Positions 1 to 43,295 of a stretch of DNA of 43,295 nt are shown here, piece after piece. Each line of letters opens with the position of its first letter. The first letter of the stretch is position 1. The position numbers and the translations under genes were made by a program. Source of the stretch: a virus; IMG/VR virus record IMGVR_UViG_3300013136_000015, positions 1-43,295 of that record; one strand, given 5' to 3'. Below the pieces are notes generated by a model. The model worked only from the letters and a program-made list of their open reading frames with translations. It was not told where the DNA came from and did no database searches.

Positions 1-91
1 ATTCTGAGCTATAAACCCAGTGCCGGCTGAGGCAAGGAACATCTTTATTGATTCTTCCGCTTCGTTCATTCTTGCTAGGTCAGTATAGTCC

Positions 92-131
92 GCGGCACAG
101 AACCGGACAAACTGCGGCACAGAACCGGACA
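92..131. repeat. Two 18-bp direct repeats with 22-bp period
   Basis: The sequence GCGGCACAGAACCGGACA occurs exactly at 92-109 and again at 114-131, so the period is 22 bp. It lies just past the last phage gene. Mu carries adjacent 22-bp transposase sites (R1, R2) at its right end beyond mom, so these could be equivalent end sites. Read leftward on the minus strand the repeats start with TGT, so they could equally be the repeated terminus of an insertion sequence (IS21-like) that continues off the left edge. Confidence 0.6.
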
Positions 132-221
132 GAATAGGCGTTTTCAGCCGTGTGAATTCATGCACCATTCGTCCCGTGTCGCGTTGTCCTCAAACGAGTC
201 ATATTTAGCCCTCAAATCTCA

Positions 222-235
222 AAATTGCGCAATTT
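222..235. promoter_or_regulatory. 14-bp perfect palindrome in the left non-coding region
   Basis: AAATTGCGCAATTT is a perfect inverted repeat in the AT-richer non-coding stretch between the direct repeats and the methylase gene. A TATAAT hexamer follows at 251-256, but no well-placed -35 element and no plus-strand gene are visible. It could be an operator, or chance. I see no gene in 1-298. Confidence 0.2.
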
Positions 236-298
236 CGCAAACTGACCCACTATAATCCATATTAGAGTGCTTTGCATCAGGCTTCCAGCCATTCGCGC

Positions 299-946
299 TC
301 AAGCATAGTTGCGAATCAGCAGCTCATTGACACGCTTGCGTGCTTCAACTTTACGCGCCAGTGAGTACCGCGTCGTGACCTGCTCGATCTCCGCCCATTT
401 GTAGAGTTTCCTGATTTCAGCATGATCATTATAGCTCAGAAGGAACTTCCCTTTCAAGTGTTTCAGCGTCGCTGCAAGACGTTCATGCGCCCTCTCTATA
501 ATGTCCTTAATGTAGTCGCTCAGAATCGGTGCTCTATCGCTCAGTCGATAGCCGAAGCTCGGCTTGACCGTTCTGTCTCCGAAAGCCTGTCTGAGCAGCC
601 AGAAGAACCTGGCAGCCCGCTGCACCTCAGTAAGTATGACAGGCTGGAACGCCTGTCCCACAAGCCCTTGCTTGTCTCTCCTGAAATCTTCCTGGCTCGC
701 CAGCCTGAACCGCAGCTTTTCGAGCAGTTCAAGCGGCTTTTCTCGCACACATCGGAAGAAGTTCGTCAGATCGCCATGCCTGTCATTCAGGACCTCTGCC
801 TTGGACACGCTCGCCTCTTTACCGAACAGCACCCATGCAGCGCCGCAGAAGACCTCGATATACGTCGTATGCTCAGGAAACAGCTTCAGGATTTTCGGCC
901 TCAGCAGCCTCTTTCCGCCGACCCATCCGATTGGACTCTGTAACAT
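299..946 (-). CDS. D12-class adenine-N6 DNA methyltransferase-like protein lacking the DPPY motif
   Basis: The 215-residue protein begins like phage Dam-type methylases: WVGGKRLLRPKI (residues 8-19), the AdoMet-binding motif region EVFCGAAWVLFGKE (31-44) and VLND (52-55). The C-terminal part KGKFLLSYNDHAEIRKLY (165-182) is also typical. In the family, 45-60 residues including the catalytic DPPY motif separate the AHERLA-type segment from KGKFLLS. Here the two are joined directly near residues 152-162, so the catalytic motif is gone and activity is doubtful. Residues about 94-105 (GLVGQAFQPVIL) come from an in-frame B repeat at 637-663. A strong Shine-Dalgarno AAGGAGG (953-959) lies 6 nt before the ATG. 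The start overlaps the end of the com-like gene by 46 nt, as com and mom overlap in Mu. Confidence 0.75.
   Translation of the reverse strand: MLQSPIGWVGGKRLLRPKILKLFPEHTTYIEVFCGAAWVLFGKEASVSKAEVLNDRHGDLTNFFRCVREKPLELLEKLRFRLASQEDFRRDKQGLVGQAFQPVILTEVQRAARFFWLLRQAFGDRTVKPSFGYRLSDRAPILSDYIKDIIERAHERLAATLKHLKGKFLLSYNDHAEIRKLYKWAEIEQVTTRYSLARKVEARKRVNELLIRNYA
637..663. repeat. B-family palindrome inside the methylase gene
   Basis: GACAGGC (638-644) and GCCTGTC (651-657) form the stem. The unit matches the intergenic B copies at 6031 and 30315. It is in frame and encodes VGQAFQPVI. Confidence 0.8.
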
Positions 947-1101
947 GATTCGCCTCCTTGCGTCGATGACGCTCGAAGGCGTTCAGGATTGATCTCAAGC
1001 CGATTTATAGTCTTGCATCGGCCGCACTTACATTCAGCCGAAATGCTTATCGAAGCTTCAAACAGCTTCTTACCGCAAGTCTTGCATCTAACTTCGCCCA
1101 T
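901..1101 (-). CDS. com: Com-like zinc-finger translational regulator
   Basis: The 66-residue protein has the layout of phage Mu Com, a small zinc-finger protein that binds mRNA and activates translation of the overlapping DNA-modification gene. It starts MGEVRCKTCGKKLFEA, with C6-x2-C9 and C26-x2-C29 (plus C24) as likely zinc ligands; Mu Com has a similar RCKNCNKLLF start. The ATG at 1101 is preceded by AAGGA seven bases upstream. The frame stays open further upstream to 1257, so an N-terminal extension is possible. The last 46 nt overlap the methylase start, which implies translational coupling. Role by homology; zinc binding is inferred. Confidence 0.75.
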   Translation of the reverse strand: MGEVRCKTCGKKLFEASISISAECKCGRCKTINRLEINPERLRASSTQGGESCYRVQSDGSAERGC

Positions 1102-1257
1102 CACAATGTCCTTGTGATACAATGTCCTCATGTCGCGCGCTCTCAGAGCCGCTTTACGGTCAGTGCGCGATATTTGAGGAGTCTGCATCTTGCAGGGCCG
1201 AAGTGTTTTTTCGGTCGGTTTTGGCTGCATCAACAGCCTAAACTGCTCCTCAATCAA

Positions 1258-1371
1258 TCACCGGCTACGAAGACAATCCGCAGATTCCGGGCGCATGCCA
1301 TGCGCCCCTACCAATCGGCTGTTTCATCTGCGTCATCTGCGGTTGGTTCCCTTCTCTCCCATGCTACATCC
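1258..1371. repeat. E and D repeat island upstream of the com-like gene
   Basis: An E half-site near 1278-1290, a D half (GGGCGCATGCCATGCGCCCC, about 1289-1308) and an E right arm (1323-1343, ATCTGCGTCATCTGCGG) fill the gap between two genes. I see no gene here. Confidence 0.7.
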
Positions 1372-1560
1372 TCAGTCGCTTCCACCCTGTTTCTCGATCT
1401 CCAGCGCCACGGCCTGGCGATACAGCTCCAGCTCTGCGATCAGCCGTGACGAGCCTGACAACCCCAGCATCGAGACTTGCTGCTCCATAGCTGCAATATT
1501 CACGAGCATACTGAGTAGATTGGATGGCACTTTTTCATAGTCTATAATCGGCCGCGGCAT
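1372..1560 (-). CDS. Small hypothetical protein (62 aa) after the tail-fibre gene
   Basis: The ATG at 1560 has GAAAGGGG just upstream and begins 14 nt after the tail-fibre stop codon. The protein (MPRPIIDYEKVPSNLL...) is short, soluble and helix-prone, with EQQVSMLGLSGSSRLIAELE in the middle. Its position after the fibre gene would suit a small fibre-associated or chaperone protein, but I recognise no family. The longer reading that begins further upstream overlaps the fibre gene in another frame and is not credible. Confidence 0.6.
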   Translation of the reverse strand: MPRPIIDYEKVPSNLLSMLVNIAAMEQQVSMLGLSGSSRLIAELELYRQAVALEIEKQGGSD

Positions 1561-1574
1561 TGTGTTTCCCCTTT

Positions 1575-4562
1575 CTATCCCGACGCGACACGCTGCACGT
1601 ATATGCTGGCGTTGATGTATTGCATATATGCATTGCACGTTGTGACGGCTGGGTTCCCGGTTGCCGTGCAGTGCGGCGTGAATTGGTATGAAAATGTCCC
1701 ATAGATATTCCCTTGGCTCAATGAGGCAGGCGCAACGGCCAGATCTCGCCATGCACTCAACGTCTGCTGATTCTGGCCGACATAGTAATAGGCGATGCAA
1801 TATCCAGGCGCGCCGATATCTGAAAGGCATGTCCCGACTATGTTTCCGTTGTAGATCAGCTCGCCGTGCAGCCTGTATACGCTCCCGCCCACCGATGTGA
1901 ACACCAAGCTCGTGCCTCTCCCATAGATCAATCCAGGAATGACCAGTTCCGTGTAGTCCGCTGTTACCTGAGCGGTCCACGTTCGGGTTGGCTCATTGTA
2001 TCGGCTACAGACATTATGGTCATAGGCCATGGAATTCAAGGATGTGAAGCATAGCGAGCCTACAAGGACCTTGTCCGGCGAAAGCAGGTTCAGCTTCGAA
2101 TAGTTAGTGTCTGGCGCCTGTGTTGACAAAAAAAATGTGTCGTATCCAATATAGACATAATAGAACGTCCCCACAGACCCGGAAACCTGCAACGTGATCC
2201 CCTCTTGCGGAATCAGCCGCATCGAGAGATCCGGAAATACGATCGTGCATGGATCGGTAAGCGGCACGAGCTTGATGGTGTTGCTGTTCACCCGTTCCAG
2301 TCGCACTAGGATGCCCGCGGTTTTTTGCTGCTCATAAAGCATGTTCGCGGAAAGCGATGTCTGAATCTTCGCGCTGCTCCAGGTATCGTTGAATGTCGTC
2401 GCGGAATCGTCAATCTTGAGCTGCGAGAGCGGCGCAATTTCTTTGATGAAGTTTCCCGAAAAGTGGCTCTGCGCTGTGGGCCGGATGCGAGCCAGCCATC
2501 TCGCATTGTTTCCCGGCCAGTTGCCCGACAGATATCCATTCACGGGCGCCGTGAGGCAGCAAAAGAGCGCGCCTGCGAAATCACCCCAGAATGACCTATT
2601 GTTCGCCAGATACAGATAGAGGTCTTGGTCGGGATAATCTTCGATCGCATTTAGCGGCTGTAGAGGCGCATCAGGGCTATTTTCGTCATATTCCTGGACA
2701 ATATCCGTAGTCGCGCAAACGTGGACCCTGGCGTCGTCCTGATCATACGTCTGCACGGTCAAACCGGCCACATTGACCAGACCGTCCGTGCCCGTCCGCT
2801 TGGCAACCTTGAACGAGAAATCATCCACATTGACAAATCGGATGTCAGCCAACCCTGAATAATAACTTGGGCTGATCACGGGTTGCCTGATTGCTGTCAC
2901 GTCCGCGCTGGGTCGGAACATGCCCGCGCTGTCGGTCATGATTTGCCCGATATGCCGCGTCACATAGCCCGGCCACTGTTCATCGAGCCTGCCATGATCC
3001 GGCGCCTTCGGGCTCAGGAACGGCTTTAGGCGCATATCCAGCGAAGCGTCGTAATTGCCTTCCGCGGCGATGTCCTTCGAGGTCCACGGCCGATTCGTCG
3101 CGGGATTTACCGCATTGAAATTGAACTCATCCACATCGCCGGAAATGTAGATATAATGCTGCATATTTGGCGAAAGCGCGCCCGTCTCGCGTTGGATCTT
3201 GCCCGGCGCCTCGTCGTTCCATGAGACCCACGGATCGTTGGTCGTGATGTCATACTCCACGCCCAGATAGTGCAGGTTACCCGCGACGTAGATCTGCCCA
3301 TAAGCCCCGTCGAGCAGCGCGAACCGCAAAGTGTCGCCGTCCACGAACTGGACCTGGTAATCGCTGAAATCCCTCAATGTCTCCGGGAAATTCGTGGTCC
3401 TGGATATCAAGGAAATGTCCACTTCACGGAGAAAGAACGGACCGCCTTGCTCTGTGGGCGTGTCATCAGTCTCGACCTTGCCCACAAGCCTCGCATTGCG
3501 GCCAGGGCCGATTGTTGACAGGTAGCCATCAGTCTCGGGAGTGGTGGAGAGAAAGAGCCTGCCTCTAAAATCCCATGAGCCCCCCTCACCCTGACCCTCT
3601 CCCGGAGGGAGAGGGAAATGGACGCTGAAGGCGGCATCCCTGGAATTGGCCACGTAGATCCAATATTCCGTTTCAGGCTGCAAAATCACCGGCAAGATGC
3701 CGGCGCTACCAATTTCAAGGGTCGGCTGTTTGTTGGTCACCGCTGCGCTGCGCTCCGCTTTCACGAATTCGCCATTGACCCAGATCAGCCCCGAACCGCC
3801 CGGAATGGCTTCGAGGCTGATTTCGGTCGGGCTGATCCAGACCACACGCGCGTCCGGACTGACCATCTGCAAAAAACCAGGCGGCAAATGCCGTTCAGGC
3901 TCATCATCCTCCAGCCTGGAATGCTTCTCGCGTAGCCATTGGTAGCCATTCCAGAACAGCAGGACATTTGTTTCCACGACCGCGTGCAGCTCGCCCATCG
4001 AGCGGCCTGGATTGGGCAGGTCTGATTTGTTGTCCACGTTCCAATAGCGATGCAGCGGTTTGAATTCCTCCACCGAGGAATCCCAATAATAGAGCCTCCA
4101 GTAATATTGATTCGCGGTCGCGTCATAGAACCGGACGTTCCAAATCTCACCAAAGGGCCTCGGGCCAGTGGGCAGTTCCGAATAGGTGAGCGCAGCCCCG
4201 GCAATTCCAATCCCGATCCACTGCGTCCCGTCCCACCAGTAATCATGCTCCCATCTGCGGAACCGGCGAACATGCCCGTAGACATTCCCTTCGGGGCTCA
4301 CGCGATACAATTCATCCCCGTAATTGCCGTCGCAAAAATAGGGCATGGAGGCCGTGGCCGCAGTGTTTGACGGCGGCCAATCCCCCCCCTCACCCTGGCC
4401 CTCTCCCGCGAGGGGCGAGGGAATAGCGGGCAGATCGTCAGGCGAATCCAGCGGCGGCTGCTGAGGCTGCACATAGAGCATGAGGTTGAACCGCTGCGCA
4501 AGCTGCTCCAGACCGTCGCCGTCAAGCGAAATATCGACCGCAGGCCAGAATTTAGACGACAT
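1575..4562 (-). CDS. Large tail-fibre / receptor-binding protein (995 aa)
   Basis: The protein contains about four tandem copies of a fibre-type unit. Each copy has a sentence like YYIYV or LYLYLANN, followed by an LSTTAP-like or LTAPVNGYL segment and a stretch such as WPGNNARWLARI or GPGRNARLVGKV. Such units are common in trimeric phage fibres. The start is placed at MSSKFWPAVDIS (4562), because the 12 codons before it are translated C-repeat sequence; GAGGGAAGG lies upstream. Three repeats are embedded in frame: C at about 4383-4415 (SPLAGEGQGEGG), A at about 3684-3713 (GSAGILPVI) and C at about 3584-3613 (PLPPGEGQGEGG). It follows the collar-type fibre gene and probably acts in adsorption. 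Confidence 0.75.
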   Translation of the reverse strand: MSSKFWPAVDISLDGDGLEQLAQRFNLMLYVQPQQPPLDSPDDLPAIPSPLAGEGQGEGGDWPPSNTAATASMPYFCDGNYGDELYRVSPEGNVYGHVRRFRRWEHDYWWDGTQWIGIGIAGAALTYSELPTGPRPFGEIWNVRFYDATANQYYWRLYYWDSSVEEFKPLHRYWNVDNKSDLPNPGRSMGELHAVVETNVLLFWNGYQWLREKHSRLEDDEPERHLPPGFLQMVSPDARVVWISPTEISLEAIPGGSGLIWVNGEFVKAERSAAVTNKQPTLEIGSAGILPVILQPETEYWIYVANSRDAAFSVHFPLPPGEGQGEGGSWDFRGRLFLSTTPETDGYLSTIGPGRNARLVGKVETDDTPTEQGGPFFLREVDISLISRTTNFPETLRDFSDYQVQFVDGDTLRFALLDGAYGQIYVAGNLHYLGVEYDITTNDPWVSWNDEAPGKIQRETGALSPNMQHYIYISGDVDEFNFNAVNPATNRPWTSKDIAAEGNYDASLDMRLKPFLSPKAPDHGRLDEQWPGYVTRHIGQIMTDSAGMFRPSADVTAIRQPVISPSYYSGLADIRFVNVDDFSFKVAKRTGTDGLVNVAGLTVQTYDQDDARVHVCATTDIVQEYDENSPDAPLQPLNAIEDYPDQDLYLYLANNRSFWGDFAGALFCCLTAPVNGYLSGNWPGNNARWLARIRPTAQSHFSGNFIKEIAPLSQLKIDDSATTFNDTWSSAKIQTSLSANMLYEQQKTAGILVRLERVNSNTIKLVPLTDPCTIVFPDLSMRLIPQEGITLQVSGSVGTFYYVYIGYDTFFLSTQAPDTNYSKLNLLSPDKVLVGSLCFTSLNSMAYDHNVCSRYNEPTRTWTAQVTADYTELVIPGLIYGRGTSLVFTSVGGSVYRLHGELIYNGNIVGTCLSDIGAPGYCIAYYYVGQNQQTLSAWRDLAVAPASLSQGNIYGTFSYQFTPHCTATGNPAVTTCNAYMQYINASIYVQRVASG
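3584..3613. repeat. C-family palindrome inside the tail-fibre gene
   Basis: CCCTCACCCTGACCCTCTCC followed by a GGAGGGAGAGGG arm, read in frame as PLPPGEGQGEGG. Confidence 0.8.
3684..3713. repeat. A-family palindrome inside the tail-fibre gene
   Basis: CACCGGCAAGATGCCGGCG followed by CTACCAAT; identical in core to the intergenic A copy at 6433. It is read in frame as IGSAGILPVI. Confidence 0.8.
4383..4415. repeat. C-family palindrome inside the tail-fibre gene (N-terminal part)
   Basis: CCCCCTCACCCTGGCCCTCT and CGCGAGGGGCGAGGG arms, read in frame as IPSPLAGEGQGEGG. Confidence 0.8.
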
Positions 4563-4569
4563 GCGGAAA

Positions 4570-4777
4570 ATACCTTCCCTCACCCCGCCCTCTCCCAAAG
4601 GGCGAGGGTGAAAGATGTAACCCCTCTCCCAAGGGGAGAGGGTGAAAGATGTAATCCCTCTCTCCCCAGGGAGAGAGAACCGAGTTTGCCCTCTCCCTCT
4701 GGGAGAGGGTTGGGTGAGGGTCTCCCTGCTCTTCCTCTTTCCCCTCGCCCCCCGGGAGAGGGATGGGGTGAGGGCAG
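4570..4777. repeat. Tandem cluster of about five C-family palindromes
   Basis: The gap between the two fibre genes consists almost wholly of CCCTCTCCC...GGGAGAGGG units (about 4575-4608, 4620-4642, 4652-4680, 4688-4718 and 4740-4775) with slightly different sequences. No gene is visible. The minus-strand end of the first unit provides the GAGGGAAGG before the large fibre gene. Confidence 0.85.
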
Positions 4778-6019
4778 CTACGTCTTGATAATCTTCAGCA
4801 CAACCGCCGCAGGATGATAGTTATTATGCGCCTCCCCGCCGCCCTGCGCGGAGATTGTATGCGAGTGAGTGCCCGTCACATTCGGAGCGTTGCTGCCCGC
4901 AGACGGCGTATAAGCGCCGGTCGCTGAAGGGGTGCTTGTGCCGGTGCTGCCGCCGTGATTGTGGCTCGGCATCTGATCCACCGTCAGAGTGACCGTCTCA
5001 GCGCCTCCGGTATTTCCCACTGCATTGCCAAGTTGAGCCGTGCCGGTCCCGCCTGAACCGACCGCGCTCCGGCGGCGAAGGTCCGGCAGATTGAACGTTG
5101 TTGAGCCGTCGCCTATACCCCATGTCGTCCCTATGGCTGTGAACAGAGCTGCATAGGTCTCACGGCTCACTGCGGAACCATCGCACGCGAGCCAGCCGTC
5201 GGGTGCTGAATCGCCGCCGTAATCCATTATCATGCCCGCGGGCAGGGTTGACCCTCCCGGCACATCCACCGCCTTCAACACCGTTCCATCGATCTTGCAG
5301 TATTTCCCATCCTCAAGATTGCCGATGGTTCTCGCTCCATCGGTCCCAGTCAACGCCACGACGGTAGGAGAGGCCGCATTGCCGCCTAATTGCCCCGCGA
5401 GTTGAACCCTGCCTTTGACCTCGGCGGTAGCGTCCGGCACAGGAGCTACCCCCACCACTGTGGTCCCGGAGCGTCCCAACAATTCACCGTCGTCTATGGC
5501 GCCCATTGATAGCGATTGCCCACCAGATTCCTTCACCCCGACCACAAGAGGCTCGTCCGCTGTGCCGCTAAAATTGCCCGCCAACTTGAGCTTACCTTTG
5601 ACGTCGGCGGTGGCATCCGGCGTCGCGGTCGCGGGATACGGCCATTCCGTCCAGTTGCCCAGGATACTGGGATCGTCGCCAGTCAGGACATAGGCCTTGG
5701 TGACATCGGACCTCAACGCCATGTCCCGCTTCTGAGCCGTCAGGGCCAGCATTTCAACCTCAGAAGCCACGCTGAAGGTATCCCCGAGCGCTGCGGGCGG
5801 GAGTTTATTCATAGGGACCTGAACGTTCTGGTCCAATAGCAACGGCCCGCCGGCTTGGTCCGCGGAACCAACAAAATCCTCGAGCGCATCGGCTCGACCG
5901 CCCAGCGCGTCGGTCTCCTCAGCGATCGCGGCAAGATTATCATTGACCTTGTCCCACGCGGCAGGATTCAGGTCCGGGTTCTGAGGGTCAAGACTGATTG
6001 GATCGGGAGTATATGGCAT
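4778..6019 (-). CDS. Tail-fibre protein with tail collar domain (413 aa)
   Basis: The middle carries two copies of a fibre repeat, TPDATADVKGKLKLAG (about residues 133-148) and VPDATAEVKGRVQLAG (about 194-209). These resemble the KGxVxLA repeats of P2-type fibres. The C-terminal part is a clear phage tail collar domain: GDSAPDGWLACDGSAVSR followed by FNLPDLRRRSAVG, then a Gly/Ser-rich tip with HSHTISAQGGG ending in VLKIIKT. Collar domains usually mark receptor-binding fibres of contractile-tailed phages. The N-terminus (MPYTPDPISLDPQNPDLNP) probably attaches to the baseplate. The ATG is 37 nt downstream of a B repeat; AGGGATA is a weak ribosome-binding site. Confidence 0.88.
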   Translation of the reverse strand: MPYTPDPISLDPQNPDLNPAAWDKVNDNLAAIAEETDALGGRADALEDFVGSADQAGGPLLLDQNVQVPMNKLPPAALGDTFSVASEVEMLALTAQKRDMALRSDVTKAYVLTGDDPSILGNWTEWPYPATATPDATADVKGKLKLAGNFSGTADEPLVVGVKESGGQSLSMGAIDDGELLGRSGTTVVGVAPVPDATAEVKGRVQLAGQLGGNAASPTVVALTGTDGARTIGNLEDGKYCKIDGTVLKAVDVPGGSTLPAGMIMDYGGDSAPDGWLACDGSAVSRETYAALFTAIGTTWGIGDGSTTFNLPDLRRRSAVGSGGTGTAQLGNAVGNTGGAETVTLTVDQMPSHNHGGSTGTSTPSATGAYTPSAGSNAPNVTGTHSHTISAQGGGEAHNNYHPAAVVLKIIKT

Positions 6020-6030
6020 GATTCTGTATC

Positions 6031-6058
6031 CCTGTGGGACAGGCTTTCCAGCCTGTCA
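6031..6058. repeat. B-family palindrome
   Basis: GTGGGACAGGCTTTCCAGCC followed by TGTC, lying between the small coiled-coil gene and the collar-fibre gene. Confidence 0.8.
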
Positions 6059-6271
6059 TTTCGCTTTGCCTTTTCTTTTCAGCGGCTCGGCAGGTTGCGC
6101 TGCCTCTATTGCCGCCAGACGCTCATGGAGCGCGGCCAGCATCGTCTTCAGTTCCTGATTCTCGGCTGCAATGGCCTCAACCTTGCGGCTCTGCGGGCTC
6201 GGCGCGGGGACTCGCCAGCCCCTTTTTTTGCCGGCCTTCATGCCTTGCGGCGGATTGTCATATGGATTCAT
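6056..6271 (-). CDS. Small coiled-coil protein (71 aa)
   Basis: The ATG at 6271 (MNPYDNPPQGMKAGKKRG) is preceded by GTGAGGGCAAAA. That ribosome-binding site is the end of a C repeat (6279-6312). The first 30 residues are basic and Pro/Gly-rich. Residues about 31-62 (KVEAIAAENQELKTMLAAL...) are a heptad-type coiled coil, and the tail is Lys-rich. It sits between the DUF4815 protein and the collar fibre, so it may be a small fibre linker or assembly factor. Family unknown. Confidence 0.6.
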   Translation of the reverse strand: MNPYDNPPQGMKAGKKRGWRVPAPSPQSRKVEAIAAENQELKTMLAALHERLAAIEAAQPAEPLKRKGKAK

Positions 6272-6278
6272 TTTTGCC

Positions 6279-6549
6279 CTCACCCTAACCCTCTCCCGGA
6301 GGGAGAGGGGCGGATGTAGGGGAAGTTCGCGAACCGCCCCTACCTTGTGGTGGAGGGGTGCCGGATCATCTTCGTGACCTCACGAAGATGATCCGGCATG
6401 CTTTCCCAGCGCCCCTCGGGTTTGCTGCGCTGAATCACCGGCAAGATGCCGGCGCTACAAATACTCAAGAGTTTTTGGGAGGGGGTCCGGGGGAAGACCT
6501 TTTTGCAAAAAGGGCTCCCCCGCTTTTCTTCCCATGGCTCGCCTCGCCA
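6279..6549. repeat. Repeat island C - G - A - F
   Basis: C repeat at 6279-6312. G hairpin at 6359-6398 (18-bp stem with loop ACCT) with its tail TGCTTTCCCAGCGCCCC. A repeat at 6433-6460. F element at 6471-6523 with hairpin CCTTTTTGCAAAAAGG (6499-6514). The order G-A-F is the same as at 15072 and 25902. No gene is visible. The island lies directly downstream of the 1631-residue gene. Confidence 0.8.
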
Positions 6550-9500
6550 TTACACTCGGCTGCACACGAAGCCCACGTCGCGGACCTTCGGAGTGCGGGC
6601 CTGGTTGGTCGTCTCCAGATAGGTGAAGGGGCGCATCTGGCTAAATTCAGCCACATTCATGGTCCCTCCATCTGTGTATTCTCCATTGCCCACGCTGTCC
6701 GCCCCGGTGTCTGGATCGACCAGCGTGACCGTATCCGCTGTAACATCCACGAGCCTCCACGTTCCGTTTGCATTGGTATTGCCGCCCACGTCCGCGATCA
6801 CGGCCACTTCGTTCTCCTGATGGCCGTGGTTTTCGCTGGTCAGCACAATTGGCGTCGTGTTGGATGCGCCCGTGATTGTCGCCTCCTCCGGGGTCTGAAA
6901 CTCGTGGATATAGAAATTCTCTTCAGCTCCGATGGGTATATATCCCGGCGTGGGGAGCATATCCACCAGGTGCTCGCCATCGTCTACCGAATATTTCGGA
7001 GTAATGGACCGCACGCCATTGCCGTTTGTCCCGTCCGTATCGAGCTTTACGTAGCACGCGACTTTGTTCGGATATGCGAGCGGATCTGTGAATAGCTGAT
7101 CGTTCCATACCGCGTATCCAGACGTTTCGTGGAGCAGGAACAGGATGCCCGCGATCTGTTCGAGGATCTGGTACGAACCGCCCAGACTCGTCACGTCGAT
7201 GCGCAATTGGACCTCAGTTACGATCTGCTCCAGGACCACGTCTATACCCGGCCGGAAGGGAATCCAGTCGCTGGACCCTGCAAGTGCATAGCTCCAAATC
7301 ACGGTTGTTCCAGGGCCGATAAATTCGGTGACAGCTATGGCTATGCGGCTCGCGCTCACTCCCGAGATCGCATGGAACACGATCTGGCAGTTGTTTTCAA
7401 AATTCGACTTGTAGAGCTTGTATTTCAGGTCCCGCCGCGTCCATGGGTCCCACGTTCGGCCGTTCGGGCTGTGGAAGGCCACACCGTCAGCCATCGGCGG
7501 GCCGATAATCTCGCCGGTAGCCGCGTCGATTGCGCCCAGTTCCGCGGCCCAGACCTCGAAATCGGTGCTATTGCCGCCGGGCATGGGCACAAAGCAGAAT
7601 TCATTTCCCGGCTGATACCCGAGCACATGCTCGAATGTGAAAACCGTCTCAACACTGCCATCAGCCGAAACCGAAATGTCAGCAGGCTCCAGCGTGCATG
7701 AGGCCAGGACTTGCTGGCTGGGATAGCCGTTCACTACAGTCCTGATCTGGATCGTGAAGGGCTGAGTGGCCGATTTGGCAGCGAAAAACAGACCCACGGC
7801 TGAGAGGTAAGTCGCTCCCTCTGCTGGGATCAAAAAAGTCTCAGCGATCGGATCGAGCTGAGCATGTTCGCCGGTATCCACCGCCTGCGTCTGAGTCACC
7901 GTTTCAGTGCGTGTGGTGAATGTCGGAATGCCGATGCTGGTGCTCTGCGTTGTCCGAACCATTCCCGCGCCGAGGAAGGAGGCCAGCGCTCTGGAATGCG
8001 TCGGCTGGCTGTAGTGGAAAACGTTCACCGGGGCCTCGCCATTCGTCACCCCTTCGGGCATCACGAACTTGCCTGTCAGCCGCCCGGAATTGTCCGTGGC
8101 GACCGTGGTCTTCCCCTCATAGGTATGCGTCCCGGCCGCGCCTTTAGGGTTCTCCGCTCCTGAGTCGTAGACGAAATCCGCGACCTTTCCTGCGATTGCA
8201 ATCACATGGTCCGAATTCGGGACCAGGCCGTCAACTCGCACATGGACCTCAAAATCGCTGCCGTCCGGGTTTTTCGTGCGGAGCATCGGCGCGAGGGACA
8301 GATCGACCACCCTATCGCCTACGTCAACCGTGGTGGACCCCGGGATTAGCGTCGTTTGCACGCCCGAGCGTTGCTGCAGGGCCATGATGTCGCCGACCAT
8401 CATGCCGATGTTCTGGCCTGGATAAGCTTCCCTCCAATTATCAACCCGTGTTTGCCCCGTATTGAACCAATCCCCCCAAAGGACGGAGGATATCTGCGCG
8501 CCGAGGTTATCTATTGCGCTGCTCAAATTGTCGTCAAAATCGCTATTCAGGTCCGGGGCCTGGTTTTCGTCCATAAAAACTTGCACGGACGGGCTGAGCG
8601 TCATGGTGCCGTAGTAGTCCTCGATCACATAGTCCGGAGCGCAGTTGATCCTTATCGAGGCTGCGAGCTGCTGATCGAACACCTCGGGCTGGTAATCGAG
8701 CAAAATGCTGTTCCCCACCCTCCGCACATTGGTCGAACTAGCCAAGTCCACGCTTAGGAGCGCGCCCTCCCGCGTGGCAGGCAGCATCAGCGTCCGCGTC
8801 TGGCGGTCCAGGGCCGCGGTATGCCTGATCCCATTCTTATTGAATGCCATGTCCATACGCCCGAACCCGGTGAGCGCATCAGTGAACAGGCCCTTGAAAT
8901 CAACAGCCACGGGCAGGGCCGCAACCTCCTTTTCCAGGTTGTTCACGACGCTCCAATACTCGACGCGTTCCATCCTGGCCTTGAGTTCCTGGAGGTCTTC
9001 CTGCGTGAGCCGCCGGCGCTTGAGCTGGACAACACTGACGTCCGACACGTTGTACGTATACGGAGGGACCTGGACGATAGCGATCGAGAGCAAGCCCGTC
9101 TGATCGGGCGGGATCGGCGGATTTTTGGCCGCCGCGCCTGTTATCAGGCTGAAATTGCCCTGGTCTGACAGGACCAATTTGTCTATGCGGCCGAGGTAAT
9201 ATTCATAATCGAAATTTGGGTCCTCCTCAGGCGTCGGCCACACACCTGCCACGGTGCGGAAATCCAGACAGTCCCGCAGATTGAGCGTGGAGAATGACTC
9301 GATTTCGGCATAGAGATCATAGGAATCCGCAACCACCAAGTCGCCCTCAACCTCGTGATACCAACATTCCAGGCTCACATAGTATGTCGCGGCAGTGATG
9401 GGCTGGCCGGTTGCTCCGCCGCCCTGTTCGCCCGCGGCCGACCAATCTATCTTGGATGTCCCGTGAGCCAGGCCCGTGGAATTCTTCACCAGGCTATACA

Positions 9501-11445
9501 GATTATATTCGCTCTGGCTCTGCCCCGGAGAATCATTCACACGCAGGATACGCACCGCGTCAATAACCGCTCCGCTCAACCCTCCAACCGCCTCGCCGTT
9601 GATCACGCGGGTTATGGCAGTTGCGCCCGTAAAAACCAGATCGTCCTGGCCGTCCTCCGCGCCCTTCACTACCTGCGCATCAACGACCCGGATCAGGGAC
9701 CGCGAACCTTTCACCGCGAGCCGGTTGTACGCGTAGGCCACATAATACGTCGCGCCGCTGTTAGGTTCCGCGCCTCCCATGCCCGCGAAGGAGATAGTGT
9801 TGCCATCCCGCACAAAATCCACGCCATTCTGGTAATCCCATTTATGATCGTGCGCATCCGCGGCCGTATTCGATGCGCCGATAATCGTGAGCACATTCGT
9901 GTGGCCCAGTTCGTCAATATGCGTCGCTCCGTTGTGTGTCACAGCTTCAACAATATCGACCCGATAGCTGATGTCCGTGACGTTCTTCACAAACATGTCG
10001 TTGATACGATAGAGCCGCGTGCCCACCGGCTCGTAGGTCCCTGTTGAAATGCCCAGCTCGGTGTAACAGTCGCTCGCAACCGCCTGCACGGCGAGGCTCT
10101 TCCCGTCCGCGGCCTTTATCTGGAGATGCCCGCCAGCCGCGGTGCAGATTACAAGCGTCCCACTCGTCGGGTATGCATTTATCGAGCTGGCGATCTGCGA
10201 ACCGACCTGAGCAGCCGTCTGTCCGTTCCCTGTTAACGCCACGGTGTGACTATTACCCGACCCGATCGTGAGCTTGATATTCAGCCCGTCAACGTCGAAA
10301 TTCTCCTCTTCGCTTGTGATGACGCTCCCGCCCGGGATCGAAAATGGATCGCTCGCGCTTTCATTCACGAACAGCGTTTCCCTCGCCCTGGCCAAATCCA
10401 TAGGCTGCGCAGCCTTGGTCCGCACCTCAAAACCGTTCGGATAAGCCTCCCCGCACTTCGCCAGGAGCCGCAGCTTCGCAGCATCCGTCGGATGCGCCGC
10501 GACTTCGAGGGGGAACGGGTCCACCACGAACGAGCCGCTCACGGCAAATGTCCGCCGTGCAAGCGTCCTGTCGAGCATCGTCCGTTCAGGCGCCAGGACC
10601 TCAAGTTTCGGCTGCCCGTCGATGAACTCCCTGATTTTGATCTGATTCGGATCGTCCACCGTCCAATTCACGGAAAACACCAGTTTGTCCGTGCCCGGCT
10701 GGCAATACTCCCGGTCCACCCCCTCGTCCAGGTTCCTCATATACGTGTCGTCAGTATGGGTCAGGGCCTCGGGCGTGACCACAATGCCGACAACCTCCGT
10801 GCCCGAACCCGTGAGCGTGACCTGGCCGCTCGGAATGGGCAGATAAATGCCCTCAAGATAAATCTTGCCCTCGGTGAATTCCCAGACATTCTCACTGACC
10901 AGCCGCTCCTTGAGCCCGTAAATCTGGTCCCCGTCCTTATGGAGCGTGTCTCCCAGGCCCCGGATCATGCGATGAAAAACGCTCTGCAAATCCATCAATT
11001 CGTGGCGCTGGAAGTCCCGTCCCAGGTTCCCCAATAGCATCCACCAGTTCGGGCGCCCTGAGGTATCGCTCCCGGGCGGCTGGATGTTCTGCACGGCCTG
11101 GCCCGTGTCGTCTATCACCGCGAGGGATGCAGCGACTTCACCCAACAGTTTTTGAACCCCCGCATCCTTCTTGAAGAACCGGACATACCCCGCGGCGGCA
11201 GGCACATTCGTGGCCCTCAGCCGCACGAAATTCACGCCGCTCAGAGTATTCGGCGCATTGGATAGACTCACCGCCTCGCCCGGAGTTGTCTCTCCCACCA
11301 GGCTGCGGAATGTCGCGCAATACTCACACGTCTGCGCGCCCGGGACACCGAGCACTTCCGGCGCGGCAAGGATCGGCTCATCCAGGTTGTCGAAAGCGCG
11401 AACCTGGTAATCGTGGAATTTCTTCAGGACTATACTGTCGCCCAT
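6550..11445 (-). CDS. DUF4815-type baseplate/tail protein (1631 aa)
   Basis: The protein resembles the large DUF4815 proteins found next to the baseplate genes of myoviruses. The region around residues 145-175 (FQRHELMDLQSVFHRMIRGL, then LHKDGDQIYG) is the recognisable part. Residues about 1150-1340 contain a segment of the type YLSAVGLFFAAKSATQPFTI followed by FHSPNGRTWDPWTRRDLKYK, seen in long wedge or fibre proteins. Residues about 383-475 are a module (LTIGSGNSHTVALTGNGQT...) also present in the sheath and decoration proteins. It probably joins the baseplate wedge to the fibres. The ATG at 11445 has a perfect TAGGAGGAG site. Downstream sits a repeat island. Confidence 0.8.
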   Translation of the reverse strand: MGDSIVLKKFHDYQVRAFDNLDEPILAAPEVLGVPGAQTCEYCATFRSLVGETTPGEAVSLSNAPNTLSGVNFVRLRATNVPAAAGYVRFFKKDAGVQKLLGEVAASLAVIDDTGQAVQNIQPPGSDTSGRPNWWMLLGNLGRDFQRHELMDLQSVFHRMIRGLGDTLHKDGDQIYGLKERLVSENVWEFTEGKIYLEGIYLPIPSGQVTLTGSGTEVVGIVVTPEALTHTDDTYMRNLDEGVDREYCQPGTDKLVFSVNWTVDDPNQIKIREFIDGQPKLEVLAPERTMLDRTLARRTFAVSGSFVVDPFPLEVAAHPTDAAKLRLLAKCGEAYPNGFEVRTKAAQPMDLARARETLFVNESASDPFSIPGGSVITSEEENFDVDGLNIKLTIGSGNSHTVALTGNGQTAAQVGSQIASSINAYPTSGTLVICTAAGGHLQIKAADGKSLAVQAVASDCYTELGISTGTYEPVGTRLYRINDMFVKNVTDISYRVDIVEAVTHNGATHIDELGHTNVLTIIGASNTAADAHDHKWDYQNGVDFVRDGNTISFAGMGGAEPNSGATYYVAYAYNRLAVKGSRSLIRVVDAQVVKGAEDGQDDLVFTGATAITRVINGEAVGGLSGAVIDAVRILRVNDSPGQSQSEYNLYSLVKNSTGLAHGTSKIDWSAAGEQGGGATGQPITAATYYVSLECWYHEVEGDLVVADSYDLYAEIESFSTLNLRDCLDFRTVAGVWPTPEEDPNFDYEYYLGRIDKLVLSDQGNFSLITGAAAKNPPIPPDQTGLLSIAIVQVPPYTYNVSDVSVVQLKRRRLTQEDLQELKARMERVEYWSVVNNLEKEVAALPVAVDFKGLFTDALTGFGRMDMAFNKNGIRHTAALDRQTRTLMLPATREGALLSVDLASSTNVRRVGNSILLDYQPEVFDQQLAASIRINCAPDYVIEDYYGTMTLSPSVQVFMDENQAPDLNSDFDDNLSSAIDNLGAQISSVLWGDWFNTGQTRVDNWREAYPGQNIGMMVGDIMALQQRSGVQTTLIPGSTTVDVGDRVVDLSLAPMLRTKNPDGSDFEVHVRVDGLVPNSDHVIAIAGKVADFVYDSGAENPKGAAGTHTYEGKTTVATDNSGRLTGKFVMPEGVTNGEAPVNVFHYSQPTHSRALASFLGAGMVRTTQSTSIGIPTFTTRTETVTQTQAVDTGEHAQLDPIAETFLIPAEGATYLSAVGLFFAAKSATQPFTIQIRTVVNGYPSQQVLASCTLEPADISVSADGSVETVFTFEHVLGYQPGNEFCFVPMPGGNSTDFEVWAAELGAIDAATGEIIGPPMADGVAFHSPNGRTWDPWTRRDLKYKLYKSNFENNCQIVFHAISGVSASRIAIAVTEFIGPGTTVIWSYALAGSSDWIPFRPGIDVVLEQIVTEVQLRIDVTSLGGSYQILEQIAGILFLLHETSGYAVWNDQLFTDPLAYPNKVACYVKLDTDGTNGNGVRSITPKYSVDDGEHLVDMLPTPGYIPIGAEENFYIHEFQTPEEATITGASNTTPIVLTSENHGHQENEVAVIADVGGNTNANGTWRLVDVTADTVTLVDPDTGADSVGNGEYTDGGTMNVAEFSQMRPFTYLETTNQARTPKVRDVGFVCSRV

Positions 11446-11604
11446 GGGGCTCCTCCTAGAATGCTATCCGCAGATTACTGTACGGTGCGACCGGCGGGAC
11501 GCCGGCACGCTACAATTTGTTTCGTAGCGCCGGCATCTTGCCGGTGATTCGGCCCCGAAAGAGTCTCTGCCTAATCTGCGCAATCTGTGGATGGCATTCT
11601 CTCA
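11446..11604. repeat. E-A-A-E repeat island
   Basis: An E left arm (11466-11477) and an E right arm (11571-11592) enclose two A copies in opposite orientation (about 11490-11512 and 11523-11550). No gene is visible. Confidence 0.75.
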
Positions 11605-12117
11605 TTATTCAAATTTCCAAATAAACTCGATATCCCGCTCCTCGCCAGGTCCGAACGATCGCATCACCGTGTTTGAAATCCTGCCGAGCAGGCCCCTATC
11701 GCTCACGTTGGCAGGCGCCAGCCATTGATCGTTTTCGTGTCCGGGAGCGGGGACGAGATTCACAAAAAAACCCTTCTGGCGGAAATTGCCAGTGGGCATC
11801 CCTTCCAAATGTTGGAGCAGGAAATAGATGTAGATGAACCGGGCGGACTCCGCGATTGCATCCTCATCCGCTACAAACGCGTATTTCTGGCCCTCAACTA
11901 TTACGTCCTCGTTTTCGGTCACCGTCTTGGCCAGCGATACAATCTGCGGCTTGACGAACACGATAGCCTCTTCGATGTCCGTCGCGCCTAGTGGATCGGT
12001 CGGCGGGCTCTCCTCATTATCCCATGGGGTGGTCCGACCGATTGCCCCCCAGATGCTGAAGGCCGCCTTGACGGTCTGCGCTACGCCAGCCCGCATACAA
12101 TATGGTGTTGCACTCAT
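11605..12117 (-). CDS. Hypothetical baseplate-associated protein (170 aa)
   Basis: A well-formed gene with ATG at 12117 and AGGAG upstream, between the gpI-like and DUF4815-like genes. It has no membrane segment or signal peptide. The C-terminus FGPGEERDIEFIWKFE and the aromatic segment SARFIYIYFLLQHLEGMP are its most distinctive parts. The position suggests a baseplate wedge or fibre-attachment component. I do not recognise the family, so the role is inferred from context only. Confidence 0.65.
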   Translation of the reverse strand: MSATPYCMRAGVAQTVKAAFSIWGAIGRTTPWDNEESPPTDPLGATDIEEAIVFVKPQIVSLAKTVTENEDVIVEGQKYAFVADEDAIAESARFIYIYFLLQHLEGMPTGNFRQKGFFVNLVPAPGHENDQWLAPANVSDRGLLGRISNTVMRSFGPGEERDIEFIWKFE

Positions 12118-12126
12118 TCAAAGCTC

Positions 12127-12999
12127 CTATGTGCGCAGCACATCCTCTTCCGGTTGGATGGCTGCTATTTCTTCGGGCAATGGATTTTCCGGCGTCCCCA
12201 TGACCGTGGTGAGCCCCGGAGTCATTATGGACAACGGCGAATCCGTCGTCAGATAGGCGTTGCTTGATGCTGTGTCTCCCTCACGGACGTGTTCCGCTTC
12301 CGGTTGGGCCGATTCGCCGCCCAACCAGAGATCAATTCCCAGGCGACCATAACCGAGCGTGCCCTCGCGGGTATTGGTATTGATTTCAACGCCCGCGTCC
12401 CGTTCGGTAATGACCGATTCGGTGATTGCAACATCAGACTCAGTGATCCTCAGATACCAGCGTTCACCGCCCGCGAGCGTTTCCGCGAGGTCCGCCCTCA
12501 GTCCGGCCAGGTCCACCGCATCGGTCACGCACAGAATGAACGCGCCATCATGGTAATAATCCGGCGCAACAAACCGGCACGCGCCTGAACCCAGGTTGGC
12601 CTGTTTGCCCAACACGAACAGCTTTGAAGCTTGGTCGATTACCGACCAGTCCCCGCCGCCATTGTCCGCAACAGCGTCCCCGACTCTCGCCAAAGTGCCC
12701 TTGTACGAGTGCCGGGGGATGGCGTGTTTCTGCCGCCGCCGGTTCCACGAGTGGACCATATCGCCTCGCCATTGACGCCCAACCAGCGGCGCCTGGTGCT
12801 TCAGGAACCGGTCCGGGACATGATCCACGCTCCGCAGGTCCTTGATCGCCGCGGCATTCTCCTGCGCCAGGTCAAACGACGTATCGAGCACCCCGAGGGA
12901 CCGTTCGAGCACACCCTTCCCGTCCTCACGGGTATCGTCGCGATCCAGGCGCTTCCAAATTTCCGGAAGCCTTTTGAACATGCGCACGCGTTCAGCCAT
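12127..12999 (-). CDS. Phage tail protein I-like baseplate protein (290 aa)
   Basis: The N-terminal 130 residues fit the P2 gpI / Mu gp48-type tail proteins: LPEIWKRLDRDD near the start, a helical part with AAIKDLRSVDHVPDRFLKH, then the family hallmark of an arginine-rich stretch followed by YKGTLARVGDAV. In P2, gpI follows gpJ and completes the baseplate wedge; the order is the same here. The C-terminal half is acidic and variable. The start is put at the ATG at 12999 rather than at a TTG three codons upstream. Confidence 0.75.
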   Translation of the reverse strand: MAERVRMFKRLPEIWKRLDRDDTREDGKGVLERSLGVLDTSFDLAQENAAAIKDLRSVDHVPDRFLKHQAPLVGRQWRGDMVHSWNRRRQKHAIPRHSYKGTLARVGDAVADNGGGDWSVIDQASKLFVLGKQANLGSGACRFVAPDYYHDGAFILCVTDAVDLAGLRADLAETLAGGERWYLRITESDVAITESVITERDAGVEINTNTREGTLGYGRLGIDLWLGGESAQPEAEHVREGDTASSNAYLTTDSPLSIMTPGLTTVMGTPENPLPEEIAAIQPEEDVLRT

Positions 13000-13008
13000 C
13001 GAATACAA

Positions 13009-13262
13009 TCCTTATCCGCAGATTCACGCAGATTTCACAGATTGCTGTACGGCGCGACCGGCGGTCGCCTCGGGGCGCACGCCATGCGCCCCTACAAATG
13101 CCTTTCGTTGCCTTTCTGCGAGCGGTCCTCAGACCATTTTCGTGGAGTCACGAAAATGATCTGAGGATGCTTTCCCAGGGCCGTCAGGCCCCGCAATAGA
13201 GTTTTAGGGAGGGGGTTTGGGGGAAGACCCTTTTGCAAAAGGGGCGCCCCCGATTCTCTTCC
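13009..13262. repeat. E - D - G - F repeat island
   Basis: E left arm at about 13015-13045, D pair at about 13053-13095, G hairpin at 13127-13166 (18-bp arms, one G-T mismatch, loop GAGT) with tail ATGCTTTCCCAGGGCC, and F at about 13201-13252. It lies directly 3' of the gpJ-like gene. No gene is visible. Confidence 0.8.
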
Positions 13263-14702
13263 CTATGTTATCGTCACGGTAATCGCGCCCGCGGCCGGTA
13301 TTTGGCCATTAGCGATGGTCACACCGGTCATTGGCGCATCGAATTCGACCCACGAAACGCCGGCCACGGCCGACGCCGCGGCATGCAGCTCGGTGAATGT
13401 TATTGACCCGCCGATTGTCCGGTCCTCTGGCGCAAATATGCTATTCAGCGCCGCGATCACAGCCGTCCGCACAGAGTCACTCGAATATCCCTGAAGGACC
13501 CCGATGCGCACGCTCACATTCACCGGGATCTCAACCGCGTCTTTCAAGATGTAACGCTCTTTCCACGGACCCAGATGCCCCCTCTCGCCGCAATATGCCC
13601 AGATCTGTTCCTTGAGCAGCGATGACATGGGGCCGCCGCCTTCCGGGACCACATAAAGCACTACGTACATGTGCGGCCACTCCAATGAGTCGTTCCGGTC
13701 GAGCGATTGGACGTGCAGCACGCCGGGGAGATGTTCGAGCAGGGCCTCATAGTCCGACGGCCATCCATCGACCCGCTTCACCGTAACCATGCGACGCTGA
13801 GCATTGGTCACAGCCGGGATTGACCGGCGGATGGATTCCGTTGACTCGGCCGGAGCTCCTCCCGTTGCGGACTCGATATTGGCAGCCGTCACTGAATCGG
13901 ACAGTCCGTCCGGGACCAGATAGATGACGCCCGAACCGCAGTTGCCCAGGGCCTCCGCACAAACCACAAATCTGATATGGAGATCCTCGGAGGATGGGGG
14001 CAGGCTGCCTGCTGTTCCATCCCCCAGCACCAACCAGACAGAATCGTCTTCGCCATTCAATTCGAGCAGGAAATGCCTATCCGTGGGCCTGGACCGCCAG
14101 AACGAATCGACCTCACTCCAATAGATTTCCGCTCCGGCGCCTCCCTGCCACAATTCTACTGTCCCGGCTGCCAGGCCTCTCGGCAGCGCAAACCTCAGAT
14201 GGCCGGTCCAATCATGATCGTCAATCCAGTCCGAGGGCTCGATTTCAGCCTCGACAACCACCCCCTGGATCGCGTTGACTTCAATGGAATTCTCAGCCTC
14301 TGCGATCGCTGCGGCCGCTGCGGTGAGATATTCAACCCCATCCGCTCTCCCCATCGCCGAATATTTCGGGATGCTGATTGCTCCTACAACACCCGCTTTC
14401 CGGTCGATCCTCAACCTGGTCGATGCCGCGGATGCCAATGTGGGCAGATAATCCACGGTCCGGCCGATATCAATGCCGTCCTGCTTGAACCTGAAATACG
14501 GCACCAGGCACGATTCCGCTGCACGGTCTACGTTCGCATTCAATAGATCCGTCTGCCGCGCCTGGAGCCTCTTCAGGGCCTTGCCCGCATCCGAATGGTT
14601 CAGGTCGGTCAGCTCGGGAACGTCCTGTAGCCCGAGCGCATCGAGCCGCTCCAGCTCCGCCGAATAGTCGCGTCCGGTAAAATTCAATGCCGGTTCAGTC
14701 AT
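13263..14702 (-). CDS. Baseplate J-like protein (479 aa)
   Basis: Length, position and sequence fit the baseplate J / T4 gp6-like wedge family. The N-terminus is TEPALNFTGRDYSAELERL. The middle has the diagnostic GGAPAESTESIRRSIPAV segment (about residues 280-297), followed by RMVTVKRVDGWPSDYEALL. The C-terminal part contains YILKDAVEIPVNVSVRI, SVRTAVIAALNSIF and GGSITFTELHAAASAVAGV. These proteins form the ring that triggers sheath contraction. The gene follows the gp25-like wedge gene after a long repeat island. AAGGA lies 12-13 nt before the ATG, farther than usual. Confidence 0.9.
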   Translation of the reverse strand: MTEPALNFTGRDYSAELERLDALGLQDVPELTDLNHSDAGKALKRLQARQTDLLNANVDRAAESCLVPYFRFKQDGIDIGRTVDYLPTLASAASTRLRIDRKAGVVGAISIPKYSAMGRADGVEYLTAAAAAIAEAENSIEVNAIQGVVVEAEIEPSDWIDDHDWTGHLRFALPRGLAAGTVELWQGGAGAEIYWSEVDSFWRSRPTDRHFLLELNGEDDSVWLVLGDGTAGSLPPSSEDLHIRFVVCAEALGNCGSGVIYLVPDGLSDSVTAANIESATGGAPAESTESIRRSIPAVTNAQRRMVTVKRVDGWPSDYEALLEHLPGVLHVQSLDRNDSLEWPHMYVVLYVVPEGGGPMSSLLKEQIWAYCGERGHLGPWKERYILKDAVEIPVNVSVRIGVLQGYSSDSVRTAVIAALNSIFAPEDRTIGGSITFTELHAAASAVAGVSWVEFDAPMTGVTIANGQIPAAGAITVTIT

Positions 14703-15269
14703 GAGATTTACAAGTCCTTAACGCAGATTCCAAACCCAGAGGGCGCTGGGAAAGCATGCGGGGACCCGCTTTTTGCAAAAAGCCGGTTCCCGCACCCTCC
14801 GGCAAAAACTCCCATATAATGTTCGGTCTTCATGGTCTTCGTTGCCTTTACGCGAGGTAGGGGCGAGGCATGCCTTGCCCAGGGCGACCGCTGGTCGCCC
14901 CTACCTTCATTGCGTTTCTTGTCCGTAGCACGATCCGCATACGATTTTCCCGATTTTCCAGAATAGTGCCACGATTCATCCTGGAGGCTACCCGGATCCG
15001 GCTGGCGCTGGATACTCGAGGAGGTGATTCGTAGCACGATTGCATTTTCTTCGTTGCCTTTGTTGCCGGGGTGCGGAAGTCATTTTCGGTTTGAAAATGA
15101 CTTCCGCATGCTTGGTCAGCTCCCCCAGGGCCGAATCACCGGCGAGACGCCGGCGCTACAAAGCCATAGGAGTTCTTGAAAGGGGCGCCGGGGGAAAGCT
15201 TCTTGCAAGAAGTTTCCCCCGGCATTCCACAATCTGCGTAATCGGCGCAATCTGCGGTTATTCTTCCCG
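14703..15269. repeat. Long repeat island (E, inverted F, D, G, A, F, E)
   Basis: The 567-bp gap between the gp25-like and gpJ-like genes contains an E half-site (14720), an inverted F with its CATGCTTTCCCAG tail reversed (14748-14813), a D pair (about 14860-14905), a G hairpin (15072-15108, 16-bp arms), an A copy (15133-15161), F (15169-15222) and an E right arm (15228-15256). The stretch 14910-15060 is not clearly repetitive. Short open frames there look spurious and I call no gene. Confidence 0.75.
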
Positions 15270-16127
15270 TCATGCGGCCAGCTCCATCAGGACACGGGTC
15301 CGGGAGGGCATCCTGAGCAACGTGCCGGGGCGCGGGTCCAAGGCCGCATCGTCCGCGCTCGACGGTTCCCCGCGTTCCGCAGCGTCCTGGCTATAACAAT
15401 CCGAGATCACCCACCAGAACTTGATATCGCCATACATCCGCCATGAGATGAGGAGCCAGGTATCGAAATGCCTGACCTCCTCGAACATATCATCCGGCCG
15501 TGGCGGAATGCGTTTGGTCCGCCTGGGCCTGATATATCGTTCATTTCCAACCTGATAGGCCGGGCGCCCATGATACCGTGAGCACCAGTCATGCCCTTCC
15601 GCGTCTATTTCTCCGAGCGGATATTCAGCCGCTCTCGCCTGCCTGGGCGTCACGAACGGACTGACCAGGTTGCCCGGGACCTGGGTTCGGATAATCTCCG
15701 GATTCAGCACGCATGGCAGAATGCCCTGATCTATGCCCTCGCCGGTAGGATGCCAATCCACGCCCTCGGGAACCGGAATCCGAGCCCGCCTTTCCCACCG
15801 CTGCGTCGCCACCTCTAACCACGTCTCGAATTCCTCTTCGGTCATCCGGTTATTCGGATCGTTGATAACGGTCTCGGTCCGCGATCCGTATTCCGGCAGA
15901 GTGTCATGCTCCCCGGGCCGGGTGATAATGATATTGAAAATGGCCTCGCTGATATGGTTGTCCCGAGCCGGGAGCTTCTCCCGACTGGTGAACGATTCCG
16001 TCACATACTCAACGGCAATCTCCGCGTTGTCGGCACGGCCTTCCGTAACGACTACCCCGCCCGTCGCAGGATTCACCCGAAAGGGAAATCCAATGCCCTT
16101 GCCATAGAATGGAGCGGTTCTGATCAT
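15270..16127 (-). CDS. gp25/gpW-like baseplate wedge protein with gp53-like C-terminal part (285 aa)
   Basis: Residues about 1-125 match the gp25-like lysozyme-fold wedge family: FYGKGIGFPFRVNPATGGV, then SEAIFNIIITRPGEHDTLPEYGSR, the segment that makes the loop typical of gpW/gp25. The last 60-70 residues (DTWLLISWRMYGDIKFWWVI followed by PGTLLRMPS) look like a T4 gp53-type or LysM-like part, normally a separate gene. The start is the ATG at 16127 with GAGG upstream; the longer frame begins in repeat DNA. The protein would sit in the inner baseplate between hub and gpJ ring. Confidence 0.78.
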   Translation of the reverse strand: MIRTAPFYGKGIGFPFRVNPATGGVVVTEGRADNAEIAVEYVTESFTSREKLPARDNHISEAIFNIIITRPGEHDTLPEYGSRTETVINDPNNRMTEEEFETWLEVATQRWERRARIPVPEGVDWHPTGEGIDQGILPCVLNPEIIRTQVPGNLVSPFVTPRQARAAEYPLGEIDAEGHDWCSRYHGRPAYQVGNERYIRPRRTKRIPPRPDDMFEEVRHFDTWLLISWRMYGDIKFWWVISDCYSQDAAERGEPSSADDAALDPRPGTLLRMPSRTRVLMELAA

Positions 16128-16284
16128 GAAACAGCCTCTAACCGCAGATTTCCCTGGGGCGCACGCCATGCGCCCCTACAAATGCCTACGGATCAGGATT
16201 GTATTCGTAGCGCCGGCGTCCCGCCGGTAGTAGGGGCGCATGGCGTGCGCCCCAGGGCGACCGGCAAGATGCCGGCACGCTACA
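16128..16284. repeat. D and A repeat island
   Basis: E half-site (16140-16150), D half (about 16152-16180), A (16206-16229), D half (16230-16256) and a second A (16259-16283). No gene is visible. Confidence 0.8.
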
Positions 16285-17385
16285 TCAAACCAACACTGCC
16301 CCGCCGTTGTCGCCGCCTCCGGTATCCCCACTGCCTCCTGAATCTCCACTGCCCGATCCCCCACCGGCAGGATCGGGCGATTCCGGGGCCGTAGCCCCGG
16401 TATCTTGCCCGTCATCACCGTTGAATTCCGAGAAGGCATTTTTCACGCCTCTTGCCAGTCCCTCGATGCAGGTCTCCACATCGGCTCGTTTGCTCGCCTT
16501 GAGGAGCATGTGCGTGCTGGTCACCCAGCCTTTTTCTCCGGCAAGGACCAACTGCACCGGACCGGAGGAGATGAACGTGTTTTTCTTCTCCGCATCGAAC
16601 AGTATTGACGGGCCGATCTTCCCATTCTCCGTGGCCGCGAATATGGCCAGGATGCCTTTGCCATCGCCTGCGTAATGCCAGATGCCCCCGCCGTTCGCAT
16701 CCATCAGGCCCATGTAGTAATGGCCGTCCTTGGTGGCGTCCTTGACGCTTTCGGATGTGCCCGTCGCGACCATTTTGGTCCCTCGGCGCTTCCCTTTCCG
16801 CGGCTTCGATTCCTCTCCCTCGCTCTCCTGCTCATCCTCATCCTTGCCCGGCCCGGACATGAACAGGCCCGCTCCCAGGCTATCAATGAGCGCGAGCTTT
16901 TCCCTCTGCCCCCGATCGTCGAACAAAAGGGTATGGCCCGCCTCAGACTTCAGGATGCGCAGCCGGGTAGCGTCCCGCGGATTGTTCTTGCCCGCGGTTT
17001 TCACTTCCAGCGGCGTGAGCTGCTTGTTCCGGTCTTTCCCCGTCTTCTGCCCCTGTTGATATGGCGGCCCGGGTATGGCGAAGAGGGCCTGCGGATGGCC
17101 GGACAGGAATCCCAGATAAACAGTCTGTTGCGGCTGCAGCGGCAGCCACGCGCCCTGATCGCCCTTGGATTCGTCGCCGCCGCCGATGGGCGCGCCAATG
17201 ACCTGGACCCATCCTGTCCAGTTCTTTTTGCCCTTGCCGAGCAAGTCCGGGCATTCGCACCTGACGCGGCCAACGCCCCACGGGTCCTTGACATCCTTGA
17301 CCGTAGCGTCGTGGAAGGACAGGAACTGATTCATAAGAAACGGCGTCGGGACATATGGCGGTTCCCAATCGCGAGCGAAGAACAT
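16285..17385 (-). CDS. gpV/gp5-like baseplate spike protein (366 aa)
   Basis: The N-terminal region (about residues 22-115) is an OB-fold of the phage spike type: FHDATVKDVKDPWGVGRVRC, then WVQVIGAP and WLPLQPQQTVYLGFLSGHPQ. A middle beta-rich part has GHTLLFDDRGQREKLALID, as in gpV and Afp8-type spikes. Residues about 325-345 (DGQDTGATAPE) are an in-frame degenerate A repeat, and the protein ends in a Gly/Ser/Asp-rich tail. The gene starts two nt after the hub gene stop, with GGAGG upstream. In the particle it would form the membrane-piercing tip under the hub. Confidence 0.82.
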   Translation of the reverse strand: MFFARDWEPPYVPTPFLMNQFLSFHDATVKDVKDPWGVGRVRCECPDLLGKGKKNWTGWVQVIGAPIGGGDESKGDQGAWLPLQPQQTVYLGFLSGHPQALFAIPGPPYQQGQKTGKDRNKQLTPLEVKTAGKNNPRDATRLRILKSEAGHTLLFDDRGQREKLALIDSLGAGLFMSGPGKDEDEQESEGEESKPRKGKRRGTKMVATGTSESVKDATKDGHYYMGLMDANGGGIWHYAGDGKGILAIFAATENGKIGPSILFDAEKKNTFISSGPVQLVLAGEKGWVTSTHMLLKASKRADVETCIEGLARGVKNAFSEFNGDDGQDTGATAPESPDPAGGGSGSGDSGGSGDTGGGDNGGAVLV

Positions 17386-17386
17386 G

Positions 17387-18586
17387 TTACGTGCCTCCCG
17401 CCGCGTTGGCCGCGCCCGAAGCGCTGCCCGCGGCAGCCCCGGCCGCTTTGGCTTCGTAGGGTTTTGCGCCGTCCAGAAGGTCGATGCCCTCCATCTTGCC
17501 CTTGCCTGGCTCGCCCGCTCCCCGCTGAGATTGCGGCTTTGTCCTCGGTTTGAAACTGATTACCCGCTCGCCGATTCCGTAGGTGAAAGTAGCCTGGGAT
17601 TCACCGTCGAGATCGCGCTGGCCCATGAAGATTGTCGGCTGCTTCTCGAATGCCTTCGCAAAGAAGACGTTCGGCGATTCAGCGCCCGCGCCGCCTTTGC
17701 CCTGGCCGCCGCGGATCAGGCTGCATTTGGTCCGCGAGCCCTTCTTGCCGCCTCCGGTGCGTTCAATCTCCTCCGCATACCATTCCCCCGAATATTTTGA
17801 GCCCACATTCAGGACCGTGATGCATTTGCCCGCCCGCAACCGCGGGAACCCCCGCAATACCAGCTCGGCCGTTACCGGAGAACCGGCCGCGCCTGCTGCA
17901 TTGTTCGACGCCAAGTTCTCGTCGAATTCCAAACCCTCTTTCGGCGGCAGAAAGGTCCGGCCGACCGCGGCCCCGCTGGCGCCCAGCGCAGTCTCACCCG
18001 CAAATTGCGCAGGCTTGCCGCCCTTGTCCTTCGGGAACACGCTCCGAAGGCCGCCTGATGACGCGCCGCCTCCCTTGGACTTCACCTTGAGTTGCTTTTT
18101 CAGCCGGTAGAGCACCTGATGCCATTTCTCATTGTATACGCCGAACGGCTGGTCCGTGAATTTCGGGCCGCCGCCGCTGCCATCCAGTTTGATCCCGAGC
18201 TGCTTGCAGATGCTGTCAGCGATCTGCCGCGCATTCATGTCCTTGTCGAAATTGCCCTTGTTTTTGCCGCCGGCCAGTTTTTGAGATTCATCGTATCCGC
18301 AAAGCTTGATCTTCAGCGGCCCCTTTTCGAGGTTCTCCTCCTCATCTTCTACGATGGGGAATTGGAGCGGCTCATCCAGGCTGCCATCCTCGCCGAAACG
18401 TATCGAGAGCATCTCCCCGGTCTGCCCGATGCCGTCATTCTTGCGCTCTTCATTGCTCAGGGTGACCTCAACCTTGGACATCTTCTGTTCGGATTCCACA
18501 GCAGTCCATTCCAGCGTGTCCTTCGTGACATCCCTGCCGGCCACGGTAATGACGAAGTCCGTTTCGATGACAGCATCGCGGCTCAT
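17387..18586 (-). CDS. Late control D-like baseplate hub protein (399 aa)
   Basis: The protein fits the gpD/gp27-like hub family: N-terminal FVITVAGRDVTKDTLEWTAV, a SKVEVTLSN segment, a LysM-like helix region with ARQIADSICKQLGIKL (about residues 120-135), and the C-terminal LRAGKCITVLNVGSKYSGEW followed by a YAEEIERT element. Hub proteins form the trimer that joins the tube to the spike. The start at 18586 overlaps the preceding stop codon (ATGA). The tail after about residue 350 is Ala/Gly-rich. Confidence 0.82.
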   Translation of the reverse strand: MSRDAVIETDFVITVAGRDVTKDTLEWTAVESEQKMSKVEVTLSNEERKNDGIGQTGEMLSIRFGEDGSLDEPLQFPIVEDEEENLEKGPLKIKLCGYDESQKLAGGKNKGNFDKDMNARQIADSICKQLGIKLDGSGGGPKFTDQPFGVYNEKWHQVLYRLKKQLKVKSKGGGASSGGLRSVFPKDKGGKPAQFAGETALGASGAAVGRTFLPPKEGLEFDENLASNNAAGAAGSPVTAELVLRGFPRLRAGKCITVLNVGSKYSGEWYAEEIERTGGGKKGSRTKCSLIRGGQGKGGAGAESPNVFFAKAFEKQPTIFMGQRDLDGESQATFTYGIGERVISFKPRTKPQSQRGAGEPGKGKMEGIDLLDGAKPYEAKAAGAAAGSASGAANAAGGT

Positions 18587-19023
18587 TGCACAACCCAAAA
18601 GAGCAGCCCGATCTTCGCGAAATACGGCTGCAACGTGATTGGATGGAAAAACTTGTGGTAATGCGGGTTCGCTTCGAGCAACACGCAAGTCCAGCGCCGG
18701 TCGCCGAGGATGAGCTTCAACCGGGGCGGCCGATCCTTGCCCCGGCCTTTCACGGTTGGGTCGGTAAGCCGCTGGAGCGATTTGACCATGCTATCCACGT
18801 CCTGATCGCTATTGTCCCGTGAGAGCGCTATATCGAATTGGATATGCGGCACGCCTCCGGCCGAGTACTCCACGCCGGGAATTTTGGCGCCCGCGGTCGG
18901 GATGGCTTCCCAGTCCGCTTTGGCATCCGGCCCGTCGATCTGTTCGGGGTTCCACTGGAATGCGACCGTTTGACCGGAGCCTTCCAGCGGAATGACCATG
19001 CCGTGAGTGAATGGATAGGTCAT
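18583..19023 (-). CDS. Contractile injection system tube-type / gp53-like baseplate protein (146 aa)
   Basis: The sequence fits the CIS_tube (Afp7-like) family: VAFQWNPEQIDGPDAKADWE near the N-terminus, SAGGVPHIQFDIALSR in the middle and a C-terminal beta part with LILGDRRWTCVLLE. Members connect the inner tube to the hub; many carry a C-terminal LysM domain, which is absent here. The start overlaps the tape-measure stop codon by four bases (ATGA), and the stop overlaps the hub start in the same way. The three genes are therefore translationally coupled. Confidence 0.75.
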   Translation of the reverse strand: MTYPFTHGMVIPLEGSGQTVAFQWNPEQIDGPDAKADWEAIPTAGAKIPGVEYSAGGVPHIQFDIALSRDNSDQDVDSMVKSLQRLTDPTVKGRGKDRPPRLKLILGDRRWTCVLLEANPHYHKFFHPITLQPYFAKIGLLFWVVQ

Positions 19024-21026
19024 TGCCAGGATTCCCCAAATCCGCCGCGGCCCGCTGCATACTCCGCCTGAATTTGCTCGTGAACAGTGTCAACGATGAA
19101 TTCCTTGAATGCGGGGTTCCAATTGATGTTGATCTGCGGCTTCGTCTCCACAAAGACCGGCTGCGGCCCTGCTGGGACGCCCGCCCCGCCGCGATATATG
19201 ACAGAGCCTATAGAGTCATTCAGCCAATTCCAGACGGCGGACGCTTCGGGCGCCGCCTGGGTGATGAGATTCCCTTCAGGCGCGCCCTTTCCGGGCGCAA
19301 TATTGGGATTGGCCGCGTTGAGCCTATCAATGCGATCCGCCTGGCCCTCCTGCCAGCCCCTCAGCCATGTATAGCCCTCATGGATCTTCTTTATGGCTGC
19401 GGCCAGGTCTTTGAGGCCGGGCATGATATCGGCCACTACAGCCTTGATATCGCTAAGGCCCGTTGTCAGGCTGGCTAATGACGTTCCTGCCAACTGCCCC
19501 AGGTCCGTGGCTATGCTGCGCAACGCACTGGGGTCCGCGGAATTGAATGCGGCCATCAGCCGGTCAACAACAGCGCTCAAACCGGGCGCGCCCGCGAATG
19601 CCGCCGAAAAGCCCTCCCACATCCCCTGCGCGGCCATCCGAGCATTGGCTTCCATGATGTCGGTCTTCTGATTCCATTTGCTTTCGATCTGGTCCAGCGT
19701 TTCGCCATAGGGCTTCATGAACTCCATGGCCATCGCCTGAAACGGCTTTTTGATGGTCCTACCGAGGTCTTCGGCCTTCTGCTTGAAGATCGTGTAACGG
19801 GCATCGAAGGATTGCTGGCTTTCCAGGAGCTTGTCCCATTCAGCCGCAGGATTCAGGCCTTTCAACATCTTTTCGAGCTCCGGCCTGGCCCCCGACTGAA
19901 ACGCTTTGGTCAATATGGGGATGCCCTGCATCCCTCCTTCGCCGAATGCCTCATTGATTATCTTGCTCACATCTGTGCCGCGGCGCTTTGCCAGGGCCTG
20001 CAATTCATCGAACCAGCCGCCCAGCATCTTCATGTATTCCGCGGGCGACTTGTCCATTAGCTGAACGCCGAACCGCTGTGCTCTGGCTTGGGTGACCGCC
20101 TGCGATGATTTGAGCATCTCCCGCAATTCTTTGGGCAAATCATGCTCGTCTCTTGCACCCAACTGCGCCAGGAATCGTTCCTGGCCTAATGCCGCACCGA
20201 CCTTGCCAAAACCTTCGCCGGTCTTGCTCATGACGGCCCGAAGCAACTCTCCGGTGCGCTCTCCCAATGCGCCGGCCAAGGTGGCCATATCCGCGATCAT
20301 CGATTCCTGGGGTTTGCCGAGTTGAGAATAGATGCCGACGAGGTGGCCCAGGGCGACCTTCAAATCTGCGCCCTGCGCACCGCTCTGCGAAATCGCCATT
20401 GGAATTTGAGCTGCAAAGCGCTGGACCATCGGGAGTAGTTCTTCATTGCTCTTACCCACGCCATAGGACCACAGGAATTTACGTATCAGGTTGGTAGCCT
20501 CGGCGATTGCCGTGCCCGGTCCCAAACCCTTTTGCAACTGGATTGCAGCTTCCAGGCCCGATTTATTCGCCTCGACCGCATCCATGCCAGTCCCGAATTT
20601 GGATGCGATATCGAATATGCCCTTGGAAACATCTGCATGCTCGATGCCGGGCAAGACCTTCCTCAGGCCCTTGGCATGCTGCTCATAAGATTTGATGGCG
20701 GCCTCGGGATGCTGCATATAGCGCAGATAATCCGTCCATTGCTGGGCTTCAGGATTGCCCTTTACCCATTCGGCCATGCCGCCGAAGGCCTTGCCCGCAA
20801 CGAACGCGGTGATGGCCAACTTCGCCAGGCGCAGCCCGGTAGTCATGCGCTGGGACATGTTATGAACGGAATTGCCCATCATATCGAAATGGCGCATCAT
20901 CCGCGGAGTATTGGAATCCACAACCGACGACAACCCGGTGTAGGCGCGGTGCAGCCCCCGCATGTGCTGGATGCCCTCAGCCCCACCTTGAAAGCCAAAT
21001 CTGACTCCGATTTCCGTTAAACCCAT
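19020..21026 (-). CDS. Tail tape measure protein (668 aa)
   Basis: A long, mostly helical protein between the chaperone-like genes and the baseplate genes, as expected for a tape measure. It begins MGLTEIGVRFGFQGG. A hydrophobic segment lies at about residues 68-85 (LAKLAITAFVAGKAFGGMAE). It contains phage-minor-tail motifs such as ALGERTGELLRAVMSKTGE and GGMQGIPILTKAFQSG. A second hydrophobic or Ala-rich part is near 475-560. Its length sets tail length in the family; about 670 residues implies a tail near 100 nm if the usual scaling holds. No strong ribosome-binding site is seen. Confidence 0.88.
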   Translation of the reverse strand: MGLTEIGVRFGFQGGAEGIQHMRGLHRAYTGLSSVVDSNTPRMMRHFDMMGNSVHNMSQRMTTGLRLAKLAITAFVAGKAFGGMAEWVKGNPEAQQWTDYLRYMQHPEAAIKSYEQHAKGLRKVLPGIEHADVSKGIFDIASKFGTGMDAVEANKSGLEAAIQLQKGLGPGTAIAEATNLIRKFLWSYGVGKSNEELLPMVQRFAAQIPMAISQSGAQGADLKVALGHLVGIYSQLGKPQESMIADMATLAGALGERTGELLRAVMSKTGEGFGKVGAALGQERFLAQLGARDEHDLPKELREMLKSSQAVTQARAQRFGVQLMDKSPAEYMKMLGGWFDELQALAKRRGTDVSKIINEAFGEGGMQGIPILTKAFQSGARPELEKMLKGLNPAAEWDKLLESQQSFDARYTIFKQKAEDLGRTIKKPFQAMAMEFMKPYGETLDQIESKWNQKTDIMEANARMAAQGMWEGFSAAFAGAPGLSAVVDRLMAAFNSADPSALRSIATDLGQLAGTSLASLTTGLSDIKAVVADIMPGLKDLAAAIKKIHEGYTWLRGWQEGQADRIDRLNAANPNIAPGKGAPEGNLITQAAPEASAVWNWLNDSIGSVIYRGGAGVPAGPQPVFVETKPQININWNPAFKEFIVDTVHEQIQAEYAAGRGGFGESWQ

Positions 21027-21047
21027 GTTTGCACCACCAAATCCTTC

Positions 21048-21113
21048 GATCCGCAGATTTCACAGATTTTCGCGGAAAAGAATCTGCGTAATCGGCGTAA
21101 TCTGCGGATGGAT
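21048..21113. repeat. E-family hairpin
   Basis: Left arm ATCCGCAGATTTCACAGATT (21050-21069) and right arm AATCTGCGTAATCGGCGTAA TCTGCGGAT (21084-21112) form a long imperfect stem between the chaperone-like and tape-measure genes. Confidence 0.8.
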
Positions 21114-21116
21114 CTC

Positions 21117-21323
21117 TTATTTGCTTCCGAACATTTTTTCGAGGAGCTCGCCGAGCCGTTTATGAACGTCCCGGCGTTCCCTCACCGGCCAGCGTTTCAC
21201 CTCGCTGCGTTGCTGGTGATGCCATTGGCATATGTCGAATACGGCCCGGCTGGGGCTATATATCTGATACAGTAGCCGCCAGTTTAATCGGCCGAAGGCC
21301 GCTGCGAAATTGCCGAACTTCAC
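21117..21323 (-). CDS. Small protein in the second tail-chaperone position (68 aa)
   Basis: The gene begins with GTG at 21323, overlapping the stop of the preceding gene by four bases (GTGA). The protein (MKFGNFAAAFGRLNWRLLYQ...) is basic and helical, and ends ERRDVHKRLGELLEKMFGSK. Myoviruses usually have two tail assembly chaperone frames between tube and tape measure, often joined by a programmed frameshift. Here the pair is linked by a start/stop overlap instead. Function inferred from position. Confidence 0.6.
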   Translation of the reverse strand: MKFGNFAAAFGRLNWRLLYQIYSPSRAVFDICQWHHQQRSEVKRWPVRERRDVHKRLGELLEKMFGSK

Positions 21324-22009
21324 ACCATGAGGCCCGGCAGCAAGAAAGAAGGGTCCGCAAAAAGGTCCACCACCTGTGCTTTCCCCTGTTTGTTCCGGAA
21401 CCGAACCCGCGTATCATAGCCGCACTGGTTCTTGCGCATGTCGGCCCGGAGCGCCTTGTGATCGAATCCGGGCCATTGCTTGACCGCCTCCAATTTGATA
21501 TCTGTCGAGCCATTCACGCTCCGGATCGCGCGGAACGACATCCGCGTCGGCTGGAAGCCGGGCAGCTCCAATTCTTCCAGGTCCTGCGCCGCGGTCTTGT
21601 ACCCGTAAACAATCTGATGACCTGTCCGGGGCAACGTGAATTTGAACGTCGGGTCCGGCCCCGCGGTCATCGCGAGGAAATCGAGCTCCTTCAAATCCAC
21701 TGCATATCCGGACTCCTGGGGATCGTCATCATTCACCAATATGAGGGTGTCCCCGTAGGTCACACGATAGATTTCAATCCCGAGGCATTTGTAATCCGGG
21801 GTCCGCAACGCCAGGACGTCATCCCGCGTAACAGGGGCCTTGTCGCCGAGCTTGGCCGTGCAGTAGGCCCAGTAATCGGGCAACGCCGCGGCCAAACCCT
21901 TATTGGATTCAGTTATCAATTCCTCGGCAAAGCTGTCCGCCTCGCGTATTACCGCCTCCAGGCCGGACACCGGCAGCGTGACGGTTTTGGTCAAATACTG
22001 ATATTCCAT
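21320..22009 (-). CDS. Probable tail assembly chaperone-position protein (229 aa)
   Basis: The protein lies between the tail-tube and tape-measure genes, where tail assembly chaperones are found. It begins MEYQYLTKTVTLPVSGLEAV and has an acidic middle (NDDDPQESGYAVDLKELDFL). The C-terminal 60 residues include SVNGSTDIKLEAVKQWPGFD. I recognise no specific family. The ATG at 22009 is preceded by GGTGAGGGAAT, which is the end of a C repeat, so the repeat supplies the ribosome-binding site. Confidence 0.6.
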   Translation of the reverse strand: MEYQYLTKTVTLPVSGLEAVIREADSFAEELITESNKGLAAALPDYWAYCTAKLGDKAPVTRDDVLALRTPDYKCLGIEIYRVTYGDTLILVNDDDPQESGYAVDLKELDFLAMTAGPDPTFKFTLPRTGHQIVYGYKTAAQDLEELELPGFQPTRMSFRAIRSVNGSTDIKLEAVKQWPGFDHKALRADMRKNQCGYDTRVRFRNKQGKAQVVDLFADPSFLLPGLMV

Positions 22010-22222
22010 ATTCCCTCACCCCAACCCTCTCCCAGCGGGAGAGGGGAAGCTACCGGCGGGCCTGCCCCGGACCACGATCCGGGGACGCCGGCGCTGCGAA
22101 GGCATCCGCAGATTGCGCAGATTGCTGTACGGCGCGACCGGCGGTCGCCCTGGGGCGCACGCCATGCGCCCCTACCGTAGCGCCGGCATCTTGCCGGTGA
22201 TTCTGTTCAATCTGCGGCTGCC
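22010..22222. repeat. C - composite A - E - D - A - E repeat island
   Basis: C at 22013-22047. A composite A repeat lies at 22050-22099, with an inner palindrome CCCCGGACCACGATCCGGGG (22065-22084) in its loop. E left arm at 22105-22124, D pair at about 22132-22176, A at about 22177-22203, E right arm to 22216. No gene is visible. Confidence 0.8.
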
Positions 22223-22444
22223 CTATTCTTCCCGGATCGCTTCCAGGGCCTGCGGCCCGAGATCGTTGAATATGAACTTCGCGGCCTCAGCCTGCGTGGT
22301 CCGGGCCAGCATTTCCTTCACCGGTCTCTCCGGATGATCGGAGAGCCGCGCTTCCACCCGACCGTCGTCCAGGACCTCCACCGCGGCATGTTCCAGCAGC
22401 GGCGAAAGCTCATCCAATTTGGTGCCCTTTTTCGGCCTTCCCAT
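22223..22444 (-). CDS. Small hypothetical protein between tube and chaperone genes (73 aa)
   Basis: The ATG at 22444 (MGRPKKGTKLDELSPLLEHA) has AGGGAGAAGAA upstream, which fits better than the ATG at 22465 inside an A repeat. The protein is charged and helical, with DDGRVEARLSDHPERPVKEM in the middle. It could be a short tail assembly factor; no family is recognised. Confidence 0.6.
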   Translation of the reverse strand: MGRPKKGTKLDELSPLLEHAAVEVLDDGRVEARLSDHPERPVKEMLARTTQAEAAKFIFNDLGPQALEAIREE

Positions 22445-22456
22445 GATTCTTCTCCC

Positions 22457-22616
22457 TGCCGGCAAGATGCCGGCGCTGCGGAATACAAGCCGTTATCCGC
22501 AGATTTCACAGATTGCGCCGGTGTTTCGGGCCGTGTAGGGGCGCATGGCATGCGCCCTCTGGAGGGCGACCGCCGGCCGCCCCTACAGCAGTCTGCGTGA
22601 ATCGGCGGTTGCTCCC
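22457..22616. repeat. A and E-D-E nested repeat island
   Basis: A copy at 22457-22481. E left arm at 22495-22515 and E right arm at about 22589-22609 enclose a D pair at about 22535-22586. D therefore sits in the loop of E. Confidence 0.8.
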
Positions 22617-23081
22617 CTACGCTCTTATCCGCCAGTTATTGCAGCGGCCTGTGATTTTTATCGTCATCCGCTTCTTGCCGTCATCCGCGTCCCATTCCTC
22701 GAACTCGGCCTCCTGCGGATAGCCATCCTCCACGTCCACGGTGAATGCAGGGTTGTCCTCCGGGCCAATCGCTATGGCTGTGAAATCCCGGTAATAGAGC
22801 TTCGGGTTCCGGGTGCGCACCTGGTCCTGCCAATTCTGCCAGAACAGAATGGCTTCCTTGTTTTCAGCCGGAAGAATGACCTCGGCAGACCATGTATCCA
22901 GCTTCTCGCCGCCTGCCTGGTAGACCGCCAGCGTCTGGGCGCCCCCGTTCAATTCGACTTCTTCAAAGCTGCGCTTCCCGAGCTTGAACTTGTTCACCAG
23001 CGCGGGCGAATAACCATTGAATTCCAGCCGATATTCTTTGCCGAGCAGCGCCGTGCCTACCTGTCTCGCGTCCGTTATCAT
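22617..23081 (-). CDS. Tail tube protein (154 aa)
   Basis: Size, position directly after the sheath and an all-beta pattern fit a contractile-tail tube protein (Mu gpM / P2 FII position). Features include the N-terminal GKEYRLEFNGYSPALVNKFK, KRSFEEVELNGGAQTLAVYQ in the middle and the C-terminal MTIKITGRCNNWRIRA. Tube proteins stack as hexamers inside the sheath. GGAGGCAAT lies before the ATG. The stop TAG lies at the edge of GTAGGGG-like repeat sequence. Confidence 0.7.
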   Translation of the reverse strand: MITDARQVGTALLGKEYRLEFNGYSPALVNKFKLGKRSFEEVELNGGAQTLAVYQAGGEKLDTWSAEVILPAENKEAILFWQNWQDQVRTRNPKLYYRDFTAIAIGPEDNPAFTVDVEDGYPQEAEFEEWDADDGKKRMTIKITGRCNNWRIRA

Positions 23082-23084
23082 ATT

Positions 23085-23156
23085 GCCTCCATCACGGGCG
23101 ACCGCCGGTCGCCTCTACAATCTGCGTAATCTGCGCAAATCTGCGGTTAATGCCTC
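23085..23156. repeat. D half and E right-arm repeats
   Basis: GGGCGACCGCCGGTCGCCTC (about 23097-23116) followed by AATCTGCGTAATCTGCGC and AATCTGCGG between the tube and sheath genes. Confidence 0.75.
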
Positions 23157-25463
23157 TTATGCCGCTTGCCGCAGCCATCCAGGCAATGCATAGAGGTCTC
23201 GATAGTCCTGGAAGGGCTGGCCTGTTCTCATTACTCCCATCTCAATCGTGGGATAGAAAATTTGACGCACCGGCTGAATCAATAGCCGGCAGCGATAAAT
23301 CCCCGCGTCGATCTCAGGGCCGGTGTTCAATACCGCGCCCTTCAGTGTCCCCTCGGCCGTGAAGTACGCGTCCTCATCGCAGACGAGCACGTATCCATAG
23401 ATCGCGCCGCTGTTCAGGTCCTCCCGCAGGATAGGATTCAAAATCCTGTAGACTTCACGCCACTGATAGGGATGGTTCGGCCGGTTGATGAACTGCAACC
23501 CGACCGGATAGAGCATCCACTGATACTCGAGGATCTTGTGGACCACGGGGAATTCACGCAGGGCCGAAAATGCCCGCTGCGATGTCCAGCCGCCCCAGAT
23601 GTAAGCGCCTTCCCATCCGCGAGTTTCCAAGCTGGTGTGCAGGATGCGGCCGTTGTTGATCTGGTATTCGGCTAACAGGTCCGCTCCCGCGCCATCCTCC
23701 GCGGGATTGTCGTCTATGGCCAGCACGTTCGGGACCTTCCCGCGTTCCACCCCGAATGGCGACCAATGCCGGCCATGAGCGCTATCTGTTTTGCAAATGG
23801 CCGCGGCCAATGCGGGCAGACACGTGATTTCCACATTCTCGTTGTTTTTCGGATCGAAGATCGTTATACGGCCTCGCATGAACCCGGCTTTCCACATGTT
23901 GAACGCGGCATGCTGATAACCCGCTTCCGGGTCGCCCATTCGCCAGGCCACAGTATCGGCGGCAGACAGGCCCGCGGGGGTCGGCCCCCACCAGAATCGG
24001 CCCTTGCGAGCATCCACAAAGGTCTCGGCAGCCGCCCGCACGGTCGCGGAGCTTGTCCCGAACTGCATGAGATTTATAAATGGCATGGACCAATGATCGG
24101 TCACATATAGGCCCGTCTTGCCCGCGGGATCGCCGATCCAGTCCGCATCGGTGAGCACCAGGGTGCCATCCGAACCGGCTGAACAGACATAGCCGGTTGA
24201 GGTCAACGCCGGCCAATTATTCGGCGCGGGGTTCGGGTCATCGTCGGTGTCCACTATCCTGCCGCCCCTGAAATGCGAATTGACATAGCCCTTCCAATAG
24301 CGGCTATTTGCCGGGTCCGGACTCAGCTCGGGATAATACGCCTCAGTCGCGCCGGGGACCACGATCCGCACATTCATGGTCTCGCCGGGATTCAGCGGCG
24401 AGTCATAGACATACAATTTGGCGCCGTTGCCGTATGCGCCCGGATGCAGCTCCAGCTTCCAGGGATATTTCACCGGCGGCACAGCCCCGGAATGCAGATC
24501 ATTATCCAGGCCCATCGGCGTGTCCGCGGTCGAGGACGCCTGGACCTGGACCTTGGACCCGGTCCCGGACGTGCTCGATATGATGCTCAAAAAGCCCTGG
24601 AGACCATTCGCGGTCGCACCGGACAGGTCCGCCAGTTGAGCCGCCACCTGCGCGGCTGTCAGCACGAAATTACCAGTCTCGCTGTTCGCCGGGGTCAGCG
24701 GGAATGTCTGGTCCTCGCCGGCGTCTACGGCCACAACCAGCGAATCCGTGCCCACCGCATGAGTATAAACCCCTTCGCCGAGGCCCAGAGCAGAATAAGC
24801 ATCATGGGTTACGGCCATGATCTCGATGTCCTTGGCGACATCGGTGGATTCGCAATGGACCTTGTTGTCCGAAACAGTGGCATTGATCCCTTCCGTTCCG
24901 GCGTTTATATCGTCGCAGATCTGCGTTGCGGTCCGGGCTGCGCCGGGCGTCAGGGTGACGGTTTGATCCGCGCCCCATGCGCCCTCGACGCCCACCCGCA
25001 ATTTGACCTTGTCATTGACGTCCACGGTAATCGCGAACGGGCCGAGTTCGGTCCCTGTGAACCGTCCGGGCGTTGCGGGGCTGAATGTGAATGGTCCGGC
25101 CGCGCTGTCCACTTGGGCATGAGTCGGCACATTGCCGCCCCGATCCGGGATGAGCGCCGACGCCGCTACAACATCCACGGTCGAGCGATCGCTCACGTCC
25201 GAACAATGCGCGATACGATGGAAGACGATATTTGCGCCCGCCTTCAACGCCTCGATGCACTGAATCGGATCCTGGGTCCAATCCACCGAATCGCCATACA
25301 TCTCGATGAACCGCGCGATGTCCTTCGCGGTAAACGCATTGCCGTCCCAGAGCGGGCCTCGTGAAGCCTGGCCGTAGACGCCGATATATGACTTGGGGAT
25401 CGGCTCTGCTTCATAGCTCAAATCGAACAGCGGGAATAATACTCTCGGGTCGCCTAAGCTCAT
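23157..25463 (-). CDS. Contractile tail sheath protein (768 aa) with two inserted modules
   Basis: The C-terminal half is a clear tail-sheath domain: PNVLAIDDNPAEDGAGADLL, RILHTSLETRGWEGAYIWGG, WTSQRAFSALREFPVVHKIL and a closing beta segment near GVMRTGQPFQDYRDL. The N-terminus (MSLGDPRVLFPLFDLSYEAE) is also typical. Sheaths are usually 380-500 residues. The extra length comes mainly from residues about 118-328, which hold two copies of a module (ITVDVNDKVKLRVGVEG... and LVVAVDAGEDQTFPLTPANS...) also found in the decoration and DUF4815 proteins. They would project from the sheath surface. ATG at 25463 has a perfect AGGAGGTG site, two nt after the preceding stop. Confidence 0.88.
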   Translation of the reverse strand: MSLGDPRVLFPLFDLSYEAEPIPKSYIGVYGQASRGPLWDGNAFTAKDIARFIEMYGDSVDWTQDPIQCIEALKAGANIVFHRIAHCSDVSDRSTVDVVAASALIPDRGGNVPTHAQVDSAAGPFTFSPATPGRFTGTELGPFAITVDVNDKVKLRVGVEGAWGADQTVTLTPGAARTATQICDDINAGTEGINATVSDNKVHCESTDVAKDIEIMAVTHDAYSALGLGEGVYTHAVGTDSLVVAVDAGEDQTFPLTPANSETGNFVLTAAQVAAQLADLSGATANGLQGFLSIISSTSGTGSKVQVQASSTADTPMGLDNDLHSGAVPPVKYPWKLELHPGAYGNGAKLYVYDSPLNPGETMNVRIVVPGATEAYYPELSPDPANSRYWKGYVNSHFRGGRIVDTDDDPNPAPNNWPALTSTGYVCSAGSDGTLVLTDADWIGDPAGKTGLYVTDHWSMPFINLMQFGTSSATVRAAAETFVDARKGRFWWGPTPAGLSAADTVAWRMGDPEAGYQHAAFNMWKAGFMRGRITIFDPKNNENVEITCLPALAAAICKTDSAHGRHWSPFGVERGKVPNVLAIDDNPAEDGAGADLLAEYQINNGRILHTSLETRGWEGAYIWGGWTSQRAFSALREFPVVHKILEYQWMLYPVGLQFINRPNHPYQWREVYRILNPILREDLNSGAIYGYVLVCDEDAYFTAEGTLKGAVLNTGPEIDAGIYRCRLLIQPVRQIFYPTIEMGVMRTGQPFQDYRDLYALPGWLRQAA

Positions 25464-25465
25464 GA

Positions 25466-25825
25466 TTATTCACCTCCTGCATATTCCCGGCGTTCAATCC
25501 AGCCGAGCTTTTCCCAGGCAAAAATCTGTTTCGTGAGCAGCTTTTTCAAAATCGGCCCGCTGACATGAATGTCCCGGCCTGCGCATCGCGGCCCCAGATT
25601 GATATGAGTCCCATCGCGCAGCGGGCACGCAAGCGGCTGTTTGGATTTGTTCACCAGGATGCAATAGTCGGTTCGTAGCGCCGGCGCCTTGCCGGTATCT
25701 GCGGCCGGCTTTTCCCCCTCACCCTGGCTCTCTCCCGCCAGGGGAGAGGGGGGGCTTTTCTCTTCCATAGCGCCGGCATCTTGCCGGTACTCTTCTTCTT
25801 CTTTGGCCTTATTTCTTGTGGCCAT
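25466..25825 (-). CDS. Small protein in the Mu gp38 position (119 aa), half repeat-derived
   Basis: The gene lies between the tail-terminator-like and sheath genes, where Mu has gp38. The ATG at 25825 is preceded by AAGGAGG at six bases. About 45 of the first 60 residues are translations of three palindromic repeats: EYRQDAGAMEE (A, 25767-25790), PPSPLAGESQGEGE (C, about 25719-25752) and DTGKAPALRT (A, 25674-25701). The remaining C-terminal 65 residues (YCILVNKSKQPLACPLRDGT ... LLTKQIFAWEKLGWIERREY) look like the original protein. Function unknown. Confidence 0.65.
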   Translation of the reverse strand: MATRNKAKEEEEYRQDAGAMEEKSPPSPLAGESQGEGEKPAADTGKAPALRTDYCILVNKSKQPLACPLRDGTHINLGPRCAGRDIHVSGPILKKLLTKQIFAWEKLGWIERREYAGGE

Positions 25826-26038
25826 GAGGCCCTCCTTATTTTCCCTCACCCCAACCCTCTCCCAGAGGGCGAGGGGGTTTTGATCGTTATTGCTGCCGGG
25901 GTGCGGAAGTCATTTTCAAATTGAAAATGACTTCCGCATGCTTGCTCAGCGCCCCAGGGCCGAATCACCGGCAAATACACAAAAGTCTTTGGGAGGGGGC
26001 CGCGGGGGAAGACCTTTCTACAGAAAGGGCTCCCCCGC
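25826..26038. repeat. C - G - A(partial) - F repeat island
   Basis: C at 25842-25872. G hairpin at 25902-25938 (arms of up to 18 bp) with tail TGCTTGCTCAGCGCCC. A truncated A half (25963-25974). F at about 25981-26037 with stem CCTTTCTACAGAAAGG. No gene is visible. Confidence 0.8.
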
Positions 26039-26644
26039 TTACACTCCTATCTGCAAATCGAACTCTCTTATGCCGAGCGCCTGGAATGCAGCCTGGCGTT
26101 CAACCCACACGTTCGAGACTCGATACCGGACCGCAGTCCGGTAGAACGGCTTTTCAAGCTCATCCAGGTCCTCCGGGCTGCCTGTGCTGATCATCAGCGG
26201 AGCTCCGAATTTGTTGCCGTCGATCTGCAACCGAAACGGCACCGGAAATGCTTCGAGAAGCATCAGGAACAGCGCGGTGTCCTGATCGTCCGCCACGCTG
26301 TAGCAGTCCACCTGGTAGAAGAGCTCCAGGGGGATCGGCCACCATTTCCATTCCCAGGACGCCGGGCCAATGAACTCCCCGCCGCCGAATTCAGTCTCGG
26401 GAATGGTCACCGTGACCTGCTCGTCAGACGGCGTGAAATACTCGAGATGGTTCCGGCAGGCATCCAAATCGATTCGAGCTTTCATGTATCGAGACAGACT
26501 GATGCACGGCGGAATCATCTCGCCTTTCTCACGATCCGGGCCAAGGCCGTGAATGGGCATCGGCTGAACTACCGGCGGGACGCCGGCGCTACATTTGATT
26601 CGGCCGAGCCGGTCCAGAATATATGCATCAACCAGTTTGATCAT
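26039..26644 (-). CDS. Tail terminator-like protein (201 aa)
   Basis: Position before the gp38-like and sheath genes matches Mu gp37 (tail terminator). The protein has a helical start and a beta-rich body: DSEQ-like acidic segment EYFTPSDEQVTVTIPETEFG, then PVPFRLQIDGNKFGAPLMIS and FYRTAVRYRVSNVWVERQAA. Residues 17-27 (KCSAGVPPVVQ) come from an in-frame A repeat at 26569-26594. AGAGGAATC precedes the ATG. Tail terminators cap the tube and join it to the head. Family assignment rests mainly on position. Confidence 0.6.
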   Translation of the reverse strand: MIKLVDAYILDRLGRIKCSAGVPPVVQPMPIHGLGPDREKGEMIPPCISLSRYMKARIDLDACRNHLEYFTPSDEQVTVTIPETEFGGGEFIGPASWEWKWWPIPLELFYQVDCYSVADDQDTALFLMLLEAFPVPFRLQIDGNKFGAPLMISTGSPEDLDELEKPFYRTAVRYRVSNVWVERQAAFQALGIREFDLQIGV

Positions 26645-26653
26645 GATTCCTCT

Positions 26654-26714
26654 GTGTGGGGCAGGCTTTCTAGCCTGCCTTCACCTGCCAGGCTGGAAAG
26701 CCTGGCCCACATTC
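26654..26714. repeat. Inverted pair of B repeats
   Basis: GTGGGGCAGGCTTTCTAGCC and its near reverse complement GGCTGGAAAGCCTGGCCCAC face each other across a short spacer. Together they form a larger palindrome between two genes. Confidence 0.85.
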
Positions 26715-27279
26715 ATTTGAATGTCTTCTCCACCGCTTCCTGATAGATCGACACTACCCGGGGCGCAGTCTCTGTCTCGGTCGGCGCCATGAACGGCCGT
26801 GCAGGGATTTTCCGTTTCGACGAACCGAACTCATGCACCGCTGCAATGTTTGTCTCGCCGGCTTTGCGGATCACGGTGACGGCCCCGCGGTCCCATTGTT
26901 TTGTCCGATATCGGATGCCCGATATCAGCTTTCCGGTGTCGATCAGGAGCTGATTGCCTCCGGCAGCCAGCCTAAGCGCCAAATCGCCCTTGCTCTCTGT
27001 AGCGCCAAACCCGAGGCCCCTTTCGGCCAGCCTCCCGCTTAGTTTGGCCCTGGACATGCGCCTGAGTTTCCCCGCGGTTTTGAGCATCTTTCTGATCCGG
27101 TATTTCTCGCTGAGTGGCGGCCACCCCAAATCCTGGCTCTCGATATGTTTCACGGCCGTGGTCTCGATCAAATGCCCGATCTGATCCGTGGCTTCACGGA
27201 CATTGGCCTTGAACCGTTCGCCAATGCCGGCAAACATCCGTTCTAGCTTCGCCCAGTCGCCGTATTTCTCAGCGCCCAT
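26713..27279 (-). CDS. Phage virion morphogenesis protein, Mu gpG-like, with a SAP-like insert (188 aa)
   Basis: The N-terminal (WAKLERMFAGIGERFKANVR) and C-terminal parts (LIDTGKLISGIRYRTKQWDR, then AAVHEFGSSKRKIPARPFMA) are the hallmarks of the Mu gpG / virion morphogenesis family, which acts in tail completion or neck assembly. Between them, residues about 78-106 (MSRAKLSGRLAERGLGFGAT followed by KGDLALRLA) resemble a SAP helix-turn-helix motif, an unusual insertion. AAGGA lies six nt before the ATG, in the end of an E repeat. Confidence 0.8.
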   Translation of the reverse strand: MGAEKYGDWAKLERMFAGIGERFKANVREATDQIGHLIETTAVKHIESQDLGWPPLSEKYRIRKMLKTAGKLRRMSRAKLSGRLAERGLGFGATESKGDLALRLAAGGNQLLIDTGKLISGIRYRTKQWDRGAVTVIRKAGETNIAAVHEFGSSKRKIPARPFMAPTETETAPRVVSIYQEAVEKTFK

Positions 27280-27287
27280 CGGAAATC

Positions 27288-27395
27288 CTTAACCGCAGAT
27301 TGTAGGGGCGACCGGCGGTCGCCCTGGGCGCATGCCATGCGCCCCTACATCATTCCGGAAAAATCTGCGGCCATCTGCGAAATCTGTGGTTGATC
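27288..27395. repeat. E-D-E nested repeat
   Basis: E left arm (about 27291-27300) and E right arm (27362-27390) flank a D pair (27301-27347). Confidence 0.8.
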
Positions 27396-27505
27396 TTCTC
27401 CGTCCAGGTCCTCTCCACATTTCAACGAAAGTGCGTTGCATCTCGTTTCCTACACGTTTCCTAGGTCCACGGCGTAAGAGAGGGCGGGCGACCGGCCGCG
27501 GCGCT

Positions 27506-27925
27506 CTAATCGCCGTAGGTGAATTCCGTGGCCGGGGCCGACTTGTTCAGCTCGACCGCGCGTCTCAGAATGACCTCCACCTGGTTATGGATGCCCGCTA
27601 TGGGCACGGTGTGGTCCTTGATGACCTCATCAACCACCAGGTCCCACCGTTCATTCCCGATCAGGAAATGATCCGAAGCCTCCACCGCAGTCCCGGCTGC
27701 ATCCAGGTCCCGTTTCAACAGAGTCAGCCGCCGAATGCGCTGGTCCCGGATGCCTGCATGGTCCACCAGCAGGCCCTGATCGGTCGCGGGGTCGATGTCC
27801 TCCATCATCCCGACCAGATCGTGCTCCGCGCCGGTGGCCTTCACCAGCGTCACTGCATCGCCGGCCAGAAGGTCATGGACCTCATCCAGCGCCTCTGAGA
27901 TTTCCTGTTTTTCGGTCGGGTCCAT
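27506..27925 (-). CDS. Probable head-tail joining protein (139 aa)
   Basis: A small soluble protein between the capsid gene and the virion-morphogenesis gene, with an all-beta C-terminal half (FLIGNERWDLVVDEVIKDHT, then NQVEVILRRAVELNKS) and a helical start. The pattern DHFLIGNERWDL resembles the ITIGGxxW segment of head-closure proteins. No strong ribosome-binding site is visible. Position is the main support. Confidence 0.6.
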   Translation of the reverse strand: MDPTEKQEISEALDEVHDLLAGDAVTLVKATGAEHDLVGMMEDIDPATDQGLLVDHAGIRDQRIRRLTLLKRDLDAAGTAVEASDHFLIGNERWDLVVDEVIKDHTVPIAGIHNQVEVILRRAVELNKSAPATEFTYGD

Positions 27926-27937
27926 TTCACTGCCTAT

Positions 27938-27996
27938 TGTGGGCCAGGCTTTCTAGCCTGGCGTTTGCGGAAGGCTGGAAAGCCTGCCCCACATCA
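27938..27996. repeat. Inverted pair of B repeats
   Basis: GTGGGCCAGGCTTTCTAGCC and GGCTGGAAAGCCTGCCCCAC in head-to-head orientation. Confidence 0.85.
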
Positions 27997-27999
27997 ATG

Positions 28000-28407
28000 T
28001 CAATCTATCCGCACGATGCGCGGCTTCGGATATCCAGGCGGCAACGGCCGGTCCAGATCTTCCGGCGCGGCCTCTTTTGCGGCCAGCTTCACCTGGTTCT
28101 TGAGCTGCTCCTGCAGCGCTTTCAGAAACTCGATCGCAGCCTCATATTCCGCTTCGGATGCTCCGCCCTTCGCTCGTTTGAGCCGTTTGGCCTGGCTGAA
28201 GGTCAACAGGAGGCGGGGAATGAGCGCCTGCGTCGCGAGAACCGAGATATAGACCTTCTGCTGTTCGGTGATCGTGGCTGCTCCGTATTGCTGGAGCTCC
28301 ATCTGAGCTTCCACCTGCCGGGTGATGATCGCATCCGTCAGCGTGGGATCGAGCGCCAGCACCGCGTCGAGCTGGTCTTTCACGAGTTGCACTGCATCAA
28401 CAGCCAT
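28000..28407 (-). CDS. Helical head-completion/connector-like protein (135 aa)
   Basis: The protein is almost entirely helical (AVDAVQLVKDQLDAVLALDP, ATQALIPRLLLTFSQAKRLK, EAAIEFLKALQEQLKNQVKL) and ends in a Pro-rich basic tail (DRPLPPGYPKPRIVRID). It lies in the Mu gp36 position among head-completion genes, where helical connector proteins are found. GAGGATTTCG precedes the ATG, partly from an A repeat. No specific family is recognised. Confidence 0.6.
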   Translation of the reverse strand: MAVDAVQLVKDQLDAVLALDPTLTDAIITRQVEAQMELQQYGAATITEQQKVYISVLATQALIPRLLLTFSQAKRLKRAKGGASEAEYEAAIEFLKALQEQLKNQVKLAAKEAAPEDLDRPLPPGYPKPRIVRID

Positions 28408-28417
28408 CGAAATCCTC

Positions 28418-28545
28418 TACCGGCAAGATGCCAGCGCTACGAATACAATCCCGATCCGCAGATTTCACAGATTTGCTGTAGGGGCGCATGGCGTGCGCCC
28501 CAGGGCGACCACCGGTCGCCCCTACATAATCGGCGTAATCTGCGG
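28418..28545. repeat. A and E-D-E nested repeats
   Basis: A at 28418-28443. E left arm (28454-28473) and E right arm (28531-28545) flank a D pair (28479-28525). Confidence 0.8.
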
Positions 28546-29091
28546 TTATTTCTTCCTCTTTTCATGTTCCCGCTGCCATTCCGCGACAGCGATCTGCACC
28601 GCGATATTGTGCTCGCTGGTGCGGCTCTTGACATTGAGGCCCAGCCTCTTGGCCCTGGCGCGGAGCTGCGCCACGGTATTCTCCTGTTTGAGCGTCTCGA
28701 CCCGGCGCTCGATCACAATGTCTCGGGCCGCGGCCAATGCTTCGGGCGTGGTGGGCAGAGATGCCGCAGCGCCGGCGTCTTGCCGGTCTTCTTGCATCTC
28801 TGCCTCATGCGCCACGGCGCCCGGGTCCGCAGACTCCGCTGGCGCTGCCGGACTTACGTCCGGGTCCTTCTCGCTCCCTCTCCCCTCGCGGGAGAGGGAC
28901 GGGGTGAGGGACGCATCCGCGGGCGGATCGGCGTAGATCAGGCTGCGAGTGTCCAGCCGCTGAGCCGTCAGGCTCCCGGCCGGCACGACTTCCGGAAGCT
29001 GCTTTATCTCTCCCGGTCGAATGTGGAACCCCAGTTCCCGGTCATAATGCTGGCCGTGCTCCGACGCCAGCTTTACCCATTTCCGTTCCAT
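28546..29091 (-). CDS. Hypothetical head-associated protein (181 aa) with two in-frame repeats
   Basis: The gene follows the major capsid gene, the Mu gp35 position. Residues 1-55 form a compact beta-type N-terminal domain (YDRELGFHIRPGEIKQLPEV). Residues about 60-75 (ASLTPSLSREGRGSE) are a C repeat (28880-28912) and about 101-110 (EDRQDAGAAAS) an A repeat (28764-28790). The last 50 residues (VAQLRARAKRLGLNVKSRTS ... AVAEWQREHEKRKK) resemble a SAP/Rho-N-type helical motif. The central region is acidic and probably disordered. Function unknown. Confidence 0.65.
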   Translation of the reverse strand: MERKWVKLASEHGQHYDRELGFHIRPGEIKQLPEVVPAGSLTAQRLDTRSLIYADPPADASLTPSLSREGRGSEKDPDVSPAAPAESADPGAVAHEAEMQEDRQDAGAAASLPTTPEALAAARDIVIERRVETLKQENTVAQLRARAKRLGLNVKSRTSEHNIAVQIAVAEWQREHEKRKK

Positions 29092-29100
29092 TTCAGTACC

Positions 29101-29163
29101 CCTACCGGCGGGACGCCGGCGCTACGCCCCCACCCTCCCTCTTCCGCAAGGGGAGAGGGTGAT
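29101..29163. repeat. A and C repeats between capsid gene and the next gene
   Basis: A at 29101-29127 and C at 29129-29162. The minus-strand end of A gives the GGTAGGGG that precedes the ATG at 29091. Confidence 0.8.
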
Positions 29164-29167
29164 GGCA

Positions 29168-30298
29168 TTAAGGCCTATGCTGACCGAGTTCGAACCAGGT
29201 CGGTATTCCATAGGAAGCTCCGGCCTCTCCGCGAGCCTGCGTCTCATCGATGCCGAGGCAGCTCTTTTCGCCCGTTTTCTCGAATACCGAGCTCTCCACG
29301 AATGTGATGATCTGCGAATACGTCCGGATATCGTCATCGTTCATGACGTGGAACGGGATCGAGACCCGCTCCCGCACGCAATTGCGGGTATCAACCATGA
29401 TCGTCTGATGGTCCGGGACTGATGCGGACACGAACCGATCCGGCACCGGTTCCGGGGTCTGGCGCAGCGGCGCAAGCGCGACGCCCAGGTCGAGATATGG
29501 TTTGAACTCGTTGATAGATCCGACGGTCACGGCCATCGACCGCGGATACAGCAACGTGTTCCAGTTCTGGCCGATCTGGTCCCCGAGCGCCCACGGTTCA
29601 ACGAAGTCCACATAAGCCAGGCCCGTTTCGGTGGCTGCGACGCCTATGATCGGGCAGGAATCGGCCCCCGTGGAAAGGCTGCCATTGACTATCGCTGCCA
29701 CGCATGCCAGGTCCTTGGTGACCTGCTGAATGCGTCCCGCTTCAACGAGGTACGGTTCAATTATGGGGACGGGGCTGAACCGAAGAAATTCATTGGACAT
29801 CTCCAGACCCCAGGCCACTTTTTTCCAGGCGATCGATTCATCCCCATGGAACAATTTGGCCGTGGGAATGGTCGCGAGTTCGCCGGTCGGCGCTGGACGC
29901 CCCGAGAACCAGAGCTTCACCCTCTTCAGGGTCTCCTGAACAACGGGGACCCCGATGGCATAACAGAGCTTGGTCCACAACGCAGGCTTCGCGGGTTCGC
30001 CTACATAGCCGCGCCAGACGATATCCGAGATCCAGGGGCCGACGAGCCACTTGAAATCATCCTCTCTGGTCAGGATCTCGTTCATTGTTGTCAACATGGG
30101 ATCTATGCCGGCATGAACCAGGAGATCCTCAGTTCTTTTCATATGCACGCCATTGATCACGATGGAGTCGCCGCCATCCGGCCTGTTTGTCAGGAAGTTC
30201 TCGAATGTGGTGGGCGTTCCCGGCTTTTTTTCATTCCCCCGAAACTGCCGAAAGGGCATGACCACCTTTTCCAGCAATGTGCTTTTGAGTCCCTGCAT
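29168..30298 (-). CDS. Major capsid protein (376 aa)
   Basis: Length, position after protease/scaffold and decoration genes, and overall pattern fit an HK97-fold major head protein. The N-terminal 60 residues are charged, with the capsid core beginning near residue 60-80 (DLLVHAGIDPMLTTMNEILT). Core segments include IAWKKVAWGLEMSNEFLRF, and LLYPRSMAVTVGSINEFKPY (P-domain-like). The closing part is NCVRERVSIPFHVMNDDDIR. AAAGGAG precedes the ATG. I assign it from order and content, not from a single motif. Confidence 0.75.
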   Translation of the reverse strand: MQGLKSTLLEKVVMPFRQFRGNEKKPGTPTTFENFLTNRPDGGDSIVINGVHMKRTEDLLVHAGIDPMLTTMNEILTREDDFKWLVGPWISDIVWRGYVGEPAKPALWTKLCYAIGVPVVQETLKRVKLWFSGRPAPTGELATIPTAKLFHGDESIAWKKVAWGLEMSNEFLRFSPVPIIEPYLVEAGRIQQVTKDLACVAAIVNGSLSTGADSCPIIGVAATETGLAYVDFVEPWALGDQIGQNWNTLLYPRSMAVTVGSINEFKPYLDLGVALAPLRQTPEPVPDRFVSASVPDHQTIMVDTRNCVRERVSIPFHVMNDDDIRTYSQIITFVESSVFEKTGEKSCLGIDETQARGEAGASYGIPTWFELGQHRP

Positions 30299-30314
30299 TT
30301 TCTATTTCTCCTTT

Positions 30315-30372
30315 GTGGGACAGGCTTTCCAGCCTGTCGCTAATGGCAGGCTAGAAAGCCTGCCCCACATTG
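30315..30372. repeat. Inverted pair of B repeats
   Basis: GTGGGACAGGCTTTCCAGCC and GGCTAGAAAGCCTGCCCCAC in head-to-head orientation, between decoration and capsid genes; a partial C follows at about 30373-30391. Confidence 0.85.
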
Positions 30373-30394
30373 CCCCTCACCCCAGGGGCGGGAA

Positions 30395-31387
30395 TTACGA
30401 TTCTATAGTCTCTATTGCCGCGTCCTTGGCGCCGCCGACGATAATCATGCACCGTTTGGCAGACGGATCATGGCTCGGGAATCCGCCATCAGTGACGCCC
30501 GGCGTTAACCCGATTGTGGTATAACAATCCTCTGTGGTCACGGCTTCCGCGGTCAATCCGAGCGCGGTAGCGGCTGTGCTGCCCGAGGCCACGATTTCCA
30601 GAGCTGTCCGCGGGTCCGCGGCATAGAGGCGCAGTTTCTGGTCCGCGGTCCGGACTGCATAGAAATCCGTCGCAGCCGCATTGATGTCCGCGGCCACGGC
30701 TGCGGCGGATTGTGTCGCTCCCGCGGTCAATACGAACGTCTGATTGCCGCCGGAACCAACCTTCACAACCAGGCCGTCGCCCGATGTCTCCACGATGTTA
30801 TATGGCCCCGCGGTTGAACTGACGATCTCAACCGTATCCTGGACGATCTCCAAAGCGGTCCCGATGGTAAGGCAGGTCAGCACGAGCTTTCCATCGCTCG
30901 ATGCCGATGCCACGAACCCTACCGCAGCAGCGTTAAGCTCCGCTGCAATCTGCGCCGCGGTGCGGGCAGCGCCGGCCGTGAGCGCGAACGTCTGGATCGG
31001 TCCGTTGCCCACACGCACCGTGAGCATGTCGTTCACGTCAAGCGTGATGGCATACGGCCCCGCATTGGCCGCGGTGATGACCGCAGCGCTGCCGGGAATA
31101 TATTGATAGACCTTGTCCGACGGCCCGAATACGCCCTGGCCCGCTACAACAATCTCCCCCGCGATCCGGGTTTGCAAATTGTGAAGCCCCAGGATGCGGA
31201 TGGTGCACTCCTTGAGCGCATTGCGCACGTCGATGCATTCGCCGAGCTCGCGTGGCCCGCCGATGGCGCTCAGTGCCTGGGCCTTGCGGCCGGTTGTTAT
31301 TTCGAGCCGATCGCCGATGGCCGGCTCGGTATCATAGTCGAAATCTATATTCAGCCCTTTTGCATGTCGATCAGCGGCTGTGCTCAT
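30395..31387 (-). CDS. Head decoration/fibre-like protein with two shared modules (330 aa)
   Basis: The gene sits between scaffold and major capsid genes, the lambda gpD position. Residues 1-100 form a compact beta domain (EPAIGDRLEITTGRKAQALS ... ECTIRILGLHNLQTRIAGEI), like small decoration proteins. Then follow two copies of a module: about 108-183 (ITLDVNDMLTVRVGNGPIQT ... ARTAAQIAAELNAAAVGF) and about 193-280 (LVVKVGSGGNQTFVLTAGAT ... AAAVAADINAAATDF). Each has a beta hairpin, a TAAQIA-type helix and a KLxL strand. The same module is in the sheath and DUF4815 proteins. AGGAGG precedes the ATG. Confidence 0.72.
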   Translation of the reverse strand: MSTAADRHAKGLNIDFDYDTEPAIGDRLEITTGRKAQALSAIGGPRELGECIDVRNALKECTIRILGLHNLQTRIAGEIVVAGQGVFGPSDKVYQYIPGSAAVITAANAGPYAITLDVNDMLTVRVGNGPIQTFALTAGAARTAAQIAAELNAAAVGFVASASSDGKLVLTCLTIGTALEIVQDTVEIVSSTAGPYNIVETSGDGLVVKVGSGGNQTFVLTAGATQSAAAVAADINAAATDFYAVRTADQKLRLYAADPRTALEIVASGSTAATALGLTAEAVTTEDCYTTIGLTPGVTDGGFPSHDPSAKRCMIIVGGAKDAAIETIES

Positions 31388-31404
31388 TTATTGCCTCCTG
31401 TCAT

Positions 31405-31490
31405 TTTCTCCGCAGATTGCGCAGATTTACGCAGATTGAATCCTGAATTCCTGGTCCGAGAATCTGTGTCATCTGCGTAATCTGCGGTTC
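31405..31490. repeat. E-family hairpin
   Basis: Left arm with three CAGATT units (31411-31438) and right arm with three AATCTG/ATCTGC units (31461-31489). This is the clearest full-length E element without an insert. Confidence 0.85.
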
Positions 31491-31501
31491 ATTTCCTGAT
31501 T

Positions 31502-32083
31502 TTATTTGCCGCCCTTTTGCCATGCGGCCACAGACGCCGCGGCCCGCTTTTGCTCGGGGTTCAATGGCGTTTCCGATCCGGTGGCCGGATCTTCAGCCAG
31601 CGAGGTGCGCCGGCTTTGAGGCCGGCCGAAACGAGCGTCGGCCTGTGCCCCATATTCCGCGCAATACGCCTTGAGCTGGCCTATGTCCGTGCAATTGCCG
31701 ATCACCGCCCTGATCTGCTTGGCCTCATCGGACAGATCGGGCCGGCTCGGATCGACCTTCGCGGAATCAAACGCCTTCAGAGCAGCCTGCTTGAGGTCCT
31801 CGATATACTGTTCGCCGGCCGTGGCCAGCTCCAGACGCGCCGGAATGCGCTCCACAATCTGGGCCAAAGCAACGGCCGATTCCCCCTCCGTTCTCAGGGC
31901 CTTTTCCATAGCCTGCAATTTGGCCGCCAGAGCATTGTAAGCGTCTCTGATGCCGGTGAGCCCGTTGAGCTTTTCCAGGGTCCGCTCCACGAGCCCGTCT
32001 GTCACCGTGCCTTTCTCATCGAAAACGTATTCGATCCCCAGGACGCCGAGGACCGCTGCGCAGAGCGCTATCAGCTTCTCCAT
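31502..32083 (-). CDS. Nested scaffold protein from internal start (193 aa)
   Basis: Within the protease gene, the ATG at 32083 (codon 297, MEKLIALCAAVLGVLGIEYV) is preceded by a perfect AGGAGG (32091-32096) at seven bases. The site is stronger than chance coding sequence would need. The product would be the helical C-terminal region alone, ending NPEQKRAAASVAAWQKGGK. Mu gpZ and lambda Nu3 are made in exactly this way from the end of their protease genes. Expression is not proven. Confidence 0.65.
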   Translation of the reverse strand: MEKLIALCAAVLGVLGIEYVFDEKGTVTDGLVERTLEKLNGLTGIRDAYNALAAKLQAMEKALRTEGESAVALAQIVERIPARLELATAGEQYIEDLKQAALKAFDSAKVDPSRPDLSDEAKQIRAVIGNCTDIGQLKAYCAEYGAQADARFGRPQSRRTSLAEDPATGSETPLNPEQKRAAASVAAWQKGGK

Positions 32084-32971
32084 GATCGTGCCTCCTCCTG
32101 TCTCCCCGTGATTGAAATCCTGTGCGGCCCCCGCCGCATTTGTTATTTTGTTTTGCGCATCCCGCGGCCCGGCATTCGCATCCGCTCCGGCCCAGACCAT
32201 CCCCAGATGCAACACGCCTTCGGCAGCGAGGTCCACGGGCCGCCAGCAAACAATCTCGCCGTCCACTTCGCGGCCCTGCATTTCAACGAACGTTCCGAAA
32301 TCCATATCCGGATGGCTCATTTCAAAATCAGGGTCCCATGCCACGGACATGGCATTAATTTCGCCGCCCTCAAGACCAAGGCATGCCTTGGGATCATAGG
32401 CCCTCCGGATCACAGCCACCGCATTACAGCCGGCTTCTATGCCTGTCGGTTCCTCCCATGCTCCATTTTCCAGCCGGCCCGCCTTGTCCTTAATCGAAAA
32501 CGAATGGTCCCACACGAACCCCACGGGCCGCGATGTCTGCCGCTGCGTTATAAAGCCCGGCATTTTGCGCAGGGCATAGGCGTCGTTGTATCCGTTATCG
32601 ACCAACTGCGGCCCGAGCCATCCCATGCAAGACCAGGTCGGAGCGGCGCTCAGCACGCGCACGAGCATACGGAGTTCGTCAGCATTGCCGCCGGACCCGC
32701 CTTCCGGCGCCTCGCCAGGCCCTTCCGCGGGCGGCGCATCATCCGGCAGGCCATTGGCCTGGCTGTTTACCGTAGCGCCGGCGCCTGCCCCGGACCTTGA
32801 TCCGGGGTCCTGCCGGTGATCGTTGCCCTCGACCGGTTCGCGGAACACGGCCCCGATATCATGTGACGGGTGACAGTCGGCTATGCATCGAATGCCCGCA
32901 TTTGACATCCGGTAGCGTTTCCGGCCGTTAACCACCGTGAACGGCGGTTCTTTGATCTGGTCCTTCTTCAT
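31502..32971 (-). CDS. Prohead protease fused to scaffold (489 aa)
   Basis: Position before the decoration and capsid genes, and the arrangement of a protease-like N-terminal part with a helical C-terminal part, match the Mu gpI and lambda C/Nu3 type. GFVWDHSFSI contains a candidate catalytic His (H156) and EINAMSVAWDPDF a candidate nucleophile Ser (S209), a pattern seen in S78-type proteases; this is inference. Residues 51-69 (DHRQDPGSRS then GAGAGATVN) are an in-frame composite A repeat (32768-32821), followed by a Pro/Gly-rich linker. Residues 297-489 are helical scaffold, probably also made alone from an internal start. GGAGGCAAC precedes the ATG. Confidence 0.72.
   Translation of the reverse strand: MKKDQIKEPPFTVVNGRKRYRMSNAGIRCIADCHPSHDIGAVFREPVEGNDHRQDPGSRSGAGAGATVNSQANGLPDDAPPAEGPGEAPEGGSGGNADELRMLVRVLSAAPTWSCMGWLGPQLVDNGYNDAYALRKMPGFITQRQTSRPVGFVWDHSFSIKDKAGRLENGAWEEPTGIEAGCNAVAVIRRAYDPKACLGLEGGEINAMSVAWDPDFEMSHPDMDFGTFVEMQGREVDGEIVCWRPVDLAAEGVLHLGMVWAGADANAGPRDAQNKITNAAGAAQDFNHGETGGGTIMEKLIALCAAVLGVLGIEYVFDEKGTVTDGLVERTLEKLNGLTGIRDAYNALAAKLQAMEKALRTEGESAVALAQIVERIPARLELATAGEQYIEDLKQAALKAFDSAKVDPSRPDLSDEAKQIRAVIGNCTDIGQLKAYCAEYGAQADARFGRPQSRRTSLAEDPATGSETPLNPEQKRAAASVAAWQKGGK
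32768..32821. repeat. Composite A repeat with inner palindrome, inside the protease gene
   Basis: A outer arms CGTAGCGCCGGC and GCCGGTGATC surround CCCCGGACCTTGATCCGGGG (32787-32806). The same composite occurs at 22050-22099. Confidence 0.8.
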
Positions 32972-32974
32972 GTT

Positions 32975-33088
32975 GCCTCCAGGGCGACCACCGGTCGCCC
33001 CTACAATCCGTATCCGCAGATTGCGCCGATTACGTAGGGGCGCATGGCGTGCGCCCAGGGCGACCTGTGTAATCTGCGGTTGTTCTTC
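32975..33088. repeat. D and E-D-E nested repeats
   Basis: D half (about 32981-33004), E left arm (33010-33032), D half (33034-33064) and E right arm (33066-33080) fill the gap after the portal-MuF gene. Confidence 0.8.
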
Positions 33089-35563
33089 TCATGCGGCCAT
33101 TCTCCACTCGCCGGCCAGGACGACTAGACTCGTCTCCCATCGGCGGCTGTTACTCGATGCCCCTTCCAGCACGGCTATGGTGCGATGCCTGCATTGCGGA
33201 TGTATAGGAGCCGACACCATCCCGGACGCCTGTATGTCCGCCGCATCCGAACCTTGGAGCCTCTCCAGACCTGCTGACCCGCCATAGCGCGATGTGACGA
33301 AATCGGTGAATTTGGAAATGTCCTCATCCCCCGATTCGATGATTTTGTTGATGCGATCCACTTCCAGAGCTACCTTGAATTCCTTGCCCTGGATCGCATA
33401 GCACCAGTCACAGGTTCGGCTATCCCACGGCCCCGCGATCCTGAAGACCTTGAACGCCTCATCGTGCAGGCCCAGCACCTCGCCCCAGTTCTGGCACCGC
33501 GAGACGCCGGTATCGATGATGACCCGCGCGCGATGGTCGGTTATCTGCTCGGAAAGATCGCCAAACTGGTCCTTGAACTGCGCCAGCTCCTTGGCTGTTG
33601 TCCCGCGGCCGAAATTTTTCTCCTGGTATTGTTCCCGCATGAAATTCTGAATGCGGCGGGATGTCAGCTCATCATTCGAGATATACTTGCTCACATAGAG
33701 CCTATCCACGCGGCTCAAATAATTGGTTGCGGTCTCATCCGCAGCATCGAATATGGTCGCGGCGCGGCGTTCCCACCCGCCGCCGAACAGTGAATCATCC
33801 TCATATTTGGCCCACTGAAAGATCGTCCGGTTATGTTTTTTGGCGATCTGTTCGAGCGTGGCCGCGTCCAGCGATCCCTCCGCCTTCTCGGTAAATCGCC
33901 GCAGGGCTTCCTGAACGAACCCGTCTTCATCTTCGATATGATGCAGCCGCGCCCATTCATAGACCGCATCCACGCCGGCCTGGCCCGCATCCGAGAGCTG
34001 CCCCCGGACCTGGTAAACGTAATCCCGTGCAGCCTTGCGAGCATCACGGGCCGAATTCTCGGCCCGCGTCCCCACATATTCAATTTGCCTTTCTTCGTAG
34101 CGCCGGCGTCCCGCCGGTATTTTCTGCACTGGGCGTGCACCGTGCGCCCCTACGTTCCTCTCTCCCCTCGCGGGAGAGGGCGGGGTGAGGGGACGCAGGC
34201 CATTGCCGGGCCATGCGGCCGGCTTGAACGGCAGCATCCGGTAACAATTCTCGACCCGGTTGAATGAGGCGACAAAATCTCCGGACTGCGCCGGGGCATT
34301 GTCAAACCCGAGTTTGCGCCGCAATTCATCCCTGTCGGCGAGGTCCGCCTGCAGCAAAGTCGCGGCGGCTTGCGCTTCCATCTGCCAGGATTCTGCGCCA
34401 AGGAAGGCATCCAGGGATCGGTTCGGATTGAAACGCAGCGATATGCCCACATCGGCCAGCCCCGACAAGGCCAGGTTCAGCCTATAACCATGCTCCATGC
34501 TGCGCTTGGCCGCGAGTTGATAGGTGTAGATCTTGCCGAGCATCTCCTCGAAAACCACTTTGGCGAACGTTTCGGTCGAATTGAAATTCCATCCCATGAA
34601 AACCGGATCGACGCCGAGCCCCGCAAACAATGCCTGGAGCACCATTTGCAGAATGTCTTTTGCGCCGGCTGCTCCCTGCGATGTATTATGATGCTCGAAT
34701 TTCACATTATCGAAGGCGGCTGCCAGCCCGCCCTTCAGATTGGTCTTGGCGCCCTGCACGAAATCATCGAGGTATTTGCCCGTCCGGGCGTCATAGTCCG
34801 CATCCGATTCATTTCTCGCAAAATCCTGTTGCGGCTGTTGCAAATAGGCCATCAGGAGCCCGAGGCCGGACAATTTGTTCAGCCAGCCATCAATGGATTC
34901 ATCGAATTTGGCCAGCTTGGCCAGGGCCTTCATTGCTGTGATGGCTGGCGGGATGGGATTGGGGTTGTCATCCCACATGGTCGGCGCGGTAAACGTGGTC
35001 TGGACCGGATTGAGCGGGACCAGGCGGCCGAGTTGCACCTGGCATACTTCCAGAGCCAGGTCCGGCCGGCGACGGAAGCGGCAGGTCTTTATCGGGATCA
35101 GATATGCCCTTTCCACCCGAGCCAGGTCCGCTGTCGCGGGCCATTCGCAGCACGTTGCGCCTGAACGGACTATTTGCGAGAGCATGCCATTGACCAGGCC
35201 GTCAGCTCCGCCTCCGAACGGATAGCACCTGGCCGCAAGATCGTTTGTGGCCGTGAGCGCGCCTTGCGCTTGCGCTTCGTTACTGGCGGCAATTTCCAAT
35301 TTATGGCCGGTGTTGCCGAGCGCCTGGACCTGATGCAGCAGGCGCCCGAGATAAGGCTCCTTCATGAACATCCAGTCCATGACATCATAGAACTGGAATG
35401 GAAACTTGGCCGCGAGCCCGCTCAGGCTGCTGGCAAATGTATCGAGCATCATGGCATAGGGACTGCCTTCATCGACGCTCACGCGGCTGCCAATTCCGGG
35501 CACGGCCTTGCGGCCGCTTACCGCATTTGCCAACCAATTTCTTGCCCGCCGCCACCGGTTCAT
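33089..35563 (-). CDS. Portal-MuF fusion protein (824 aa)
   Basis: Residues about 1-460 are a portal protein: DEGSPYAMMLDTFASSLSGL, GVDPVFMGWNFNSTETFAKV and SMEHGYRLNLALSGL are portal-type segments. Residues about 490-824 are a MuF/SPP1 gp7-type minor head protein with the diagnostic ARVIIDTGVSRCQNWGE, then CDWC and HPQCRHRT (Cys/His pairs). The two parts are normally separate genes. Here about 35 residues of translated repeats join them: C (about 34156-34193), D (34128-34155) and A (34095-34119), giving PLTPPSPARGERNVGAHGAR and IPAGRRRYEE. The ATG at 35563 overlaps the terminase stop (TGATG); an ATG at 35578 is the alternative. Portal gates DNA entry; MuF acts in head assembly. Confidence 0.8.
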   Translation of the reverse strand: MNRWRRARNWLANAVSGRKAVPGIGSRVSVDEGSPYAMMLDTFASSLSGLAAKFPFQFYDVMDWMFMKEPYLGRLLHQVQALGNTGHKLEIAASNEAQAQGALTATNDLAARCYPFGGGADGLVNGMLSQIVRSGATCCEWPATADLARVERAYLIPIKTCRFRRRPDLALEVCQVQLGRLVPLNPVQTTFTAPTMWDDNPNPIPPAITAMKALAKLAKFDESIDGWLNKLSGLGLLMAYLQQPQQDFARNESDADYDARTGKYLDDFVQGAKTNLKGGLAAAFDNVKFEHHNTSQGAAGAKDILQMVLQALFAGLGVDPVFMGWNFNSTETFAKVVFEEMLGKIYTYQLAAKRSMEHGYRLNLALSGLADVGISLRFNPNRSLDAFLGAESWQMEAQAAATLLQADLADRDELRRKLGFDNAPAQSGDFVASFNRVENCYRMLPFKPAAWPGNGLRPLTPPSPARGERNVGAHGARPVQKIPAGRRRYEERQIEYVGTRAENSARDARKAARDYVYQVRGQLSDAGQAGVDAVYEWARLHHIEDEDGFVQEALRRFTEKAEGSLDAATLEQIAKKHNRTIFQWAKYEDDSLFGGGWERRAATIFDAADETATNYLSRVDRLYVSKYISNDELTSRRIQNFMREQYQEKNFGRGTTAKELAQFKDQFGDLSEQITDHRARVIIDTGVSRCQNWGEVLGLHDEAFKVFRIAGPWDSRTCDWCYAIQGKEFKVALEVDRINKIIESGDEDISKFTDFVTSRYGGSAGLERLQGSDAADIQASGMVSAPIHPQCRHRTIAVLEGASSNSRRWETSLVVLAGEWRMAA
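34095..34193. repeat. A-D-C repeat cluster inside the portal-MuF gene
   Basis: A at 34095-34119, D at about 34128-34155 and C at about 34156-34193 lie back to back in the coding sequence, with no stop codon in the minus-strand frame. Confidence 0.85.
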
Positions 35564-37227
35564 CACATTTCCCCCCATCCCACATATTTGGGGAGCACAG
35601 TGGTTGACGGGCCTCTAATTCCCAGTTCCAGGGCTGCAATGCGACCGCTATTCATAGCCATGCCAAAATGGTTGTCCACATGATCCAGATAGGTCCGCCG
35701 CATATTTCCGCTAGGGTCTTCAGTGGTCTCGGTTATGAGCATCTTCAGGTGGGCATCCACATCCTCGCGGATTGCTTTCTCAGCGGGGCTCAATCGCTCC
35801 ATTGCAGGCAAATACATTTCGACATTGACGAGCATATCCACGGTGGCATCAAGGCTTTCTGTCCGGTCCACCTTCACGTTCTGAATGGGGACCTTGTTCT
35901 CGAATAATTCGGAGCCTACGGTCAGCTCCTTGACCGGCGAAAAATATTGAATCCAAACCCTATCTCGAAAATTCACGGCAAATTCTTTGGCCGACCGTTT
36001 ATAGGGCATGGCGTCGATCACGCAACCCGCAATGCCGTATTTCCGCATTAATTCAGGCAACCGGCCCCATTTGTCGGTTATTTCAAACCAGACCCAATCC
36101 AGATCGCTCCCAACGCGGCGATTGATGGCAATGTGCAGCAGGTCGCCAACATCCACGCCCATGAAATGCCCATAGCCGCTCTGGCAAATGAACCCGTGTT
36201 CGATCTCGCACCTGCGCAGCACATCATCCGTGATCTTGGCATCGTCGCCGCCATAAGGGTCGCCTATGATGCTGATCGTGAAGCGCTTCAATTCCAGCCG
36301 GCGTTTCAGAGCCGCCTGATACTGGCGCATTATGAATGTGGCATAATTGGGGGCCTTCTTTTTCGGCGGCTCAATCTGAGTATAGAGCTGCGAAATATGA
36401 TAGCCCCGCACGTCGCGGCCGGGCCGGTGGGCCTCCCATCGGCCCTTCTTCATATCGAGCTCGGCGCCGCAGTTGAGGCAGCCGCGGTAATGGGTTGCGC
36501 CGTCAGGATAGGATTTGAGGCGATTCTGCGGAATTTCCATGAAGTTCGCTGGAAATTCCTTTTCCAGGCAATTCTCATGGCCGCACGCCGGGCAGATCAG
36601 GTGCCAGTAATGCTGGTCGCTGGGCACGAACATTTTGTTAATGCCGTACCCCGGAAAGCTCGGCTGTGACAGCGCATGATCCCATTGCAGCGTGCTCGCC
36701 ATAATGCGATCTTTGACGAACTCGGAATGGTCCTGCTTGGACCGATCGACTTCATCACGGATTACATAGTCGCCCGGCGCGGTGATGACATTGGCCTCCG
36801 AAAACATGCCCATAACCTGAATGGAGCCGTCGCCTAAATCCATGTGCTCCCAGGAATAGGTCTCGCCGATATGGGCCTTGATTTCAGGGCTGCGATTGAT
36901 CAGCCGCTGGATGCGCTTCTTGCTAAACGTGCGCGCTTTTTTATCATTGTCCAGGTAATAGAGGGAGGTCAGTCCCAAATGGTCCGCCACGTAAATTGCG
37001 CGGATAGCCATGATTTCCGAAGCGCCGATCTGAGCTGCCTTCTGAAGCACCTGGACCGGATGGTCATCCTCCATGATCTGCTGCTGAAACTCGAACCCCT
37101 CATATGAATACGGCCCGCCGCCCACGACAATGCCCGCGGTCCGCACATATTCACCGGGATTCAGGCGCCGTCCCCGCGTGGCCCTCATGGCTGCGGTTTT
37201 CGGCAATATTTCAGCAACTACGCTCAT
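35563..37227 (-). CDS. Terminase large subunit, lambda gpA family (554 aa)
   Basis: The packaging ATPase/nuclease. The N-terminal ATPase has a deviant P-loop LQKAAQIGASE (K63, S70), equivalent to KSARVGYSK of lambda gpA. It also has an acidic Walker-B-like segment YVIRDEVDR (D158, E159). A zinc-binding insert CPACGHENC (C212, C215, C220) with CLNCG (C250, C253) is characteristic of the family. The nuclease region has GVDVGD (D359, D362) and CVIDAMP (D405). Total length is a little shorter than lambda gpA (641). It begins at TAATG overlapping the small-terminase stop and ends overlapping the portal start. Confidence 0.9.
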   Translation of the reverse strand: MSVVAEILPKTAAMRATRGRRLNPGEYVRTAGIVVGGGPYSYEGFEFQQQIMEDDHPVQVLQKAAQIGASEIMAIRAIYVADHLGLTSLYYLDNDKKARTFSKKRIQRLINRSPEIKAHIGETYSWEHMDLGDGSIQVMGMFSEANVITAPGDYVIRDEVDRSKQDHSEFVKDRIMASTLQWDHALSQPSFPGYGINKMFVPSDQHYWHLICPACGHENCLEKEFPANFMEIPQNRLKSYPDGATHYRGCLNCGAELDMKKGRWEAHRPGRDVRGYHISQLYTQIEPPKKKAPNYATFIMRQYQAALKRRLELKRFTISIIGDPYGGDDAKITDDVLRRCEIEHGFICQSGYGHFMGVDVGDLLHIAINRRVGSDLDWVWFEITDKWGRLPELMRKYGIAGCVIDAMPYKRSAKEFAVNFRDRVWIQYFSPVKELTVGSELFENKVPIQNVKVDRTESLDATVDMLVNVEMYLPAMERLSPAEKAIREDVDAHLKMLITETTEDPSGNMRRTYLDHVDNHFGMAMNSGRIAALELGIRGPSTTVLPKYVGWGEM

Positions 37228-37844
37228 TACACCTTTTCCAGCATCCGCTCTTCAGCAGCGGCGATCTTGTTATAGAGCTTCGTGATCAATTCCGGGTCCC
37301 CTTCAAGGTCCTTCCGGACTTCGTCTTTCAAATCCTTTACGGCATCCCGCACCTGCTGGCCCTTTTTCTGCTCCCATTGTTCGCGGGTTTGCGTGGAGCG
37401 GCCGAGGCGCTGATGCGCGAGAATGAGTCGGCAGAAATCCTCGATGCCTTGCGCCTGCATTGGGGCCGCGTTATAGAGCGTTTCCATCAGGGTCGCTTCC
37501 ATCAATTGCTGGCGGCCTTCTTCAATCGTAGTATCCGCGGGAATCAGCGCCAGAATGGTCCTGGCCCGCATCAGAGCATCATCAATGCGATGGATGTCGT
37601 CGCCGAGCTCCACCCGGTGTTTAAAAATTTGATTGCGGCTGATCTTATGGCCGAGCTTTGCCAGTTCTTCCGAGATCTGCTCATACGTGAGGGAATTCGG
37701 CCCAGGCATGAGCCATTCCCGAATCTGGAGCCGAATTTCTTCGGGCAATTTGTTGATGGCCGAATGCCGCCTGTTCGGCCGCCGGATAGGATGATCCGCA
37801 GATTTCAAAGATGGGACCTTCTCCACAGATTTCGCAGATTTCAC
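37227..37844 (-). CDS. Terminase small subunit, Mu gp27-like (DUF3486-type; 205 aa)
   Basis: The core RRHSAINKLPEEIRLQIREW (about 25-44) followed by LTYEQISEELAKLGHKISRN is the helix-turn-helix opening of Mu-type small terminases. The rest is helical, ending EERMLEKV. It recognises viral DNA and feeds it to the large subunit. The start is uncertain. I choose GTG at 37844 because AAAGGAACC lies just before it; the frame is open further upstream but has no ATG. The first 20 residues (VKSAKSVEKVPSLKSADHP) are translated E repeat, so the original start was probably replaced by the repeat. Confidence 0.8.
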   Translation of the reverse strand: MKSAKSVEKVPSLKSADHPIRRPNRRHSAINKLPEEIRLQIREWLMPGPNSLTYEQISEELAKLGHKISRNQIFKHRVELGDDIHRIDDALMRARTILALIPADTTIEEGRQQLMEATLMETLYNAAPMQAQGIEDFCRLILAHQRLGRSTQTREQWEQKKGQQVRDAVKDLKDEVRKDLEGDPELITKLYNKIAAAEERMLEKV

Positions 37845-37885
37845 AGGTTCCTTTCTGCGTAGTCCGCATAATCTGCGGTTAGATT
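37795..37885. repeat. E-family repeat overlapping the small-terminase start
   Basis: Left arm ATCCGCAGATTT (37795-37806) plus further CAGATT units (37826-37843), and right arm CATAATCTGCGG (37868-37879). Confidence 0.75.
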
Positions 37886-37902
37886 CTTTTGGCTGTGAGG
37901 AC

Positions 37903-38208
37903 CTAGCAGACAATCTCGACCCCCGGATCGGGACCAATCACGCCATCGAGCAGATCAATCCCCTGCGGAGTTATCCATACCAGCCAGCGTTCCACGAGGG
38001 ACTCACGATCCTTCAGCAGCTCCTTGCGGAGATATTCTTTCTCCGCAAGGTAACGGACGTCCTCCTCCAATTGCTCGAAACTCCCCAAGCGGCCGGCTCG
38101 TTGGAATATGCGCTGCAATCCCTCAAGGGAGAGCCCCTGGCCGCCATAGACCCGGACCTTTCTGAGAATTTCGCCTCTCCGCCGCAGCTTGGCGTCCACT
38201 CCGGTCAT
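37903..38208 (-). CDS. Winged-helix phage protein in the Mu gp26 position (VpaChn25_0724-like; 101 aa)
   Basis: A small winged-helix protein with GQGLSLEGLQRIFQRAGRLG and EQLEEDVRYLAEKEYLRKEL as the helical part, and the wing followed by WLVWITPQGIDLLDGVIGPD, which matches a family often found before the small terminase in Mu-like phages. The starting TAATG overlaps the preceding stop. It may regulate late genes or take part in packaging; the exact role is not known. Confidence 0.75.
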   Translation of the reverse strand: MTGVDAKLRRRGEILRKVRVYGGQGLSLEGLQRIFQRAGRLGSFEQLEEDVRYLAEKEYLRKELLKDRESLVERWLVWITPQGIDLLDGVIGPDPGVEIVC

Positions 38209-38738
38209 TATTGCTCCTGTTTGACCATCAACGCTGTCAATGCAGCCGTCACCTGTTTGTAGGTGTCATCGACACGGCTGTGAACTGCCGTAACAGAGGA
38301 AATGAGTTTGTCGTATTTCTCCCCTATTTGCGTTTCCAGCCTGAGAATATCTCCGTGATGTTCTTCCTTCTGGACGAAGCAGCCCTGGCGGGTATTCTCA
38401 TTCGCCTGGCACTTCAGGATTGCCACCTCCAGAATGTGAATCTTCTGATCGTGCTCGCGATCGCGTTCGGAGCCCTTCAGCTCGGAGGCGTTCAATTTCT
38501 TTTCCAGGGCCAGAAGGCGATCATTCTGAGCCTTGTCGGCTTCGGCCTTCTTGTTGAATGCCCGGTTCACGATTACCAGCACGAATCCGGGCCAGACACT
38601 CAAGAGCAGCAATACCATGACCTCCAGCCACCATGACACCGCTAAAGGCGTGCTCACATCCGGGTTGGGCATCACATTGCCCCAGGCGGCGGTTGAACTT
38701 GCGATCAGTGCGATGACAATTCCTCGAAAGCTGATCAT
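38208..38738 (-). CDS. Membrane-anchored coiled-coil protein (176 aa), Mu gp25 position
   Basis: Two hydrophobic segments lie at about residues 5-20 (RGIVIALIASSTAAWG) and 38-58 (LEVMVLLLLSVWPGFVLVIV). A long coiled coil (NKKAEADKAQNDRLLALEKK ... TQIGEKYDKLISSVTAVHSR) follows to the end. DUF2730-type proteins in Mu-like phages have this layout and position, and spanin-like proteins also look like this. The start at 38738 overlaps the stop of the preceding gene (ATGA). Confidence 0.65.
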   Translation of the reverse strand: MISFRGIVIALIASSTAAWGNVMPNPDVSTPLAVSWWLEVMVLLLLSVWPGFVLVIVNRAFNKKAEADKAQNDRLLALEKKLNASELKGSERDREHDQKIHILEVAILKCQANENTRQGCFVQKEEHHGDILRLETQIGEKYDKLISSVTAVHSRVDDTYKQVTAALTALMVKQEQ

Positions 38739-39166
38739 GATTTCCCGCCGGAGATTTTCATCCACGCGATCTGCACCAGGAACCGTGCGATGCGTTCGGG
38801 CGTACTCGGGAATACTTCTTGGAGCCGCTCCAGGGCCTGGCCGCGTTTTTCAGCGGAAGTGAGCGTCTCCAACTTGGCCAATTCGCCCACGAGCGCCTCG
38901 GCCGCGTCCAATTGTTTCGCAGTTACGCCGATCCCGTGCAGGATCACCACGAATTCGAGGAATCCCCGGAGGATGGTCTCGGGGATGAATCCGAACCCGC
39001 CGAGCCTTTCCAGGGCCCACGCACGCCGCGCCGCAGGACCTTCGATCTCCTTATCCGCCTGCTCCACGAAGTAGAGCGCTTTTTCAAAGTAGTCGGCCGC
39101 GCCCGCCAGGGCCTTGGGCAGCAACCACCACAGGATTTTCGTGACTAATGGGACTAACCAGATCAT
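38735..39166 (-). CDS. Holin-like membrane protein (143 aa)
   Basis: An N-terminal hydrophobic segment (IWLVPLVTKILWWLLPKALA, residues 2-21) is followed by KALYFVEQADKEI and a Lys-containing helical part (SAEKRGQALERLQEVFPSTP) similar to LLH-type holins. The start is the ATG at 39166, because GGAGG lies six bases upstream; the ATG at 39184 would hide this site. It follows the cell-wall hydrolase gene, as holins often adjoin endolysins. Confidence 0.6.
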   Translation of the reverse strand: MIWLVPLVTKILWWLLPKALAGAADYFEKALYFVEQADKEIEGPAARRAWALERLGGFGFIPETILRGFLEFVVILHGIGVTAKQLDAAEALVGELAKLETLTSAEKRGQALERLQEVFPSTPERIARFLVQIAWMKISGGKS

Positions 39167-39182
39167 ATCAATCCTCCATCTC

Positions 39183-39302
39183 ATCCGCAGATTGCGCAGA
39201 TGGCTATAGGGGCGACCGGCGGTCGCCCAGAAGAAGGGCGCATGCCGTTCGCCCCTACATTGTTCCGAGAATCTGCGTCATCCGCGAAATCTGTGGTTGC
39301 CT
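39183..39302. repeat. E-D-E nested repeat
   Basis: E left arm (39184-39202) and E right arm (39266-39299) flank a D pair (about 39207-39258) with an extra AGAAGA insert between the halves. Confidence 0.8.
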
Positions 39303-39953
39303 CTAGTATGGAGGCCGTATGGCTAGCACGATACGCGGCTGCCAATACGGCCTGAGATTCGTTTCCGAGAAGCCCTTGGTTTTGCCCGCATGGACCGCGC
39401 GGCCCTTTTGGACGTATTGCATCAGCACATGGTTGATGAAGAAATCCGCCTTGGCTGGCCGCATTTGTAGGGGCGAGGCACGCCTCGCCCTTCCCGTGGG
39501 CGACGCATGCGTCGCCCCTACACCCGCATCCGGATAATCCTCGGAATTTGCGAACAGCAGATCTCCGAACATGGCCTCATCCAGCCTCATAAGCGGCGGC
39601 CACGGCCATCCGGCCATTGCCTCCGCGGTCGTGCGATGGAACCATTTTGTCAGGGTGAGTTCGGGCCACAAATCCTTGAGCAGCTTCCACATCTGCATGG
39701 AGCAATCCGCTTTGCCCCAGACATATGGCGGATTCTCGGCAAGCATCACCTGGACGTTGGTATAGAGCACCGCGCGCCGGCCGGTGTAGGCATGGGAGGA
39801 TGATCCGCAGATTGCGCAGAAGATGCAGAGAAGAAGAACAGCCTTCACCACAGAGATCGCAGAGGGTGCTGTAGGGGCGCATGGCATGCGCCCAGGGCGA
39901 CCGCCGGTCACCCCTACGAGAACCTGTGTTCTCCGCGGTGAACCGTTCCCCAT
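39303..39953 (-). CDS. NlpC/P60-like cell-wall hydrolase with repeat-derived segments (216 aa)
   Basis: The catalytic part has NPPYVWGKADCSMQMWKLL, with the nucleophile Cys in ADCS, then MFGDLLFAN, and a C-terminal FINHVLMQYVQKGRAVHAG that carries the His, so this is an NlpC/P60-type peptidase (probable endolysin). Between GDLLFAN and FINH about 22 residues (AGVGATHASPTGRARRASPL) come from an in-frame D repeat (39468-39525). The first 55 residues are also repeat-derived (D: about 39868-39918; E: 39807-39835), including a hydrophobic stretch VLLLCIFCAICGSS that could mimic a signal peptide. The ATG at 39953 has GAGGGGATAG upstream. A later GTG start near VLYTNVQVMLAENPP is possible. Confidence 0.7.
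   Translation of the reverse strand: MGNGSPRRTQVLVGVTGGRPGRMPCAPTAPSAISVVKAVLLLCIFCAICGSSSHAYTGRRAVLYTNVQVMLAENPPYVWGKADCSMQMWKLLKDLWPELTLTKWFHRTTAEAMAGWPWPPLMRLDEAMFGDLLFANSEDYPDAGVGATHASPTGRARRASPLQMRPAKADFFINHVLMQYVQKGRAVHAGKTKGFSETNLRPYWQPRIVLAIRPPY
39468..39525. repeat. D repeat inside the hydrolase gene
   Basis: Halves TAGGGGCGAGGCACGCCTCG and GGGCGACGCATGCGTCGCCC make two adjacent hairpins bounded by GTAGGGGCG and CGCCCCTAC, read through in frame. Confidence 0.85.
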
Positions 39954-39956
39954 ATT

Positions 39957-40736
39957 CTATCCCCTCACCGCGGCTGTGATTATCCAGCCCAGGACGAGCA
40001 ATTTCATACAAACAATGCAGGTCGACGCCCAGGTGTTGTCATAAAGGTCCTTGTCCCACCAGAAATTGAAAATCCTGCGCATGATGACCAGGCCGAGAAT
40101 AAATGCGCACATCGCGATAAGGACCGTTACGCCCACGCCCGCGCCTTTGACCGCGGCCACCACCAGCGGCGTAGCGCCGCCGATCCTTAGTATCTGCTCC
40201 AACTGTTCATATTCGACCGGAGTCAACAGCACGCTCGGGTAGTTGTCGTCATTGTCCGGTCCCGTGGCCTCTTCATCATCCTCTTGGCCCCCTCGCCCCA
40301 TGGGAGAGGGACGGGGTGAGAGCGCATCGTTCGTAGCGCCGGTGTCCCGCCGGTAATTCATTGCAGGGGCCTTCGGGAATGCAGGCCATTCGAGGCCTTT
40401 CGCTGACCACAAAGCGTGTCCCTCTCCCCTGTGGGGCAGGCTTTCCAGCCTGCCGACGGCCTGGAAAGGCCATCCCACAGAGAGGGGCGGGGTGAGGGGG
40501 TCCTGTCGATAATTGTTCTTGGCCGGGGAGGTTAGAGTCGGATTCGGGAACAGGTCCCGCGCGGCCTTGTCAATGCCGCTTTGCATGGGCGCATTCGAGG
40601 AAGATTCGCCGGCTGCCCTGCAGGGCGCTGATAGGCCGAATGCTGTTAGGCTGACTACCACGGACAGGAAAATCGCAATGCTGCGGCGTGAGCTGCGGAT
40701 ACGTAGCGCCGGCGTCTCGCCGGTAGTTTGCGCCAT
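39957..40736 (-). CDS. Secreted/membrane protein with four in-frame repeats (259 aa)
   Basis: A signal-peptide-like segment (SRRSIAIFLSVVVSLTAFGL, about residues 16-35) is followed by a long low-complexity region. The C-terminal part has two membrane segments (VAAVKGAGVGVTVLIAMCAF ... LGLVIMRRI and CIVCMKLLVLGWIITAAV). Repeats embedded in frame: A at 40701-40726, encoding TTGETPALRI before the signal segment; C with a nested B at 40420-40500 (PLSVGWPFQAVGRLESLPHR); A at 40332-40357 (NYRRDTGAT); and C at about 40288-40321 (LSPRPSPMGRGG). Only the ends look ancestral. CGGGAGGG before the ATG at 40736 supports that start. Possibly a lysis-region protein. Confidence 0.65.
   Translation of the reverse strand: MAQTTGETPALRIRSSRRSIAIFLSVVVSLTAFGLSAPCRAAGESSSNAPMQSGIDKAARDLFPNPTLTSPAKNNYRQDPLTPPLSVGWPFQAVGRLESLPHRGEGHALWSAKGLEWPAFPKAPAMNYRRDTGATNDALSPRPSPMGRGGQEDDEEATGPDNDDNYPSVLLTPVEYEQLEQILRIGGATPLVVAAVKGAGVGVTVLIAMCAFILGLVIMRRIFNFWWDKDLYDNTWASTCIVCMKLLVLGWIITAAVRG
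40420..40500. repeat. B repeat pair nested in a C repeat, inside a gene
   Basis: The C arms CCCTCTCCCC (40420-40429) and GAGAGGGGCGGGGTGAGGGG (40480-40499) are split by a B pair (40429-40480). This shows that B was inserted after C. Confidence 0.85.
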
Positions 40737-40752
40737 TGGAGCCCTCCCGAGG

Positions 40753-40781
40753 TGTGGGGCAGGCCTTCCAGCCTGCCGAGG
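40753..40781. repeat. B-family palindrome upstream of the membrane-protein gene
   Basis: GTGTGGGGCAGGCCTTCCAG followed by CCTGCCGAG. The rest of 40782-40949 holds the hairpin at 40838 and an A half-site with E units (40901-40945). Confidence 0.75.
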
Positions 40782-40837
40782 GGAATCAATTGCATTCCCC
40801 CCGCTGATACCTCACCTGAGAGGGCAGAACAAATAAA

Positions 40838-40867
40838 CCGCTTGAAAAAAATACCCTTTTCAAGCGG
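40838..40867 (-). terminator. Probable intrinsic terminator
   Basis: CCGCTTGAAAA (40838-40848) and TTTTCAAGCGG (40857-40867) make a perfect 11-bp stem with an 8-nt loop. On the minus strand the stem is followed by TTTATTTG, and it lies about 80 nt after the stop of the gene at 40950-41300. It does not match any of the repeat families and so looks like a real terminator. Confidence 0.55.
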
Positions 40868-40949
40868 CTTCCTGAACCAGACGAAAATTTATCAGCGACG
40901 ATTACCGGCGAGACCGCAGATTACGCGGATCCCCGCAGATTCCAACCGA

Positions 40950-41300
40950 TCAGATTTCATCCATGACTACATCATCTACCCCGGACTGATGGCAGGCCTT
41001 CCAGGTTGTGACTATCAATTCGCCATGCGGATTTGTTTTAGGCGCTCCGAATATCCGCTCAAAGTCACGCTGATTGCGCACGACCACAATTCGGGCGCCG
41101 GATGGTTCAATAACGCCGAGATCTATAATGCCGTCCTTTCTGAGCGCATTCCCCGACACCACCTCCCGCTGTCCATTATCGAGAAATTCGACCAGGCGGG
41201 AATTGCGCCAACGTCTCAGGACGCGGCATGTTCGATTGAAAAGCGTGGCTCGCTTCTCATTGTTATGCCAGGCATAGCGGTAGAGCGATTCGGATGTCAT
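40950..41300 (-). CDS. Hypothetical protein (116 aa), NEKR/RCRVL type
   Basis: Residues about 8-55 (YAWHNNEKRATLFNRTCRVL, then RNSRLVEFLDNGQREVVSGN) match a widespread uncharacterised beta-rich domain in bacterial and phage genomes. The C-terminal half (ARIVVVRNQRDFERIFGAPK) is specific to this gene. GAGGAGAGATAAGG precedes the ATG. Function unknown; it is followed by the probable terminator. Confidence 0.6.
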   Translation of the reverse strand: MTSESLYRYAWHNNEKRATLFNRTCRVLRRWRNSRLVEFLDNGQREVVSGNALRKDGIIDLGVIEPSGARIVVVRNQRDFERIFGAPKTNPHGELIVTTWKACHQSGVDDVVMDEI

Positions 41301-41379
41301 CCTTATCTCTCCTCATTCCTAACCTAAAACGATATCCCCTCGGCTGTTCCCTCTGCGTTCTCTGCGGTGAATCCCGATC

Positions 41380-41613
41380 CTACTTCCCCACCGTGCCGAT
41401 TATTCGGCCGAAACGGTCCCGGACATAGATCCGGTTGCCCGTTCGGGTCCATGTTTCTGTCAGACGGCCCGAGCGGTCCCGCACATCCGCCGCGGCCCCG
41501 CGACGTTGCCACGTCTCCACTGTGCGGCCCGACCGATCGCGGACCGTGTAATCCGCGGAGAAGGCGGGAAGAGCAAGCAACATCATGGCCGCAAATACGA
41601 GAGCTGATTTCAT
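41380..41613 (-). CDS. Small secreted repeat protein (77 aa)
   Basis: A clear signal peptide (MKSALVFAAMMLLALPAFSA) is followed by three short tandem repeats: VRDRSGRTVETWQRRG, VRDRSGRLTETWTRTG and VRDRFGRIIGTVG. Their Asp/Gly/Trp pattern resembles small beta-hairpin repeats of surface proteins. AGGAGG lies upstream of the ATG. In this early/accessory cluster it may be a lysogenic-conversion or envelope protein. Function unknown. Confidence 0.7.
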   Translation of the reverse strand: MKSALVFAAMMLLALPAFSADYTVRDRSGRTVETWQRRGAAADVRDRSGRLTETWTRTGNRIYVRDRFGRIIGTVGK

Positions 41614-41684
41614 GACTCCGCCTCCTGTTTATTCGCAGTTTCCACAAATTTGGACGTATCATGCTCCGATTCGTTCATTCAACC

Positions 41685-41805
41685 CTCACCCAACCCTCTC
41701 CCAGAGGGAGAGGGCAATATGTAGGAGTTTTTGGGAGGAGGTCTGGAGGGGGCCTTTTTGCAAAAAGGCCCCCTCCAGATGCTTTCTCAGCGCCTCACCG
41801 GCATG
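41685..41805. repeat. C and F repeats
   Basis: C at about 41685-41712. F at about 41720-41779, whose stem GGCCTTTTTGCAAAAAGGCC is perfect and larger outer arms GGAGGGGGCC/GGCCCCCTCC pair as well. The tail ATGCTTTCTCAGCGCC follows it. Confidence 0.8.
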
Positions 41806-41825
41806 CTCCATTCTACCATATCCAT

Positions 41826-42131
41826 TCACTGCTCCGTCAACAAATCCCGGTTCAATAATCGCCAGCGGAGAATGCCATTGAGATCCTCGCCCCGATATAT
41901 TGGGAAGCCGGCATCCGCGACTGTTCGCAGGTCCCGTGTAATGGTCGCCAGCGACACTTCCAATTCGGCGGCTAATTCCAGTGTGCTTTTTCCCATGCGA
42001 CAGGCCGCGAGAATCCTTAACAGCCGCCATTGCCTGGCCAGACAGAGCGATAACGTCGGCCGCTGCCTCGTGCGGACCTGCTTTCGCTCAAACGTCACAA
42101 CCGAGGTCCTGCCTGTCATAATTTGAGTCAT
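41826..42131 (-). CDS. Winged-helix DNA-binding regulator (101 aa)
   Basis: Residues about 33-80 (RQWRLLRILAACRMGKSTLE ... LEVSLATITRDLRTVADAGF) form a helix-turn-helix of the DeoR/WYL N-terminal type, followed by PIYRGEDLNGILRWRLL, which looks like the wing of such domains. There is no C-terminal sensor domain, so it is shorter than most WYL regulators. It is the only recognised transcription regulator in the window. The ATG at 42131 is preceded by GAGGGTAAATT, four nt after the preceding stop. Confidence 0.7.
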   Translation of the reverse strand: MTQIMTGRTSVVTFERKQVRTRQRPTLSLCLARQWRLLRILAACRMGKSTLELAAELEVSLATITRDLRTVADAGFPIYRGEDLNGILRWRLLNRDLLTEQ

Positions 42132-42134
42132 AAT

Positions 42135-42341
42135 TTACCCTCGAAAATGCAAATCGGCCGCAGAGCGCTGAGAGAGCATCCGCCGGATTTCCTTGAGCGA
42201 TTGATTCCGCACAGGACCGTAGCATCTCGGGCAATACTCGCGGTCGGCGCCGAATTCGCCCGAGTGATAAAGCACAACGGGTTTTGGCCCTCTCCAATCA
42301 CACATCCAACAAGCCCAGCCTTTCAAAATGGCCCCATGCAT
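42135..42341 (-). CDS. Small zinc-ribbon-like protein (68 aa)
   Basis: Two Cys pairs, CWMC (near residue 10) and CPRC (near 37), frame a short aromatic segment, a zinc-ribbon layout. The end is basic (NQSLKEIRRMLSQRSA). The ATG at 42341 has no good ribosome-binding site. A TTG start at 42389 would add 16 hydrophobic residues. Small zinc proteins are common in phage early regions. Function unknown. Confidence 0.5.
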   Translation of the reverse strand: MHGAILKGWACWMCDWRGPKPVVLYHSGEFGADREYCPRCYGPVRNQSLKEIRRMLSQRSAADLHFRG

Positions 42342-42415
42342 AATTTGCGTGAATAATGCAATGAATATTTTCCGGCAAAAATCCAACAAACCGGGAGGCT
42401 GCGTACCATGCGCCC

Positions 42416-42649
42416 CTATAAGTATCGCCGCTTACCGTATGCGATTCGCAGCCGCCAATACCAGAACAGGAATTCCAGCACTATCACATGGACCTCATAA
42501 CCGAGGTCCGGGACTGAGGCCAGGATGCTCTTATGCCACGGAGTAAACGCCGCGGCCGGGAATATGAACCGCCGCCAATGCTCCGCCTTCTCCGTCCGGA
42601 ATGAGCAGGAGCACCAGCGGGATTTGTCTTTGGCTTCCCAATGCTTCAT
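42416..42649 (-). CDS. Small hypothetical protein (77 aa)
   Basis: The ATG at 42649 overlaps the stop of the preceding gene by four bases (ATGA). The protein (MKHWEAKDKSRWCSCSFRTE...) is aromatic-rich and ends with a hydrophobic segment IVLEFLFWYWRLRIAY and a basic tail. The stop TAG comes from a TATAGGGGCGC sequence that looks like the edge of a D repeat, so the original C-terminus may differ. Function unknown. Confidence 0.5.
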   Translation of the reverse strand: MKHWEAKDKSRWCSCSFRTEKAEHWRRFIFPAAAFTPWHKSILASVPDLGYEVHVIVLEFLFWYWRLRIAYGKRRYL

Positions 42650-42867
42650 AAAGCCAATTCCCCCTGCTTCCCGTTTGGCCGGCATTCCTCGCATCCCCAT
42701 CGGCCGGTTCTGACGGCCTCGATAGTCACCTGATGCACGTTCTCGCCAGCAGCGATCCATTGCTGAACCTCTCTTATAAGGCCCTTGGCCGGGCATGCTG
42801 GATCTACGAGCGCAACCGCTGCAAAACAGCCGCACGGTTTGATTATTGCGTAAGTCCGCTCTGCCAT
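42646..42867 (-). CDS. Small Cys-containing hypothetical protein (73 aa)
   Basis: The protein starts MAERTYAIIKPCGCFAAVAL and ends with CEECRPNGKQGELAL. Two Cys pairs (CGC, CEEC) could bind a metal. GAGGGTGACATA before the ATG at 42867 is derived from a C repeat (42871-42907). The stop overlaps the next start (ATGA), so the two genes form a coupled pair. Function unknown. Confidence 0.5.
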   Translation of the reverse strand: MAERTYAIIKPCGCFAAVALVDPACPAKGLIREVQQWIAAGENVHQVTIEAVRTGRWGCEECRPNGKQGELAL

Positions 42868-43133
42868 TATGTCACCCTCACCTTGGCCCTCTCCCTCGGG
42901 GGGAGGGAACCTCTTCGTTGCATTTGCGCGAGCGGTCCTCGGACCATTTTCCCGACATCGGGAAAATGGTCCGAGGATGCTTTCCCAGGGCCGCCAGGAC
43001 CCATCATATGGGAGTTTTTGCGGGAGGGGTGCGGGGAGGGAGCTTCTTGCAAGAAGCTTCTTCCCCGCATCTTGCCTGCGCCCCCTACGGGCGACCGCCG
43101 GTCGCCCCTACAAGGGCACGGCATGCCTCGCCC
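42868..43133. repeat. C - G - F - D repeat island
   Basis: C at 42871-42907. G hairpin at 42937-42976 (19-bp arms) with tail ATGCTTTCCCAGGGCC. F at about 43008-43069 with stem AGCTTCTTGCAAGAAGCT. D at about 43080-43133. No gene is visible. Confidence 0.8.
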
Positions 43134-43295
43134 CTACATGGCCCGCAGCGCATGTCCGGCGATCTGGGCGTCAGGGACCTCGAAGAGACCCTGGCGCCCC
43201 AGGAGATGCCAGGGCGCCTCGAAGGCCCTTGGGTCCTCGAATTGCCATGCTCTCCGGCCGGGACTGAAATTCCCGAGCTGCAATTCCGTTTGAGC
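43134..43295 (-). CDS. C-terminal end of an unidentified gene, cut by the window edge
   Basis: The minus strand is open from the right edge for 53 codons and closes with TAG at 43134-43136. Residues such as GRRAWQFEDPRAFEAPWHL have ordinary coding composition, and the neighbouring frames are closed or repeat-derived. The stop lies in the GTAGGGGC end of a D repeat, so the repeat may have shortened the protein. The family cannot be recognised from this fragment. Confidence 0.5.
   Translation of the reverse strand, partial: AQTELQLGNFSPGRRAWQFEDPRAFEAPWHLLGRQGLFEVPDAQIAGHALRAM

Follow-up and report, generated by a model that had tools for sequence, protein, structure and literature searches.

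Palindromic repeats between and inside the genes of a Mu-like transposable phage

The phage and its ends

The 43,295-nucleotide stretch analysed here (IMG/VR record IMGVR_UViG_3300013136_000015, in the following the window) covers the late region of a Mu-like transposable phage of about 61.6 kb. MuA, a MuB-like ATPase, GemA and an S24-type repressor, which together served as the test of a Mu-like phage, are all present and were located on a contig overlapping the window. These genes and the Mu-like head genes are common to Mu-like transposable phages such as Pseudoalteromonas phage HS6 (by MuA); unlike other Mu-like phages, this one is about 61.6 kb long and repeat-laden. Among the listed matches of its MuA to sequenced phages the best reaches an identity of only about 31%, the MuA alignment to HS6 is too distant for the insert to be placed exactly, and among virus contigs no MuA relatives were found besides the records of this phage. 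The phage terminase had no relative in the genome-contig collection searched.

The window is matched at 100% and 99.97%, without indels, by two further IMG/VR records whose break points differ. Bases 1-83 of the window are non-phage flank, and the phage begins as follows:

84-150, unstranded: phage end, adjoining the methylase and holding two copies of GCACAGAACCGGAC

From base 84 onward the window and G003 have their sequence in common, whereas the flanks before that base differ. These two left flanks at one phage end (two cases only) suggest recent mobility of the repeat-loaded phage, and varying flanks at the phage end also occur in the Mu-like saltoviruses of P. aeruginosa (PMC5977238).

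Repeat families and their distribution

The palindromes form seven main families, of which a profile census scored 156 copies for the whole phage and 0 on reversed sequence; 94 copies fall within the window. A fuzzy census of the 61.8-kb sequence gave 33 copies of A, 28 of B, 21 of C, 19 each of D and E, 21 of F, 9 of G and 2 of H, the controls yielding 0-0.2 per family on Markov-shuffled and 0 on reversed sequence. There are two extra families, I (GTAGGGGCGACGCATGCGTCGCCC) and J (CCCCGGACCTTGATCCGGGG), the latter with copies in the protease gene, at 22065 and at phage coordinate 43772. Single units are 17-37 nt long, the density over all families is about 25 copies per 10 kb of phage, and the load covers the whole phage, including the early genes.

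Most copies of A, C and D begin with a GTAG tag, as does family I, and E begins with GTGG. In the hairpin consensus the stem is 5 bp plus two bases after the tag in A, 7 bp in C and 8 bp in both D and E, with loops of 3-5 nt. Close pairs are head-head in 25 of 36 cases, 16 of these being C-D, and one intergenic composite combines such a dimer with a further family:

28456-28545, unstranded: B, C, D, B, a head-head C-D dimer flanked by B arms

Members of the GTAG-tagged REP superfamily have an unpaired GTAG tag, a stem of 5-13 bp and a loop of 2-20 nt, and are multi-copy (Di Nocera et al. 2013, PMC3733652); they occur mainly as head-head dimers, mostly between and sometimes inside genes, in several families per genome, the PVC superphylum included, and a GTGG variant of the tag is known from Opitutus terrae (PMC3733652). 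Families A, C, D, E and I share the tag, the stem and loop sizes, the multi-copy and mostly intergenic occurrence and the head-head dimers, and fit as new members of this REPIN-like superfamily. The present case differs in that the repeats reside in a phage, in many virion and early genes, and in the C-D heterodimers within B arms. Consensus and copies of B, F, G, H and J have no GTAG tag, and these families are palindromic elements other than GTAG-tagged REPs. REPINs and their RAYT transposases (Bertels and Rainey 2011, PMC3116915) offer a possible further likeness, with inverted REP pairs as the apparent unit and a mover expected in trans; the dimers here, however, often join two different families, and no Y1_Tnp or RAYT match was found on the three phage records.

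The repeats lie predominantly between genes. Their density in the window is 9.65 copies per kb outside genes and 0.67 inside (about 14-fold), and 24 of the 94 copies lie wholly inside genes, compared with 78 expected; in the whole phage about a third of some 160 copies are intragenic and most are intergenic. The C-D composite had no match among phage or plasmid records, and in virus contigs both it and the family-A core are confined to records of this phage. Several other virus contigs also contain family E, there lying between genes or for the most part close to ORF starts.

Copies inside genes and their counterparts in relatives

The 24 scored intragenic copies are in frame and are spread over ten window genes, namely those for the methylase, spike, baseplate V-like protein, gp38-position protein, tail terminator (gp37-position), gp35-position protein, portal-MuF, small terminase, NlpC/P60 hydrolase and a membrane protein; the protease adds one nested copy.

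638-661, minus: family E in the D12 methylase gene (299-946); peptide VGQAFQPV; about 3 aa more than the G005 homologue
3583-3615, plus: perfect family F in the spike gene (1575-4598); peptide PLPPGEGQGEG
3688-3709, minus: perfect family A in the spike gene; peptide GSAGILPV
4387-4418, plus: family F near the N-terminus of the spike ORF, preceding the start of most homologues
16391-16412, plus: decayed family A in the baseplate V-like gene (16285-17385), within a C-terminal tail that close homologues lack
25675-25788, plus: gp38-position gene (25466-25849), linker with A, F, A; peptides TGKAPALR, PSPLAGESQGEG, YRQDAGAM
26571-26592, minus: perfect family A in the tail-terminator gene (26039-26644); peptide CSAGVPPV; about 6 aa more than homologues
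28766-28910, unstranded: gp35-position gene (28546-29091), linker with A and F; peptides DRQDAGAA, SLTPSLSREGRG
32772-32817, plus: family A with family J in its loop, protease gene (31502-32971); the 24-nt J palindrome is 32784-32807
34097-34190, unstranded: A, C, F in the portal/MuF interdomain linker (gene 33089-35578); extra residues relative to G002 and G015
37796-37840, plus: small terminase ORF (37227-37937), N-terminal extension with B twice; translation doubtful
39467-39521, unstranded: family I head-head dimer in the NlpC/P60 hydrolase gene (39303-39953); VGATHASPTGRARRASPLQ; missing in the G015 homologue
39805-39917, unstranded: N-terminal B, C, D of the hydrolase ORF, perhaps untranslated
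40290-40478, unstranded: F, A and an E head-head pair in the membrane-protein gene (39957-40736)
40703-40724, plus: family A at the N-terminus of the membrane-protein gene; peptide TGETPALR

The original prediction, in which the strong intergenic excess did not figure, had placed palindromes in about eleven genes, none with a broken frame and some read in different frames. Ten genes and the protease do carry them, whereas the tail-collar fibre (4778-6019), one of the genes named, has no copy; none was found in the 1631-aa tail protein either. The frames are indeed unbroken, and the five expected readings of family A were recovered: YRQDAGA and TGKAPAL in the gp38-position protein, SAGILPV in the spike, TGETPAL in the membrane protein and IPAGRRR among the portal-MuF repeat peptides. 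Altogether the intragenic A copies occupy five strand and phase combinations; the family-A consensus and the GTAG families are free of stops in five of six frames, and E in all six. Some of the N-terminal cases may be mis-called starts: the small-terminase B copies, the first F of the spike and, in the hydrolase, the N-terminal C, D and B all precede the first conserved residue, and their translation is doubtful. Homology of the membrane protein is weak and on its C-terminal side only.

Alignment with homologues, proposed for recognizing exact insertions, revealed extra residues and near-empty sites in relatives. In the prohead protease, removal of the 24-nt J restores a perfect A, J being nested exactly in the loop of A. 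The spike behaves otherwise: the copies at 3583-3615 and 3688-3709 have taken the place of native sequence, with no net change in length against homologues. Two structure models served solely to locate inserts. In the spike model the A peptide folds as an ordered turn and strand, and the A copy of the tail terminator is predicted to sit at a beta-hairpin turn; the PDB matches of the N6/N4 methylase leave its inserted F uncovered.

Clean with-and-without sites come from G005 and G015, two relatives about 87% identical to each other in DNA. Their gp35-position genes differ by an 87-nt in-frame REP pair, present in G005 as two REPs tail to tail (single units also occur) and absent in G015, their gp38-position genes differ by a 51-nt in-frame palindrome, and between genes they differ by REP or B-type segments. 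Relatives bear another REP in the gp35-position gene. The portal-MuF linker, loaded in the window, is bare in G002 and G015, and in L020 a different REP splits portal from MuF while providing stop and start codons. The same linkers in the portal-MuF, gp35-position and gp38-position genes have been struck repeatedly by differing palindromes, and hairpin load and families vary by lineage.

Origin and fate of the repeats

We consider it probable that REP-type elements load the prophage in trans and that selection keeps them in gaps, linkers, tails and surface loops, their peptides being mostly passengers. The repeats would be miniature non-autonomous elements that copy into the Mu-like phage while it resides in the host as a prophage. 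For the GTAG families the mover is likely to be a tyrosine transposase of the RAYT type supplied by the host, as a search of the phage records showed none. In favour of this explanation stand the tagged hairpins with their head-head pairs, the deficit of copies inside genes, the near-empty sites and in-frame differences among relatives, the exact nesting of J in A, the lineage-dependent hairpin load and the two flanks at one phage end. Insertion would strike the phage widely and selection would purge gene-breaking copies, so that those kept would be intergenic or would lie in linkers, tails or surface loops with a net length that is a multiple of three, and the repeat peptides would be mostly tolerated. 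The host would accordingly be both source and provider of the mover, entry would fall within lysogeny, and the affected proteins would presumably still work.

Several observations count against this explanation. Plain insertion does not predict spike copies of unchanged length. The search for repeat cores that had been proposed gave 0 matches for the 24-nt family-A core in the genome-contig collection searched, and 1.5 kb of host flank contains none of the repeat families. The GTAG tag is lacking in B, F, G, H and J, so the RAYT-type mover is proposed for the GTAG families only.

It is unlikely that the elements are adapted for entering proteins, or that their peptides have been recruited as useful virion linkers or loops in the manner of Rickettsia palindromes. 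The repeated hits on the same linkers, the ordered turn and strand modelled for the spike peptide and the largely open frames would suit such a strategy, but copies in the window are 14 times denser outside genes, flexible linkers would gather tolerated insertions anyway, and many frames are in use, so that no one repeat peptide is conserved. Simple decay of the prophage, with repeats accumulating under relaxed selection, is judged unlikely. Decay would agree with the frameshift in Gam on G001 and with the missing DPPY segment of the D12 methylase; however, late genes for which homologues exist retain their full length and reading frame, genes are strongly depleted of copies, and practically identical phage sequence lies beside different flanks. 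There is little to recommend a service of the repeats to the phage as terminators, mRNA-end hairpins or DNA-structure sites: most copies are intergenic and hairpin-forming, but in distant relatives that share the late gene order hairpins are few or absent, closer relatives have other families, hairpin positions are not conserved across relatives, and a fixed function leaves the intragenic copies unexplained. Assembly or sequencing artefact is rejected as extremely improbable, for although the sequences come from metagenome assemblies alone and repeats are prone to mis-assembly, genes remain in frame through the repeats and two differently broken records reproduce the window without indels.

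Rickettsia palindromic elements (PMC2229807), to which the invasion had been likened, are also palindromes fused in frame in conserved proteins and tolerated in several genes. The in-frame behaviour stands, but the closest known kind is the GTAG-tagged REP superfamily: the Rickettsia elements are 105-146 bp long and of other sequence (PMC2229807), whereas the present ones are GTAG-tagged single units of 22-33 nt in a phage. The resemblance is one of behaviour and not of sequence, an analogy and not membership of the same family. That several palindrome families have invaded many phage genes in frame is upheld. Intragenic REPs and the coexistence of several families in a genome are, however, already published for bacteria (PMC3733652), and the load extends over the whole phage and not one cassette. 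The open-licence literature searched yielded neither a paper on REP or RAYT elements within genes of phages nor a description of a genome-wide REP load in a phage.

A more far-reaching reading, which we hold to be doubtful, is that palindromes partly replace native sequence at unchanged length and that REP segments have become working virion parts, such as the spike strand and the portal-MuF linkers, with host repeats thus remodelling phage proteins and gene boundaries (portal-MuF being fused or split). Whether such peptides are tolerated or useful is a question shared by REPs and Rickettsia palindromes. Given the differing palindromes in the same linkers and the pairs with and without them, this clade of phages could be read as a natural archive of REP insertion, of the rate at which frame is kept and of peptide tolerance. 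The REP that splits portal from MuF shows that short repeats can reshape gene boundaries.

Repeat families and the phage that carries them

Families A, C, D, E and I, assigned to the GTAG-tagged REP superfamily, share an architecture that can be seen directly: a short hairpin is preceded by an unpaired GTAG in A, C, D and I and by GTGG in E. This tag is missing from families B, F, G, H and J, which consist of palindromes or inverted repeats. A fuzzy census of the 61.8-kb sequence returned 33 copies of A, 28 of B, 21 of C, 19 each of D and E, 21 of F, nine of G and two of H; the controls yielded 0-0.2 (shuffled sequence) and 0 (reversed sequence). A profile census put the number of copies in the phage at 156, of which 94 fall in the window, and scored none when the sequence was reversed. 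These censuses preceded the recognition of I and J. Among close pairs of A, C, D and E, 25 of 36 are arranged head to head, 16 of these being C with D, and the C-D dimer is often flanked by B arms. One such composite and the family H copies are located as follows:

28456-28545: nested composite of about 90 nt, with B arms around a C-D dimer
15072-15108 and 25902-25938: the two copies of family H, a 37-nt near-perfect palindrome (TGCGGAAGTCATTTTC...GAAAATGACTTCCGCA)

In other virus contigs (L075, L082 and L083), a 297-aa ORF begins with five E copies spaced 32 nt apart.

The window, itself an IMG/VR virus record, is covered jointly by two overlapping records, 3300013125_000852 (G003) and 3300013125_000682 (G001), at 100% and 99.97% identity with no indels. 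Beyond the window, the rightward extension is 18.5 kb long and contains genes for an N6/N4 methylase, GemA, a Gam-like protein, a MuB-like ATPase, MuA and an S24-type repressor, and the leftward extension is flanking DNA with what we take, from its sequence, to be a cysteine-synthase-like gene. G003 and the window agree from window base 84 onward and differ in the flanks before it; at the opposite end, at phage coordinate 61726, G001 reads ...CTGTGGACTA, which inverts the TAGTCC end, and then continues into other DNA. On the basis of these early genes, differing left flanks and inverse end, the virus is a Mu-like transposable phage, some 61.6 kb long, found beside two different left flanks. 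Its late half is where the finding lies; for positions above 43295 the window numbering is carried on along G001 as phage coordinates. All sequences are metagenome assemblies. Both 3300013125 records break at one place (29866-29874) in the gene for the major head protein, where variation may be the cause. The stretch from the repressor to the phage end includes two ankyrin-repeat-like genes (L011:18377-19658).

Copies within genes and empty sites in relatives

An excess between genes is directly observed: 55 of the 156 phage copies are wholly intragenic versus 128 expected (p ~1e-37) from a coding share of about 82% in our own gene list. Within the window, 24 of 94 copies lie wholly inside genes, a density of 0.67 per kb versus 9.65 outside. 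The original prediction placed palindromes in frame in about eleven genes. Copies are found in ten window genes (methylase, spike, baseplate V-like, gp38-position, tail terminator, gp35-position, portal-MuF, small terminase, hydrolase and membrane protein) and in the protease; there, the loop of an A copy holds a 24-nt segment with family J, and the A copy is perfect once the segment is left out. The prediction does not hold for the tail fibre: the repeat scan of phage genes found no copy in the tail-collar fibre, and none in the 1631-aa tail protein. Among the early genes, MuA, GemA and the N6/N4 methylase carry copies, as do several genes without an assigned function.

The frames of the affected genes are seen to be intact. 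Five of six frames are free of stops in the A, C and D consensus and all six in E, and intragenic copies occur in five strand/phase combinations for A, five for F and four for E, bearing out the expectation that one palindrome is read in different frames. Reading through every copy, as was also supposed, is less secure: gene starts are uncertain, and the small terminase, N-terminal hydrolase and first spike copies precede the first conserved residue and may be untranslated. The repeat peptides are putative as expressed segments.

Relatives, gathered with the terminase and baseplate W proteins as queries, directly reveal presence and absence at single sites. G005 and G015, 84-90% identical in DNA over their main alignment blocks, are set apart by 13 indels that measure 12 nt or more. 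These include, in the gp35-position gene, an 87-nt in-frame segment with two REPs tail to tail and, in the gp38-position gene, a 51-nt palindrome that is likewise in frame; others are a 92-nt B-type palindrome close to where another ORF ends, and intergenic segments that bear REPs. The portal-MuF linker is bare in G002 and G015, holds F, C and A in frame in the window, and in L020 holds an F and that relative's own REP (GTAGGGGCGGGTTTGAAACCCGCCC family). This REP (ATGGGCGGGTTTGA, L020:4677-4701) provides both the TGA ending portal and the ATG starting MuF, so that the two are split in L020 and fused in other relatives. In the gp35-position gene of G002, G005 and G006, yet another REP encodes VGADPSVCP or VGADPGVCP. 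Family A is absent from the twelve relatives scanned for it together, and from G002. Tagged-hairpin density is lineage-specific, at 11.6 per 10 kb in this phage, about 6 for G006 and G004; most other relatives lie close to the shuffled level or under it.

Effects on the encoded proteins

Alignment with homologues uncovered the anticipated extra segments in four proteins: about 6 residues in the tail terminator, where a beta-hairpin turn is predicted, a dimer-encoded segment in the hydrolase, roughly 25-30 residues in the portal linker, and a tail on the baseplate V-like protein. The spike departs from this pattern. The domain that contains its perfect A and F copies (3324-3926) is 201 residues long, the same length as its repeat-free homologues in G005 and G015 (~53% identity), so the repeats have taken the place of native sequence, either by insertion plus deletion or by true replacement. 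With moderate confidence, the A copy is modelled as a turn and strand and the F copy as a poorly predicted loop.

Not every phage gene need be functional, judging from two cases. The Gam-like gene is frameshifted on G001 (L011:6881-7243), ending early with its C-terminal part in another frame, and no repeat lies at the frameshift site. The D12 methylase (299-946) keeps both domain ends but not the central portion that would carry the DPPY segment; DPPY is a motif of the D12 methylase family.

Known elements and a possible origin

The kind of element is already known, since GTAG-tagged REPs have been defined, and reported from the PVC superphylum among others, with head-head dimers and listed intragenic copies, most of those of GTAG type being in Opitutus terrae (Di Nocera et al., 2013; PMC3733652), inverted REP pairs have been tied to RAYT transposases (Bertels and Rainey, 2011; PMC3116915), and Rickettsia palindromic elements insert into proteins (PMC2229807). 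The predicted likeness to the latter extends to the invasion of proteins; however, the Rickettsia elements are longer and of different sequence (PMC2229807). What appears new, among the papers searched, is that a phage carries such a load in many of its genes and with paired empty sites.

The phage records contain no Y1 transposase. We infer that the host would be the source of the repeats, with the GTAG families moved by a host RAYT transposase; copies would enter the phage during lysogeny, and those surviving would be the ones tolerated by selection. The family A core had 0 matches in genome_contigs, and the host was not found; families A to G, the seven scanned, are absent from 1.5 kb of host flank, a length too short to decide. 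In P. aeruginosa, transposable-phage hotspots adjoin REP-like motifs (PMC5977238), which may be a point of contact.
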